Virus record (IMG/VR): IMGVR_UViG_3300045136_000119
Location: 1-48,212 of that record
From: a virus
Reading direction: 5' to 3' (one strand)
DNA: 48,212 nt
The position numbers were made by a program, and so were the translations under genes. Shown here in pieces: positions 1-48,212 of the stretch. Numbering within the stretch: position 1 is the first letter of the stretch; every line of letters starts with the position of its first letter. The notes under the pieces were generated by a model. It did not search any database and was not told the origin of the DNA. It saw only the letters and a list, made by a program, of their open reading frames with translations.

Positions 1-2
1 TA

Positions 3-1433
3 ACAGCGGGTGATAGATTTTTAGTTGCTGTTGAACGTGGCCCAATGGGTTCAGGTGCATATGCTGCAGACATGAGAGCTAAAGATTTAGTTGAATATGT
101 TGGTGGTGCTGCTAATTTAGCTTCAAGCTGGAGTAAACCACATGCACAAAACTATCAAGGCGTAATGTTTAGTTCAAATAAAACTGGATCATCAACAACC
201 GGTTTAGCACCTGCAACTACTTATAACGCAACAGTTACAATTAATGGTACACCAAACGCAGTTACTGTAACTGGTTCAGCAGCACAAACATTTAGTGATT
301 TGGTTAATGAAATTAATGCTGATTTAACTGGTGCAACAGCATCTATTGTTGATGGACATATTCATATCACTGGTGCAAATTCAACTGATACAATATTAAT
401 TAGTAATGGTTCACCAGATAATTTATGGTCAGCATTAACAGACTTTACTGAAATTCGTGGTGCAGTAAAAGGTGGAACAACTGTCCTAGTACATAATAAA
501 CTTTGTTATGAATATGGACATGTTTATCTATACTCAACATTAGACCACAATTGGACAGAAATTGCTGGTCCAGGTTCAATTGGTGCAGGTGTTGGTTTAG
601 AATATGATGGTAATGTGCTTAATATCAACTTAGGTGCTGGTATTCAAGAACTTCCAACAGACGAAGTTGGTCTAGATTTATATCAACCAACATCTGGTGG
701 TATCATTTTAACTGAAGATGGATCAACACGTAGTACTGGAACAAATGCTAAACTATTCTTATTATTAGATGGTTCTACATTAACACAAGGTGTAAATGGA
801 TTAAAAGTTAATAGTAATAGCATTTCTGAAGTACATCTTACAACATCAGTTGCTGGTAATGGTTTATCTGGTGGTAATGGTACGGCATTATCAGTAAACG
901 TTGATGATAGTTCAATAGAGATTAACTCAGATACATTGAGAGTTAAAGCTGGTGGTATAACAAATACAATGTTGGCTGGATCAATTACCAACAATAAATT
1001 AGTTAATAGTAAAATAACTATTACTGGTAATACAGGTACTCAAGATCTTGATCTTGGTGATACATTATCAGTTGTTGGTGGAACGGGTATTAATACTACA
1101 GTAACAGCAACAGATACATTAACAATTACGCTTAATGCAAATATTAATGATTTAGCAAATGTTATAACATCATCTCCTGCTGATAAACATGTGTTAATGT
1201 ATGATGGTACAAAATGGACAAATAAAAAGGCATATTTCTTATATAATGGTACATCAAATACCACTCATACAGTTATACATAATTTAAATCAACAATATTG
1301 CAATGTTACTGTAATTGATGCAGCAAATGATGAAGTTGTAATACCACAATCAATAGTATTTGATAGTAATAATCAGTTGACTGTAACATTTAATGCTGCA
1401 CTTGCATGTAAAGTTGTTGTAATGGGATTATAA
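3..1433 (+). CDS. Tail-fibre-like structural protein, 5' end outside the window
   Basis: The frame is open from base 3, with no stop before the first ATG at 45, so the gene starts upstream of the window. The visible 477 residues are rich in Gly, Thr, Asn and Ser with many short beta-type repeats and no catalytic motif, as in phage fibres. The last 65 residues form a module (an H-N-L motif, later VVIP, then a short strand pair) that returns in the next three genes. A strong hairpin terminator follows at 1465. I infer a virion fibre or baseplate-attached protein; the exact fibre class cannot be told. Confidence 0.7.
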   Translation, partial: TAGDRFLVAVERGPMGSGAYAADMRAKDLVEYVGGAANLASSWSKPHAQNYQGVMFSSNKTGSSTTGLAPATTYNATVTINGTPNAVTVTGSAAQTFSDLVNEINADLTGATASIVDGHIHITGANSTDTILISNGSPDNLWSALTDFTEIRGAVKGGTTVLVHNKLCYEYGHVYLYSTLDHNWTEIAGPGSIGAGVGLEYDGNVLNINLGAGIQELPTDEVGLDLYQPTSGGIILTEDGSTRSTGTNAKLFLLLDGSTLTQGVNGLKVNSNSISEVHLTTSVAGNGLSGGNGTALSVNVDDSSIEINSDTLRVKAGGITNTMLAGSITNNKLVNSKITITGNTGTQDLDLGDTLSVVGGTGINTTVTATDTLTITLNANINDLANVITSSPADKHVLMYDGTKWTNKKAYFLYNGTSNTTHTVIHNLNQQYCNVTVIDAANDEVVIPQSIVFDSNNQLTVTFNAALACKVVVMGL

Positions 1434-1464
1434 TTTATAATTAAAATGTTTAAAAAATAATTTA

Positions 1465-1492
1465 GGAGCGTAATTTTTAAAAATTATGCTCC
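1465..1492 (+). terminator. Intrinsic terminator after the fibre gene
   Basis: A nearly perfect inverted repeat (GGAGCGTAATTTTT with AAAAATTATGCTCC, one G-T wobble) is followed by a run of five T at 1494-1498. It lies 31 bases past the stop codon at 1433. It reads as a rho-independent terminator closing the upstream fibre transcript. Confidence 0.8.
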
Positions 1493-1505
1493 ATTTTTAT
1501 ATTTT

Positions 1506-1513
1506 TATAAATA
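1506..1513 (+). promoter_or_regulatory. T4-type late promoter box TATAAATA
   Basis: An exact match to the T4 late promoter -10 box, placed between the terminator at 1465-1492 and the start codon at 1552. It probably drives the small fibre genes. This octamer is expected often by chance in such AT-rich DNA, so the position is the main support. Confidence 0.55.
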
Positions 1514-1551
1514 TTAAAATAAAAGTACAGTAAAAAAGAGGAGATAATATA

Positions 1552-2154
1552 ATGAAAGTACATGGTAACATAGATTTATTACAAAATCAAATTCAACAGT
1601 GTTCTCTTCAACAAGAAACAGATTTTCCATCTTCTCCAGTTGTCGGAAGAATATTATTTAAAAATAAAATAGTTTATATTTGTGTTGATTTAGGTGGCGG
1701 AACACCAGTATGGGTCCCATTAACTAGAGAAATAGAAACATATATTCATACACAATCATCTCCAGCATCAACATGGAATATTGAACATAATTTAAACGCT
1801 GGAACAGTTAATGTTCAGGTATATAATACATCTGATCAAATGGTAATACCAAATGAAATAACTATAGTTGATAATAATAATATTAATATTAATTTTGGAA
1901 CATCAACAGCTGGAAGAGCTATAATTATTGTTGGATCACAAGATGGAAATTTACGTCCAAATTATTCATATATACATTATCAAACAACTTTATCTAGTAC
2001 ATGGACTGTTTTACATGGATTAGGATATAATCCTATAGTTAGAGTATTTATTGGTCAAAATGAAGTTCAACCATTATCTATAGTACACAATAGTAATAGT
2101 CAGTTGACAATCACATTTTCATCACCACAAACAGGTCAAGCTAGATGTATTTAA
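1552..2154 (+). CDS. Small tail-fibre protein with two H-N-L beta modules
   Basis: 200 residues, ATG preceded by AGGAG. Residues 1-60 contain a G-R-I-L-F ... P-V-W-V-P-L segment like the short 'label' repeats found in phage fibres. Then come two copies of a roughly 65-residue module: aromatic-His start, Gln, Trp-x-h-x-H-x-L, a short strand region with V-x-P, then a strand pair ending near the C-terminus. The same module ends the upstream gene and makes up the two downstream genes. No enzymatic motif is seen. It is most likely a virion appendage protein; it could also be a fibre tip or chaperone-like adhesin. Confidence 0.6.
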   Translation: MKVHGNIDLLQNQIQQCSLQQETDFPSSPVVGRILFKNKIVYICVDLGGGTPVWVPLTREIETYIHTQSSPASTWNIEHNLNAGTVNVQVYNTSDQMVIPNEITIVDNNNININFGTSTAGRAIIIVGSQDGNLRPNYSYIHYQTTLSSTWTVLHGLGYNPIVRVFIGQNEVQPLSIVHNSNSQLTITFSSPQTGQARCI

Positions 2155-2171
2155 TATAGGAGAGTATAATT

Positions 2172-2396
2172 ATGGCATATTCATCAATTAAAGGATATAA
2201 ACATACACAATCTACACCTGCTACAGTCTGGACAATTAATCATAATTTAGGTACACAAGCACCTATTGTTGACGTGTTTTATAACGATGGTGGGCAAATG
2301 ACAAAAGTATTACCTTCTAATATTCAGGTTGTTAATTCTAATACTGTTACATTAACATTTTCTACACCTATTTCTGGTACAGCGGAGGTTGTTTAA
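2172..2396 (+). CDS. Single-module fibre-like protein
   Basis: 74 residues, with AGGAG before the ATG, 17 bases after the previous stop. It is almost entirely one copy of the H-N-L module (K-H-T-Q-S-T-P-A ... W-T-I-N-H-N-L-G, then strands with V-L-P). It is more similar to the next gene than to chance would allow, so this is a tandem duplication. Its size suggests a subunit that decorates or caps a fibre rather than a complete fibre; that is inference. Confidence 0.6.
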   Translation: MAYSSIKGYKHTQSTPATVWTINHNLGTQAPIVDVFYNDGGQMTKVLPSNIQVVNSNTVTLTFSTPISGTAEVV

Positions 2397-2397
2397 A

Positions 2398-2643
2398 ATG
2401 GCTAAACATATACATGAACAATCAACTTCATCAAATATTTGGAATATTCCTCATAATTTAGGTCAAAAGCCAATTTTTGATGTTTTAATTTATAAATCTG
2501 GGCAATTAACAAAAGCACTTCCTAAAATAATTCAGCACGTCAATGACAATAATCTGCAAATAACATTTACATCTAATGAAACAGGCGTAGTTACGTGTAT
2601 AGCATCAAATAATTCTAATTCATTTACAAAATCTACTGCATAA
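2398..2643 (+). CDS. Single-module fibre-like protein, paralogue of the previous gene
   Basis: 81 residues from the ATG at 2398, which is preceded by GGAGG at a good distance; a TTG nine bases upstream in frame is less likely because it overlaps that site. The start overlaps nothing but follows the previous stop by one base, so translation is probably coupled. It holds one H-N-L module (W-N-I-P-H-N-L-G, then A-L-P) followed by a short Asn/Ser-rich tail. Function as for the neighbour: probable small virion appendage protein. Confidence 0.6.
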   Translation: MAKHIHEQSTSSNIWNIPHNLGQKPIFDVLIYKSGQLTKALPKIIQHVNDNNLQITFTSNETGVVTCIASNNSNSFTKSTA

Positions 2644-2713
2644 AATTTTTATTTGAGAGTTAATTTATTTTATTTAATTTGTATTTATTTAAACTAAATT
2701 TTTAACTATTTTT

Positions 2714-2721
2714 TATAAATA
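2714..2721 (+). promoter_or_regulatory. T4-type late promoter box TATAAATA
   Basis: Exact late box 42 bases before the spanin start codon at 2763, in an intergenic region of about 120 bases. Late expression fits a lysis gene. Confidence 0.6.
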
Positions 2722-2762
2722 TTTTAATATAAAAAATATAAAATATTTCATAGGAGAAAAAA

Positions 2763-3155
2763 ATGTTCGGGTTAGAAAAAGTTGCTACTAAATTAGTTAT
2801 AGGTGGTATATTATCAGCTTCAGTTATAATTGGTGGTTGGTATATGTGGAATACTATTCAACGCTTAGAAGCTGAAAAAGAAGCATTAAAAATAGAAAAT
2901 ACTTTACTCCAAAAAGTAAATGAAGCAAATATTAAAACAATAAAAGCATTAGAAAAAAATGACGAAATAAAAAATAAATTAGTAACTGATCTTAAAATTC
3001 AAATAGGAAGAGATAAATCATCTATTAATGAACTACGTTCTCAAATTGAAAGAATGAAATCTGAAGATGATGGACCAATTTCAAAAGTTTTAAAAGATAC
3101 AATAAATGGAATTCAAACAATGCGCGACAAAAGAAAAATTGATGGAGAAAAATAA
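2763..3155 (+). CDS. Probable inner-membrane spanin (Rz-like)
   Basis: 130 residues with TAGGAG before the ATG. Residues 10-30 are a single hydrophobic segment (LVIGGILSASVIIGGWYMW) after a short basic start, and residues 32-105 are a charged heptad-type coiled coil (Leu/Ile every 3-4 residues). That is the architecture of i-spanins, which sit in the inner membrane and reach across the periplasm. The next gene starts one base after this stop and encodes a small lipoprotein, the expected partner. There is no homology evidence beyond this architecture. Confidence 0.65.
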   Translation: MFGLEKVATKLVIGGILSASVIIGGWYMWNTIQRLEAEKEALKIENTLLQKVNEANIKTIKALEKNDEIKNKLVTDLKIQIGRDKSSINELRSQIERMKSEDDGPISKVLKDTINGIQTMRDKRKIDGEK

Positions 3156-3156
3156 A

Positions 3157-3441
3157 ATGAAAAATATTATTATATTTTTATCATTAATATTTATTTTATC
3201 TGGTTGTGCAACACTTGAACAAAAACCAATTATAGAAACTAGAATAACAAAAATAAAAATTCCATCAGAATTTTTAGTTATTCCTCCGTATGGCAAAAAA
3301 ATAGATATTGATTCAGCAACACAAAAAGATGTTTCGCAATGGATTCTTGATACAGAAGAACGTATGTACATTTTAGAAAGAAATATTTCTAAAATAAAAC
3401 AATTTAATGAAGAATCTGTAACTGAAAAAGATATAAAATAA
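3157..3441 (+). CDS. Probable outer-membrane spanin lipoprotein (Rz1-like)
   Basis: 94 residues from the ATG at 3157; an open frame reaches back to 3106 but the signal peptide and the GGAG within the upstream gene's last codons favour 3157. The start is M-K-N, a hydrophobic stretch, then the lipobox L-S-G-C with Cys at residue 17, so a type II signal peptide. The mature part is short and charged with a helical end. Together with the upstream coiled-coil membrane protein this forms a two-component spanin that would fuse inner and outer membranes at lysis. It implies a Gram-negative host. Confidence 0.7.
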   Translation: MKNIIIFLSLIFILSGCATLEQKPIIETRITKIKIPSEFLVIPPYGKKIDIDSATQKDVSQWILDTEERMYILERNISKIKQFNEESVTEKDIK

Positions 3442-3442
3442 T

Positions 3443-5050
3443 ATGGGTTGCTGTGGTAAAAAACCTATTCGTGCCCCAGCGTGGACACCAACACCAGAAT
3501 TCAATCAACCAACATTTTTAAGACAGGGTGAAAATTTAGAATGTTATACTGCTAGACAAGGTAGTATCGATGGAAATCAGGCAGGTGGACAACTTCCTGA
3601 AAATAAAATCATAACACCGTCTATTGTTCCAGACTGTTTTATGACAGTAAACCAACAATTTAAAGTATCGGGACCGAGAGTTGCAACAAGTTGGGCAATG
3701 CCGTCTGGATCTATAAGCGGTTTGACTTTTAACACATCTACAGGAACATTAACTGGAACATTTGATCCATTATTAGAAGGAAGAACATTTAATATAGAAA
3801 TTGAAGCATACGATAGTTCAGGTTTAATTGATAAGCGAACGTATACTGTTGTTCCAAAAAGATGCACAAATGATGATTTAAAATTTATTCATCCTTTACC
3901 TGGATCAATATTAACATCTCCTTTTGGTCCAAGAGCTAGACCAACACCACGTGCCAGTGACGTACATAAAGGATGTGATTTTGCATATAGTGGTGGTATT
4001 ATAAAAGATGTTGTTGCTGCCTGTGATGGTGAAGTTATTTCTGTTGGGCAAAGTGGTGGATATGGAAATAGAGTTATTATAAGGCATAAAAATGCTTCTG
4101 GCAAACATATGTGTGATACATTATATGCCCATTTGCAATCTATATATGTAAGTGTTGGTCAAAAAGTTGCAGCAGGAACACCAATTGGTAAAGAGGGTAA
4201 TACTGGTGTTGGCACAGGACCACATTTACATTTTGAAATTATAAAAGCTGGTGGATCAAATATAGATCCTTTACCATATATTCGTGGTCAAGTTATGATA
4301 TCTGATGCAGGAATTAATACATATGGAGAACGAGATCCAGGTCAACCATCAGGACCTGTTACATCTCAAACAAATACAAATAATGCATTAACAACAGCTA
4401 CAGTATCAAATACTCCTTGTCCTGTTTTTAATCCACCACTTTTACCTTCAACACCAGATACAACACCTATGCCCCAAAGACAAATAGTGAGTTCTAATCC
4501 AAATAGAAGAGCACAGTGTGCTCCTCAAACAACGCCTGATTTATCAACAGTTAAAGCACAAATAGATAGTGTATTAGATCAATATCCAGAATTAGATGCA
4601 AGTGATAGAAAATTTATTCATGCTGTTGCACAAATAGAAAGTGAGTATGACCCATATGCAAAAAACCCAAATTCAACAGCAACAGGATTATATCAATTTT
4701 TAGATGGAACTGCCAAAAAATTTTATAAGGGTGGTCCATTTGCGCCACCAGCATTAGCAAATATTGAATTTAATTGTGAAAATAGATGTGATCCTGTATA
4801 TGCAACACATGCAATGGTTGCATGGTATAAAAAAGAAATTTTACCAGGATATAATAGTTATATTGCTTCTGGTAAAACCAGAATAAATGGTGTAAATATT
4901 GTATCTAATTCAGTAACCGCTAAATATTCATCATTGACAAAGATGGAATGGTGTTATGCATATCATCATGCTGGTTTTTCAAATATGATTAAAGGAACTG
5001 ATACACAAGGTATAGAATATATACAAAAAAGAAATACTGCATTCGTTTAA
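3443..5050 (+). CDS. Bifunctional peptidoglycan hydrolase: Ig-like, M23 peptidase and lytic transglycosylase
   Basis: 535 residues. Residues 62-140 look like a putative Ig-fold cadherin-type domain (F-x-V-x-G ... G-L-T-F-N ... G-T-x-T-G-T). Residues 150-280 are an M23 metallopeptidase with all zinc ligands: H175-x3-D179, H230, and H261-x-H263 in H-L-H-F-E. A Pro/Thr/Asn-rich linker (about 290-365) leads to an SLT-type transglycosylase with catalytic E399 in I-E-S and G-L-Y-Q-F near 415. It cuts both the peptide and glycan parts of the cell wall. There is no signal peptide. It directly follows the spanins, so it may be the endolysin; the Ig-like part and the baseplate genes downstream also allow a tail-borne lysozyme. 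Confidence 0.85.
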   Translation: MGCCGKKPIRAPAWTPTPEFNQPTFLRQGENLECYTARQGSIDGNQAGGQLPENKIITPSIVPDCFMTVNQQFKVSGPRVATSWAMPSGSISGLTFNTSTGTLTGTFDPLLEGRTFNIEIEAYDSSGLIDKRTYTVVPKRCTNDDLKFIHPLPGSILTSPFGPRARPTPRASDVHKGCDFAYSGGIIKDVVAACDGEVISVGQSGGYGNRVIIRHKNASGKHMCDTLYAHLQSIYVSVGQKVAAGTPIGKEGNTGVGTGPHLHFEIIKAGGSNIDPLPYIRGQVMISDAGINTYGERDPGQPSGPVTSQTNTNNALTTATVSNTPCPVFNPPLLPSTPDTTPMPQRQIVSSNPNRRAQCAPQTTPDLSTVKAQIDSVLDQYPELDASDRKFIHAVAQIESEYDPYAKNPNSTATGLYQFLDGTAKKFYKGGPFAPPALANIEFNCENRCDPVYATHAMVAWYKKEILPGYNSYIASGKTRINGVNIVSNSVTAKYSSLTKMEWCYAYHHAGFSNMIKGTDTQGIEYIQKRNTAFV

Positions 5051-5059
5051 TCTATATTA

Positions 5060-5347
5060 TTTTAACTCTTGGATTTTCAAATCCATTAAAACCCCAAAAA
5101 AACCTATTCTTATTGCAAACACATCGTGCAAAATATGAACCTTTCTATTAGAGAATGGACATACCCTGCTTATGGTGAACACCATGATAGGGATGTCAAT
5201 GCTGCTAAAAATATACTTTGCAAAAGGTTAAACCAAATGTCTGGTTGTGGAATGCAATCGGACTTTAAACACGAACTGAAGGAGGCGTTAGCGATGTTAG
5301 CTGAGTCGATGAGTTCGGAAACCACGTTGTCTTTAATTACGCGGTAG
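5060..5347 (+). pseudogene. Decayed 3' fragment of an IS200/IS605-type tnpB (OrfB)
   Basis: From 5126 to the TAG at 5347 the frame reads as a TnpB C-terminus: S-I-R-E-W-T ... H-H-D-R-D-V-N-A-A-K-N-I-L, then S-G-C-G-M-Q-S-D, then a helical tail ending E-T-T-L-S-L-I. H-D-R-D-x-N-A-A-x-N is the conserved RuvC-III end of TnpB. The zinc-finger cysteines before it are replaced (W-T-Y-P-A-Y-G instead of W-x-C-x-x-C-G). Bases 5070-5125 resemble the preceding K-W-F-P-S-S-K-T part out of frame. About 85% of the gene is missing. It is clearly richer in G+C than its neighbours, so it is a recent import. It cannot be an active nuclease. Confidence 0.8.
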
Positions 5348-5348
5348 T

Positions 5349-5981
5349 TCATCTGTTAAATTGTGCATTTTTATTTACTTTTTCTAAAATATCTTTTAAA
5401 TTATTATTAAGATATTCAGTTATTGGTTTGACCACATTATTGGTAACATATTTATTAAAAAATTCTGTATTTGAAATTATTTCATCAGCATATTCTTGAA
5501 AATATAAATCTAATGGTACATTATCATCAATAACCATATATGCTTCTGCTTCATTTGCTATTTTTTCTATTATCATATTTTCTTTTTTTGCCATATTCAT
5601 CATTGCTGTATTTTCAGTTAAACAAAAACTATATAATCTTTTAGCTCCATACATTTTAGCATAATTAATAGCTTTTTTAAATAATTTTCCACCAATGCCA
5701 CCTCTTCTAACTGATTGATCAACACTAATACCTATTTCAGCATATTTTTTATCATTTTTTATCCATGCAATGTGGACCATACCTACTAATTTAAGAGCAT
5801 CATCATATGCACCATATACTCTATCTTTTTTAAAATCTATAGAATTAACATATTTTTTTATAGAATCATTATTCATAAAAACACCAAAACGGAGTCTATT
5901 AGAATTTTCATCTAAAGATGTTAAATGTGCTATTATTTCATTGTTGTGATAATTTGATAATAAAGCCTTAATAATAAACAT
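5349..5981 (-). CDS. GNAT-family N-acetyltransferase
   Basis: 210 residues, ATG preceded by GGGAG. Residues 65-150 have the GNAT fold: strands V-G-M-V-H-I and Y-A-E-I-G-I-S-V, then the acetyl-CoA loop Q-S-V-R-R-G-G-I-G-G-K-L-F (R/Q-x-x-G-x-G pattern), a helix, then Y-S-F-C-L-T-E-N-T-A-M-M-N-M-A-K. It transfers an acetyl group to an unknown amine. It is the only - strand gene in the first 9 kb, facing the structural block. Its stop codon lies at the border of the TnpB remnant, so the last residues may have been replaced by that insertion. Confidence 0.75.
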   Translation of the reverse strand: MFIIKALLSNYHNNEIIAHLTSLDENSNRLRFGVFMNNDSIKKYVNSIDFKKDRVYGAYDDALKLVGMVHIAWIKNDKKYAEIGISVDQSVRRGGIGGKLFKKAINYAKMYGAKRLYSFCLTENTAMMNMAKKENMIIEKIANEAEAYMVIDDNVPLDLYFQEYADEIISNTEFFNKYVTNNVVKPITEYLNNNLKDILEKVNKNAQFNR

Positions 5982-5994
5982 TATGTAATCTCCC

Positions 5995-6002
5995 TATAAA
6001 TA
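5995..6002 (+). promoter_or_regulatory. T4-type late promoter box TATAAATA
   Basis: Exact late box 40 bases before the PAAR start at 6042, between that gene and the divergent acetyltransferase gene. It is well placed for late transcription of the baseplate genes. Confidence 0.6.
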
Positions 6003-6041
6003 TTATAATATTTATTGTTATTAATTTAGAATAGGTTTAAA

Positions 6042-6332
6042 ATGCCTGCAGCCGCTAGAATTGGAGATCCATTTACTTGTGGTGATTTTATAGCACAAGG
6101 AAGTCCTAACGTCTTTGTAAATGGTATACCATTTGCTAGATGGCATGATGCCACTACGGGGCATGCCTGTTGGCCTCCTACTGTTATTATGGAACATGCA
6201 AAAACTGTTTATGCTAATAATATTTTGGTTGCATATGTTAGTCATCTAAATGTTCCACATTGTTGTGATGATGATTGTCATAGTGGAGCCATAAGTGATG
6301 CGTCACCTGACACTTTCGTGGAAAATAAATGA
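6042..6332 (+). CDS. PAAR-motif spike tip protein
   Basis: 96 residues. The start M-P-A-A-A-R-I-G-D-P is the typical PAAR opening, followed by short Gly-rich strands (V-F-V-N-G-I-P-F-A-R) and His/Cys residues (W-H, G-H-A-C-W-P-P, P-H-C-C) that may bind the metal of the spike tip. PAAR proteins form the sharp cone that caps the central spike of contractile tails and pierces the outer membrane. Length matches the family (about 90-100). It overlaps the next gene by 4 bases (ATGA), so the two are co-translated. Confidence 0.85.
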   Translation: MPAAARIGDPFTCGDFIAQGSPNVFVNGIPFARWHDATTGHACWPPTVIMEHAKTVYANNILVAYVSHLNVPHCCDDDCHSGAISDASPDTFVENK

Positions 6333-6940
6333 TGCCATACAATAAGAAAAAAGAATATCTGTATACACCAATATATAATCCTTCTATATCGTCTGCATTT
6401 ATGCGTACCCATAATGAACGACGTTCTAGATTAGAAATAGGTAATGCTTTTTTTCGTTCAATTAATAAAGGTCAGGATAAAAATTATATTTCAGTTCAGA
6501 GTTTATCAGATAGAGTTATAATTAAATTTAATACACCACCATTTTTAGATATAACATATCCAACAGAAGAAATTTTAATAACATCACGAGCATTAGCAGA
6601 TGTTAGATTGGCTATTAATTCAGTTAGTAAATTAATAGAAATGTTACCCCCAGATATAGATATATATGATACAAGACCATCTGATGTTGAAACAGCAATA
6701 GATCCTAATACAAATGAATTAATGTATAAATTTTTAGAATTTCCAGAAACATATCTTTCTAGTGGTGATGGTTTACCATTAACTCCATCTGGAATAATAA
6801 CGGGTCCAGAGCGTTCACTGGTCCATATTAATTATGGTGAAGATATATCAGGTAATTTGACATATTTAATTAATAATGTTTATGAATGGGTAGGATCATC
6901 ATTTAAAAATGGTAAATGGGAATTATATTATAATAATTAA
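6329..6940 (+). CDS. Unknown protein, probable baseplate or tail component
   Basis: 203 residues that I do not recognise. The first ATG overlaps the PAAR stop; a second ATG follows immediately at 6332. The protein is soluble, with no signal peptide or membrane segment, mixed helix and strand, and an acidic middle (P-P-D-I-D-I-Y-D-T-R-P-S-D-V-E). The C-terminus is Asn/Tyr-rich. Tight coupling to PAAR and a shared late promoter suggest a virion protein of the baseplate hub or wedge. In T4-like phages the PAAR gene is followed by baseplate genes such as gp53, but I cannot confirm that identity. Confidence 0.5.
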   Translation: MMPYNKKKEYLYTPIYNPSISSAFMRTHNERRSRLEIGNAFFRSINKGQDKNYISVQSLSDRVIIKFNTPPFLDITYPTEEILITSRALADVRLAINSVSKLIEMLPPDIDIYDTRPSDVETAIDPNTNELMYKFLEFPETYLSSGDGLPLTPSGIITGPERSLVHINYGEDISGNLTYLINNVYEWVGSSFKNGKWELYYNN

Positions 6941-6948
6941 TATAAATA
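6941..6948 (+). promoter_or_regulatory. T4-type late promoter box TATAAATA
   Basis: Exact late box starting at the end of the upstream stop codon and 36 bases before the first LRR gene (6984). It is the only candidate promoter for the three-gene LRR cluster and suggests late expression. Confidence 0.6.
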
Positions 6949-6983
6949 TTATTAAAATAAATTTTGAATAAATTAAAGAAAAA

Positions 6984-7706
6984 ATGAAACTACAAGAATT
7001 ATTTTTAAAGGAAGAACAAAAATTTTTAATCAATAAATCAGATATTGAGAATTGGTTAATAAAAATGAAAATTAAAAACTACACCATTCATGATAATGGT
7101 ATAGTTGATGTTAATGGAGATGTTAATATTTCTAATAGAAATTTAACACATATACCAGTCCAATTTGGTGAAGTAGATGGTAATTTTGATTGTTCAAATA
7201 ATAAATTAACATCATTAATAGGATCACCAGGGGCAATTGGTGATAGTTTTTATTGTTATGGTAATAAATTAACATCATTACAAGGTGCACCAAAAGAAGT
7301 AGGTAATGGTTTTGATTGTTCAATTAATCAATTAACATCATTAGAAGGTGGACCAAAAGAAGTAGGTTATGGTTTTTATTGTTCACATAATCAATTGACA
7401 TCATTACGTGGTTCTCCAAAAGAGGTTGGTGGAGAATTTAATTGTTCAAATAATAAATTAACATCATTACAAGGTGGACCAAAAGAAGTAGGTTATAGTT
7501 TTTATTGTTATAAAAATAATCTAACTTCATTAGAAGGTGCACCAATAAAAGTAGGTATCAATTTTAATTGTTCAAATAATAAATTAACATCATTACAAGG
7601 TGGACCAAAAGAAGTGGGTGGTAATTTTGATTGTTCATATAATAATTTTAAATCAGAACCAGATCATTCATTTATTAATATTCATGGAGATTTTATCTGG
7701 AAATGA
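6984..7706 (+). CDS. Leucine-rich-repeat protein, left cluster copy 1 (7 repeats)
   Basis: 240 residues. The first 50 residues are a non-repeat cap starting MKLQELFLKEE, a helix, then Y-T-I-H-D-N-G-I-V-D-V-N-G. Seven 21-residue repeats of the pattern N-x-L-T-S-L-x-G-x-P-x-x-V-G-x-x-F-x-C follow, and the protein ends with N-N-F-K-S-E-P-D-H-S-F-I-N-I-x-G-x-F-I-W-K. Each repeat has one Cys and one Asn at fixed places, giving a Cys and Asn ladder along the solenoid. The spacing resembles the short bacterial LRR type (YopM/IpaH). There is no signal peptide. It overlaps the next copy by 4 bases (ATGA). Function unknown; binding of a protein partner is the usual LRR role. Confidence 0.75.
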   Translation: MKLQELFLKEEQKFLINKSDIENWLIKMKIKNYTIHDNGIVDVNGDVNISNRNLTHIPVQFGEVDGNFDCSNNKLTSLIGSPGAIGDSFYCYGNKLTSLQGAPKEVGNGFDCSINQLTSLEGGPKEVGYGFYCSHNQLTSLRGSPKEVGGEFNCSNNKLTSLQGGPKEVGYSFYCYKNNLTSLEGAPIKVGINFNCSNNKLTSLQGGPKEVGGNFDCSYNNFKSEPDHSFINIHGDFIWK

Positions 7707-8677
7707 AACTACAAGAACTATTTTTAAAAGAAGAACAAAAATTCTTAACCAATAAATCAGATATTGAGAATTGGTTAAAACAGATGGGTATTAAAAATTA
7801 TACTATTCATGATAATGGTATAGTTGATGTTAATGGAGATGTTGATATTTCTTTTAGAGAATTAACATATATACCAGTCCAATTTGGTGAAGTAAATGGT
7901 GGTTTTTATTGTACAGGTAATAAATTAATTTCATTGCACGGTTCACCAAAATCTGTTAGTGGTTATTTTAATTGTTCATATAATCAATTAAAAACATTAC
8001 GAAATGGACCAAAAGAAGTAGGTAATTATTTTGATTGTTCAACTAATCAATTAACATCATTAGAAGGTGCACCAAGAGTAGTTGATGATAGTTTTTATTG
8101 TCAAAGTAATAAATTAACATCATTACACGGTTCACCAAGTGAAGTTGGTGGTATTTTTGATTGTTCAAAAAATAAATTAACATCATTAGAAGGTGCACCA
8201 AGAGAAGTAGGTGGTAATTTTTATTGTTACAATAATAAATTGACAACACTACATGGTGGACCAATAGAAATAAATGGTGATTTCAATTGTTCATATAATT
8301 ATTTAACATCATTAGAAGGTGGACCAAGAGAAGTAGGTGGTAATTTTGATTGTACATATAACAAATTGACATCATTACGCGGTGCACCAAAAGACATAGG
8401 TAATGGTTTTTATTGTTCTAACAATAGATTAATATCATTACATGGTGGGCCAAAATATATAAATGGTAATTTTATTTGTTTAAATAACCAATTAACATCA
8501 TTACACGGTTCACCAATAGAAGTAGCTAACACGTTTGATTGTTCAAATAATCAATTAACATCATTAAAAGGTGCACCTAAAGAAGTAGGTGGTAGTTTTT
8601 ATTGTTCAAATAATAATTTTAAATCAAAACCTGATCATTCATTTATTAATATTCATGGAGAATTTATCTGGAAATGA
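7703..8677 (+). CDS. Leucine-rich-repeat protein, left cluster copy 2 (11 repeats)
   Basis: 324 residues, the longest of the eight LRR genes in the window. The N-terminal cap (MKLQELFLKEE to the P-V-Q-F-G-E-V box) is nearly the same as in copy 1, then eleven 21-residue repeats and the common end module. The repeats differ from copy 1 mainly in the two or three residues after G-x-P and in the residue before Cys, which would lie on one face of the solenoid. Start and stop each overlap the adjacent copies by 4 bases. The different repeat number with the same end modules points to gain and loss of whole 63-base units. Confidence 0.75.
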   Translation: MKLQELFLKEEQKFLTNKSDIENWLKQMGIKNYTIHDNGIVDVNGDVDISFRELTYIPVQFGEVNGGFYCTGNKLISLHGSPKSVSGYFNCSYNQLKTLRNGPKEVGNYFDCSTNQLTSLEGAPRVVDDSFYCQSNKLTSLHGSPSEVGGIFDCSKNKLTSLEGAPREVGGNFYCYNNKLTTLHGGPIEINGDFNCSYNYLTSLEGGPREVGGNFDCTYNKLTSLRGAPKDIGNGFYCSNNRLISLHGGPKYINGNFICLNNQLTSLHGSPIEVANTFDCSNNQLTSLKGAPKEVGGSFYCSNNNFKSKPDHSFINIHGEFIWK

Positions 8678-9207
8678 AACTACAAGAATTATTTTTAAAA
8701 GAAGAACAACAATTCTTAACCAATAAATCAGATATTGAGAATTGGTTAAAACAGATGAACATTAAAAATTATACCATTCATGATAATGGTATTGTTGATG
8801 TTAATGGAAATGTTAATATTTCTTTTAAAAAATTAACATATATACCAGTCCAATTTGGTGAAGTGGATGGTAATTTTGATTGTTCATATAATGATTTAAT
8901 ATCATTAAAAGGTGGGCCAAGAGAAGTTGGTGATGGTTTTTATTGTTATCATAATCAATTAACATCATTAAAAGGTGGACCAAAATATGTTGGTAGTAAT
9001 TTTTATTGTTATGGCAATAAATTGATATCATTAGAAGGTGCACCAAGAGAAGTAGGTGGTGGTTTTTATTGTTCAAATAATCAATTAATATCATTACATG
9101 GTGGGCCAAGAGAAGTAGGTGGTGATTTTATTTGTAAAAATAACAATTTTAAATCAGAACCTGATCATTCATTTATTAATATTGGTGGGGATTTTATCTG
9201 GAAATAA
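8674..9207 (+). CDS. Leucine-rich-repeat protein, left cluster copy 3 (4 repeats)
   Basis: 177 residues, ATGA overlap with copy 2. It has the common cap with MKLQELFLKEE, only four repeats and the common end module (N-N-F-K-S-E-P-D-H-S-F-I-N-I-G-G-D-F-I-W-K). It closes the + strand cluster; the next gene, 48 bases on, is on the other strand, with no strong hairpin between them. The short size suggests the solenoid length is not critical, or that copies are specialised for different partners. Confidence 0.75.
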   Translation: MKLQELFLKEEQQFLTNKSDIENWLKQMNIKNYTIHDNGIVDVNGNVNISFKKLTYIPVQFGEVDGNFDCSYNDLISLKGGPREVGDGFYCYHNQLTSLKGGPKYVGSNFYCYGNKLISLEGAPREVGGGFYCSNNQLISLHGGPREVGGDFICKNNNFKSEPDHSFINIGGDFIWK

Positions 9208-9255
9208 GAAAATTTTTTAATAAAATATTTTAAATTTTATAATATATTAATAAAA

Positions 9256-9909
9256 TTAAAAATATCCTTCAAACCATTGTTGCCATGATCCAGGAAAATT
9301 TGCTGGTTGATATAACCAAATTCCACCATTTTTATTTTCTATAGATATATTAATTTTTACCTGATATAAATCACTTACTAATATTGGTGATATCGTTGTA
9401 ATAAAATGAGGACCAGCTGGAAAAATAACCAAAGTCCCCCTTTGTGGAACTAATGAAAAATTATATGCCGGAAATTCTATTTTACCACCATACACTTCTG
9501 TTCTAGGATCTAACGGTGTACGGTCTTGATAATTTTTTAACCATAAAACAGAAGTCAAATCAACATCTTTAATTTTTACCCATTTTTTTCTAAGATATTT
9601 TGAATTTTCACATCCTGGTTGTTGTGCTGGTTTTTTTGCTAATTCTGGAAAATATTGAAATGTTATAGAATTTGTTCCTTTGTATTTAGCATCGTATTTT
9701 TCTTCTATTTTTGGTATATATTCTTTAAATTTATTAAAAATAACTATTTGTAATTCTTCATGTTGTCTTTCCATTGGAACAGGATCACCATCTTTATCTA
9801 AATCACATTGTTCAACACGAATGTTATCTATTATTTGTTCACATAATTTTGGAGAAATAAATTCTTCAACTATTAAAAATGGACTTTTAATTATTTTTTT
9901 ATTAGCCAT
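9256..9909 (-). CDS. 2OG-Fe(II) oxygenase-like protein, metal site apparently altered
   Basis: 217 residues, ATG preceded by GGAG. The C-terminal half has the double-stranded beta-helix pattern of prolyl-4-hydroxylase-type oxygenases: S-V-L-W-L-K-N-Y, Y-G-G-K-I-E-F-P, L-V-P-Q-R-G-T-L-V-I-F-P, then a His at G-P-H-F-I and a basic K-I-N-I strand. The usual H-x-D just before the 'LWL' strand is not seen; by my alignment Lys residues stand there (W-V-K-I-K-D-V-D-L). If so, two of three iron ligands are gone. In marine phages these enzymes are common but substrates are mostly unknown. It is a monocistronic gene behind a late box. Confidence 0.6.
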   Translation of the reverse strand: MANKKIIKSPFLIVEEFISPKLCEQIIDNIRVEQCDLDKDGDPVPMERQHEELQIVIFNKFKEYIPKIEEKYDAKYKGTNSITFQYFPELAKKPAQQPGCENSKYLRKKWVKIKDVDLTSVLWLKNYQDRTPLDPRTEVYGGKIEFPAYNFSLVPQRGTLVIFPAGPHFITTISPILVSDLYQVKINISIENKNGGIWLYQPANFPGSWQQWFEGYF

Positions 9910-9936
9910 AATACTCCTTCGTTTATATACTTTTAA

Positions 9937-9944
9937 TATTTATA
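9937..9944 (-). promoter_or_regulatory. T4-type late promoter box TATAAATA (- strand)
   Basis: Exact late box read on the - strand, 28 bases before the start codon of the oxygenase-like gene at 9909. Confidence 0.5.
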
Positions 9945-9952
9945 TTATAAAT

Positions 9953-10576
9953 TTATTTAAGAGTAAATCTAGAACTTGTCATGTTTCCTATAATAGTTCC
10001 TTGAAGTGTTGCTAAATCTTTAGATATTATTTGGATTTGTCTTAATGTTTCTTGGTGTAATAATTTGTTTTCTGGTGACATATCTTTAATAGTTGTTTCT
10101 AGTCTGTCTATTGATATTTTTAATATGTTTAAAGTATTCATTAATTCTTTATGAATATCATTCGCATTTTCTAATTTTTCATTAATATTTTTATAAACGT
10201 CATCAATTTGATCATTTAATACAATTAACTTAGAATTAAAAATATCTTTTATTTCATTTATTTTATTGATCACTAATAATATTTGTTCATTAATATTTTT
10301 ATCAACATCATTAGAATATTTTTTTGATATATCTAATAAATCTGTAACATCATTTTTCAAATCTAATAATTGATCTTTAATTTTTTCACTATCTGTATGT
10401 TCACTTTCTTTTTTAATTTCTTCTTTTGCTGTATCTTTAACAAATTGAGTAACATTTAAGTACCATTTTATACAATAAAATATTAAACCACCAATCATAA
10501 ATATTAGTGATATTATTTCTCCTGTTGTTAATGAAGATAATAAATCAATAATTTCTTTTAAAAATAAATTATTCAT
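9953..10576 (-). CDS. Membrane-anchored coiled-coil protein, function unknown
   Basis: 207 residues with AGGAG before the ATG. Residues 20-42 are one hydrophobic segment (EIISLIFMIGGLIFYCIKW), and residues 45-190 are long charged helices with heptad Leu/Ile, so a single-span membrane protein with a coiled-coil domain. The shape recalls holin-like or spanin-like accessory proteins and also membrane-linked scaffold proteins; nothing distinguishes these. It lies 6 bases after the upstream unknown gene and is probably in one transcript with it and with the RimK-like gene. Confidence 0.5.
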   Translation of the reverse strand: MNNLFLKEIIDLLSSLTTGEIISLIFMIGGLIFYCIKWYLNVTQFVKDTAKEEIKKESEHTDSEKIKDQLLDLKNDVTDLLDISKKYSNDVDKNINEQILLVINKINEIKDIFNSKLIVLNDQIDDVYKNINEKLENANDIHKELMNTLNILKISIDRLETTIKDMSPENKLLHQETLRQIQIISKDLATLQGTIIGNMTSSRFTLK

Positions 10577-10582
10577 TTTAAA

Positions 10583-11326
10583 TTATTCTCCTACATTTAT
10601 TTTTGTTTTTATGTTTTTAATGTCAGATATTGTTAACTTTAGTTTTGATAGTTTTGATATAATATTTTCTATATTATTATTTGATGAATAATTTTTTAAT
10701 ATAAATTTGTTTATGTTAAATTCTTTATTAAAAAATTTAGCTCTATCAATTAAATAATATTCTGAATTTATTTCTAATGAATTATTTATACACATATCAG
10801 TTATTGATAAAAATTCTTGTTCTCTTTTAGAAAAAACATTATTATCATAATCATGAAGAATTAACATAATTTCTTGTAAATATAATGAAATTATATTTAC
10901 AATTTTTGGATATGCAAAATAGATATTATCTATTAATGAATTTTTTATATTCAAATTTAAAATTTGTAAATATGTATTATGAAAATTTTTAATATATTCA
11001 ATAATTTTATTATCAAATAATTCAGGATAAGATGACATGACTTCTTCAATATCAATTAATAAATATTCAATTGAAGATAATAATGTATTATTTAATATTA
11101 AAGGTTTTTCATTTTCTTCTAACATTAAAAATAATTTTTCTACTCTCAATAACCATTTAAAAAAATATTCATATTCTAAAAGCAAAATTTCTCTTGTTGC
11201 AAAAGAAAATGATGAATTTGATGTTGTTATTTCATTAAAATCAAATGCTTGACCTGATTTAAATTTTGCAATTGCATTACTAGAAACTATTCTAAATTTA
11301 ATATTATTTTTTATATATGGTTTCAT
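10583..11326 (-). CDS. Unknown helical protein
   Basis: 247 residues, unrecognised. It starts M-K-P-Y-I-K-N-N-I-K-F-R-I-V-S, then is predicted mostly helical, rich in Leu, Ile, Asn, Glu and Lys, with no membrane segment, Cys motif or nucleotide-binding loop. Twelve bases separate it from the RimK-like gene upstream and six from the coiled-coil membrane protein downstream, so the three likely form an operon. A link to either neighbour's function is only a guess. Confidence 0.4.
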   Translation of the reverse strand: MKPYIKNNIKFRIVSSNAIAKFKSGQAFDFNEITTSNSSFSFATREILLLEYEYFFKWLLRVEKLFLMLEENEKPLILNNTLLSSIEYLLIDIEEVMSSYPELFDNKIIEYIKNFHNTYLQILNLNIKNSLIDNIYFAYPKIVNIISLYLQEIMLILHDYDNNVFSKREQEFLSITDMCINNSLEINSEYYLIDRAKFFNKEFNINKFILKNYSSNNNIENIISKLSKLKLTISDIKNIKTKINVGE

Positions 11327-11339
11327 ATATTATTCCTTT

Positions 11340-12773
11340 TTACTTCTCTATTGTAAAATTTACATTATTAGTATTTGATATTTTTGGGTCAATTAAAACA
11401 TTAGCTAAATCTAAAACTGAACGACCTAAAATAACATCATATTTCATATGATCACGCTCATTAATATTAAATTCAACATTCCTTATTATATTTCCATTAA
11501 TTGAAACATCAACATTAATAACAGGTCTTTCTTCTGTTTCGCTGTCAGGAGTTTTTATTTTAGCAATTCTAGATAGATAAAATTTATATCTATATTTTCC
11601 AAAAGTGAATTTGACTGTATTATCTTTAATTTCTATATCTTTACCATTTATACTACTGTTAGTTGCACCAGTATCAATACGTGCTTCTATTGGTTTCTCA
11701 TCATTAAAATTTTTAATTATAATATTAGTAACTGTGCCGATTATATTATTAGAATTGTTTTCAAGATCAACATCTGTTAAATTATTTTTTTCTTGATAAT
11801 TATCATTTTGCTGTGTTTTTTCTTCTTCATTATTTTCTATTTTATCAGTATCAGTTTTATTATTTTTTGATATATCATCTTCTGTTTTTTCAATTTGATT
11901 ATCACCGTGAATTATTTTATGACATATATCTATTATTTTTTCAGAAATATTAAAATCAACTATTTTTTGTAGAGCTTCATATCCAGGTGAACAATTAATT
12001 TCTAATACTATGAGATCTTCACCATTTTTAATGTAATCTACTGCTATAAAATTTAAATTTACTATTTCTGAACATTTTTTTGCTAATTCTATTTCTTGCT
12101 CACTTGGAAAATAATACTTTAATTCTGAACCTTGATGTGCATTCGTTCTAAAATCATTTTCTGGCACAGATCTACTTGCAGCTGCAATAACCTCATTGTT
12201 TAACATTAATATTCTATAACTTTCTTCATGTTTCAAATATTCTTGAAGAATAAATTTACAATCAATTTTTAAAAGATATTGAACGATAGAACGTAAACTT
12301 TCTATACTGTCAACACGCATTACGCCAATACCATGTGTTCCATAAATTGTTTTTATTATAATTGGAAATTTTCTATCTAATGATTTAACAGCATAATCTA
12401 ATTGATCATAGTTATTTAACATTATTGAATTTGGTGTTTTAATTCCAGCTTTATTTAATGTTATTTGACAGTTTAATTTATTAGAAGCAAGTAATATCCC
12501 ATTTCCAGTATTTAAACATTTAATTCCAGCATTTGATAAATTGTCTACAATAGCGACTTTATATTCTATATTGTTTTCAGATATTCTTGGAATACAAATA
12601 TCTGCTTCTAATAATTTTTCTCCATTATATGATATAAATGGTTCTTCCGAAGCAAAAATATAACAATCATCAAAATTTATGATTTTTATATCATGTCCCT
12701 TTTCTTCTGCTTTCTTTTTTAATTCTTGTGGAACAAAATTTTCGGGTTCAGTTGTTAAAATTATTAATTTCAT
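11340..12773 (-). CDS. RimK-like ATP-grasp ligase fused to a retropepsin-like aspartic protease domain
   Basis: 477 residues. Residues 1-290 are an ATP-grasp enzyme of the RimK family: N-terminal Rossmann-like part, then F-P-I-I-I-K-T-I-Y-G-T-H-G-I-G-V (ATP loop), I-L-Q-E-Y-L and V-L-E-I-N-C-S-P-G (Mg-binding). Such enzymes add glutamate or similar amino acids to a peptide or protein end. Residues 295-340 are an Asn/Glu/Lys-rich linker. Residues 345-475 have the single-domain retropepsin pattern: A-R-I-D-T-G-A-T-N, then Y-D-V-I-L-G-R. The same domain type is RimB (DUF785, 'ATP-dependent zinc protease') encoded beside RimK in bacteria. The fusion puts a ligase and a putative peptidase on one chain. 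Target unknown. Confidence 0.8.
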   Translation of the reverse strand: MKLIILTTEPENFVPQELKKKAEEKGHDIKIINFDDCYIFASEEPFISYNGEKLLEADICIPRISENNIEYKVAIVDNLSNAGIKCLNTGNGILLASNKLNCQITLNKAGIKTPNSIMLNNYDQLDYAVKSLDRKFPIIIKTIYGTHGIGVMRVDSIESLRSIVQYLLKIDCKFILQEYLKHEESYRILMLNNEVIAAASRSVPENDFRTNAHQGSELKYYFPSEQEIELAKKCSEIVNLNFIAVDYIKNGEDLIVLEINCSPGYEALQKIVDFNISEKIIDICHKIIHGDNQIEKTEDDISKNNKTDTDKIENNEEEKTQQNDNYQEKNNLTDVDLENNSNNIIGTVTNIIIKNFNDEKPIEARIDTGATNSSINGKDIEIKDNTVKFTFGKYRYKFYLSRIAKIKTPDSETEERPVINVDVSINGNIIRNVEFNINERDHMKYDVILGRSVLDLANVLIDPKISNTNNVNFTIEK

Positions 12774-12776
12774 ATA

Positions 12777-13175
12777 TTAAACAAATGTTCCTTTTCCTGG
12801 AATTCCTGCTAATTCTCGTACTCTATTATTTAATCTTTTATTTTCTTTATGTTCAATAGTAATAACTTTTTCAGATGAGAGATCTTTTAACATTTCTGAT
12901 GCTAAATTTTGTTTATTTATTTCAAATATTTTTTTAACAGATGATGTTATAAATTTTGAACCGTCAAATATCATAACATTAAATATTATTTCAAATTTTA
13001 TAATATCTTGATTTTCATCATTACTAATGACATTAATATTTGATGGATATGCATATATATTTTGTTTATTAATTTGATTGTCACTAATATTATTATTTGT
13101 TTGTTCTAATGAATTAGGTTCAACACTAATAGGTGTTGTAAATGTTATTTGTTGTTGATTATTAATTGTATCCAT
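12777..13175 (-). CDS. Unknown small protein upstream of the RimK-like gene
   Basis: 132 residues, AAAGGAT before the ATG. The first 45 residues are Gln/Asn/Ser-rich and probably disordered; residues 50-115 look folded with strands (I-I-K-F-E-I-I-F-N-V-M-I-F-D-G-S-K-F) and a helix, ending G-I-P-G-K-G-T-F-V. The end G-x-G-x-F resembles no motif I know. It stops three bases before the RimK-like start, so expression is coupled; it could be a substrate, since RimK enzymes modify C-terminal tails, but this is only suggested by position. Confidence 0.4.
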   Translation of the reverse strand: MDTINNQQQITFTTPISVEPNSLEQTNNNISDNQINKQNIYAYPSNINVISNDENQDIIKFEIIFNVMIFDGSKFITSSVKKIFEINKQNLASEMLKDLSSEKVITIEHKENKRLNNRVRELAGIPGKGTFV

Positions 13176-13302
13176 ATTTTAATCCTTTTTAATAAAATTA
13201 AATAATTTATTTAATTATTTATTAAAAACTCATATATAATTAAATTTTAAAATAAATTTTATATAGTCAAAAAATATAAATGTGTCTTCAAAGTTATTGA
13301 AT

Positions 13303-13974
13303 TCAGATATTAATATATAAAGAATAAAATTCGTTTATTCTATCTATTAGCTTTTCTATAACATTATCTAATTTTTCATTAAATTCTAACGGAAAACCAT
13401 TATTATTAACCATCAATATAATTAAATTGTTTATTTTAGTATTAAACATTTCATTATGCGCAAATGCATAAAAACCGGCTTGTAAGAAATAATCTTCTAT
13501 TTCATTTTTTGTTTTTAATCTTGTTGTTGTTTTGAAATCGACTATTGATGGAATTCCTTTATATTTGCAGATTAAATCACATCTTCCAGCAATTTCTAAA
13601 ATATCTGAATATAATGTAACTTCTTGGCCCCAAATTTCATTTACATTATTTAAAAATAATTTTAAACCATTAAATATCCCAATATGTGACTGGGATATAT
13701 TTTCATTATCTTTAATTAATGGTTCATTTTTTAAAAATCTTTCGGCTAATAAATGAAGTGTTGTTCCTCTATCAGCTGCATCTCTTGCTATTTTTGCTGC
13801 TTCTTTTTCACCAATAGATTTTTTCCAATTTTCTAATGATTGTATTTTTTCTTTAGGACTTGTATGACTAAGTATTGTTGTTATAGATGGATATTTTTTA
13901 TTAATACCGAGGTCATAAAATCTCATCGTATTGATATCCAACGTATCAAAATTTTTATAGTTAAATTTTGTCAT
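13303..13974 (-). CDS. PD-(D/E)XK nuclease of the RecB/Cas4/MGME1 type
   Basis: 223 residues. The nuclease core is visible: R-G-T-T-L-H-L-L-A-E (His 74), E118 in G-Q-E-V-T, G-R-C-D-L-I (Asp 133), then I-V-D-F-K-T-T (D146-x-K148) and a helix with Q165 and Y169. This order matches RecB-type exonucleases, which act on DNA ends, often on single strands. There is no Cas4 iron-sulfur Cys set. Phages use such nucleases in recombination or host DNA breakdown. A 127-base AT-rich gap separates it from the next gene downstream. Confidence 0.75.
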   Translation of the reverse strand: MTKFNYKNFDTLDINTMRFYDLGINKKYPSITTILSHTSPKEKIQSLENWKKSIGEKEAAKIARDAADRGTTLHLLAERFLKNEPLIKDNENISQSHIGIFNGLKLFLNNVNEIWGQEVTLYSDILEIAGRCDLICKYKGIPSIVDFKTTTRLKTKNEIEDYFLQAGFYAFAHNEMFNTKINNLIILMVNNNGFPLEFNEKLDNVIEKLIDRINEFYSLYINI

Positions 13975-13986
13975 TTTTATATTATA

Positions 13987-14508
13987 TTATGTTAAACCTG
14001 TTCCGCTTATTATCCACTCTGTTGATGTTATCTTAAGTGCTGTTGCAATACCATTTGGTGCTAATGTTCTATTTCCAGTAGTACCAGCACCAGCTAACCT
14101 CATAGTATCACTATTTATAGCAATTGTGATTGTACCTGCACCATTTTGATTTACAAATGTTACAGCAGTTCCAATTGGGAATGGAACACTACTATTACTT
14201 GGAATAGTGTAAGTTCTTGAAGATGTATCAGCTGATGGATGTAATATATGTTTTCCAGAATCTGATAATACTAGTGTATATGACGCACTTTGAGAATTTT
14301 GTTCAAGTTGTTTAAGAGAAACTTCAGAACCTATTGGTAATGATATTGCCTCAAGCCATGAAGTTCCATCATATACATAAAGTTTTTTGTCTGGTAATTT
14401 ATAAAATAATTCACCAGTTGATGGTGAACTTGGTAAAGTTGATCCAGAATCAACTGTAAGATTAACTAGTGTTGAACCTTCTAATAAATTAATTCCGTCT
14501 ATTAACAT
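13987..14508 (-). CDS. Short tail-fibre or head-decoration protein
   Basis: 173 residues, AAAGGG before the ATG. Residues 20-60 carry the segment L-P-S-S-P-S-T-G-E-L-F-Y ... K-L-Y-V-Y-D-G-T-S-W-L, the 'label' repeat seen in many phage fibres and also in the fibre gene at 42316. Residues 75-170 are Ser/Thr/Gly-rich beta strands (S-G-K-H-I-L-H-P, Y-T-I-P-S-N-S, V-T-F-V-N-Q-N-G-A-G-T-I-T-I). The latter pattern is common in tail-fibre tips. It stands behind a possible late box and shows higher G+C than the enzymes around it, typical for structural genes here. Confidence 0.65.
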   Translation of the reverse strand: MLIDGINLLEGSTLVNLTVDSGSTLPSSPSTGELFYKLPDKKLYVYDGTSWLEAISLPIGSEVSLKQLEQNSQSASYTLVLSDSGKHILHPSADTSSRTYTIPSNSSVPFPIGTAVTFVNQNGAGTITIAINSDTMRLAGAGTTGNRTLAPNGIATALKITSTEWIISGTGLT

Positions 14509-14558
14509 AGTAGATTTTCCCTTTCAAAAAATTAATCATTAATATATTCAACATAATA

Positions 14559-15245
14559 TTATCTATATTTATAGGAAATTTTAATATCTTCTTTATTTTT
14601 TATAAAATTTTCTATTGATGATTTTTCTTCATTTTTTATTTTATTTTCTATAGATAATATTGGGCTAGATAATTCAATTTTTAATGGGTCATTACTTCCT
14701 TGAATTATTGCAGCATTTTCTGGAATTAACCCTATCTTTTTCAAAGCATTCCATGTTTCTGGACATGACATAGCATTTCGTAATCTTGCTGGAGATGGCC
14801 TACCATTTGCCAAAATTTCAGCATGAATTTCTTTTGCACACCATACAGTAAATTCATTAGGTGCATTTATTTCAAACATTTGTTCATCAGTATATCCAGG
14901 TATTCTTGTTGGTTCTGCTATTTCATATGCTTCAGCAAGTAATCTTTCTAATATTTCAATTTCTTGGCGATTTAATTCATATGCTTCTTTTTTAGTTTCT
15001 TCAACAGATTCTAGTTCTACTATTTCTGATTGAAGTTCATAAATTTCATAAAGTGGGCCATTATTTTCCTGTAACCATTTAAGTTTTTCTTTTTTTGATA
15101 ATAATCTGAGACGATCAACTTCTTGTAAAGCTGCTGCGCGTTTTCTACCTTCTAAAAACCCCTTTAGAATTTTTATTTTTTCCCAAACGGTTTCACCTTG
15201 AACCTGAGTACGATAATTAAATTCAGAATTTAATTTTGATGGCAT
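14559..15245 (-). CDS. Conserved-type phage protein of unknown function
   Basis: 228 residues, AGGAGGG before the ATG. It has long charged helices, residues 15-120 probably coiled coil (K-K-E-A-Y-E-L-N-R-Q-E-I-E-I-L-E-R-L-L-A-E-A), then N-G-R-P-S-P-A-R-L-R-N-A-M and a disordered acidic tail. From memory, similar proteins occur in marine T4-like myoviruses, but no function is known to me. Together with the basic small gene 12 bases upstream and the acidic gene next to it, it may be a virion or head-assembly protein (inference). Confidence 0.5.
   Translation of the reverse strand: MPSKLNSEFNYRTQVQGETVWEKIKILKGFLEGRKRAAALQEVDRLRLLSKKEKLKWLQENNGPLYEIYELQSEIVELESVEETKKEAYELNRQEIEILERLLAEAYEIAEPTRIPGYTDEQMFEINAPNEFTVWCAKEIHAEILANGRPSPARLRNAMSCPETWNALKKIGLIPENAAIIQGSNDPLKIELSSPILSIENKIKNEEKSSIENFIKNKEDIKISYKYR
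14566..14573 (-). promoter_or_regulatory. Possible late promoter box TATAAATA (- strand) inside a gene end
   Basis: The octamer overlaps the last codons of the 14559-15245 gene and lies 58 bases before the start of the short fibre gene at 14508. The location is right for a late promoter but chance is possible because the bases also encode Y-K-Y. Confidence 0.35.
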
Positions 15246-15257
15246 TTATCCCTCCTA

Positions 15258-15533
15258 TTATGAAAAACGTGATTTTATTGTTTTATTTAATCGAATAAGC
15301 CTGAAGTGTATGGCCTTTTTCCTAGCTATTTTAGATTTAATTTTTCGTTTAGTACTATTTCTAATAGCACTAGCTCTTAATTTACTTCTCAAACTTGCTG
15401 ATTTTTTAGGGGCAAAACATTGTGCAGGATCAGAAACAGCTCTTCCTTTTCTTATACCAACAGTACATCTATATACTTTTTTAATAGTTTTTCCGCGCCT
15501 TACAAAGGCTCTTATTATTTCATTAAGCAACAT
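15258..15533 (-). CDS. Small, very basic protein
   Basis: 91 residues with about a third Lys or Arg. Two Cys stand in Y-R-C-T-V-G-I-R-K-G-R and P-A-Q-C-F-A-P-K-K; the rest is Ser/Arg/Lys-rich helix (S-A-S-L-R-S-K-L-R-A-S-A-I-R). That suggests binding to nucleic acid or to the very acidic protein encoded just upstream. Similar short basic proteins with an R-K-G-R ... P-x-x-C pattern occur in marine T4-like phages as I recall, function unknown. It starts 2 bases after the upstream stop. Confidence 0.5.
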   Translation of the reverse strand: MLLNEIIRAFVRRGKTIKKVYRCTVGIRKGRAVSDPAQCFAPKKSASLRSKLRASAIRNSTKRKIKSKIARKKAIHFRLIRLNKTIKSRFS

Positions 15534-15535
15534 TT

Positions 15536-17530
15536 CTATACATTAGATAATATTAAATCAATATGTTCATCATTTAATAATATTCCATTTGGATATATAT
15601 TATCATTCATTTGTTTAACAACATACATATATTTTCCACCTTTTTTAAATGGTCTAAAAATAAATTTTTTATTATTTTCACCTTTTACTGTTACTATAGA
15701 GTTATCACCAAATGCATTTATTAATTTTTCAACTTCTGTGTCAGATAACTTTATTTTCATTTTTTCTGCAGATAACATCATTCCATCAGAACCTAAAGAA
15801 GCAATTTGCCACTTTTTTTCCTCTGGATTTATTTCTGGTTTTTTATGCTTTGATTTTGGCATATCCATATCATCAATAATACTATCATCTTCTAATTCTT
15901 CTACGTTTTCTCTTATTGGGTTTCTTTTAAGAAGATCTTTTGTATATGCAAAACCCTTTATTGAACCAACTTGGTATTTATAACCTTTATTTCCCTTCTC
16001 ATCAACAATCTCATCAGATATTAACGTTACTACATCTAATGGTGAACCGTTAGTTAAGCCAATTCTATGTTTTACACGTTGACCCTTTTTAAACGGAGCT
16101 TTGTTATTAACATCTTGTACTACTATTTCACTTTTTTTTTCTTCTGTTATCTTTGTGTTTTCATTTATTAAATCAATCAACATTGATATTTTATTTCTTA
16201 TTAATTGAATATTTTTAAGACTTGCCTTTTTGTCTAATAGAGATCTTCTTAATTGACTTTTCTTATATTTAAGATTTTCATCTGGTACACCAATAGCTGT
16301 TAACAATGATTCAACAGTGTTTATAAACATATCATTTGCTATATCAACTTCTTCAATAACAGTTTCTGATGCTTGTTCATCAAAATTATGTTTATTCCCC
16401 TCATCATCAGATAACCCTAATGAAATATGTAAATTTTTTAGTATTATCCTCATTTTTGTATTTTTTTGTATACTTAATGAAGTATTTCTAAAAAAAGATC
16501 TTAAGTTGGTTTTTTTAAATTCAAAATTTTCCTTTGGAATTCCAAAAGCAATTAAAATATCAAATAATTGTTTTGATATTTTTTTGATGCCAACATCAGC
16601 TACCTCATCTTTAATATCTATATAACTTTCTTTTACAATGTCGGAAGTATGTAGTTCATCATTAAATCTTTGAAGCCACATTTTTGCACGTGGATTTTTT
16701 TGTATCATTCTTGATGAATCAACAATTCCGGTTCTTACTTTAGAAAAATTTCTAGTTAAAATTAATTGTGGAACATTTAATGTTAATAATGTATCCAAAA
16801 TTAATTTAGTGATAGGTGTCGCAAATTTAAAACGTTTTACAACTATATTTTTTTGTCTATCATTTTCATCATATTCAATGTCATCATCTTTTTCTTCTAT
16901 ATCATCATTTTTTTCTATTAATTTTTCTTCACCTAAAACTTTTTTTAAAAATTTATTTCCTAATGTTAACATTTTGTTTTCTCCTTCATTTTTTAATTTA
17001 ATATCATTTTTAGATAAATTATTTGTCTCAAAATCTTCATTTTCATTTTCATTTTCATCTTCATATTCATCTTCATCTTCATATTCATCTTCATATTCAT
17101 CTTCATCTTCATCTTCATCTTCATCTTCATCTTCATCTTCATCTTCATCTTCATCATCATTAGGCCATTCAACAGCAACTATATCAAAATCAGTAGAAAG
17201 TTTTTCTAATGCTGATTCAATACTGTCTTCTGTTCCTAACATTTTGCTCATTGCTTCTTCAAATTTATCTGCATCTTTTACGTTTACATATACTTTAACT
17301 ATTTCATTATCATCAGTTTCTAATCCAAATGTAACAGTTTCAATTTCTTCAGATTCTTCTTTAGATTTATTTAGTATATTATTTACTTCATTTTTATCAA
17401 TTTTTTTAATTTCTGAATCATCATTAATTTTAGAAATTAATGAAAGATCAATTTTTGGTGATTGACCTAATGCTTGAACTTCTGTTGTTATTTGTTTATT
17501 TTCGTTAATATCTTTAAATAAATTTTTCAT
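15536..17530 (-). CDS. Large acidic protein with an Asp/Glu tract and three internal repeats
   Basis: 664 residues, GAGG before the ATG. Residues 125-164 are an almost pure Asp/Glu run, coded by a repeated TTCATC hexamer on the + strand. Residues 238-292, 318-369 and 401-452 are three diverged copies of one helical unit (L-L-x-x-x-G-V-P-x-x-x-x-x-x-K-x-x-x-L-R then a helix). The C-terminal 200 residues contain a small beta domain (G-Q-R-V-K-H-R-I-G-L-T-N-G). No catalytic motif. Acidic tracts and neighbours suggest a scaffold, internal head or DNA-mimic role; none is proven. Confidence 0.5.
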   Translation of the reverse strand: MKNLFKDINENKQITTEVQALGQSPKIDLSLISKINDDSEIKKIDKNEVNNILNKSKEESEEIETVTFGLETDDNEIVKVYVNVKDADKFEEAMSKMLGTEDSIESALEKLSTDFDIVAVEWPNDDEDEDEDEDEDEDEDEDEDEYEDEYEDEDEYEDENENENEDFETNNLSKNDIKLKNEGENKMLTLGNKFLKKVLGEEKLIEKNDDIEEKDDDIEYDENDRQKNIVVKRFKFATPITKLILDTLLTLNVPQLILTRNFSKVRTGIVDSSRMIQKNPRAKMWLQRFNDELHTSDIVKESYIDIKDEVADVGIKKISKQLFDILIAFGIPKENFEFKKTNLRSFFRNTSLSIQKNTKMRIILKNLHISLGLSDDEGNKHNFDEQASETVIEEVDIANDMFINTVESLLTAIGVPDENLKYKKSQLRRSLLDKKASLKNIQLIRNKISMLIDLINENTKITEEKKSEIVVQDVNNKAPFKKGQRVKHRIGLTNGSPLDVVTLISDEIVDEKGNKGYKYQVGSIKGFAYTKDLLKRNPIRENVEELEDDSIIDDMDMPKSKHKKPEINPEEKKWQIASLGSDGMMLSAEKMKIKLSDTEVEKLINAFGDNSIVTVKGENNKKFIFRPFKKGGKYMYVVKQMNDNIYPNGILLNDEHIDLILSNV

Positions 17531-17553
17531 ATTATTTACCTCATTTATATATA

Positions 17554-19905
17554 TTATGCTTTTTTATTTAATAAAAAAGCATGTATTTTTGGTATTTTTT
17601 TATATGTTCTTTTTACTCTTCTAATAATTTTTCCTTTAAAAATTCTAATCGGAACTGTTCCAATATCAGATGAAGATGTTATTGCACCAGTATCGCTAGA
17701 AACTGTTGATCCGTTATCTTCTTCTTCTTTAAGTTTAACAATTTTAATAATATCCTTCAATAAATTAGGTTTAACATTCATAGTGTTCATAGGCACCTGT
17801 GTTAAAATTTTATTTGATAACTTACTAATTAAATTTAAAAATGGTGAATTAGGCGTATATGTTAATAATAAATTAAATACTTTTTGTATAACTAAATTTT
17901 TATCAGATACGTCTAATTCTTCCCATCTATCTATTCCATCTCTTATTATATTTATATTATTTGTTCTATTTCCCAATTTTAACGTGACTACTCTCATATT
18001 ATGGTGTTGTACATTCCAATCAATATTTAAAATATTAGATAAACTTAATGTATTATGAATAGCTTTAATTCTTTTGGTTAAGAAAGTACCTGCTATTTCT
18101 TTAAGTTTTTTCAAAGTATCTGGTTTAAGATATCGTTTAATATCTTTATTATCAGGATAAAATAAAACAAGACCCCAAAAATTTAATATACTCATATTAT
18201 TTTTATATTTTTTAAGTGATGCATTATTTGGGTCATATAAAAGTCTTTTAACATCTTTAATATTATTTTTTAATAATAAAAGAGAAGCTAATAATGTAGC
18301 AGTATATGCATTTCCTATTTGTTCTGCTGAAAGTGTTAATAACTGTTTTCTGTTAATTGCAGAAGATGATATACTAGATTCTAGTAAAATACATTCTTTC
18401 ACAAGTGTTTCGTTATGCACATCTTTTATTATTTTTCCATATAAAACATTAATTAATTGATTTACATTTTTACTCTTTTTTATTTGAGAAATCATTTCAT
18501 TTAAATCTTTATTTAATTCAGCAAATGCTAATAAGGTACGTTTAATAACTTCTTGGGTGTATCCAATAGTTTTTCCATTTTTTAGAATTAATTTATAATT
18601 TTGATTTTCATTTTTAAATGTTTCCAACTTTTCATTTACATTATCCTGTGTAGATTTTAATATTGCTAAAATCTTAGTTTTTACATCTTGAAAATTTATA
18701 TTTTCTAAATTCTTAGAAAAGTTATTAATAGTTTCTTCTGGTGTACTACCTTTAAATTTTCTAAATATTTTTTTAGCATCTATTGTTCTTGCTAAATTTG
18801 GTATGCCAAACAAACTTCCTATTCTTATTTTTGCATCTCCAAATATTCCTCCTCTTACTACAGGATCTGAAAGTGGATCAGTTGATTTTACATTTCCAGA
18901 TATGTTATTTCTAATAGCCCAATTAAATTGATTTATAGTAGTAAAAATATCTTTATCAACAATTTTTATTTGATCTTGAGTATTAGGATCAAGAAGAACA
19001 ACACCTTCTATACCTAAATCTTCATCTTTAGAGATATTTTTATCCTGTAATGATGGTTTAATTTTTCTAATTACATTTTGTAGAATACTATCTTTTATTG
19101 GAAGTTTAAAATTATTTAAAATTTTATTATTTAGATTATCTCGTTCTTTTTTGATTTTTTCTCTTTTTTCTTTTTCTATTTTATTTAAATTTATATTTAA
19201 AACATCAAAATTTGTTAGATTTAAATTTAATGTATTTGCAAGTTTGTTCTTTTCATTCAAAAATTTCTTAAGTTTATCAATTTCTTTTTTAAAATTAATT
19301 TTTTTAAAATTTATTGTGTCTATTTTTTGTGTACTCACAAATTTCCATCTTATATCTGTAGGAACTTTTTTAATATTGATACCATCATCAGTATCAAATA
19401 AATCAACTGTTATTATAACTTCATCATTATTGAGCTGTTTTGATAATTCTTTAATCTTATTTTGATCTGGTTTTTTATTACTATCTGTTCCTTCCACTGA
19501 TCTTAAAAATGTAATAAAATTATTGCCTTCTTTACCATATGTTATCATATTTGGTTGTTTACCAAATAATACTTCAACTTCTATTGCTTCGCCTGGTTCT
19601 AAAATTTGTGATAACTTATTTTTAACTGCTTGCAATGCTAGATGAGCTGCTTTAAATTTGGTTTCGGCAGGAGTATCTTCATAATCTGATTCTTTATGAT
19701 TTATTTTTTTTGATCCTTTACCTTCTCTAGAAGTGTAAAAATTACCTTCATTATCAAAACCAACTCTAAAATTAAAACCATCTAATTTTTCTGTAGCAAT
19801 AAACTTAGAAATGTTTTCTATAGTATCAATGAACTTATCTATTTCTAAATCTTCTAGATGATTTATACTTTCTAAAATATTAATAGATTCTAAAATTGTT
19901 ACCAT
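17554..19905 (-). CDS. Large protein with an ATP-dependent nucleic-acid ligase core
   Basis: 783 residues. Residue 40 is Lys in E-K-L-D-G (motif I, the AMP-accepting lysine of DNA/RNA ligases), followed by F-Y-T-S-R-E-G-K (motif Ia region), E-V-E-V-L-F-G (motif III), G-I-E-G-V-V-L-L-D (motif IV) and Q-I-K-I-V-D-K-D (motif V). So the first 330 residues form a nucleotidyltransferase that would seal nicks in DNA or RNA. The other 450 residues are helical with no domain I know. There is no OB-fold motif VI that I can place. No good ribosome site precedes the ATG. The substrate, DNA or RNA, is open. Confidence 0.7.
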   Translation of the reverse strand: MVTILESINILESINHLEDLEIDKFIDTIENISKFIATEKLDGFNFRVGFDNEGNFYTSREGKGSKKINHKESDYEDTPAETKFKAAHLALQAVKNKLSQILEPGEAIEVEVLFGKQPNMITYGKEGNNFITFLRSVEGTDSNKKPDQNKIKELSKQLNNDEVIITVDLFDTDDGINIKKVPTDIRWKFVSTQKIDTINFKKINFKKEIDKLKKFLNEKNKLANTLNLNLTNFDVLNINLNKIEKEKREKIKKERDNLNNKILNNFKLPIKDSILQNVIRKIKPSLQDKNISKDEDLGIEGVVLLDPNTQDQIKIVDKDIFTTINQFNWAIRNNISGNVKSTDPLSDPVVRGGIFGDAKIRIGSLFGIPNLARTIDAKKIFRKFKGSTPEETINNFSKNLENINFQDVKTKILAILKSTQDNVNEKLETFKNENQNYKLILKNGKTIGYTQEVIKRTLLAFAELNKDLNEMISQIKKSKNVNQLINVLYGKIIKDVHNETLVKECILLESSISSSAINRKQLLTLSAEQIGNAYTATLLASLLLLKNNIKDVKRLLYDPNNASLKKYKNNMSILNFWGLVLFYPDNKDIKRYLKPDTLKKLKEIAGTFLTKRIKAIHNTLSLSNILNIDWNVQHHNMRVVTLKLGNRTNNINIIRDGIDRWEELDVSDKNLVIQKVFNLLLTYTPNSPFLNLISKLSNKILTQVPMNTMNVKPNLLKDIIKIVKLKEEEDNGSTVSSDTGAITSSSDIGTVPIRIFKGKIIRRVKRTYKKIPKIHAFLLNKKA

Positions 19906-19939
19906 GTTATTGTTAAGTTATTAAAAATATATAATATTA

Positions 19940-19947
19940 TATTTATA
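19940..19947 (-). promoter_or_regulatory. T4-type late promoter box TATAAATA (- strand)
   Basis: Exact late box 35 bases upstream of the ligase-like start at 19905 and immediately after the terminator hairpin at 19950-19993. Terminator then promoter is a sensible order for a new transcript. Confidence 0.55.
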
Positions 19948-19949
19948 AA

Positions 19950-19993
19950 AAATAATGGAACTTTCTATTATAGAATAGTCAGTTCCATTATTT
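19950..19993 (-). terminator. Strong intrinsic terminator hairpin
   Basis: Perfect 13-base inverted repeat (AAATAATGGAACT / AGTTCCATTATTT) with an 18-base loop that holds an inner 5-base stem (TTCTA/TAGAA). On the - strand the stem runs into a run of six T. It would end transcripts coming from the DUF6447-like gene at 20062. Confidence 0.8.
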
Positions 19994-20061
19994 AATTATA
20001 AAAACTAAATAAAATTATAATCTTTTATTAATTTACACGTGTATATTAAACTTTGATTGAA

Positions 20062-20283
20062 TTATTTTTCATCTTTTTTTTCTGTTTCATTTTTAACAAC
20101 TTCTGTTAATTCACGAGACAGGTCACGTAATGCGGCTTCAGTTTTTGCTAAGTCTAATCTTTGTTTTTGTTGTTCTTCAACCCATTTTTGATAAATTCTA
20201 ACTAAAGCTTGGGTTTTAGGTGAAAGTTTTTCTACTTCGTACTCTACATTGTCAATAGTAATTGTTTTAATTTGTTCTGTCAT
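20062..20283 (-). CDS. Small DUF6447-like protein
   Basis: 73 residues, AAAGGAG before the ATG. The start T-I-T-I-D-N-V-E-Y-E-V-E-K-L-S followed by a helix with Q-K-W-V-E-E-Q-Q-K-Q-R-L-D-L-A-K-T-E-A-A matches the small DUF6447 family found in marine phages: a short beta-hairpin with a helical coil that lists 'L-x-x-L-x-x-x' pairs. No function is assigned to the family. It has its own spacing on both sides and a strong terminator, so it is probably a highly expressed single gene. Confidence 0.65.
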   Translation of the reverse strand: MTEQIKTITIDNVEYEVEKLSPKTQALVRIYQKWVEEQQKQRLDLAKTEAALRDLSRELTEVVKNETEKKDEK

Positions 20284-20387
20284 ATAATTAACTCCTTTTA
20301 AAAATATATATTATCAAATATTGATTATTTATGCTAAATTTTAAAATATAAAAATATTAATCTAAATTTATATCTTATATATGTATT

Positions 20388-21734
20388 TTAATCTTGATTG
20401 CCAGTGTCTTTATTCTTTTTTCTTACTAAATTTAATATATTTGTATTTTTTGATTCTGAATTTAATATTTTATCGGTTAAATCATCTTTTATATTTTTTG
20501 ATAATTTTAAATTATCTTTTTTTGCCTCTAATGAATAGACTGTCAAAGTTGATGGATCCCAACCAAGAACTATTGATTTTCCAACACCAGCAGAGTTTCT
20601 AGTTTTTGCAAATGATAGAACATATTCTCCAGCTGCTCTCATTTGATCAGTTTGAATAATTGATATTAAATTGTCTACAGTATTAACTTTTGAAATTCCA
20701 CCTTGAATATGTCCCTGATGAATTTCTTCAGCTTCTAATGCTGCTCTTCCCATTTGAGATGCAGATGCTATTGCACAATCAAAATCAAATCCTATTGCTC
20801 TAACTTCTTCAGAAAGATATTTATCTTTACCAAATAAATTATCTGCTGATATTTTTTGTGTTGGTGCCATAATATCTAAATAATCAATAACAAGTAAATC
20901 GACATTTTGTCCTGTAGTATCTTGAAATTCTTTTAAATATGTTATAATATGTTTTGCATTTGTTGTGCTTTCACGCATACGTTTAATAAAAAGTTTTCCA
21001 TAACTATCTCTTATTTTTTCTAGTTCTGAAGAAACTTTAGGAATATTTGACAAAATTTGATTTTGTGCTATATGTGTTATCATTGAATCTATACGCTTTG
21101 CAACAATCTTTTCAGAAAGTTCTAATGTTATATAGACGACATTATATTTTTGTTTTAATACATTGGCAGTTATATTTGATAATATAATAGATTTTCCAAC
21201 ACCACTATTTGCCATGAATAATGTTAATTCTTGTCTAAATAATCCACCATTAATGTTTATGTCTAATTCAGGCCAACCAGTTGAAATTGGAATTGCAGTA
21301 TTTAAAGTTTCCATTAAACGATTTTCTGGATCTTTAAAATATTCTGTTCCTAAATCTTTAATTAAACCAACAGATATAGCATTTTTTATATTTAATTCTA
21401 TTTTTCCATAATCATCTTTTTCTAATAAAGGAATAGATTCAATGAGTGCTGTTTCAATAGCTTTTTTCTTACAAAAAATTTCTATTTCGTCAGCAACATA
21501 TTTTATTTTATCATGCGATAATTTTTTATTGACAAAAGTAACGTTTGTTTCAGTTTTTATTGTATCTACATCAGGAATATTTTTATATTTTTCAAAATAT
21601 TCTTGAACAAACGCAACAACTTTTTTTAATGATGGGTCGAAATATGATGGTTTAATGATAGAATTACATAATACAAAAAGATTATAATCCGAAATTAAAT
21701 CATTAAGTAGTAATTTCTGTTTTTCTAAATCCAC
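20388..21734 (-). CDS. Replicative DNA helicase, DnaB/gp41 type
   Basis: 448 residues (T4 gp41: 475). The start is GTG, with AAAGGA upstream. Motifs of the RecA-like DnaB core are in order: Walker A N-S-G-V-G-K-S at about 176-182, Y-I-T-L-E-L-S (motif 1a) near 201, Walker B D-L-L-V-I-D-Y-L-D near 279-287, then A-S-Q-M-G-R-A-A (H3-type) and the R-x-x-G arginine region near 370-380. It unwinds the lagging strand template as a hexamer together with the primase, encoded 4 bases upstream. The order primase then helicase on one transcript is a replisome operon. Confidence 0.9.
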   Translation of the reverse strand: MDLEKQKLLLNDLISDYNLFVLCNSIIKPSYFDPSLKKVVAFVQEYFEKYKNIPDVDTIKTETNVTFVNKKLSHDKIKYVADEIEIFCKKKAIETALIESIPLLEKDDYGKIELNIKNAISVGLIKDLGTEYFKDPENRLMETLNTAIPISTGWPELDININGGLFRQELTLFMANSGVGKSIILSNITANVLKQKYNVVYITLELSEKIVAKRIDSMITHIAQNQILSNIPKVSSELEKIRDSYGKLFIKRMRESTTNAKHIITYLKEFQDTTGQNVDLLVIDYLDIMAPTQKISADNLFGKDKYLSEEVRAIGFDFDCAIASASQMGRAALEAEEIHQGHIQGGISKVNTVDNLISIIQTDQMRAAGEYVLSFAKTRNSAGVGKSIVLGWDPSTLTVYSLEAKKDNLKLSKNIKDDLTDKILNSESKNTNILNLVRKKNKDTGNQD

Positions 21735-21738
21735 TTTA

Positions 21739-22767
21739 TTATTTTCCTTTACTACAGTTTAATAATATAGACATTTCTGCTTCTATTTTATTTTTTGGAA
21801 TGTTTTTCATAATCATATTTACTGTCCAAGAAATTCCTGTTTCTATTACTGCCTTATTCACATCATTAAATCCTTCTGGTGGAAATGAAATTTCCCAATT
21901 GTTTTTTAATGCTTCATATGCTAAACTAGCACCATTTTTATCTCTTTGAATAACGAATATTATACGTCTTTTAACTTTATTTAATAATTCTTTTTTGACT
22001 TCATTTATAGTACTTCCTATTAATGCAACACCGTTAATTGGTATAGCATCAAACACGCCCTCTGTTACAAATAATGGAAGATCACTATACCGTATTAGTT
22101 CATCATAATTATATAAAATGGCAGTTTTATTTGAGGGGCAATTTAAATATCTTTGTTTTACATCATCATTAATACTTCTTGCTTGCCAATAAATTATTTT
22201 TCCTTGACGTAGAAATGGAATTATCACTCTGTTTTTAAATTCATTTTCAAGTGAAATATAAAAATCGTGATTTGTATTTAAAACTTTACGTTTGAGTAAA
22301 TAATTTACAACATTTTTTTCAAGATCATTTTGAGGATTAGTTTTATTTATTTTTATACTGTTTTTTGGTAATTTTACTTCAGGTGTAAAAAATGTCAATC
22401 TGCTTTTATTATTGAGTTGATCTAAAGTTATTATTTCTTTTTCTTCATTTTTTGAATTTATTTTTAAATTTAATCCCCCATTTTTTATAAAGTTTTCAGC
22501 TAATATTTTATCTATTTCATCATCTGGTATTTGAAAAGCATTTAAAATTTTTCTAAATTTTTTAGACATGTGTGTTGAACCTTCTTCAAATACACCATCA
22601 GTTCCACAATTAAAACAATTAAATCCTATGATATTTCCATCAAATTTAAAACCACCACGTGGTTTATAATCATTACAGACGGCACAGATTACTGGCTCAA
22701 AACCAGTATTAGCCTTTTTGTAATTAAATGAAATTTTACTTCTGATTAAATCTTCTATTTTTTTCAT
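21739..22767 (-). CDS. DNA primase, gp61 type
   Basis: 342 residues, the same length as T4 gp61. Residues 28-54 form a zinc ribbon, C28-x2-C31 and C51-x2-C54. The TOPRIM core is seen as L-F-V-T-E-G-V-F-D-A-I near 233 (catalytic Glu) and the acidic V-I-Q-R-D-K-N-G near 275. It makes the RNA primers for lagging-strand synthesis and partners the helicase next to it. The start overlaps the upstream lytic transglycosylase stop (TAATG), so it is co-translated. Confidence 0.88.
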   Translation of the reverse strand: MKKIEDLIRSKISFNYKKANTGFEPVICAVCNDYKPRGGFKFDGNIIGFNCFNCGTDGVFEEGSTHMSKKFRKILNAFQIPDDEIDKILAENFIKNGGLNLKINSKNEEKEIITLDQLNNKSRLTFFTPEVKLPKNSIKINKTNPQNDLEKNVVNYLLKRKVLNTNHDFYISLENEFKNRVIIPFLRQGKIIYWQARSINDDVKQRYLNCPSNKTAILYNYDELIRYSDLPLFVTEGVFDAIPINGVALIGSTINEVKKELLNKVKRRIIFVIQRDKNGASLAYEALKNNWEISFPPEGFNDVNKAVIETGISWTVNMIMKNIPKNKIEAEMSILLNCSKGK

Positions 22768-23414
22768 TAAAGTTTAGACATATATTGTTTTACTTTTTTG
22801 ACATATTCTAAATTTACAATATTTTCACCAAGTTGTTTAGCACTATTAATACCTTTATTATAAGCACCAATTATAAAATTACTATCTTTATTATATCTAC
22901 TTATAATTAGAAGATATTTTGATGCAACTTCAATATTAAATTCATCATTCATAATTAGATGAGCAATAATTTCTTCATCTGTATCAGTATGAAAATTATA
23001 TTTATTTTTAATATCTGGATATGTTTTGAGAACATCTTTAGCAGCATCAAGTTTAATTTGAGCTATACCATAATATCTTTCATTAGTTTTAAGTCCAAAT
23101 TCTTGACCAGCAACTTTAAAAGATTTCATATCTCCAGCACGTGTTTCTTGAAGTAAAATTGCTTGGAGTATTTCAGGATGTTTATGACCATCTTCTTTTG
23201 CTGTTTTATAAGCAAAATTTAGAATACGATTTTGTTCTATTGTTAATTTTTCCGGTAGAAGAATAGCAGAATTTGAACCACCAACAATTTTTCCATTATT
23301 TTTTGGTGCAATGACAGATGTACCAACATATGTATTTATATTTTTATAATACAAAAATAAACAACTTAAAAAAATTGCAATAAAAAATGACAATATAGAA
23401 ATTGTTAATTTCAA
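22767..23414 (-). CDS. Membrane-anchored lysozyme-like / SLT transglycosylase
   Basis: 215 residues from a TTG start with AGGAG at good spacing. Residues 4-22 are hydrophobic (ISILSFFIAIFLSCLFLYY), a signal anchor. The rest is lysozyme-like: I-L-Q-A-I-L-L-Q-E-T-R-A-G (catalytic Glu), Y-Y-G-I-A-Q-I-K, and N-F-I-I-G-A-Y-N-K-G. So it would act in the periplasm on peptidoglycan glycan chains. It lies in the replication block but behind its own late box, so it may be an extra endolysin, signal-arrest type. The window thus encodes two separate glycan-cutting enzymes. Confidence 0.7.
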   Translation of the reverse strand: MKLTISILSFFIAIFLSCLFLYYKNINTYVGTSVIAPKNNGKIVGGSNSAILLPEKLTIEQNRILNFAYKTAKEDGHKHPEILQAILLQETRAGDMKSFKVAGQEFGLKTNERYYGIAQIKLDAAKDVLKTYPDIKNKYNFHTDTDEEIIAHLIMNDEFNIEVASKYLLIISRYNKDSNFIIGAYNKGINSAKQLGENIVNLEYVKKVKQYMSKL

Positions 23415-23480
23415 TTTTTTCTCCTAGTTGTTAAACACGCAAATATTAATTTAATTATATAATATAGGTATTATGATGGT

Positions 23481-23488
23481 TATTTATA
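23481..23488 (-). promoter_or_regulatory. T4-type late promoter box TATAAATA (- strand)
   Basis: Exact late box 67 bases before the TTG start of the lysozyme-like gene (23414) and past the end of the endonuclease gene (23531). It supports late timing for that gene. Confidence 0.5.
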
Positions 23489-23530
23489 ATTATATATCAA
23501 ATTTTATAAAATATAAATATATTCAATATG

Positions 23531-24487
23531 TTATTTTTCATACAAATATACATAATTTCCAGAATCAAATATTCTATCCCAATTATTTATTTTCATATTT
23601 TCTAATTCTGTTTTATTTTCATCAAAAATTTCTAATAATCTTTTTAATTTATGTTTTTGAAATGTAGATCTATGATATTTTTTATCTGGTGTTTTAAAAT
23701 ACCAATAACAAGGAAAAGATTTTTCCTTTAGTTTAAATCCTAAATTTTCATAAAGTTTGCCATTACTATATCGTCTATCTGCATATGAAATAATCTTTTT
23801 AGGATTAAATGTTTTAACAAAATGACTAAAAATTTTTGATGCTCCACCTATTAAATTCACGTTATTTATTGTAGAATATCTTAAAATTTCCCAATCAATA
23901 TTTTTATTATATCTTGGTTTACTGAATGTCATGATACTTATAATTTTATTATTATGTATTAATCCAAATGAATTAACACAAGAATTTCCCGGGCCTTGAA
24001 TATGTGTTTCTGATAAAAATTGTCTAGTTTTTTTGGAATCTATTTGTATTACTTCACAATTTCTTGCATAAATTTTTATTTCTGATAATCCTAAAATATG
24101 TTTTATTCTAGATAAAACAATATCTGGCTTTGTTATTAGTTCATCTTCAAAAACCTGAATTAATCTCCATCCGTTATTTTCAAATGTTTCTAATTGTGTT
24201 AAGTTATATTTTTTATCATTAATTTTTCTTTCACATCTTTCTGAAAACAACAAAATATCTATTGCTATTTTTTTATTAAAATCTGCAAATGGGATTGTAT
24301 AGCCAAATATATTAACATCGTGTGTTAAATTATTTAAAAAATCTATATTTATTTGATTATTATTTGTTTGTATAGTAGATATTGGTCTATCTGGCAATGT
24401 TTCTTTTAGATGCTTATAATTTTTAAATTTAAATTTTTTACCATTTTCATCAATTAATGAAATTTCTTTAGATAACAATTTATTCAT
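23531..24487 (-). CDS. Vsr/Hef-like mobile endonuclease with C-terminal acetyltransferase-like region
   Basis: 318 residues, overlapping the upstream HNH gene by 4 bases. Residues 68-115 have the Vsr/PD-(D/E)XK-like pattern (K-I-A-I-D-I-L-L, then W-R-L-I-Q-V-F-E-D-E). Residues 145-300 match the domain often found behind such nucleases in phages: F-L-S-E-T-H-I-Q-G-P-G, G-L-I-H-N-N-K-I-I-S-I-M-T-F, R-Y-S-T-I-N-N-V-N-L-I-G-G-A-S, Y-A-D-R-R-Y-S-N-G-x-L-Y. Members act as homing endonucleases in T4-like genomes. It is probably a selfish insertion in the replication block. Confidence 0.65.
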   Translation of the reverse strand: MNKLLSKEISLIDENGKKFKFKNYKHLKETLPDRPISTIQTNNNQINIDFLNNLTHDVNIFGYTIPFADFNKKIAIDILLFSERCERKINDKKYNLTQLETFENNGWRLIQVFEDELITKPDIVLSRIKHILGLSEIKIYARNCEVIQIDSKKTRQFLSETHIQGPGNSCVNSFGLIHNNKIISIMTFSKPRYNKNIDWEILRYSTINNVNLIGGASKIFSHFVKTFNPKKIISYADRRYSNGKLYENLGFKLKEKSFPCYWYFKTPDKKYHRSTFQKHKLKRLLEIFDENKTELENMKINNWDRIFDSGNYVYLYEK

Positions 24488-25230
24488 TTTTTGTCTTCTT
24501 TCTTTTGTTTATGTATCAATTTAATAGCATTAGATCTATTTGTTTTTGATTGTTCTAAAGATTTTTTACGATATTCATTTATCTCATTTAAATTAATTAA
24601 AATATTCGTATCATAATGAAATATCCAACCTTTAAATTTTCCAGATGTCATTATAGAAAAATATTGCGTTTTTTCGCTTTGATAAATTTTATCACATAAT
24701 GTATGATTAGATAATCCTAAGTTTAATTCTCTAAAATCATTTAATTTTATTATTTCATTATTATTTGTGATTATCAAAACTGGTTTATTACGCTTTAACG
24801 ATTTAGATAATTTTTTACGTTGTTCTTCAGTTAATGGTTTTCCTTTTTTTGCTTTACTTACTGCTAATCTGCAATTTTCTGATGGTTGATAACCTTTTAA
24901 AGTTTCACTCAACACGCGTCTTGATAATTCATATAATTTAGATTTTGGTTTATATCTTTTTTGATTTTTGTTATTTATCGCATTAAATATTGATAATGCG
25001 TGCGCCATTTTTCTTTTATTTATGCCATTAGTCATTTTCACCAATAGCAAATGCGCTATATAATGTTCTCTTGCTGTTAATCTAACAACATTAGATTGAT
25101 CATTTGATCCACCTAATGATAATGGAATAATATGATGTTTTTCACTATAATCAGAAGATGGTATTTTTATTTTTAATCTTTTGTTTATTAAATTGAAATA
25201 CCATCTTCTATACTTATTTTCTAAAAACAC
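24484..25230 (-). CDS. HNH homing endonuclease
   Basis: 248 residues, with a GTG start and only a poor ribosome site. Residues 31-65 carry the HNH pattern: E-K-H-H-I-I-P-L-S-L-G-G, then N-V-V-R-L-T-A-R-E-H-Y-I-A-H-L-L. Residues 115-145 (K-A-K-K-G-K-P-L-T-E-E-Q-R-K-K-L-S) are a NUMOD3-like DNA-binding segment, and the C-terminus is basic. It lies 8 bases after an apparently intact structural-type gene and is coupled to a second endonuclease. It cuts DNA at a specific target, most likely an allele of this locus lacking the insertion. Confidence 0.8.
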   Translation of the reverse strand: MFLENKYRRWYFNLINKRLKIKIPSSDYSEKHHIIPLSLGGSNDQSNVVRLTAREHYIAHLLLVKMTNGINKRKMAHALSIFNAINNKNQKRYKPKSKLYELSRRVLSETLKGYQPSENCRLAVSKAKKGKPLTEEQRKKLSKSLKRNKPVLIITNNNEIIKLNDFRELNLGLSNHTLCDKIYQSEKTQYFSIMTSGKFKGWIFHYDTNILINLNEINEYRKKSLEQSKTNRSNAIKLIHKQKKEDKK

Positions 25231-25238
25231 TCATTTGA

Positions 25239-25673
25239 TTAAATTTTAAACTCTTTTGTTGCTTTATCTAATGTTGCTTCTGCTGGATTAGTAAATTCTG
25301 AGCCAACAATGGTGTCATCAACAACTTTACTATCTTTGATTGATGATAATGATGCACGAGCACCAGCAGGTCTTTTAACTTTGATAAAGTTATAATGAAA
25401 GAAATCCAATGCATTGAGACCGTTGGATAGTCTAGATTGTGATAAAAGTTCCCATAACGGATATTTATCAGCATGTGGTGACATTAGAATCTTTTTTAAT
25501 CGTCCTTTATCAATCTCAGCAAGTGATGCAATATCTATATAATGTAATGTTCCATCTTCATCACGTTTAACAACAGCAACTTCACGTAAAAGACCACTGT
25601 CATCAATATCTATTAATTCAACATGATTAATATTAGTTTTTTGACCAACTATTTGATTTGTTTTAGATGCCAT
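25239..25673 (-). CDS. Small conserved-type phage protein, probably abundant
   Basis: 144 residues, AGGAG before the ATG. It is soluble, with strands early (V-E-L-I-D-I-D-D-S-G-L-L-R-E-V-A-V-V-K-R), a helical centre (L-L-S-Q-S-R-L-S-N-G-L-N-A-L-D-F-F-H) and a Ser/Thr-rich tail. I recall similar proteins with an 'L-S-N-G-x-N-A-L' segment in marine T4-like phages, but no function. Its codons are more G+C-rich than those of its neighbours, and two late boxes lie upstream, so I infer high late expression, perhaps a virion protein. Confidence 0.5.
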   Translation of the reverse strand: MASKTNQIVGQKTNINHVELIDIDDSGLLREVAVVKRDEDGTLHYIDIASLAEIDKGRLKKILMSPHADKYPLWELLSQSRLSNGLNALDFFHYNFIKVKRPAGARASLSSIKDSKVVDDTIVGSEFTNPAEATLDKATKEFKI

Positions 25674-25701
25674 AAAATTTTCTCCTATAATTAAAAATAT
25701 T

Positions 25702-25730
25702 CTATTTATAAATAGACATTTTTATTTATA
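25702..25730 (-). promoter_or_regulatory. Tandem late promoter boxes, one inside a palindrome
   Basis: Two exact TATAAATA boxes on the - strand, at 25703-25710 and 25723-25730, lie 30 and 50 bases before the start codon at 25673. The first is part of a 14-base perfect palindrome (25702-25715). Twin late boxes are unusual in this window and suggest strong expression. Confidence 0.55.
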
Positions 25731-25749
25731 GTTGGTCCAATGACATTTT

Positions 25750-26769
25750 TTAGTAAACTATTAAATTTCTAAGCGATTTTAGTTTTTCTTTAGTTTTTTC
25801 ATTGAGATCATTTTTATCTTTTTGAATATTTTTATATTCACTATTTAAATGTGTCGAACTTAACATATCTACATAAATTTGGGAATTTTCTGCAATCTTT
25901 TTTAATTCATATTTTCCTAAAAATTTATTAAAATGAAAAAAACTAAATTTTCCATGATTTTGGATTTCGAAATCTATCGTTTCTTTTATTATTTGTTTTA
26001 TATCATCTGGCTGACATTCTAGATCCATTAATAATTGATTTTCTTTCCACAATTTTCCTACGTTCATTTTTAATTCTTCACCTGAAATATCATCTTTTAT
26101 TGACCATTCTTCATTAAAAATTTGTGTTTTCGTATAGTCATCTTCATATGCTTTTCTTATTTTCGTTGAACGAAGCCGTGGATACGCAGACATAACATTA
26201 TCTCCAGGATCACCTCTAAAACATTTTTCAAAAATAAAATAATTTGCATCTATTTCTTCTGGATAAATAGGTTTATCTTTATCTGGATTTAAAATCCTGA
26301 CATTATTATATCTAAGTAATTGTTTAAAATCATTATCTCCTGATAAAATAAATGTTTCATCTTCTTTAATATCTTTATATTTTTGACAAAAACCAGCAAT
26401 GAGATCGTCACCTTCTAAATTTGGATGTGATAAACATATTAAACTTGTATGTTCTCTCACTAAAGTTTCAAAATCAGCTACTAAACCAAAAACATATTCC
26501 ATGAATGAACTTTTTGCTCTATTTGCTTTATATATTCTTTTAGAAACACAATTATCACTTTTTGTGTATTTTTTTCTCCAATTATCTCTACCTTCGAATA
26601 CAGTGGCAATTTGGTCAGGTTTTATTTTTCTAAAATATTTTAATAATGTGTTCAATGTGGTATGCATTGCTAATCCTGCTGCATCTTTCGGATCTACATT
26701 TTTTATTGCGCATTGTGCAGCAGCAATTCTATAAATTAAGTTTGGTGTATCTACTATAAGTCTTTTCAT
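25750..26769 (-). CDS. 5'-3' exonuclease / RNase H of the FEN family
   Basis: 339 residues (T4 Rnh: 305). Metal-binding acidic motifs are present in order: I-V-D-T-P (Asp 7), V-F-E-G-R-D-N-W, N-L-E-G-D-D-L-I-A-G, L-S-G-D-N-D-F-K-Q-L, and R-G-D-P-G-D-N-V before the helix-hairpin region. It removes RNA primers and 5' flaps on the lagging strand. There is no ribosome site, but the stop of the upstream gene is 9 bases away, so translation is probably coupled. The position in the polymerase-clamp transcript fits. Confidence 0.88.
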   Translation of the reverse strand: MKRLIVDTPNLIYRIAAAQCAIKNVDPKDAAGLAMHTTLNTLLKYFRKIKPDQIATVFEGRDNWRKKYTKSDNCVSKRIYKANRAKSSFMEYVFGLVADFETLVREHTSLICLSHPNLEGDDLIAGFCQKYKDIKEDETFILSGDNDFKQLLRYNNVRILNPDKDKPIYPEEIDANYFIFEKCFRGDPGDNVMSAYPRLRSTKIRKAYEDDYTKTQIFNEEWSIKDDISGEELKMNVGKLWKENQLLMDLECQPDDIKQIIKETIDFEIQNHGKFSFFHFNKFLGKYELKKIAENSQIYVDMLSSTHLNSEYKNIQKDKNDLNEKTKEKLKSLRNLIVY

Positions 26770-26778
26770 AAAATAAAT

Positions 26779-27270
26779 TTATCTTTTTAATATTGTATCG
26801 GTTGATAAAAGAGGATGAGCATCACTTACAACTTCTTCATCATGTCCTGGGAATTCTTCAGGTTTTAATTGACAGCCAACTAAGAATAACATTGCAGTTT
26901 CTTCTTCTGTTGTTGCAACAATTCCATGTCTATTTACATTTTTAATAAATGCATCATTCCATTTCATCTCCATTCTAATTCGGTTATCTTGACCTATACC
27001 ATTTGAAATTAAAATTAATGTTGGTTCATCTAATTTTTTTATGATATTATCTATATCGTGTAATATTTTATTAAATTTATCTTTTTGGGTTAATTTTTTA
27101 CCATTATTATTTGTGATTTTTTTACTATTAGTTTTAGCAACAGTCATACTTTTGAGAGCTAAAATATCTTTTTTAATTTTTTTCTTTAATTCTTTCTTAT
27201 TTTTTTCTTGTTTTACATCATTTTCTTTATTTTTCTTTTCCTTTTTTGACATAGAATAATTCTCCTTCAT
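26779..27270 (-). CDS. Unknown protein with a Lys-rich start
   Basis: 163 residues. The first 60 are extremely rich in Lys and Asn, probably disordered and nucleic-acid-binding; the rest (residues 65-163) has a compact mixed fold (P-T-L-I-L-I-S-N-G-I-G-Q-D-N-R-I-R-M-E-M-K-W-N-D-A-F) ending in an acidic tail. It overlaps the upstream gene by 4 bases (ATGA). The operon has clamp, polymerase and RNase H, so a replication or late-transcription accessory role is likely but not shown. A second ATG at residue 7 (MSKKEKK) could be the real start. Confidence 0.45.
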   Translation of the reverse strand: MKENYSMSKKEKKNKENDVKQEKNKKELKKKIKKDILALKSMTVAKTNSKKITNNNGKKLTQKDKFNKILHDIDNIIKKLDEPTLILISNGIGQDNRIRMEMKWNDAFIKNVNRHGIVATTEEETAMLFLVGCQLKPEEFPGHDEEVVSDAHPLLSTDTILKR

Positions 27271-27677
27271 TTTATTAAATTAGCATTTTGTTTTGCTATT
27301 TTTACATTATTTAACATGTTCTTTTTCAATTCATTTAATAATGAACTATCTATTAAAAACGTACATATTTTATGTAATAAATCATTAATAGGTGTTTCAA
27401 TAATTTCATTATTTGTTAAAAAGAACGAATATTCTTTATTATTAATAGTTAAATAAAATTTATGCATATTGTTTTCTATAGAATATCCAAACTGTGTTGG
27501 TAACCAATCAACTGACAATTTTTGTTCTTCAATTATAGTTTCTAATAAAGTATTTAAATTTAATATAATAGATTTATTAAATATCATTTCATCTGATTCA
27601 TTATAATTTTGACTTAATAATTCATTTTTAAAAATATTATGAATTTTTGATAATTCTGTTAACTGTGTTTTATTCAT
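27267..27677 (-). CDS. Unknown protein after the sliding clamp
   Basis: 136 residues from the ATG at 27677 (MNKTQLTELSK). An open frame extends 24 codons further up into the clamp gene, but GGAGG 12 bases before this ATG, inside the clamp gene's end, makes 27677 the better start. The protein is helical with strands in the middle (K-F-Y-L-T-I-N-N-K-E-Y-S-F-F-L) and no known motif. In T4 the clamp is followed by clamp-loader genes; this protein has no P-loop and is not a recognisable gp62. Confidence 0.45.
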   Translation of the reverse strand: MNKTQLTELSKIHNIFKNELLSQNYNESDEMIFNKSIILNLNTLLETIIEEQKLSVDWLPTQFGYSIENNMHKFYLTINNKEYSFFLTNNEIIETPINDLLHKICTFLIDSSLLNELKKNMLNNVKIAKQNANLIK

Positions 27678-27684
27678 ATATGAA

Positions 27685-28416
27685 TTAAACCTCCACTTGT
27701 GGAATAATAGTACATGTATGCTCACCAGCAATTGTCGATATTGTTCCAAGTTCGCCTATAATAATATCAATAATATTATCATTATTAATAGATAATTTTA
27801 ATAATGGAATAAAAATATTAGCATCATAATAATGAACGAATATATTTGATGTTTGATCATTTTGTTCATTTATCCAAATTGGTCTATTTTCTAATTTTAG
27901 AGAAAAAACATCATTGTTTACATCATAACATTCAATCGTACATTCATTAGATCTATTATTAACGATTACTTTTTTTGCACCCATTACTCTAACAGCACCA
28001 GTAATGTTTTCTAATTCTTCTTTCGTTATTTGCAATAACCAATTTGCTGGGTCATTAATACCTTTTGGGGCTTTCATTAAATTTGGTGACATACATCTAA
28101 ATTGGATCTTAGATGATATGTTTGATAATTCTAATTGTGATATTTCTTTTTTATCATTTTCTTTTGCAATTATTGAAAAATCTTTTCCATTCTTAAGCAA
28201 ATTTAATCTAGCATTAAGAATTCCAAGTCTTGACAGACATATTTTATTATCCTGAAAATCAGATATTCCATTTTGAGAAAGTAAAATACATGATTTTTCA
28301 TCATTGATACCACTTATTTTTCCATCTTCAATTAATACCATATCTATATGAAGTGGTATACATATATTAATCAATTCTTCTATTTTTTTAATACTTTCAT
28401 TTGATAATTTTATCAT
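27685..28416 (-). CDS. Sliding clamp, gp45 type
   Basis: 243 residues (T4 gp45: 228). Similarity is weak but runs along the chain: the start I-K-L-S-N-E-S-I-K-K-I-E-E-L, the middle L-Q-I-T-K-E-E-L-E-N-I-T-G-A-V-R-V-M-G (gp45: a helix then strand in the second domain), and the end I-A-G-E-H-T-C-T-I-I-P (gp45: E-G-E-H-A-N). It would form the trimeric ring that tethers the polymerase and, in T4, activates late promoters. It starts 3 bases after the polymerase stop, a fitting neighbour. No other clamp candidate is in the window. Confidence 0.7.
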   Translation of the reverse strand: MIKLSNESIKKIEELINICIPLHIDMVLIEDGKISGINDEKSCILLSQNGISDFQDNKICLSRLGILNARLNLLKNGKDFSIIAKENDKKEISQLELSNISSKIQFRCMSPNLMKAPKGINDPANWLLQITKEELENITGAVRVMGAKKVIVNNRSNECTIECYDVNNDVFSLKLENRPIWINEQNDQTSNIFVHYYDANIFIPLLKLSINNDNIIDIIIGELGTISTIAGEHTCTIIPQVEV

Positions 28417-28418
28417 AA

Positions 28419-31289
28419 TTAATATACTATTATTTTGTTTAATAATGTTCTTTGAAATGTTGGGACATCATATCCTAATGCATTAAATATTCCTTCTAAT
28501 TTTGCATCAATCATTTTAGTTTCTGTTTCCTCTTTATCTATAACAAAATTATTAAACCATTTTGGAAATTTTGTTAAATCACTTGGAATTGCAATACTTT
28601 TGAAACCTTCAGCATTTGGCTTTAAATAAAAAATTAAAACTTTATCTCCAGATTTTAAAATTTTTGCACCTTTGCCTTCAATTTTTTGAACATATTCATT
28701 GTAATTAATAGAAGCTCTAACATGTCCAGGAAGATTAACTTTTCTTTTTCCTGTTTTTTCTAATCTTGTCCATTCATCATAAAACATATCTAAATTATTT
28801 ACTGCTTTAGCAATGCCAATAGCTATTAAATTCTTGTCGTTTTTAAATAAAGTTTTTCTAGAATTATTAATAAATGTTTCTAATTCATTATATGACTTAC
28901 CATCTAAAACCATATTTAATACATCTTTAAGAAATTTTTGAATTATTTTAGGTGTATCAGATTTTTTTATTTCTGATCCCATTGCTTTTAATTTATCAAC
29001 TGGTTTTCCCTCTTGATCAACAACTCTAATAATATATTTCTTTTTAGCTTGGAATAGTCCTCTAATACCAACAATTTCTCTAACTGCTCTAATTAAATTA
29101 TCATAATTTTCATTACACAAAAAAGCATCTTTCATAAAATTTTGAAATGAAGAATTGATAAAATTAGCGGTTTCATCTGCTATTCGTATTGCTTCTTCTT
29201 TGTTTTTTGCGTTTGTTTTAAAATAAACAGAATCGGTGTCACCATATATAATAACTGGGCAATCAGTTGTATAAATGTGGTTAACTTTACCTTCACTATC
29301 AACTTCTGACGTTTTATTTAATTCATAAAATTTATTTGTAATATATTTTCCAGCCATCCTAATCATATGTGATGTTATTTGTCTGCCTGTTGCTGTTACA
29401 GATGCACCCATACGTTCATCAAAAAATCTAAACCAAACATTTAATAATGCTCCATATGTAGAATTAAGCTGGATTTTTTTTGTATTTTGTAATAAATCAT
29501 ACTTAGAAATCATTTCTTTTGCATAATTTATTTCGTTTTCATTTTTATTATCTTGTTTTTCCAATTCGGCCAATTTATTTAACCATTCTTTTTTATGTGT
29601 TTGTAATTTTTTTCTTTCATTAAACCACTCAGTCAATACAGCAGGAATTACTCCCATATCATTACTTTGATCAAAAACTGTTCCATACGCAGATATTGCC
29701 CATTTATTTTCTTTAAGAATATTTTTCCATTCTTTTCCAGTAGCTTCGTATTTTTCACCATTTTCTAAAACTAAAATATGTGAAATATTATCTTCTTTAA
29801 ATATTCCATACCAATCATTTTCAAAATCTGTAAACTGTCCTATTATTTTTTCTGGTGAAATGTTTAATGAACGTATACATGATGGATATAGAGAATTAAT
29901 GTCGCAAGATCCTATCCATTCATGTAATCCAATTTTTGGTGTCATAACTATTGCACCTTCAACTTTACCGTGTGATGGTTTTAATTCTTTATCAGAAACT
30001 ATTTTATTCATTTCATGATGTGCATAATTAATAATACCAGTTTCTACAAATTTTACGGTGCCTAATACAGATTCTAGCATGACTGTATTATCATGTGCCA
30101 TTTGATTTGCTAAAGCAATAAAATTAAATTTTTCATCTAATTTGTGAAGAATTTGAACATCTCGAATGTTATAAAGAATAAATTTATAAAATGATATTTT
30201 TATAACTTCTTGATTTACTTCGTCATATTCTTTTAATAATTCTTCATTGCTATTATTCTTTTTAATTTCACGTTTTATTATTTCTCTTTTGATTTCTGCG
30301 GCAAGTTTTTGATTATCAATGCTTGATTTTCTATTTTTATAATCTTTTAATATAATTTTTATGTCTTTTTCTGAATAATTTGATAAATCTGGACAAAATG
30401 TACCATTATATAATTCTTCAAGTGTACCATCATATTCTAATTTTGGAATTTCCAATTCTTCATCTGCGATTGATGCCAACGACCATGAAGTTCTTCCTTC
30501 AAATGTGAATTTTTTAAATAATTGAAGATAGTCCAAATGAATTCGTCCACTTAATTTAACAGTAATATTTTTAATGCCAAATTTTTCAATTTCTTTGAAT
30601 TTAGGATAATCTGCACCTGGAAAACACCAACGCTGTGTCATTTTTTTACCTAATACCATTTCGGTTCTTTTTATTAAATATGGTATATCAAAAAAATCAG
30701 AGTTCCATCCACTTAATAAATCACAATCTTCTATAATTTCTAATGTTGTTAATAATAATTCATATTCGGATGAAACAATTATTAAATTTGAATTAATGTC
30801 CGACGTTAAATCAGAAAAAATATTAGCTGAGCTATCTTTTAATCCCCTTGGAGGAACAGCAACAGTAACATATTCATCTAGCCATTGTAAATAGATAGTT
30901 ATAACATTAATTGGTGCATATGGATTATCAGGTGAACTGAATCCTAAATTTTGTTGATAATCAACTTCAATATCAATAAAACAATAATGTAATTTTGGTG
31001 CATCTTTTTTATAATATTTTTCCATCAATATTTTATCAAGTGGAGAAATATCAGATTCATACTTAATTTTATATTTTTGCGCTGTTTTTTCAAATTCGGC
31101 GTAATTTTCAAAATCAAGTCTTGTTAATTTTTTGTTATCGAGGGATATGAATTTTCCATTTTCATCTTCTATATAAAAATAATAAGGGCAATTATAAACC
31201 TTTTTTAATCGCCCTTCTTCTGAACGTTCCCATATTATAACTTTTTCTCTATTATAATCGATTATTCCGCTTATATAATTGCTAGACAT
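28419..31289 (-). CDS. Family B replicative DNA polymerase, gp43 type
   Basis: 956 residues (T4 gp43: 898). Proofreading motifs: F-I-D-I-E (D106, E108), S-G-W-N-S-D-F-F-D near 190, and Y-N-I-R-D near 370. Polymerase motifs: S-C-D-I-N-S-L-Y-P-S near 460 (motif A), K-I-Q-L-N-S-T-Y-G near 605 (motif B) and I-Y-G-D-T-D-S near 683 (motif C). The start I-S-G-I-I-D-Y-N-R is typical for the gp43 type, and the C-terminal residues probably bind the clamp. All catalytic residues are intact. It is 5 bases after the DsbA-like gene and 3 bases before the clamp gene. Confidence 0.96.
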   Translation of the reverse strand: MSSNYISGIIDYNREKVIIWERSEEGRLKKVYNCPYYFYIEDENGKFISLDNKKLTRLDFENYAEFEKTAQKYKIKYESDISPLDKILMEKYYKKDAPKLHYCFIDIEVDYQQNLGFSSPDNPYAPINVITIYLQWLDEYVTVAVPPRGLKDSSANIFSDLTSDINSNLIIVSSEYELLLTTLEIIEDCDLLSGWNSDFFDIPYLIKRTEMVLGKKMTQRWCFPGADYPKFKEIEKFGIKNITVKLSGRIHLDYLQLFKKFTFEGRTSWSLASIADEELEIPKLEYDGTLEELYNGTFCPDLSNYSEKDIKIILKDYKNRKSSIDNQKLAAEIKREIIKREIKKNNSNEELLKEYDEVNQEVIKISFYKFILYNIRDVQILHKLDEKFNFIALANQMAHDNTVMLESVLGTVKFVETGIINYAHHEMNKIVSDKELKPSHGKVEGAIVMTPKIGLHEWIGSCDINSLYPSCIRSLNISPEKIIGQFTDFENDWYGIFKEDNISHILVLENGEKYEATGKEWKNILKENKWAISAYGTVFDQSNDMGVIPAVLTEWFNERKKLQTHKKEWLNKLAELEKQDNKNENEINYAKEMISKYDLLQNTKKIQLNSTYGALLNVWFRFFDERMGASVTATGRQITSHMIRMAGKYITNKFYELNKTSEVDSEGKVNHIYTTDCPVIIYGDTDSVYFKTNAKNKEEAIRIADETANFINSSFQNFMKDAFLCNENYDNLIRAVREIVGIRGLFQAKKKYIIRVVDQEGKPVDKLKAMGSEIKKSDTPKIIQKFLKDVLNMVLDGKSYNELETFINNSRKTLFKNDKNLIAIGIAKAVNNLDMFYDEWTRLEKTGKRKVNLPGHVRASINYNEYVQKIEGKGAKILKSGDKVLIFYLKPNAEGFKSIAIPSDLTKFPKWFNNFVIDKEETETKMIDAKLEGIFNALGYDVPTFQRTLLNKIIVY

Positions 31290-31294
31290 TATTT

Positions 31295-31603
31295 TTAATT
31301 GCTAATTTTGTTTCCTGTTAAAAGTTCAATAACCATTTCTAATTCTTCAGCTTCCATTTGTATTTCTGTAAAATTATTATTGTAATACATTTTAACAAGT
31401 TGATTAAATTTTTTACCTTTAATACCTAATTTGTCAATTGCTTCATCTCTTAAATTTTTTATTGATTCGTTTTCATCAGCTATTCTTGTTTTGCAACGAA
31501 CAGCTTCATCAATAAAACCTTGAAGTTTTGCTCTATCAGATGGATTATTTAAAATGTCAATTAAACTTCTAAACTGTGTTTTTTGTTTTTTAGTGCGTGC
31601 CAT
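31295..31603 (-). CDS. DsbA-like double-stranded-DNA-binding protein
   Basis: 102 residues (T4 DsbA: 89). The helical core L-Q-G-F-I-D-E-A-V-R-C-K-T-R-I-A-D-E-N-E, then L-R-D-E-A-I-D-K-L-G-I-K-G-K-K-F-N-Q-L-V, closely follows T4 DsbA (E-A-S-D-H-K-L-K-I ... D-E-L-G-V-D-G-K-M-F-N). That protein binds double-stranded DNA and modulates late transcription. ATG with AGGAG upstream. It heads the polymerase-clamp transcript; a 65-base AT-rich gap separates it from the upstream gene, so a promoter may lie there. Confidence 0.75.
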   Translation of the reverse strand: MARTKKQKTQFRSLIDILNNPSDRAKLQGFIDEAVRCKTRIADENESIKNLRDEAIDKLGIKGKKFNQLVKMYYNNNFTEIQMEAEELEMVIELLTGNKISN

Positions 31604-31668
31604 AAAATATACTCCTTTTGATTAAGAAAGAAATAAAGAATTTTTTAAAATATATTTAAATTTATTTT

Positions 31669-32106
31669 TTAATGAACGTATAATGACCCTATTTCTCCAG
31701 GTTCGACAATTATCGTAGACATTAAAAATGATTCAAACCTTTTTCTTTTACCTTTTAAACTTGATAATTTTACTATATAAAATTTTAAAAGATCAGTTAA
31801 ATTCCAATTTTTTGTATGTTCTATTAAATAATTATCTATTATATTATCTGAAATAATAAATTTATATCTAGGATTATATTCCCAGATGATTCCATATTGC
31901 TTATTTGAAGAATTATTTATTTCTGATAATTTATCTTCTAAAAAAAGATTACATGTATTAAAACATTCTATATAATCTTCAAATGGCTCAGATAGCATTA
32001 TTATTTCATATATATTTGGAAAATAAAAACATAAATCATCATTTTGATAATCTTTCGATAATGGCATCATCTGAACACTATATCTATAAGTCGTTTTCTT
32101 ATTCAT
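31669..32106 (-). CDS. Unknown protein
   Basis: 145 residues, unrecognised. It is soluble, aromatic-rich (Y-R-Y-S-V-Q-M-M-P-L-S, C-F-Y-F-P-N-I-Y-E-I), with a basic helix near residue 120 (K-L-S-S-L-K-G-K-R-K-R-F-E-S-F). A strand-helix mix, no Cys pair or P-loop. It lies 15 bases after the acidic unknown gene upstream and probably shares its transcript. No function can be given. Confidence 0.4.
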   Translation of the reverse strand: MNKKTTYRYSVQMMPLSKDYQNDDLCFYFPNIYEIIMLSEPFEDYIECFNTCNLFLEDKLSEINNSSNKQYGIIWEYNPRYKFIISDNIIDNYLIEHTKNWNLTDLLKFYIVKLSSLKGKRKRFESFLMSTIIVEPGEIGSLYVH

Positions 32107-32121
32107 ATATTATTTGTTATT

Positions 32122-32634
32122 TTAATGCACAAGTGTTTCTTTTTCTTGGTGGATTATGTCTATTAAATTTTCTTTTCTCGAAATAACAAAAACTTTAATT
32201 TCTAATCCATTTTTAATTTTTAAAGGTGATAAAAAATTTGTTTCTTCTTCATTTTCATCATAACTGTCATCATCGTTAACAATATCTTCATCATCGTCTT
32301 CTGTTTTTTCTTTGTTGTCAATGACTGTTATATATGCTATAGGATTAATGACTTCTTCTAATGTATATTCTTTAAAAAGATTAAATAATTTTTCTATTTT
32401 ACTTGATACTTTATCGTTATTAGGAAAATATTTTTTGTTAAAATAAAATTTAATGTTATAATTATTAAAAATTATAGGATCATTTAAAATTTTTGAAAGT
32501 TCCCCAAATGCTTCTATATCAGAAATAAAATCATTTGATGCTATTGTTATTTTTTCAAATTTATATTTTGGATTATATAATGTATGTATTAAATCACCAT
32601 ATATATTAATTAAATAAAAATATCTCTCATTCAT
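32122..32634 (-). CDS. Unknown protein with an acidic insert
   Basis: 170 residues. Strands and helices at the start (Y-F-Y-L-I-N-I-Y-G-D-L-I), an Asp/Glu-rich loop at about 112-132 (E-D-D-D-E-D-I-V-N-D-D-D-S-Y-D-E), and a strand pair at the end. The start codon overlaps the stop of the zinc-ribbon gene upstream, so they are co-translated. I recognise no domain. The acidic loop could be flexible and bind a basic partner. Confidence 0.4.
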   Translation of the reverse strand: MNERYFYLINIYGDLIHTLYNPKYKFEKITIASNDFISDIEAFGELSKILNDPIIFNNYNIKFYFNKKYFPNNDKVSSKIEKLFNLFKEYTLEEVINPIAYITVIDNKEKTEDDDEDIVNDDDSYDENEEETNFLSPLKIKNGLEIKVFVISRKENLIDIIHQEKETLVH

Positions 32635-33701
32635 TATACTGGACCTAGTATTTTTTTATTTTTATAAGTATTTAAAAATTGCACTCCATTTTTATTATTT
32701 AAATTATATTTCTCTTGTGTAAATAACCCGCCAATATTTGGAATTCTAATTGGAGGAAATGCATCAGAAATTCCAAACTCGCTGATTTCTATTACTAAAT
32801 CATTATCATTTTTAATCATTCTAATATTTGCAACATCATTTATTATTTTATTACAATCACCATAATATGTAAATATTCTATCTGTTATATTCCATGGTTT
32901 ATTTCCTAATAAAAGCATTATATTTGATATTGTTGAATTCACGACAGAATTTAGTGTTAATGAAGTATTTACATCAATAACCAATTCTGTTGAATTGCAT
33001 GTATACAAAAAATACGTTTGATTTCTAAATACAATTTTATTCACATTACCCCATACAGAAGATATATTTCCGCCAAGTGTATTTCTATTAAATGTTAAAG
33101 TTTTTTGAAATACTGGTAATTCTGGAGACACAATAACAATAATCGAAGAATCCTCTAATATAGGAGGTGAAAATAATATTGTATGTGTTGAAACATTTCT
33201 ATTCCAATCTGTTCCTTCAATTACTTCTATACCATTTACAAATACTCTAATATTATCTGTTAAAGTAAATCGTAAAAGTTTTTTTTCTGGTGTATCATCT
33301 AAACCATTGACTTGAGATATTGGCTGATTTTTATTATAAACATATTCTTTATATTCGGTTGATTTAGATTTTACAACATTAAAAATTAAATCTATACTAG
33401 GAACATTATCTATAGATGCTAGAGTTATTTCATTATTTTCACCACTAGATAATGATATAAATTTTTCTTCTTTAATTTCTTGTGTTACAATATTTTTTGT
33501 TCCTCTAGGACGCCAATCTTCTAATCCTGCGACAGAAGAATGTAAAATTCGTCTTTTAACATTTTGTTCATTTATTTTTTGAAGAGTTCCTCGACATCCT
33601 AGTGTTATTGTACACTTGGGAACAAAAAACCTCTTAATATCATTTTCTAATATTATTGTTCTTTTACATGTGTCACATTTATATTCTGAAAAGTTTTTCA
33701 T
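32634..33701 (-). CDS. Zinc-ribbon protein with beta-rich structural domain
   Basis: 355 residues. The start has four Cys, C9-x2-C12 and C30-x5-C36, a zinc ribbon. After a linker (W-R-P-R-G-T at about 63), residues 90-350 are beta-rich: I-R-V-F-V-N-G-I-E-V-I-E-G-T-D-W ... H-T-I-L-F-S-P-P, a pattern of phage fibre or baseplate 'F-V-N-G ... D-Y' modules, then a second strand-rich part with V-F-R-N-Q-T-Y-F-L-Y. I infer a virion protein with a metal-stabilised N-terminus. It overlaps the small membrane protein gene by 4 bases. Confidence 0.5.
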   Translation of the reverse strand: MKNFSEYKCDTCKRTIILENDIKRFFVPKCTITLGCRGTLQKINEQNVKRRILHSSVAGLEDWRPRGTKNIVTQEIKEEKFISLSSGENNEITLASIDNVPSIDLIFNVVKSKSTEYKEYVYNKNQPISQVNGLDDTPEKKLLRFTLTDNIRVFVNGIEVIEGTDWNRNVSTHTILFSPPILEDSSIIVIVSPELPVFQKTLTFNRNTLGGNISSVWGNVNKIVFRNQTYFLYTCNSTELVIDVNTSLTLNSVVNSTISNIMLLLGNKPWNITDRIFTYYGDCNKIINDVANIRMIKNDNDLVIEISEFGISDAFPPIRIPNIGGLFTQEKYNLNNKNGVQFLNTYKNKKILGPV

Positions 33702-33943
33702 TCTTGTTTAACAACCTTTCTATAATTACGTAAAATAATATCAACATCTTGGCAATTATATGATTCTCCATTTTTATAGTTAATAACTTTTATACAAGAA
33801 TTATCACTACTTTTAATAACAACTTCTGGTAGTGAATAATATTCTTTTATTATATTATTTATTTCAATACCACTTATTGTCAAAATACATATTAATAATG
33901 CAACAAATGCTAATTGTTTAGTTGAAACAATATGATATGACAT
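33698..33943 (-). CDS. Small membrane protein
   Basis: 81 residues, GGAGG before the ATG. Residues 8-27 are a single hydrophobic helix (KQLAFVALLICILTISGIEI); residues 38-81 are a small soluble part with two Cys (S-C-I-K-V-I-N-Y-K-N-G-E-S-Y-N-C) that may form a disulfide outside the cytoplasm. Small inner-membrane proteins of this sort are common in T4-like phages with unknown roles. It overlaps the next gene by 4 bases and is the first intact gene after a 424-base gap. Confidence 0.5.
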   Translation of the reverse strand: MSYHIVSTKQLAFVALLICILTISGIEINNIIKEYYSLPEVVIKSSDNSCIKVINYKNGESYNCQDVDIILRNYRKVVKQE

Positions 33944-34367
33944 TTTTAATCCTCCATTAATAAATATTTTTCTTCAACATTCATATTAAAAATTGTATAC
34001 AATTCAGATTGTTTTATCCATTTTGACCAAGTTAAATCTTTATCTATATAGATTTTATTTCACAACAAATACAAAATTTGGATACATTTTAAAATAAATT
34101 TTCCATATAAATTTGTATAAACTATATAAACATATACAAAACTTATAAAAAATACCAACCAAACTAGTTGATGATTGAAAAATTTTAAAAATCGATTAAT
34201 CTGGAATTTGAACTCTATATTTTAATTTCGAGTTTTAAACCCAAGAATGCAATTTCTCCCATGTTTTCACCAAAGGTATCTCGGTTTCCTTCTATGGTCT
34301 ACAAGTTAAACGTACAAACGTACTTTAGTTCTATCATAAACATACGTATTTAAAATATTTAATTTCA
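33944..34367. other. 424-base gap without an intact gene
   Basis: It holds a 14-base perfect palindrome (AATTGTATACAATT, 33991-34004), the gene remnant ending at 33946, a hydrophobic open frame without a start, and a less AT-rich part at about 34200-34345 with a twice-repeated AAACGTAC near 34308-34323. That last part, read on the - strand, gives a short protein-like tail (E-T-E-I-P-L-V-K-T-W-E-K-L-H-S-W-V). I find no tRNA and no clear terminator. It may be a place where genes were lost or an unknown RNA is made. Confidence 0.4.
33946..34059 (-). pseudogene. Possible 3' remnant of a lost gene
   Basis: A 37-codon frame without a start codon reads D-K-D-L-T-W-S-K-W-I-K-Q-S-E-L-Y-T-I-F-N-M, ending L-L-M-E-D at a stop just before the next gene. 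Its amino-acid composition is protein-like (two Trp, charged pairs), and its end contains the ribosome site for the gene at 33943. It looks like the tail of a gene whose front has been lost; chance cannot be excluded at this length. Confidence 0.35.
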
Positions 34368-34982
34368 TTATTTTTCTAACGCATAATTTATTAATAAACG
34401 AATACTTTTTGCTAATTCAATTGTGTATTCAACATCTTGTAATGGATCGTGTTCATTTCTATTTTCTAATCCTATTAATTTAAATAAATCATTTGATTTA
34501 AATTTGTTAAATGCTATCAATCCGGCAGAAGAAGTATCTAATTTAACATGATGAATTTTAAACATTATATCATATGGTTCTAATAATTGTTTCGTAAATG
34601 CTATATCAAAATCAACATTGTGCCCCAAAATTAAAACTTTTGGTGTTATGCCAAAATACGTTAATACAAAATTTCCTAAATCTATTGCTGCTTCTTCTTG
34701 TGTTTTGCCATTTTTATCAAGAAATTCGCGTGTTAAACCATGAATTTTTTCTGCATCATTTGACCATTTATATTTTTTATTATCAAATTTAATATATCGT
34801 TTCATTTTATCAACAATTGAAAAATCATCAGTATTGAAAACTGCTGCACCAAATGCAATACCTTGATAATCAATACTAGAATCTCCATCAAAATTAGATC
34901 CACTTGTTTCCCAATCAATACATAATCCATATTTTGGGATAAATCCAGATTTTGTATAAACGGTTCCAAATAAATTAGACAT
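34368..34982 (-). CDS. DEDDh 3'-5' exonuclease (DnaQ/RNase T/DexA-like)
   Basis: 204 residues. The DEDDh residues are visible: C-I-D-W-E-T-S-G (Asp, Glu), G-H-N-V-D-F-D-I-A-F (Asp of ExoII), and N-E-H-D-P-L-Q-D-V-E (His and Asp of ExoIII). K-I-H-G-L-T is also typical. It removes nucleotides from 3' ends of DNA or RNA. The size is close to T4 DexA (227) and to RNase T. It is a free-standing enzyme, not part of a polymerase. It lies after the large gap, 48 bases from the kinase gene. Confidence 0.8.
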   Translation of the reverse strand: MSNLFGTVYTKSGFIPKYGLCIDWETSGSNFDGDSSIDYQGIAFGAAVFNTDDFSIVDKMKRYIKFDNKKYKWSNDAEKIHGLTREFLDKNGKTQEEAAIDLGNFVLTYFGITPKVLILGHNVDFDIAFTKQLLEPYDIMFKIHHVKLDTSSAGLIAFNKFKSNDLFKLIGLENRNEHDPLQDVEYTIELAKSIRLLINYALEK

Positions 34983-35030
34983 AATTTATTATTTTATAAA
35001 AATTTGGTTAAACTTGTATTATAATCAAAG

Positions 35031-35678
35031 TTATATTACTTTTGAATTAAGTAATTCATTAATATAATTTATACAAATTTGTACACGTTCATTTAAAGTA
35101 TCAGATTTTAAATGCAATATTGGTAAATTAAAACATAACTTATTTGATGTTAATTTATCAATTATAAAATTATGAATATTATCACGTGAAGCTAAATCTG
35201 CCCTATTTGGATCTTTTTCAAATTCAATATTATCTAATGGATAAACAAGAATTAAACCACTATATAAAGACATCATTTCACAACATCTTTCAAAATAATT
35301 TTTATACCAAGAATGTAAATCTAAAATATCAGCTTCTGAAATATTTTTATTTAAACATAAACGGGTAACCCATTCTTTTGCATATGCTGCAATATCTAAA
35401 TATGAACGTTCAGTTATAGAAATAGATTTATTAGATGACAATAAAATATTGTAATCTGATTTACGTTTTTCTTTTAAAATCAATTCTTGAAATTGTTTCA
35501 TTTTTGGGATAGTTTCATAAGCTTCATCTAATTTTGAATATCCTAATTTTTCTTGACATGTTCTAGACACTTTAAAAGTATCTTCATATATAAAATTTGA
35601 ATACATATCTGATAGTTTTTTTATAGTGCTTGATTTACCAGTACCATGAGTACCGCAGAATGCTATAAGTTTTGTCAT
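35031..35678 (-). CDS. P-loop kinase-like ATPase (AAA_28 type)
   Basis: 215 residues. The Walker A loop F-C-G-T-H-G-T-G-K-S-S-T is at residues 7-18. An E-R-S-Y-L-D-I-A-A-Y-A segment near 90 and a lid helix follow, with the pattern of small NadR/deoxynucleoside-kinase-like phage ATPases. It probably phosphorylates a small molecule such as a nucleoside or a cofactor precursor; the sequence does not say which. It has a weak TATAAT-like box upstream (35713-35718, - strand), so it may be an early gene. Confidence 0.6.
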   Translation of the reverse strand: MTKLIAFCGTHGTGKSSTIKKLSDMYSNFIYEDTFKVSRTCQEKLGYSKLDEAYETIPKMKQFQELILKEKRKSDYNILLSSNKSISITERSYLDIAAYAKEWVTRLCLNKNISEADILDLHSWYKNYFERCCEMMSLYSGLILVYPLDNIEFEKDPNRADLASRDNIHNFIIDKLTSNKLCFNLPILHLKSDTLNERVQICINYINELLNSKVI

Positions 35679-35712
35679 ATGTTTTTAGTATAAAATATTT
35701 CTATTGTTTGCT

Positions 35713-35718
35713 ATTATA
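35713..35718 (-). promoter_or_regulatory. Possible host-type -10 box
   Basis: TATAAT on the - strand, 35 bases before the kinase start at 35678, in a 68-base intergenic gap. No clear -35 box is seen. AT-rich DNA gives many such matches, so confidence is low. Confidence 0.25.
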
Positions 35719-35746
35719 ATACATTCTAATGATTAAGTACATTGTT

Positions 35747-36515
35747 TTAAATATTTATTTCAAAAAAATTATAATAAGATTCATATACTCGATAAATAGC
35801 ATCAATATTTTTAAAATATTGTTCGGGTTTTTTTGTAAATCGTTCACTATTAGTACTAAATTTTTTATCAACGTTAAATTTAAATCTTAAATATTCATCT
35901 GGGTTATTTTCAAAATCTTCGAAATATATAATCGGGACTTCTTTAAACATTATATTTTTATATCTAAATGCTTTAACCATAAAAAATAAATCTTTTTTAA
36001 GTGTGTTAATATTAATTGTTATTTTATTAGATTTTAAATTTTCTTGTATATTTTTGGATATATCTGGTGATGTTACTTGCCAAATCTTTAAATGATCACA
36101 TATATATCTTGATAATAATGCTGATAATTTATTTTTTCGTTCTAATCGAATTAATTGAATATTGTCTGCTTTTAATTTTGTAGTTAATTCAGAATATTCA
36201 TTTATATATATCAAAAACTTTAAATACTCCATATATGTTATTTAATGCTAATTTATTTAATATATCTATTCTATTATTAAATTCTATTTTTGGATTTAAA
36301 TTACGTATAATATCTAAAAAATTATGCTTGATATCTAAAATTTCTAAATTATTTTTATTTAATTTAAATATATGAGTGTTATGCAAGTTTAACATTTCAT
36401 AAAAGTTTTGTTTATTAAATGCATAACATAAAAATTCTTGAAGAATTGTAGATCCAGTTCTTGGATAACTTAATATACCAATATGTTTATTTGGTTCAAT
36501 TATTATAGTATTCAT
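35747..36515 (-). pseudogene. Sulfotransferase-like gene split by a frameshift
   Basis: Two frames on the same strand together make one protein. The first (start 36515, stop about 36198) has G-I-L-S-Y-P-R-T-G-S-T-I-L-Q, the PAPS 5'-phosphosulfate loop of sulfotransferases. The second (start of frame 36232, stop 35747) carries I-Q-L-I-R-L-E-R-K-N-K-L-S-A-L-L-S-R, the 3'-phosphate loop. The two overlap at 36198-36232. Removing one T from the T5 run in the overlap joins them smoothly (V-F-K-V-L-I-Y-I-N-E-Y). So it is a one-base insertion, a sequencing error or a +1 frameshift. Full product about 255 residues, transferring sulfate to a sugar or protein. Confidence 0.7.
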
Positions 36516-37191
36516 AGAACTGTTTCTTTAACCAATCAAAATTATTAATTAACATCAATTTTTCTTTTTCATTTTTATTTTCTAATCCATATTTTTTACC
36601 GGCATTTGCACCATCTATAACAAATTGGCCAAATTTTTTATCATTACCAACTGTACACCAAATATTTAATCTATGTTCTGTTTCATGATCTATTTGTCCA
36701 TTTATAGATTTACTTGCTAATTTAACACATTCTCTAAATGCACCTCGCCAAGCGTGAAATGGGCTAGAATTAAAATTTGTAATACTTGCTATATCATTAT
36801 GAATATAAAGACCATCTGAAATATTACTAGTAACATCTATTAATGTTTTATTATTATTTTGTATTTTAAAAAAATTTTTAGATAATATCTTTACACCACC
36901 ATAACCATAATCTAAATCATTTACTGGATTTTTACTTCTCCAAACATGTGTTAAATTACGTATACCAACAGGTGGTTTATATGAAAAATCAAAATTTGGT
37001 AATATTTCTGCATCACCATCTATAACATAAAATAATTGTGTGTTTGATATTTCAGCAGCTTTTTTATGAGCATTAAATATTCCATTTATTCCATGCACAC
37101 GCTTTGCATTTTGAAAAACAGAAACAAGTTTATTCCAATTTTCATCTGCATTTGGTTCATCATATGAAATAAAAATAACATCCATCATCAT
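36496..37191 (-). CDS. Glycosyltransferase-like protein A
   Basis: 231 residues; three ATG codons in a row at the start. D58-x-D60 in Y-V-I-D-G-D-A-E is the D-x-D metal site of GT-A glycosyltransferases; A-K-R-V-H-G-x-x-G and A-H-K-x-A-A precede it. It is the shorter paralogue of the gene at 38579 (both share F-I-S-Y-D-E-P at the start). The end P-F-H-A-W-R-G-A-F-R-E-C-V-K is common to both. It lies between the sulfotransferase and the radical SAM gene with overlaps. The donor and acceptor sugars are unknown. Confidence 0.6.
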   Translation of the reverse strand: MMMDVIFISYDEPNADENWNKLVSVFQNAKRVHGINGIFNAHKKAAEISNTQLFYVIDGDAEILPNFDFSYKPPVGIRNLTHVWRSKNPVNDLDYGYGGVKILSKNFFKIQNNNKTLIDVTSNISDGLYIHNDIASITNFNSSPFHAWRGAFRECVKLASKSINGQIDHETEHRLNIWCTVGNDKKFGQFVIDGANAGKKYGLENKNEKEKLMLINNFDWLKKQFYEYYNN

Positions 37192-38579
37192 AGTGTAATA
37201 TCTCTACATTCATAAAAATAATTTTCTAATTCTGGAAATGTTTCAACGAAATTTGTTTTTCTTCTTTTATCAGCTTCTGTATAATATAAATAAAAATCTT
37301 TCATTAATGTTTTTTCTGGTTCTTTAGAATTCATATATGCACACAATCTATCTATTTGATCTATTTCTTCTAAATAAAACATACCAATTTTTTTATTATC
37401 TGAATTAGATCTAACAAAATCTTTCCATTCTTCTGTGTATTTCTTTTTTAATTCATTTGGCAATTGTGTAACAGATATAAATGGTGGATGTCTTAAATAT
37501 GGTATATTAATGCTTACTCTATTATAAGCATTTGTTATGTTATGTTTTTGTCTTAATTTTAATATAAATTCTAAAAATTTTTTAAAACTTGGTGATCCTA
37601 ATAAATTAGCTGTTACCATAAAATTAATTCTTGCTCTTTTATCTGTCATTTCTAAATATGTTTCTATATTTTTACAAAATAACGTCCAATCCATACCATA
37701 TCTTATATATTCACATTGTTTTTCTATTGATTCAGCGCTAGTAAATAACATAAATGCTTTTACCTTATTATTTTTAATAATATCATTTGAGTATGATATT
37801 AATTTAAGAACTAAATCATGTGGAATTCCCATATTACTATTAATAGCAAATGTTAATTCTTTTCTTGGATTGTCTTTGATATAATCTAATATTTTCCATG
37901 TATTTTCTGATAATAATGGTTCTCCACCAGTTATTCTAAATGTATGTAAATCATTGTATAAAGTTGGCCACCATTTCCAAAATGCTTCAATATATGGATT
38001 ATATTCCTTATGATGAATTGGAAATCTTCCAATTCTTTTTAGATAATCTAAATTATGTAATTCATATTCTGATAATTTGTATGGCCCATGATGTTGTATT
38101 TCTTCCATCCATCTAGATGAAATATCTGGCATACAATATGTGCATTTAAAATTACATATATTTTCAAACGCTATTTCCATATATGTTGGATTAATGTTTT
38201 CACCCAATTTAGAATCTAAAACTTTATAAAAATATGGAGCAGCCCAACTACTAGAACTTTTATATATTCTATCACTTATTGTTTTTTCTGGAAGATTTTC
38301 AATATTCCAACAATATTGACATTCTTTAGTTTGAATACCTTCCAACATTTCTTTTCTAGCAAAAATTTTTATTGGCGTATTATGTAGTGAATTAGGGTTA
38401 TTTAATAAATCATTTTCATCTATTTTATGCGAAGTTGGATGATGACACGAATGTGTTGTTCCATTATATAAATTAGTAGTAACTTGTAACCATTTCGCTA
38501 AACAAAATGTTGGTGACACAGAATCTAATTTTTCTTTAAATTTTTTAACTTTGTCTAGGTGTTCTTTATTTGATAACAT
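37188..38579 (-). CDS. Radical SAM enzyme with extra Cys clusters (twitch/SPASM type)
   Basis: 463 residues. C142-x3-C146-x2-C149 in C-N-F-K-C-T-Y-C is the site of the radical SAM iron-sulfur cluster. Before it lie further Cys (C26, C45, and C87-x2-C90 in E-C-Q-Y-C-W), and R-I-T-G-G-E-P near 220 is the SAM-binding G-G-E. The extra cysteines at both ends suggest a second cluster as in twitch/SPASM enzymes, which often modify peptides. It overlaps both glycosyltransferase genes by 1-4 bases, so the three products are made together. The substrate is not known. Confidence 0.8.
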   Translation of the reverse strand: MLSNKEHLDKVKKFKEKLDSVSPTFCLAKWLQVTTNLYNGTTHSCHHPTSHKIDENDLLNNPNSLHNTPIKIFARKEMLEGIQTKECQYCWNIENLPEKTISDRIYKSSSSWAAPYFYKVLDSKLGENINPTYMEIAFENICNFKCTYCMPDISSRWMEEIQHHGPYKLSEYELHNLDYLKRIGRFPIHHKEYNPYIEAFWKWWPTLYNDLHTFRITGGEPLLSENTWKILDYIKDNPRKELTFAINSNMGIPHDLVLKLISYSNDIIKNNKVKAFMLFTSAESIEKQCEYIRYGMDWTLFCKNIETYLEMTDKRARINFMVTANLLGSPSFKKFLEFILKLRQKHNITNAYNRVSINIPYLRHPPFISVTQLPNELKKKYTEEWKDFVRSNSDNKKIGMFYLEEIDQIDRLCAYMNSKEPEKTLMKDFYLYYTEADKRRKTNFVETFPELENYFYECRDITL

Positions 38580-39550
38580 TATTTTACTCCATTATCGGCC
38601 TCAAATTCTGTTGTTAATATTCCGGTGCGTCTTGGATTTTCATAAACGTATTTAAAAAATTTACTTTGGTTTTCATCTAATAATGCAATATCTAATCCAG
38701 TGTGTTTTTGTATATTTTCACCTATTTTAATAATTTCTTTTATTAATAAATCTTTTGACCATGAATATTTAGTATATTTACAATAATAATCTTTTCCAAT
38801 AAATTTATCTTTAATTTCATTATTCCAAAAATCTTTAAACCAATCATAATTACTTATTGAGCTTATATCCCAATCTGTCAAATTGGCCATATATAAACCA
38901 AGCCTTGAACCATATATAGACCATAAACCATTTTCAACATCTGCACCAACAGACATCCAAATTATTAACCTTTTAAGATTTTTTTCATGTATCGTTGTTT
39001 TAATGAGATTTGGTGGTATTTTTTTACCCCTATCAAGGGACATTTTTACACCTTCTCTCATACCCGCTCTAAATGCTTGAAATGGTGAACCATTTGGATA
39101 TGTTGTTGAATATATATTATTTAATTGGATATATTTTTTATCCCAACAAAAATCAACAGTTTCTTCATCTCGTTCTGCATTTTCGTGTGTTTTCATATTT
39201 AAAACGAAATCTTTTGTCCAAAGTTTTAAACCACCATTTCCATAAACTAAACCATTAATAAAATTTTTACCAGCCCACGAAAAAACACAGTCATTATATA
39301 TTTCTGGAATATTTATTTTATTTTCTAAAAATTTTTCATCTATTAAATTATCACCATCTACTGTAATAAATCTATCTGTTTCAGATTGATTTGCACATGC
39401 TTTATGAGCATTATCAAAACCTTTTACACCATGAACACGTTTAGCCCATGGTGCAAAATTTAAAAGATTTGCCCAAAATTCTTCACATCTTGGTTCATCA
39501 TATGATATGAAAAAAATATCAAATTCTGTCATATTATATTCTTTACTCAT
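38579..39550 (-). CDS. Glycosyltransferase-like protein B (paralogue of A)
   Basis: 323 residues. F-I-S-Y-D-E-P near 14-20, A-K-R-V-H-G-V-K-G, then V-D-G-D-N (D65-x-D67), and further on N-G-S-P-F-Q-A-F-R-A-G-M-R-E-G-V-K, all matching gene A at 36496. The extra 90 residues at the end are helical. So two related transferases flank the radical SAM gene. The start M-S-K-E-Y-N-M-T-E-F has a second ATG at residue 7 that is also possible. It overlaps the next gene upstream by 8 bases. Confidence 0.6.
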   Translation of the reverse strand: MSKEYNMTEFDIFFISYDEPRCEEFWANLLNFAPWAKRVHGVKGFDNAHKACANQSETDRFITVDGDNLIDEKFLENKINIPEIYNDCVFSWAGKNFINGLVYGNGGLKLWTKDFVLNMKTHENAERDEETVDFCWDKKYIQLNNIYSTTYPNGSPFQAFRAGMREGVKMSLDRGKKIPPNLIKTTIHEKNLKRLIIWMSVGADVENGLWSIYGSRLGLYMANLTDWDISSISNYDWFKDFWNNEIKDKFIGKDYYCKYTKYSWSKDLLIKEIIKIGENIQKHTGLDIALLDENQSKFFKYVYENPRRTGILTTEFEADNGVK

Positions 39551-40106
39551 TTAAAAACTCCATATAATAATTATTAAATATTCTTTTTGTAAATATTGAA
39601 TATTGATCACGTATATAATCTATATTAAATGTATTATCATTTAATTTATCTAAATAAATAATACGTAATAAATTAGACGGATCATTTTTACCAGTTATAT
39701 AAAAGCATATAGGTTCTTTAATTAAATCTTTTATTTCATTAGAAATAAAAATTTTAATTTTTTTTGATTTTTTATAAAATATTAATTTTATATCAACAGA
39801 ACTAAATTTTTTATTTACATTATTTTCAATTATTTCTACTAAAGGTAATGTGTCTATTAAATTGATCGCTTTTTCAACTTTTTTAATAGCCATTTCTTTT
39901 TCTAATAATGAATATTTATTATCATATGATTTAAAAACAATCAATGATTTATATGATTTTTTACCTATTAAAATATCATTGGCTAATGATTCATCAATTT
40001 CAAAACACACAGTATATTTAGTATCTGTATCTCTTGATTTTTTTACAGGAGATATTCTTAAAATTTTATTGATTTTAGTATCATAAAAACAATAATATTT
40101 AGACAC
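39543..40106 (-). CDS. Unknown protein inside the glycosyltransferase island
   Basis: 187 residues from a GTG start with GGAG nearby. Lys/Asn/Ile-rich; strands at the start (Y-Y-C-F-Y-D-T-K-I-N-K-I-L-R-I-S-P-V) and in the middle (V-D-I-K-L-I-F-Y-K-K-S-K-K-I-K-I-F-I-S). No P-loop, no D-x-D, no Cys motif. It overlaps both neighbours, so it must belong to the same transcript. It might be an adapter or a substrate of the modifying enzymes, but that is a guess. Confidence 0.4.
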   Translation of the reverse strand: MSKYYCFYDTKINKILRISPVKKSRDTDTKYTVCFEIDESLANDILIGKKSYKSLIVFKSYDNKYSLLEKEMAIKKVEKAINLIDTLPLVEIIENNVNKKFSSVDIKLIFYKKSKKIKIFISNEIKDLIKEPICFYITGKNDPSNLLRIIYLDKLNDNTFNIDYIRDQYSIFTKRIFNNYYMEFLNE

Positions 40107-40956
40107 CTAATTTTTTCTCCATATAATAAATTTTTTCGTCTGTTAAAAAATTCTTTACATAATAATGTAAAGGATATATTTGTAAATAGTTTCCTATTTT
40201 GCATATACATTCTGGCGTAAAATATACTGGTATCATTTTTGTCCAGTCTTCATTTGAATAAATATCATCTGGCCAATTTTGCATTTTTGTTTTCATATGC
40301 ACGAAAGTTGGCATCAAAATATTTCTATTATGATTTAATTCTTCAAATTCTAATATTTTAGCAGCTATAGCAAAAACAACATCTGTACTAACATAATGTG
40401 GTCTATGAATTGGTTCTAAAAATTCTTCAAAAAATTTCTGCCAATTATTAAATATCAATTCTGATAATTTAAAAAATTCAAAAACTTTATCTGTTTTCTT
40501 AAAATAAAAAAATGCAGAATATACATTAGGTAAATTATTTTCAACAAAAACTTTTCTATAATATGTTGATGTAGCTTTTTCGTTTCTATATGTTAAAACG
40601 TCCGTTGTGAATACAGCTTCATTTCCTTCTAATATAGACCACCAATTAGTTATGTCTGTAAAGAAAAGCATATCTGCATCTAATTTTATTGTTTCATCAT
40701 ATGGAGACATATAAATGGATTTCCATTCATTTTCGAGTTTCCATTTTGATTTTTTTGCATCATCTTTCCATGGTATTTCGACTATTTCATCGAATACCAT
40801 TTTATATTTTGATGGTATTTTTTTGATTTCTTGTTTTGTTACACCTATTGATAAATTTGAATATTTTTTTTGACTTAATTTTAATGACAATGCAAGACCA
40901 TATGCCATTCGTTGGTATTGCTTTCCTTGAGCAATAGTAAAAAATCCCTTACTCAT
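40099..40956 (-). CDS. Glycosyltransferase-like protein C (GT-A fold, GT8-like)
   Basis: 285 residues. S-P-Y-D-E-T-I-K-L-D-A-D-M-L-F with D93-x-D95 is the metal/sugar-nucleotide site of GT8-type enzymes; Y-S-A-F-F-Y-F-K-K-T and a late His region (F-V-H-M-K-T-K-M) agree. It is a distant paralogue of the gene at 40949 (same S-P-Y-D-E-T frame). It overlaps that gene by 8 bases. A retaining sugar transfer is expected for GT8; the acceptor is unknown. Confidence 0.6.
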   Translation of the reverse strand: MSKGFFTIAQGKQYQRMAYGLALSLKLSQKKYSNLSIGVTKQEIKKIPSKYKMVFDEIVEIPWKDDAKKSKWKLENEWKSIYMSPYDETIKLDADMLFFTDITNWWSILEGNEAVFTTDVLTYRNEKATSTYYRKVFVENNLPNVYSAFFYFKKTDKVFEFFKLSELIFNNWQKFFEEFLEPIHRPHYVSTDVVFAIAAKILEFEELNHNRNILMPTFVHMKTKMQNWPDDIYSNEDWTKMIPVYFTPECICKIGNYLQIYPLHYYVKNFLTDEKIYYMEKKLGV

Positions 40957-41845
40957 TTATAACTCTCATTATATTATCAAAATTATTTAATATAGACAGT
41001 TTATTCATACAATGAATGTTTATTCCTTTTATTGTAGATGCGTAAAATTTCCATTTTTCTTTCATATCATTAACAAATACACATATTTCATTTTTATTTT
41101 TAAATTTATATAATTGATCTTGATCAGTTAATGTTAATAATGGCCCACCAGGTAATGGTTTAATTTCATCATTTTCTAGAAAACCATTTAATACATGTAA
41201 TGCTATAGAAAATGCATAATCATTTCTAAATAAACTACCAGGAAAGTCATAAACTAATTTATAAAATTCCCAATGATTTTTAATATGTTCAACAAAATCA
41301 AATAAAAGTTTAACCCTTGGCGTTTTCTTGAAATAAATGGCAGTTGCCCAAAACATTTTAATTCCATATGGATTTAATCTAAATTCTGGGCCAGTAAGTT
41401 TTTCATAATGTAAATTTATTGCATCTGAATTTATTAAAATATCCTCTTCACAACCCCATATTGTATTCAAAACATCATTTAAAACAAAATAATCAACATC
41501 TAACAAAAGTGTTTCATCATATGGTGATAATTTATATATTTCAGATCTGGATTTATTTTTAAATTCTGCATTTATTGAGTGATATTGTGTATCTCTATAT
41601 ACTCGAATATTTTTATTATTTAAAATTGAATCATCATTAAATATGATAATATTATCAAAAATTGATTCAAATTGTTTTTGATTATTTTTAAAATAATCCC
41701 ATCCAATACTGTAATCATCAGTAATTATTGATATGGGAATCCCATGCATATTTTTATTAACAAGACTTCCAGCAAGATGTACTAATTTTAAGTAATCAAT
41801 ACGATCATTATTGATAGCAAAAAAAACTATTCCACGTTTTGACAT
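40949..41845 (-). CDS. Glycosyltransferase-like protein D (GT-A fold)
   Basis: 298 residues. F-F-A-I-N-N-D-R at the start, then L-S-P-Y-D-E-T-L-L-L-D-V-D-Y-F with D116-x-D118. F-W-A-T-A-I-Y-F-K-K-T-P-R follows, like the Y-F-K-K-T of gene C. The C-terminus has a possible late His in I-N-I-H-C-M-N. It opens the modification island; only 6 bases separate it from the conserved small gene upstream, which may belong to the same transcript. Confidence 0.6.
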   Translation of the reverse strand: MSKRGIVFFAINNDRIDYLKLVHLAGSLVNKNMHGIPISIITDDYSIGWDYFKNNQKQFESIFDNIIIFNDDSILNNKNIRVYRDTQYHSINAEFKNKSRSEIYKLSPYDETLLLDVDYFVLNDVLNTIWGCEEDILINSDAINLHYEKLTGPEFRLNPYGIKMFWATAIYFKKTPRVKLLFDFVEHIKNHWEFYKLVYDFPGSLFRNDYAFSIALHVLNGFLENDEIKPLPGGPLLTLTDQDQLYKFKNKNEICVFVNDMKEKWKFYASTIKGINIHCMNKLSILNNFDNIMRVINE

Positions 41846-41851
41846 ATATTA

Positions 41852-42226
41852 TCACCAAGTAACAACTTTTGATGTAGTTCTAGCTGATTTTAATCTATTA
41901 TATTCTTTTAAATGTTCATCCATTCCAGCATTATATAATTCTACTAATTCTTCTAAAAAGTTTTTTAGATTATCTATTTTTATTGGGTTATCGTTATTAT
42001 CTAATAACACTGCTTCTTGTTTGTTTAAATTTAATAATGCTGAAACAAATGAAATTAAATCTCTATCGGCAGTAAATATACCACCATTAATTGAAAATGT
42101 TAAATCACTTTTAAGTTTTAATTTAGATGCATTTTTTTGTAATTGTAAAGTTACTCTATAGTTAGATGCTTCTAATGCAGCAGCTAATCTTTCATCTATA
42201 GCATTCATTGTAGTAGTATCTGACAT
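41852..42226 (-). CDS. Conserved-type small phage protein
   Basis: 124 residues, AGGAT before the ATG. It is helical at both ends (I-D-E-R-L-A-A-A-L-E-A-S-N-Y-R-V-T-L near 10-30, L-K-N-F-L-E-E-L-V-E-L-Y-N near 85-97) with a strand region F-S-I-N-G-G-I-F-T-A-D-R-D-L-I-S-F between. I recall similar proteins in marine T4-like phages near tail and fibre genes, without a function. It follows a strong terminator, so it starts its own transcript. Confidence 0.5.
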   Translation of the reverse strand: MSDTTTMNAIDERLAAALEASNYRVTLQLQKNASKLKLKSDLTFSINGGIFTADRDLISFVSALLNLNKQEAVLLDNNDNPIKIDNLKNFLEELVELYNAGMDEHLKEYNRLKSARTTSKVVTW

Positions 42227-42255
42227 ATTATTATCCTTTATAAAATATAAAAATA

Positions 42256-42288
42256 TTTATGGCTAAGATTTTCATTCTTAGCCATAAA
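42256..42288 (-). terminator. Intrinsic terminator after the fibre gene
   Basis: Perfect 13-base inverted repeat (TTTATGGCTAAGA / TCTTAGCCATAAA) with a 7-base loop, followed on the - strand by a T-rich tail. It ends transcripts of the fibre gene at 42316, and lies 30 bases before the next start codon. Confidence 0.8.
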
Positions 42289-42315
42289 ATTCTAAAAATT
42301 TATTTTTAATATTTT

Positions 42316-43605
42316 TTATATATTAGATGTACTAGACATAGTAGCAAATGCTATTTCTGGATCGTTTAGATATAACTCAGATGCTTTAACTTGTGTTACA
42401 TCAGATGTTATTGTTCCATCAATCCCTGAATAATAATACATATTTGTCATATCAAATTCTATATATACTCTTATATCTTTTCCATTTTCTATTTTACATT
42501 GAACCTTATAACCATTGTCTAATGGATTTCCACCAACATGCGCTTCAAAATATGTCTGATATGATGTAGTCATATTATAGAAACCCTGTACTCCAACACC
42601 CGACATTAATGAAGCTGTTGTATTACATGCAGAAATAGTAATAGTTCCAATTGATGCTAAAAGTGCATCATATGCTAAATTTATAGGATCTGGTGGTGGT
42701 GTAGGATTTAAATCTGGTGTGATTTGAATTCTTCCACCAGAATTAAAAAATGCTTTCATGTGATTAGCATTTGTAAATTGTATAAATACTTCATGATATT
42801 TTGTGGTTCCCCAAACACTTGTTGATTGATGGAATCCACCTGCATTACTTGATTCTAATGATGTTGCTTGGAATCGTGTAGTAAATAAATCGTTAATATT
42901 AATTTGAGTATTATTGAATTCATTTAATAATGTTGTAATACCACATTGAATATTTGAAGTATGATCATAAATAAATCCACGCGTACTTATATTTGCACTA
43001 CTTACTCCTTGATGGTTTGCAATATTTCTAAATTTATTTAATAAATTTATCCAATCTAAATTTGTCATTGATGTTAGATGTGGTAAATTATTCTGACCAT
43101 AACCAAATACTGTTGAACATCCAGAGCTTAGTGGTCCAGTTGGTGTTCCAGCTATTTGATTATATAAATCAACTAATGAATTATATTCTTCTAAATATGC
43201 AACTGCAACAAAATTACTACTAACCTTTTTCCATGCTGATCCATCCCATACCCACATTATTTCATCATCACTATCCCACCATAAAAGTCCTGTTACAACA
43301 TTTGTTGGTGCTGTTGGAGATACAACACAAATACCACCTATTGGCTTCCAAGTATTATTTGTGTCATAAATATATGGAACTCTGTCTCCAGTATTAAACC
43401 AAATTTGCCCGTGAGTTGGGTGTGGTGGTGGATTAGGAGAAGCAAAATTTTCTAGGATTTTAAGAATGCCTTCTTGTTGACCTTCACCATAATTTGGTGC
43501 ACCTTTACCAAATAAAGTAATACTTGTTGATGTGGTATCAACTGCTAAAGGATTTAGTATAATTGTACCTTTAACAATGTCTGACCAATTTAAAACGTAT
43601 GCCAT
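42316..43605 (-). CDS. Tail-fibre-like structural protein
   Basis: 429 residues, AGGAAT before the ATG. Two 'label' repeats at residues 60-90 and 100-130 (G-Q-I-W-F-N-T-G-D ... P-Y-I-Y-D-T ... W-K-P-I and G-L-L-W-W-D-S-D-D ... M-W-V-W-D-G-S-A-W-K-K-V). The rest is Asn/Thr/Gly-rich strands and helices without catalytic residues; the start L-N-W-S-D-I-V-K-G-T is found in other phage fibre proteins as I recall. G+C is higher than in the neighbours. It stands alone between promoter and terminator, as expected for a late virion gene. Confidence 0.65.
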   Translation of the reverse strand: MAYVLNWSDIVKGTIILNPLAVDTTSTSITLFGKGAPNYGEGQQEGILKILENFASPNPPPHPTHGQIWFNTGDRVPYIYDTNNTWKPIGGICVVSPTAPTNVVTGLLWWDSDDEIMWVWDGSAWKKVSSNFVAVAYLEEYNSLVDLYNQIAGTPTGPLSSGCSTVFGYGQNNLPHLTSMTNLDWINLLNKFRNIANHQGVSSANISTRGFIYDHTSNIQCGITTLLNEFNNTQININDLFTTRFQATSLESSNAGGFHQSTSVWGTTKYHEVFIQFTNANHMKAFFNSGGRIQITPDLNPTPPPDPINLAYDALLASIGTITISACNTTASLMSGVGVQGFYNMTTSYQTYFEAHVGGNPLDNGYKVQCKIENGKDIRVYIEFDMTNMYYYSGIDGTITSDVTQVKASELYLNDPEIAFATMSSTSNI

Positions 43606-43641
43606 AATTTTATTCCTCTATTTGCGCCGGTTCACAAAAAG

Positions 43642-43677
43642 TTAAATAAATCCGCCGGTATTTTCAGATTTATTTAA
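43642..43677 (-). repeat. Inverted repeat in the fibre gene's leader
   Basis: Perfect 11-base stem (TTAAATAAATC / GATTTATTTAA) with a 14-base GC-richer loop. It sits between the late box at 43698 and the start codon at 43605, so it would be in the 5' leader of the mRNA. It is followed on the - strand by C plus five T, so it might also terminate the PhoH transcript. Confidence 0.5.
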
Positions 43678-43697
43678 TATACTATATATAATAAATA

Positions 43698-43705
43698 TAT
43701 TTATA
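43698..43705 (-). promoter_or_regulatory. T4-type late promoter box TATAAATA (- strand)
   Basis: Exact late box, 93 bases before the fibre start codon and 48 bases after the PhoH stop. It gives a leader of about 80 bases containing the inverted repeat at 43642. Confidence 0.5.
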
Positions 43706-43752
43706 TAAAAATACATTTTTTAATATTTTTAATTTATTTAAGAATAATAAAT

Positions 43753-44469
43753 TCATTTTTTAGATGATTCTAAATGTGTTAGAATAGTTTCAATCAATGG
43801 ATGCCGTACAACATCTTTTTTATTAAATTCATGAACTATAATATCAGAGCTAACACCTTTTAATTTATTTGATATCCATATTAATCCATTATCAAATTTA
43901 TTAGGTAAATCTGATTGAGAACTATCTCCATTAATAGCAAAATATGAATTAAACCCAATTCTTGTAATAAACATTTTAATCTGTTCTTTTGTTGCATTTT
44001 GTGCTTCATCTAATATTACGAAACAATTATTAAATGTTCTTCCCCTCATAAATGCTAATGGTGCTATTTCTATTTTATTGTTATCAAATAGTTTTTTCGT
44101 CATTGTAGGACCTATATGATCTTCTATGCTATCAAGCAATGGTAACAGATATGGATGAAGTTTTTCACTTAATGTACCTGGTAAATAACCTAAATGTTCA
44201 CCTGCTTCTACAACAGGACGAGTTATTACTATACGATTAACTTCTTTTGATAATAATTTTTCTAATGCGATTGCTGTTACTAGATATGTTTTTCCTGATC
44301 CAGCAGGACCTAAACATATTGTGATTGGTGTTTCTCTTAAAAAATCTAAATATAATTGTTGGGCTGTATTTTTTGCATTTATTTTATGTTTTATAAATAT
44401 TTCTTTTTCGATAGATGATGGATATTTTTGTTTTGAATTAGTTAAATTACCTTTTAATCTTTTTGACAT
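43753..44469 (-). CDS. PhoH-like ATPase
   Basis: 238 residues. Walker A G-P-A-G-S-G-K-T at 54-61, Walker B F-V-I-L-D-E-A-Q-N near 150, and I-N-G-D-S-S-Q-S-D near 185, with R-P-V-V-E-A-G-E-H-L-G-Y-L-P-G between, as in the PhoH family. Length matches phage PhoH (about 240). PhoH is common in marine phages; it is proposed to act on RNA or in phosphate stress, but the role in phages is open. GAGG precedes the start, next to a 17-base palindrome. Confidence 0.9.
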   Translation of the reverse strand: MSKRLKGNLTNSKQKYPSSIEKEIFIKHKINAKNTAQQLYLDFLRETPITICLGPAGSGKTYLVTAIALEKLLSKEVNRIVITRPVVEAGEHLGYLPGTLSEKLHPYLLPLLDSIEDHIGPTMTKKLFDNNKIEIAPLAFMRGRTFNNCFVILDEAQNATKEQIKMFITRIGFNSYFAINGDSSQSDLPNKFDNGLIWISNKLKGVSSDIIVHEFNKKDVVRHPLIETILTHLESSKK

Positions 44470-44483
44470 TATTTTATTACCTC

Positions 44484-44500
44484 TCTGTTAAATTAACAGA
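44484..44500 (-). promoter_or_regulatory. 17-base palindrome beside the PhoH ribosome site
   Basis: TCTGTTAA-A-TTAACAGA is a perfect palindrome ending at the base before GAGG, the ribosome site of phoH. It could be an operator or a small hairpin that hides the site. A 10-codon frame (M-G-L-S-V-N-L-T-E-R) runs through it from about 44511 and stops before phoH. Confidence 0.45.
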
Positions 44501-44640
44501 TAAACCCATTTTATTATAATATATTAACTTAATTTTGTTATTCCTCCTTTCTTTAATAGTGTTATGAACATATTTTAAATTATTTATAACCTGTCATAAT
44601 TAATTAAAATTTCATAAAAATATTTTTATTAAAAATTAAA

Positions 44641-44710
44641 TTAAATTTGATAAACAAATATTTTTGATATCAATAAATGATTTATCTGGTTTTGATTCAA
44701 AATTGTTATT
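44641..44710 (-). pseudogene. Remnant end module of an LRR gene
   Basis: Just past the stop of the last LRR gene the - strand reads N-N-N-F-E-S-K-P-D-K-S-F-I-D-I-K-N-I, clearly the common LRR end module (N-N-F-K-S-E-P-D-H-S-F-I-N-I) in a diverged form, followed by a stop. No repeats precede it. It is the leftover of a deleted or recombined sixth copy. Confidence 0.7.
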
Positions 44711-45567
44711 TAGTTCCATTCCCAGATAAAACCTCCACCAACATTAATAAATGAATGATCTGGCTCTGATTTAAAATTATTATTAAAACAATAAAAACCA
44801 CCACCAACTTCTCTTGGTGCACCTAGTAATGATGTTAATAGATTATTTGAACAATCAAAATTACCACCTATTTCTTTTGGTGCACCTTTTAATGAAGTTA
44901 ATTTATTACTATAACATGTAAAATTGTCACCTACTTCTCTTGGTGCACCTAGTAATGATGTTAATAGATTATTTGAACAATTAAAATTGCCACTCACTTC
45001 TTTTGGTCCACCTTCTAATGATGTTAATTTATTATCTGAACAATTAAAATCACCATCTATCTCTTTTGGCGCACCTAGTAATGATGTTAATTTATTATTT
45101 GAACAATAAAAATCACCACTTACTTCCATTGGTGCACCTTGTAAAGATGTTAAATCATTATATGAACAATTAAAATCATTATTTACTTCTCTTGGTGCAC
45201 CTTTTAATGATTTTAATTGATTATCATGACAATCAAAATCACCACCAACATATTTTGGCGCACCTTCTAATGATTTTAAAATATTAAATGAACAATCAAA
45301 ATTACCACCCACTTCTCTTGGTGCACCTAGTAATGATTTTAATTGACTAAGTGAACAATTAAAATTACCATCTACTTCACCAAATTGAACTGGTATATAT
45401 TCTAATTTTTTATTAGAAATATCAACATCTCCATTAACATCAACTATACCATTATCATGAATTGTATAATTTTTAATATACATTTCTTTTAACCAATTCT
45501 CTATTTCTTGTTTATCGGTTAAAAATTTATGTTGTTCTTCTTTTAAAAATAATTCTTGTAGTTTCAT
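44710..45567 (-). CDS. Leucine-rich-repeat protein, right cluster (9 repeats)
   Basis: 285 residues, last gene of the right cluster. Common cap (MKLQELFLKEE, with one extra residue, Q-H-K), nine 21-residue repeats, and the end module with an altered last residue run (G-G-G-F-I-W-E-W-N). Five of nine repeats start L-L-G-A-P, a variant that is rare in the left cluster. ATGA overlap with the gene upstream. Its 3' end is followed by the end-module remnant, so this gene's tail may be a recombination joint. Confidence 0.75.
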   Translation of the reverse strand: MKLQELFLKEEQHKFLTDKQEIENWLKEMYIKNYTIHDNGIVDVNGDVDISNKKLEYIPVQFGEVDGNFNCSLSQLKSLLGAPREVGGNFDCSFNILKSLEGAPKYVGGDFDCHDNQLKSLKGAPREVNNDFNCSYNDLTSLQGAPMEVSGDFYCSNNKLTSLLGAPKEIDGDFNCSDNKLTSLEGGPKEVSGNFNCSNNLLTSLLGAPREVGDNFTCYSNKLTSLKGAPKEIGGNFDCSNNLLTSLLGAPREVGGGFYCFNNNFKSEPDHSFINVGGGFIWEWN

Positions 45568-46097
45568 TTCCAGATAAATTCTCCACCAATATTAATAAAT
45601 GAATGATTTGGTTCTGATTTAAAATTGTTATTTTTACAAATAAAATTACGACCTACTTCTTTTGGTGCACCTTGTAATGATGTTAATTGATTATCTGAAC
45701 AATTAAAATAACCACCCACTTCTCTTGGTCCACCTTGTAAAGATATTAATTGATTATCTGAACAATCAAAATTACCACCTACTTCTTTTGGTGCACCTTG
45801 CAATGATGTTAATTTATTACCATGACAATAAAAACCATCACGAACTGCTCTAGGCGCACCTTGCAATGATATTAATTGATTATGTGAACATGAAAAATAA
45901 CCATCTACTTCACCAAATTGAACTCGTAGATATGTTAATCTTTTATTAGAAATACCAACATTACCATTAACATCAACTATACCATTATCATGAATAATAT
46001 AATTTTCAATATATAATTTATTTAACCAATTCTCTATTTCTTGTTTATTAGTTAAGAATTGTTGTTCTTCTTTTAAAAATAGTTCTTGTAGTTTCAT
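45564..46097 (-). CDS. Leucine-rich-repeat protein, right cluster (4 repeats)
   Basis: 177 residues if it starts at the ATG at 46097, which overlaps the previous stop (ATGA) and gives the common MKLQELFLKEE beginning; an ATG two codons upstream is less likely. Only four repeats, like the shortest copy of the left cluster. The P-V-Q-F box is changed to R-V-Q-F. All parts of the family are present. Confidence 0.75.
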   Translation of the reverse strand: MKLQELFLKEEQQFLTNKQEIENWLNKLYIENYIIHDNGIVDVNGNVGISNKRLTYLRVQFGEVDGYFSCSHNQLISLQGAPRAVRDGFYCHGNKLTSLQGAPKEVGGNFDCSDNQLISLQGGPREVGGYFNCSDNQLTSLQGAPKEVGRNFICKNNNFKSEPNHSFINIGGEFIWK

Positions 46098-46879
46098 TTC
46101 CAAATAAATTTTCCGTTAATATCAATAAATGAATGATCTGGTTCTGATTTAAAATTGTTATATTTACAAAAAAAATTACCACCTACTTCTTTTGGTGCAC
46201 CTTCTAATGATGTTAATTTATTATTTGAACAATCAAAAAAACTACCAACATATATTGGTGCACCTTTTAATGATGTTAATTTATTATGCGAACAATGAAA
46301 ACCACCACTAACTTCTCTTGGTCCACCGTGTAATGTTATTAATTCATTATTATTACACATGAAATCTCCACCTACTTCTCTTGGTGCGCCTTCTAGTGAT
46401 GTTAATTTATTTATATGACAATCAAAATTACCACCTACTTCTTTTGGCGCACCTAGTAATGATGTTAATAGATTATTAAAACAATAAAAACCAATGTTAA
46501 TTTCTCTTGGTGCACCTTGTAATGATATTAATTGATTATATGAACAATCAAAAACACCATCAACTTCTATTGGTCCACCTTCTAATGATTTTAATTGATT
46601 ATTATAACACTCAAAATTACCACCTACTTTTCTTGGCGATCCTTTTAATGATGTTAATTTATTAAATGAACAATTAAAATAACCATTCACATTACCAAAT
46701 TGAACTGGTATATATGTTAATTTTTTAAAATGAATATCAACATCTCCATTAACATCAACTATACCATTATCATGAATGTTATAGTTTTTAATTTTCATTT
46801 TTTTTAACCAATTTTCTATTTCTTGTTTATTGGTTAATAATTTATGTTCTTCTTCTTTTAAAAATAATTCTTGTAGTTT
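46094..46879 (-). CDS. Leucine-rich-repeat protein, right cluster (8 repeats)
   Basis: About 261 residues (start codon shared with the ATGA at 46879-46882). Eight repeats. Bases 46230-46411 are almost identical (two mismatches seen) to 47989-48170 in the first gene of the cluster, and the block near 46530-46680 is close to 47259-47405 in its neighbour. So this gene is a mosaic of its neighbours. The cap has H-K-L-L in place of Q-F-L. Confidence 0.75.
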   Translation of the reverse strand, partial: KLQELFLKEEEHKLLTNKQEIENWLKKMKIKNYNIHDNGIVDVNGDVDIHFKKLTYIPVQFGNVNGYFNCSFNKLTSLKGSPRKVGGNFECYNNQLKSLEGGPIEVDGVFDCSYNQLISLQGAPREINIGFYCFNNLLTSLLGAPKEVGGNFDCHINKLTSLEGAPREVGGDFMCNNNELITLHGGPREVSGGFHCSHNKLTSLKGAPIYVGSFFDCSNNKLTSLEGAPKEVGGNFFCKYNNFKSEPDHSFIDINGKFIWK

Positions 46880-47793
46880 CATTTCCAGATAAATTCTCCA
46901 CTAATATCAATAAATGAATGATCAGGTTCTGATTTAAAATTGTTATATGAACAATTAAAATCACCACCCACTTCTTTTGGTGCACCTTCTAATGATACCA
47001 ATTTATTGCCATAACAATAAAAATTATTACCAACATATTTTGGTCCACCTTTTAATGATGTTAATTTATTATAATAACAGATAAAATTATCACTTACTTC
47101 TCTTGGTGCACCTTCTAATGTTGTTAATTTATTATATGAACAATCAAAAAAGCCACCAACTTCTTTTGGTCCACCCTGTAATGATGTTAATTGATTATGT
47201 GAACATATAAAATCACTATCTATTTCTCTTGGTGCACCGCGTAATGATGTTAATTGATTATATGAACAATTAAAAACACCATCAATTTCTATTGGTCCAC
47301 CTTCTAATGATTTTAATTGATTATTATAACAATCAAAATTACCACCTACTTTTATTGGCGACCCTTTTAATGATGTTAATTTATTAAATGAACAATCAAA
47401 ATTACCATTTATTTCTCTTGGTGCATCCTGTAATGTTGTTAATTTATTATCTGAACAATTAAAATTACCACTTACTTCTCTTGGTGCACCTTGTAATGAT
47501 GTTAATTGATTATTTGAACAATAAAAATCATCACCTACTTCCTTTGGTCCACCTTTTAATGACGTTAATTGATTATATGAACAATCAAAAACACCATCTA
47601 CTTCACCAAATTGAACTGGTATATATTCTAATTTTTTATTAGAAATATTAACATCACCATTAACATCAACGATACCATTATCATGAATGGTATAATTTTC
47701 ATTAATGTTCATCTTTTTTAACCAATTCTCTATTTCTTGTTTATCGGTTAAGAATTGTTGTTCTTCTTTTAAAAATAGTTCTTGTAGTTTCAT
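46879..47793 (-). CDS. Leucine-rich-repeat protein, right cluster (10 repeats)
   Basis: 304 residues, ten repeats, common cap with one inserted residue (N-I-N-E-N-Y-T-I-H). A repeat with G replaced in S-L-x-G (L-Q-D-A-P) is unique to it. Starts and stops overlap the neighbours by 4 bases. Its repeats near residues 125-190 share long identical runs with the downstream gene. Confidence 0.75.
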   Translation of the reverse strand: MKLQELFLKEEQQFLTDKQEIENWLKKMNINENYTIHDNGIVDVNGDVNISNKKLEYIPVQFGEVDGVFDCSYNQLTSLKGGPKEVGDDFYCSNNQLTSLQGAPREVSGNFNCSDNKLTTLQDAPREINGNFDCSFNKLTSLKGSPIKVGGNFDCYNNQLKSLEGGPIEIDGVFNCSYNQLTSLRGAPREIDSDFICSHNQLTSLQGGPKEVGGFFDCSYNKLTTLEGAPREVSDNFICYYNKLTSLKGGPKYVGNNFYCYGNKLVSLEGAPKEVGGDFNCSYNNFKSEPDHSFIDISGEFIWK

Positions 47794-48212
47794 TTCCAGA
47801 TAAAATCTCCCCCAATATTAATAAATGAATGATCAGGTTCTGATTTAAAATTGTTATGTGAACAATCAAAATCACAACCCACTTCTCTTGGTGCATCTTT
47901 TAATGATATCAATTTATTGCTATAACAATAAAAATTACTACCAATATATTTTGGTCCACCTTGTAATGATGTTAATTGATTATCTGTACAATCAAAAAAA
48001 CTACCAACATATATTGGTGCACCTTTTAATGATGTTAATTTATTATGCGAACAACGAAAACCACCACTAACTTCTCTTGGTCCACCATGTAATGTTATTA
48101 ATTCATTATTATTACACATGAAATCTCCACCTACTTCTCTTGGTGCGCCTTCTAGTGATGTTAATTTATTATTAAAACAATAAAAACTAATATTAATTTC
48201 TCTTGGTGCACC
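47790..48212 (-). CDS. Leucine-rich-repeat protein, 5' end outside the window (5 repeats seen)
   Basis: The frame stays open to the window's last base, so the first ATG seen (48119) lies within a repeat and is not the true start. About 140 residues are visible: five repeats and the common end module. It is the most upstream LRR gene seen; how many more copies lie beyond cannot be told. Confidence 0.7.
   Translation of the reverse strand, partial: GAPREINISFYCFNNKLTSLEGAPREVGGDFMCNNNELITLHGGPREVSGGFRCSHNKLTSLKGAPIYVGSFFDCTDNQLTSLQGGPKYIGSNFYCYSNKLISLKDAPREVGCDFDCSHNNFKSEPDHSFINIGGDFIWK

What the first reader, a model, noticed from the sequence alone, without database searches (positions are those of the whole stretch)
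6984..48212. Two LRR gene clusters on opposite strands with variable repeat number
Eight genes share one N-terminal cap (MKLQELFLKEE), a 21-residue repeat unit and one end module, but contain 4, 7, 11 (left) and 9, 4, 8, 10 and at least 5 (right) repeats. Within clusters every junction is a 4-base ATGA overlap. The two clusters are about 35 kb apart on opposite strands. Variation falls on a few positions of the unit. This looks like a self-diversifying binding repertoire, similar in logic to, but not derived from, known LRR effector families; a role in host interaction is inference.
Basis: partly seen in the sequence, partly recalled or inferred. Interest (0 to 1): 0.8.

Follow-up and report, generated by a model that had tools for sequence, protein, structure and literature searches.

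The report
Tagged, shuffling repeat-protein family in phage
A large bacterial virus carries more than twenty copies of a repeat-built binding protein that recombine with one another, and nearly every copy starts with the same short tag, like the one phage T4 uses to pack proteins into its head and inject them with its DNA, so these may be a ready-made, fast-changing kit of injected host-binding proteins.

Summary
The window holds eight paralogous 21-residue Cys-LRR genes (7, 11, 4 units left; 9, 4, 8, 10 and at least 5 right); all six junctions are ATGA overlaps. The window overlaps a 184-kb contig of the same phage (1 mismatch in 37 kb). In its contigs I analysed 22 such genes, the longest run being 12. 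(1) The near-invariant N-terminus MKLQELFLKE looks like a modular tag: it resembles the N-termini of T4 Alt, ipII, ipIII and gp24 (hydrophobic-x-E), a like motif starts unrelated proteins of this phage, it is predicted disordered, and its pN/pS is about 0.02. (2) LRR arrays with phage-specific tags of this style recur in other large phages, many with T4-type gp23; one has its tag on 53 of 265 genes with unrelated C-terminal parts. Units are mosaics of one another; near-identical assemblies of a relative differ by one chimeric unit, as in unequal crossing-over. No reverse transcriptase was found. Best reading: injected internal head proteins carrying a recombining LRR repertoire, probably against host defences. 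Packaging, cleavage and targets are inferred; this phage's own head protease and capsid genes were not found, and some related arrays lack the tag.

The parts
6941..6948 (+). TATAAATA, T4-type late-promoter-like box, 43 bases upstream of the first gene of the left cluster
   Evidence: motif name recalled; upstream of genes of the same phage 42 sense: 17 antisense (G001)
6984..7706 (+). LRR gene L1, 240 aa, 7 units; the AF2 model was made from it
6984..7013 (+). codons 1-10 of L1, MKLQELFLKE: predicted cleavable capsid-targeting-type tag (same at the start of each complete copy in the window)
   Evidence: cleavage is inference
7703..8677 (+). LRR gene L2, 324 aa, 11 units; ATGA overlaps at 7703-7706 and 8674-8677
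8674..9207 (+). LRR gene L3, 177 aa, 4 units
44710..45567 (-). LRR gene R1, 285 aa, 9 units (last gene of the 12-gene right run)
45564..46097 (-). LRR gene R2, 177 aa, 4 units (listed with TTG start at 46103)
46094..46882 (-). LRR gene R3, 262 aa, 8 units; several units nearly match units of R4 and R5
46879..47793 (-). LRR gene R4, 304 aa, 10 units
47790..48212 (-). LRR gene R5, cut by the window end; complete in G001 36830-37492 (220 aa, 6 units)

Best explanation
These are internal head ('injected') proteins of a T4-type large phage. The first about 10 residues (MKLQELFLKE) act as a capsid-targeting sequence: they dock each LRR protein onto the scaffold core of the prohead during late assembly and are cut off after a hydrophobic-x-E site by the prohead protease. 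The folded LRR domain is then ejected with the DNA at the next infection and binds proteins of the new host, most likely first-response defence proteins, as T4 IP1, IP2 and IP3 do. The arrays form a repertoire: the concave LRR face varies, while the tag, framework and end module are held. Unit number and content change by unequal crossing-over and gene conversion between 63-base units and near-identical gene junctions. Shown: the genes, array architecture, a like motif on unrelated proteins, tag conservation, predicted fold, mosaicism, and a one-unit difference in a relative. Inferred: packaging, cleavage, injection, target binding, counter-defence.
For: Tag likeness: T4 Alt starts MELITELFDE, ipII and ipIII MKTYQEFIAEA, gp24 MAKINELLRE|S, gp23 ..SFLTE|A; Alt is annotated as present in the capsid and entering the host. 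Modularity: MK[LVIMF]-polar-[ED]-[LIFM]-[LFIYW] starts 6 of 282 non-LRR ORFs against 0 of 969 internal Met (motif written after I had seen the N-termini). One of the six is a 5'-3' deoxyribonucleotidase, and a NUDIX protein starts MFKKTFKQFILE; in the other phage G005 a kinase-like protein starts MKVHELFEE; in G003 two genes starting MKMTFKQFIND and MITFKDFIIES lie between tail-tube and terminase genes. Codons 1-9 have pN 0.004, pS 0.217 in 21 genes; the six codons before the folded cap 0.149, 0.133. AF2: mean pLDDT 89.6, residues 1-10 below 50. TATAAATA lies 43 bases before the left cluster and 51 before the gene heading the right one. Other phages: in G008 the tag is on 53 of 265 ORFs (2 of 1436 internal Met) with C-terminal parts in 7 clusters, some just after gp23; in G009 two LRR genes lie 1.6 kb past gp23; gp23 is over cut-off in 9 of 20 LRR-array records tested, including all eight above 180 kb. 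Over 41 de-duplicated loci 82 of 120 LRR ORFs against 70 of 381 others fit a loose tag rule. Shuffling. Precedent: PMC12373910, PMC9391042 (passages).
Against: No virion proteomics exists for this phage. gp21 (PF03420) and gp23 (PF07068) were found in 0 of 4 records (three of this phage, one of the relative G005), so its protease and cleavage site are unknown. [quoted passage not shown] PMC5694885 does count Alt. The broad motif is not specific: of the 7 of 15 T4 hits I could name, six are head or internal proteins and one is DNA ligase; CBB is only weakly enriched (15 of 583 against 30 of 2253, p = 0.03) and G005 non-LRR ORFs are not significant (5 of 66 against 8 of 315, p = 0.056). With motifs written closely to their LRR tags, 0 of 419 non-LRR ORFs in G007 and 2 of 376 in G009 matched, one of the two apparently an LRR-cap relative; only a broader motif gives more in G007. 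The loose rule fits 18% of non-LRR ORFs and also counts L140, which by eye has no such tag. 14 of 35 loci lack a tagged majority, including L184 in a gp21/gp23 phage. Internal Met is an imperfect control. The search patterns included the tag. Target and counter-defence role rest on analogy.
Confidence: 0.57

Rival explanations
1. The LRR proteins are made and act inside the infected cell during the same infection (host takeover or superinfection exclusion). The shared N-terminus is a translation-initiation or localisation element, not a packaging signal.
For: No virion evidence; some LRR arrays in other phages have no such tag; a chromosomal LRR homologue without this N-terminus lies in an Arcobacter MAG.
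Against: The tag is held at amino-acid level while synonymous sites vary, so it is not only an RNA element. A like motif starts unrelated proteins and resembles T4 Alt and IP N-termini. Late-promoter-like boxes stand before the clusters. The protein is otherwise predicted well folded, with the tag disordered.
Confidence: 0.24
2. The tag anchors the LRR proteins to the outside of the virion (tail or capsid fibres), where they act as adhesins, as the MLPF-tagged Kelch, RCC1 and laminin-G proteins of CBB and GAP32 may do.
For: Repeat proteins with a common N-terminus are found in virions of RaK2-like phages (PMC5259590, passages and Table 4 rows; sequences). Internalin-J, an adhesin (recalled), is the nearest solved relative.
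Against: The tag differs from MLPF[SP] and resembles T4 internal-protein N-termini with hydrophobic-x-E. Tag-like N-termini sit on enzymes such as a NUDIX protein and a nucleotidase that make sense inside a cell.
Confidence: 0.1
3. The arrays are a by-product of recombination: repeats and near-identical gene junctions expand neutrally, with no binding function.
For: Junctions and caps are near-identical, good substrates for unequal crossing-over. Tag-only mini-ORFs stand upstream of G001:139592 and G003:17676, and 139098-139592 lacks the normal end module.
Against: Of the 22 genes listed, 21 keep the end module. pN/pS is 0.63 at framework and 1.73 at variable positions, not expected of neutral drift. 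The same architecture recurs in other phages with different N-termini.
Confidence: 0.07

Closest known systems
T4 internal head proteins IP1/IP2/IP3 and Alt (capsid-targeting sequence, injected, anti-GmrSD or host-modifying)
   Same: Short N-terminal tag with hydrophobic-x-E; several such proteins per phage, otherwise unrelated (PMC3012670, PMC12373910, PMC9391042 passages)
   Different: The payload is a 21-residue Cys-LRR; more than 20 recombining copies, mostly in ATGA-coupled arrays; packaging not shown
Internalin-J (Listeria), Cys-type LRR
   Same: Best PDB profile hit (3bz5, E 1.7e-21); 21-residue Cys repeat of Internalin-J is recalled
   Different: By eye no secretion signal or surface anchor here (no signal predictor run); short caps and a phage-type N-terminus
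SspH1/IpaH/YopM bacterial effector LRRs
   Same: LRR fold (Foldseek top 4nkg SspH1, E 2.5e-3, probability 1.00; profile hit 4nkh 5e-6)
   Different: No E3 ligase domain: each complete protein ends in a 26-28 residue end module
Repeat-protein families of RaK2-like jumbo phages (RCC1 'DNA condensation', Kelch, laminin-G)
   Same: In CBB and GAP32 one N-terminus (MLPF[SP]..) on varied domains in clusters, several detected in virions by MS (PMC5259590 passages). phAPEC6 RCC1-type proteins are also in its virion list (PMC7247149 Table 1; their N-termini not checked)
   Different: Different tag and repeat folds; location probably external (inference)
PHROG 21719 and 7816 (unknown function)
   Same: Sequence families matching the repeats (best E 2.8e-18)
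   Different: No function recorded in the table returned
Giant-virus and phage LRR proteins in BFVD
   Same: Foldseek viral library: 8 matches at E 0.001 or better, top a Marseillevirus LCMAC102 protein (2.5e-8); third an uncultured Caudovirales LRR protein
   Different: Fold likeness only; their N-termini were not examined

Membership tests
T4-type CTS internal head proteins | Short N-terminal tag ending in hydrophobic-x-E | tested here: met
   21 of 22 genes begin MKLQELFL (one of them MKLQELFLEE), the other MKLSDLFE; T4 comparators
T4-type CTS internal head proteins | Same tag style on unrelated proteins of the phage | tested here: met
   6 of 282 non-LRR starts vs 0 of 969 internal Met; G008 53 of 265 vs 2 of 1436; against: 0 of 419 and 2 of 376 with close motifs in G007 and G009
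T4-type CTS internal head proteins | Tag separate from the folded domain | tested here: met
   AF2: residues 1-10 are the only stretch of 3 or more below pLDDT 50; mean 89.6
T4-type CTS internal head proteins | Phage has gp21 prohead protease and gp23 capsid | tested here: inconclusive
   0 of 4 records of this phage and G005 (genome incomplete); gp23 in 9 of 20 and gp21 in 9 of 20 (6 over cut-off) LRR-array records
T4-type CTS internal head proteins | Late transcription | tested here: inconclusive
   TATAAATA 43 bases before the left cluster and 51 before the leading gene of the right one; AT-rich genome, no shuffle control, no expression data
T4-type CTS internal head proteins | Found in virion, cleaved, injected | not testable with these tools
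   needs proteomics
IpaH/SspH (NEL) LRR effectors | C-terminal NEL E3 ligase domain | tested here: not met
   Pfam scan of 8 proteins: LRRNT over cut-off in one, LRR_4 in one, otherwise sub-cut-off LRR-type and DUF4893 matches or none
Diversity-generating retroelement targets | Reverse transcriptase in the genome | tested here: not met
   PF00078 0 of 4 records; control genomes ring in 4 of 14, 3 over cut-off; genome incomplete
Cys-type LRR fold | 21-residue LRR with invariant Cys and parallel strands | tested here: met
External virion protein of MLPF-tag type | N-terminus MLPF[SP] | tested here: not met

The most novel reading that the evidence does not exclude
Many T4-type large phages carry a tag-addressed, self-recombining LRR arsenal: up to tens of binding proteins per genome are loaded into the head through a phage-specific capsid-targeting tag and injected. 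This works like a lineage-evolving, receptor-like repertoire aimed at the host's variable defence proteins. The tag is a general loading address onto which unrelated repeat scaffolds (Cys-LRR, BspA/DUF285-like) and enzymes are swapped.
Probability: 0.4. Interest if true: 0.9.

Novelty: new variant of a known kind. Interest (0 to 1): 0.77.

Why it matters
T4's three IPs each block a different GmrSD enzyme (PMC12373910, passages). If LRR arrays are the same system scaled to more than 20 recombining binders, they would explain a good share of 'hypothetical' genes in such phages, give a sequence rule for finding injected proteins, and offer a natural source of defence-protein binders. I found no paper in the open-access library that links capsid targeting with phage LRR proteins: searches returned none; one search returned one (PMC7765460, passages), which lists a BspA-family LRR gene and a separate phiKZ-like internal head protein; some searches returned listings with no such link in the titles or abstract starts. 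A jumbo-phage comparison (PMC7824862) and a review (PMC13282480) had no 'leucine-rich' or 'LRR' match in their held text. Most subscription papers are not in the library.

Tried and rejected
DGR-type diversification: no RT in 4 of 4 records. NEL-type effector: no E3 domain. Known anti-phage defence gene: PADLOC gave no match for the two LRR proteins tried and one weak DRT match (2e-4) for a tag-bearing protein, among 10 proteins. Strain variation at the G003/G002 junction: the contigs share exactly 127 identical bases and then differ at 135 of 934 positions compared, which looks like an assembly-graph overlap, so I do not count it as allelic variation. CBB/GAP32 virion paralogues as direct proof of the tag: they bear a different N-terminus. 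A baseplate-J family search was uninformative. T4 broad-motif hits: 7 of 15 identified from annotation I fetched (ipII, ipIII, gp21, gp22, gp24, alt; and DNA ligase); the other 8 I did not look up. Counts (152 of 415 neighbours of 79 gp23 ORFs fit the loose rule) come from homologous loci and include the protease-like gene, so I give them no weight. Rows dropped before the count: 30 of the 71 loci (this phage, G005 and three contigs of its sample, near-duplicates, second loci of one contig); 6 of the 41 kept had no LRR ORF passing the filter. In one search most of G005's 8 'non-LRR' motif hits are LRR relatives missed by my filter; one is kinase-like.
Full report
What is there. The window is a 48-kb viral record. 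Its bases 10961-48212 equal bases 1-37252 of a 184,280-base viral contig (G001) with one mismatch. G002 (93 kb) is the same phage and extends G001 by about 1.2 kb. G003 and G004 (21 and 17 kb, identical where they overlap) probably continue it, but the G002/G003 join rests on exactly 127 identical bases and is uncertain. In these contigs I analysed 22 LRR genes: 3 left; 12 in one right run, all joined by 4-base overlaps; 2 more at G001 46.8-48.2 kb; one degenerate gene at 139 kb; 4 from G002 and G003. I saw one further partial copy at the end of G003.

Fold. The profile's best solved relative is Internalin-J (E 1.7e-21), then SspH1. An AlphaFold2 model of 6984-7706 has mean pLDDT 89.6 and an LRR-like pattern of short strands. 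Foldseek's top PDB match is the SspH1 LRR, E 2.5e-3, probability 1.00; no PDB match reaches E 0.001. In the viral library 8 matches do, led by a Marseillevirus protein. The model's strands cover unit positions 21-1-2. Positions 1 (Phe) and 3 (Cys) never vary, while 21, 2 and the following 4, 5 and 7 do. By LRR geometry (established knowledge) these face the concave side, the usual ligand face; I had no coordinates to measure this.

The tag. Residues 1-10 are the only stretch of three or more residues below pLDDT 50; the last 20 residues are also less sure, block means 68 and 59. Yet the tag is the most constrained part of those measured: over 21 genes, codons 1-9 have pN 0.004 and pS 0.217; the six codons before the folded cap 0.149 and 0.133; a folded-cap segment 0.088 and 0.117 (19 genes); the end module 0.078 and 0.223. 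In T4, read from the fetched record, Alt begins MELITELFDE, ipII and ipIII begin MKTYQEFIAEA, gp24 begins MAKINELLRE and the 65-residue gp23 propeptide ends SFLTE. The propeptide lengths come from PMC9958956 (gp24) and PMC5694885 (gp23), passages only. All end in hydrophobic-x-E, as MKLQELFLKE does. [quoted passage not shown] PMC5694885 counts Alt among CTS proteins. In this phage a motif modelled on the LRR tag starts 6 of 282 non-LRR ORFs against 0 of 969 internal methionines (p = 1.3e-4); I wrote it after seeing the list of N-termini. A broader motif gives 14 of 282 against 12 of 892 here (p = 9e-4) and 15 of 273 against 17 of 1016 in T4 (p = 9e-4); of the T4 hits I could name, six are ipII, ipIII, alt, gp21, gp22 and gp24 and one is DNA ligase. 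The same motif is weak in CBB (p = 0.03) and not significant in G005 (p = 0.056). Proteins with tag-like starts include a NUDIX protein and a 5'-3' deoxyribonucleotidase, and in G003 two genes starting MKMTFKQFIND and MITFKDFIIES between the tail-tube and terminase genes (the head-closure-like gene beside them I named by eye from G005).

Timing. TATAAATA (the T4 late-promoter box, recalled) lies upstream of genes in the sense orientation more often than antisense: G001 42:17, G003 2:1, G005 6:1, T4 22:8. It stands 43 bases before the left LRR cluster and 51 bases before the gene that heads the 12-gene right run. No shuffle control was run and the genome is AT-rich, so this is supporting evidence only.

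Other phages. A scan of viral contigs with LRRs of a related contig (G005) found 313 coding stretches; the best 80 gave 71 loci. LRR genes there often come in arrays whose members share a phage-specific N-terminus: MKLKQLFES, MKRISNYKTFINES, MKYLLESSKFN, MKHLIQYRLFES, MKILDSNEYINEKL, MKKLLESLLEQD and others. In 41 de-duplicated loci 82 of 120 LRR ORFs fit a loose rule (M[KRE], then [LIVF]-x-E within about 18 residues) against 70 of 381 other ORFs; a stricter rule gives 69 of 120 against 38 of 381. 35 loci had an LRR ORF and 21 had a majority fitting the loose rule. Array members are not independent, the search patterns favoured tagged genes, and the loose rule counts L140, which by eye has no such tag. 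Arrays without it include L184, L187 and L188. Of 20 LRR-array records that I chose for a head-gene test, gp23 was over cut-off in 9, including all eight longer than 180 kb, and gp21 was found in 9 at E 0.01 or better, 6 over cut-off. In G009 two LRR genes lie 1.6 kb past gp23, with one opposite ORF between; gp21 and gp23 there are Pfam matches, gp20 and gp22 named by eye. In G008 the tag MxIL..YINEKL starts 53 of 265 ORFs (2 of 1436 internal Met); 21 are LRR, and the C-terminal parts form 7 clusters without BLAST similarity (26, 21, 2 and four singles), the largest resembling BspA/DUF285 repeats by eye; four lie directly after gp23. A broader motif gives 17 of 445 in G007 (10 LRR; 0 of 1495 internal) and 12 of 229 in G010 (6 LRR and one LRR-cap fragment; 0 of 974). 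Against this, motifs written closely to the LRR tags matched 0 of 419 non-LRR ORFs in G007 and 2 of 376 in G009, one of them apparently an LRR-cap relative. The phage-specific motifs were written after seeing the LRR tags. In G007 and G008 the likely gp23 propeptide ends SLNE|S and MLNE|S, like the tags' FINE|S and YINE|K; this is a by-eye match.

Diversification. Mean difference between units of different genes is 13.3 of 63 bases, but runs of consecutive units often match consecutive units of another gene at 0-2 differences, with partners switching along a gene; exact shared tracts reach 131 bases, several at different unit numbers. pN/pS is 1.73 at the six variable positions and 0.63 at the others over 157 distinct units; the six positions were chosen from the same data. 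In a related phage, L151 and L157 agree over 3,800 bases upstream of one gene (0 differences) and 1,357 downstream (1 difference), but the gene has 8 units in L151 and 9 in L157, the extra unit joining the first half of unit 4 to the second half of unit 3; L163 has 8 units with 10 base differences from L151, again a rejoining of the same units. This is what unequal crossing-over gives. Short-read assembly could also produce such chimeras, so long reads are needed. L143 and L144 are identical from base 2889 to the end of L144 and differ upstream, with the switch inside an LRR gene. Within this phage two assemblies agree over the five right-cluster genes of the window, so no change is visible there.

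Mechanism and comparison. T-even internal proteins are a diverse set sharing only the tag (PMC3012670, passages); T4 Ip1, Ip2 and Ip3 each block a different GmrSD (PMC12373910, passages); loss of ipIII removes growth on strain ECOR17 (PMC9391042, passages). The LRR genes have the tag style, the multiplicity and the diversification expected of such a set. RaK2-like phages show a similar logic with a different N-terminus: MLPF[SP].. on Kelch, RCC1 and laminin-G-like proteins, several found in virions (PMC5259590, passages and Table 4 rows; sequences). I therefore file the finding as a probable new variant of the injected internal-protein kind, not yet a proven member: virion location, cleavage and this phage's own protease are untested.

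Noticed in passing
G008 (unnamed 192-kb viral record) 8871-9590 and 25 similar genes: A second repeat family, resembling BspA/DUF285 repeats by eye, carries the same N-terminal tag as the LRRs of that phage.
   Followed up: partly
L266 6001-7074 (Arcobacter MAG PKUJ01000021.1): A chromosomal LRR homologue (43% identity, matching query residues 20-238) without an MK..ELF-type start in the frame read: a possible cellular relative or host hint.
   Followed up: partly
L072 / L071 (phages CBB and GAP32): A different shared N-terminus, MLPF[SP].., on Kelch, RCC1 and laminin-G-like proteins, several listed as virion proteins in PMC5259590.
   Followed up: partly
G001 139592 and G003 17676, upstream: Stretches that keep only the tag (for example a mini-ORF MKLLELFEQKLLI*), apparent deletion remnants of LRR genes.
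   Followed up: no
window 17033-17160: About 21 copies of a 6-base unit (ATCTTC), coding an Asp/Glu run in the ORF 15536-17530.
   Followed up: no
window 36496-41845: Run of genes that look by eye like glycosyltransferases and a radical-SAM protein (no family search).
   Followed up: no
window 11340-12773: Protein that looks by eye like a RimK-type ATP-grasp ligase fused to a C-terminal aspartyl-protease-like part (no family search).
   Followed up: no
window 13987-14508; G001 91005-94031, 103547-103942: Proteins of very different length share a similar N-terminus (M.I.G......S.. NLTV..G), perhaps a fibre-anchoring module.
   Followed up: no
L062 5952-6518 (G005): Kinase-like protein (PHROG 15752, 2.1e-15) with the LRR-type start MKVHELFEE, directly after two tagged LRR genes.
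   Followed up: partly
G003 1-4050: Long array with a period of about 144 bases in ORFs, several of which start MNPILQII.SSYSS.
   Followed up: no
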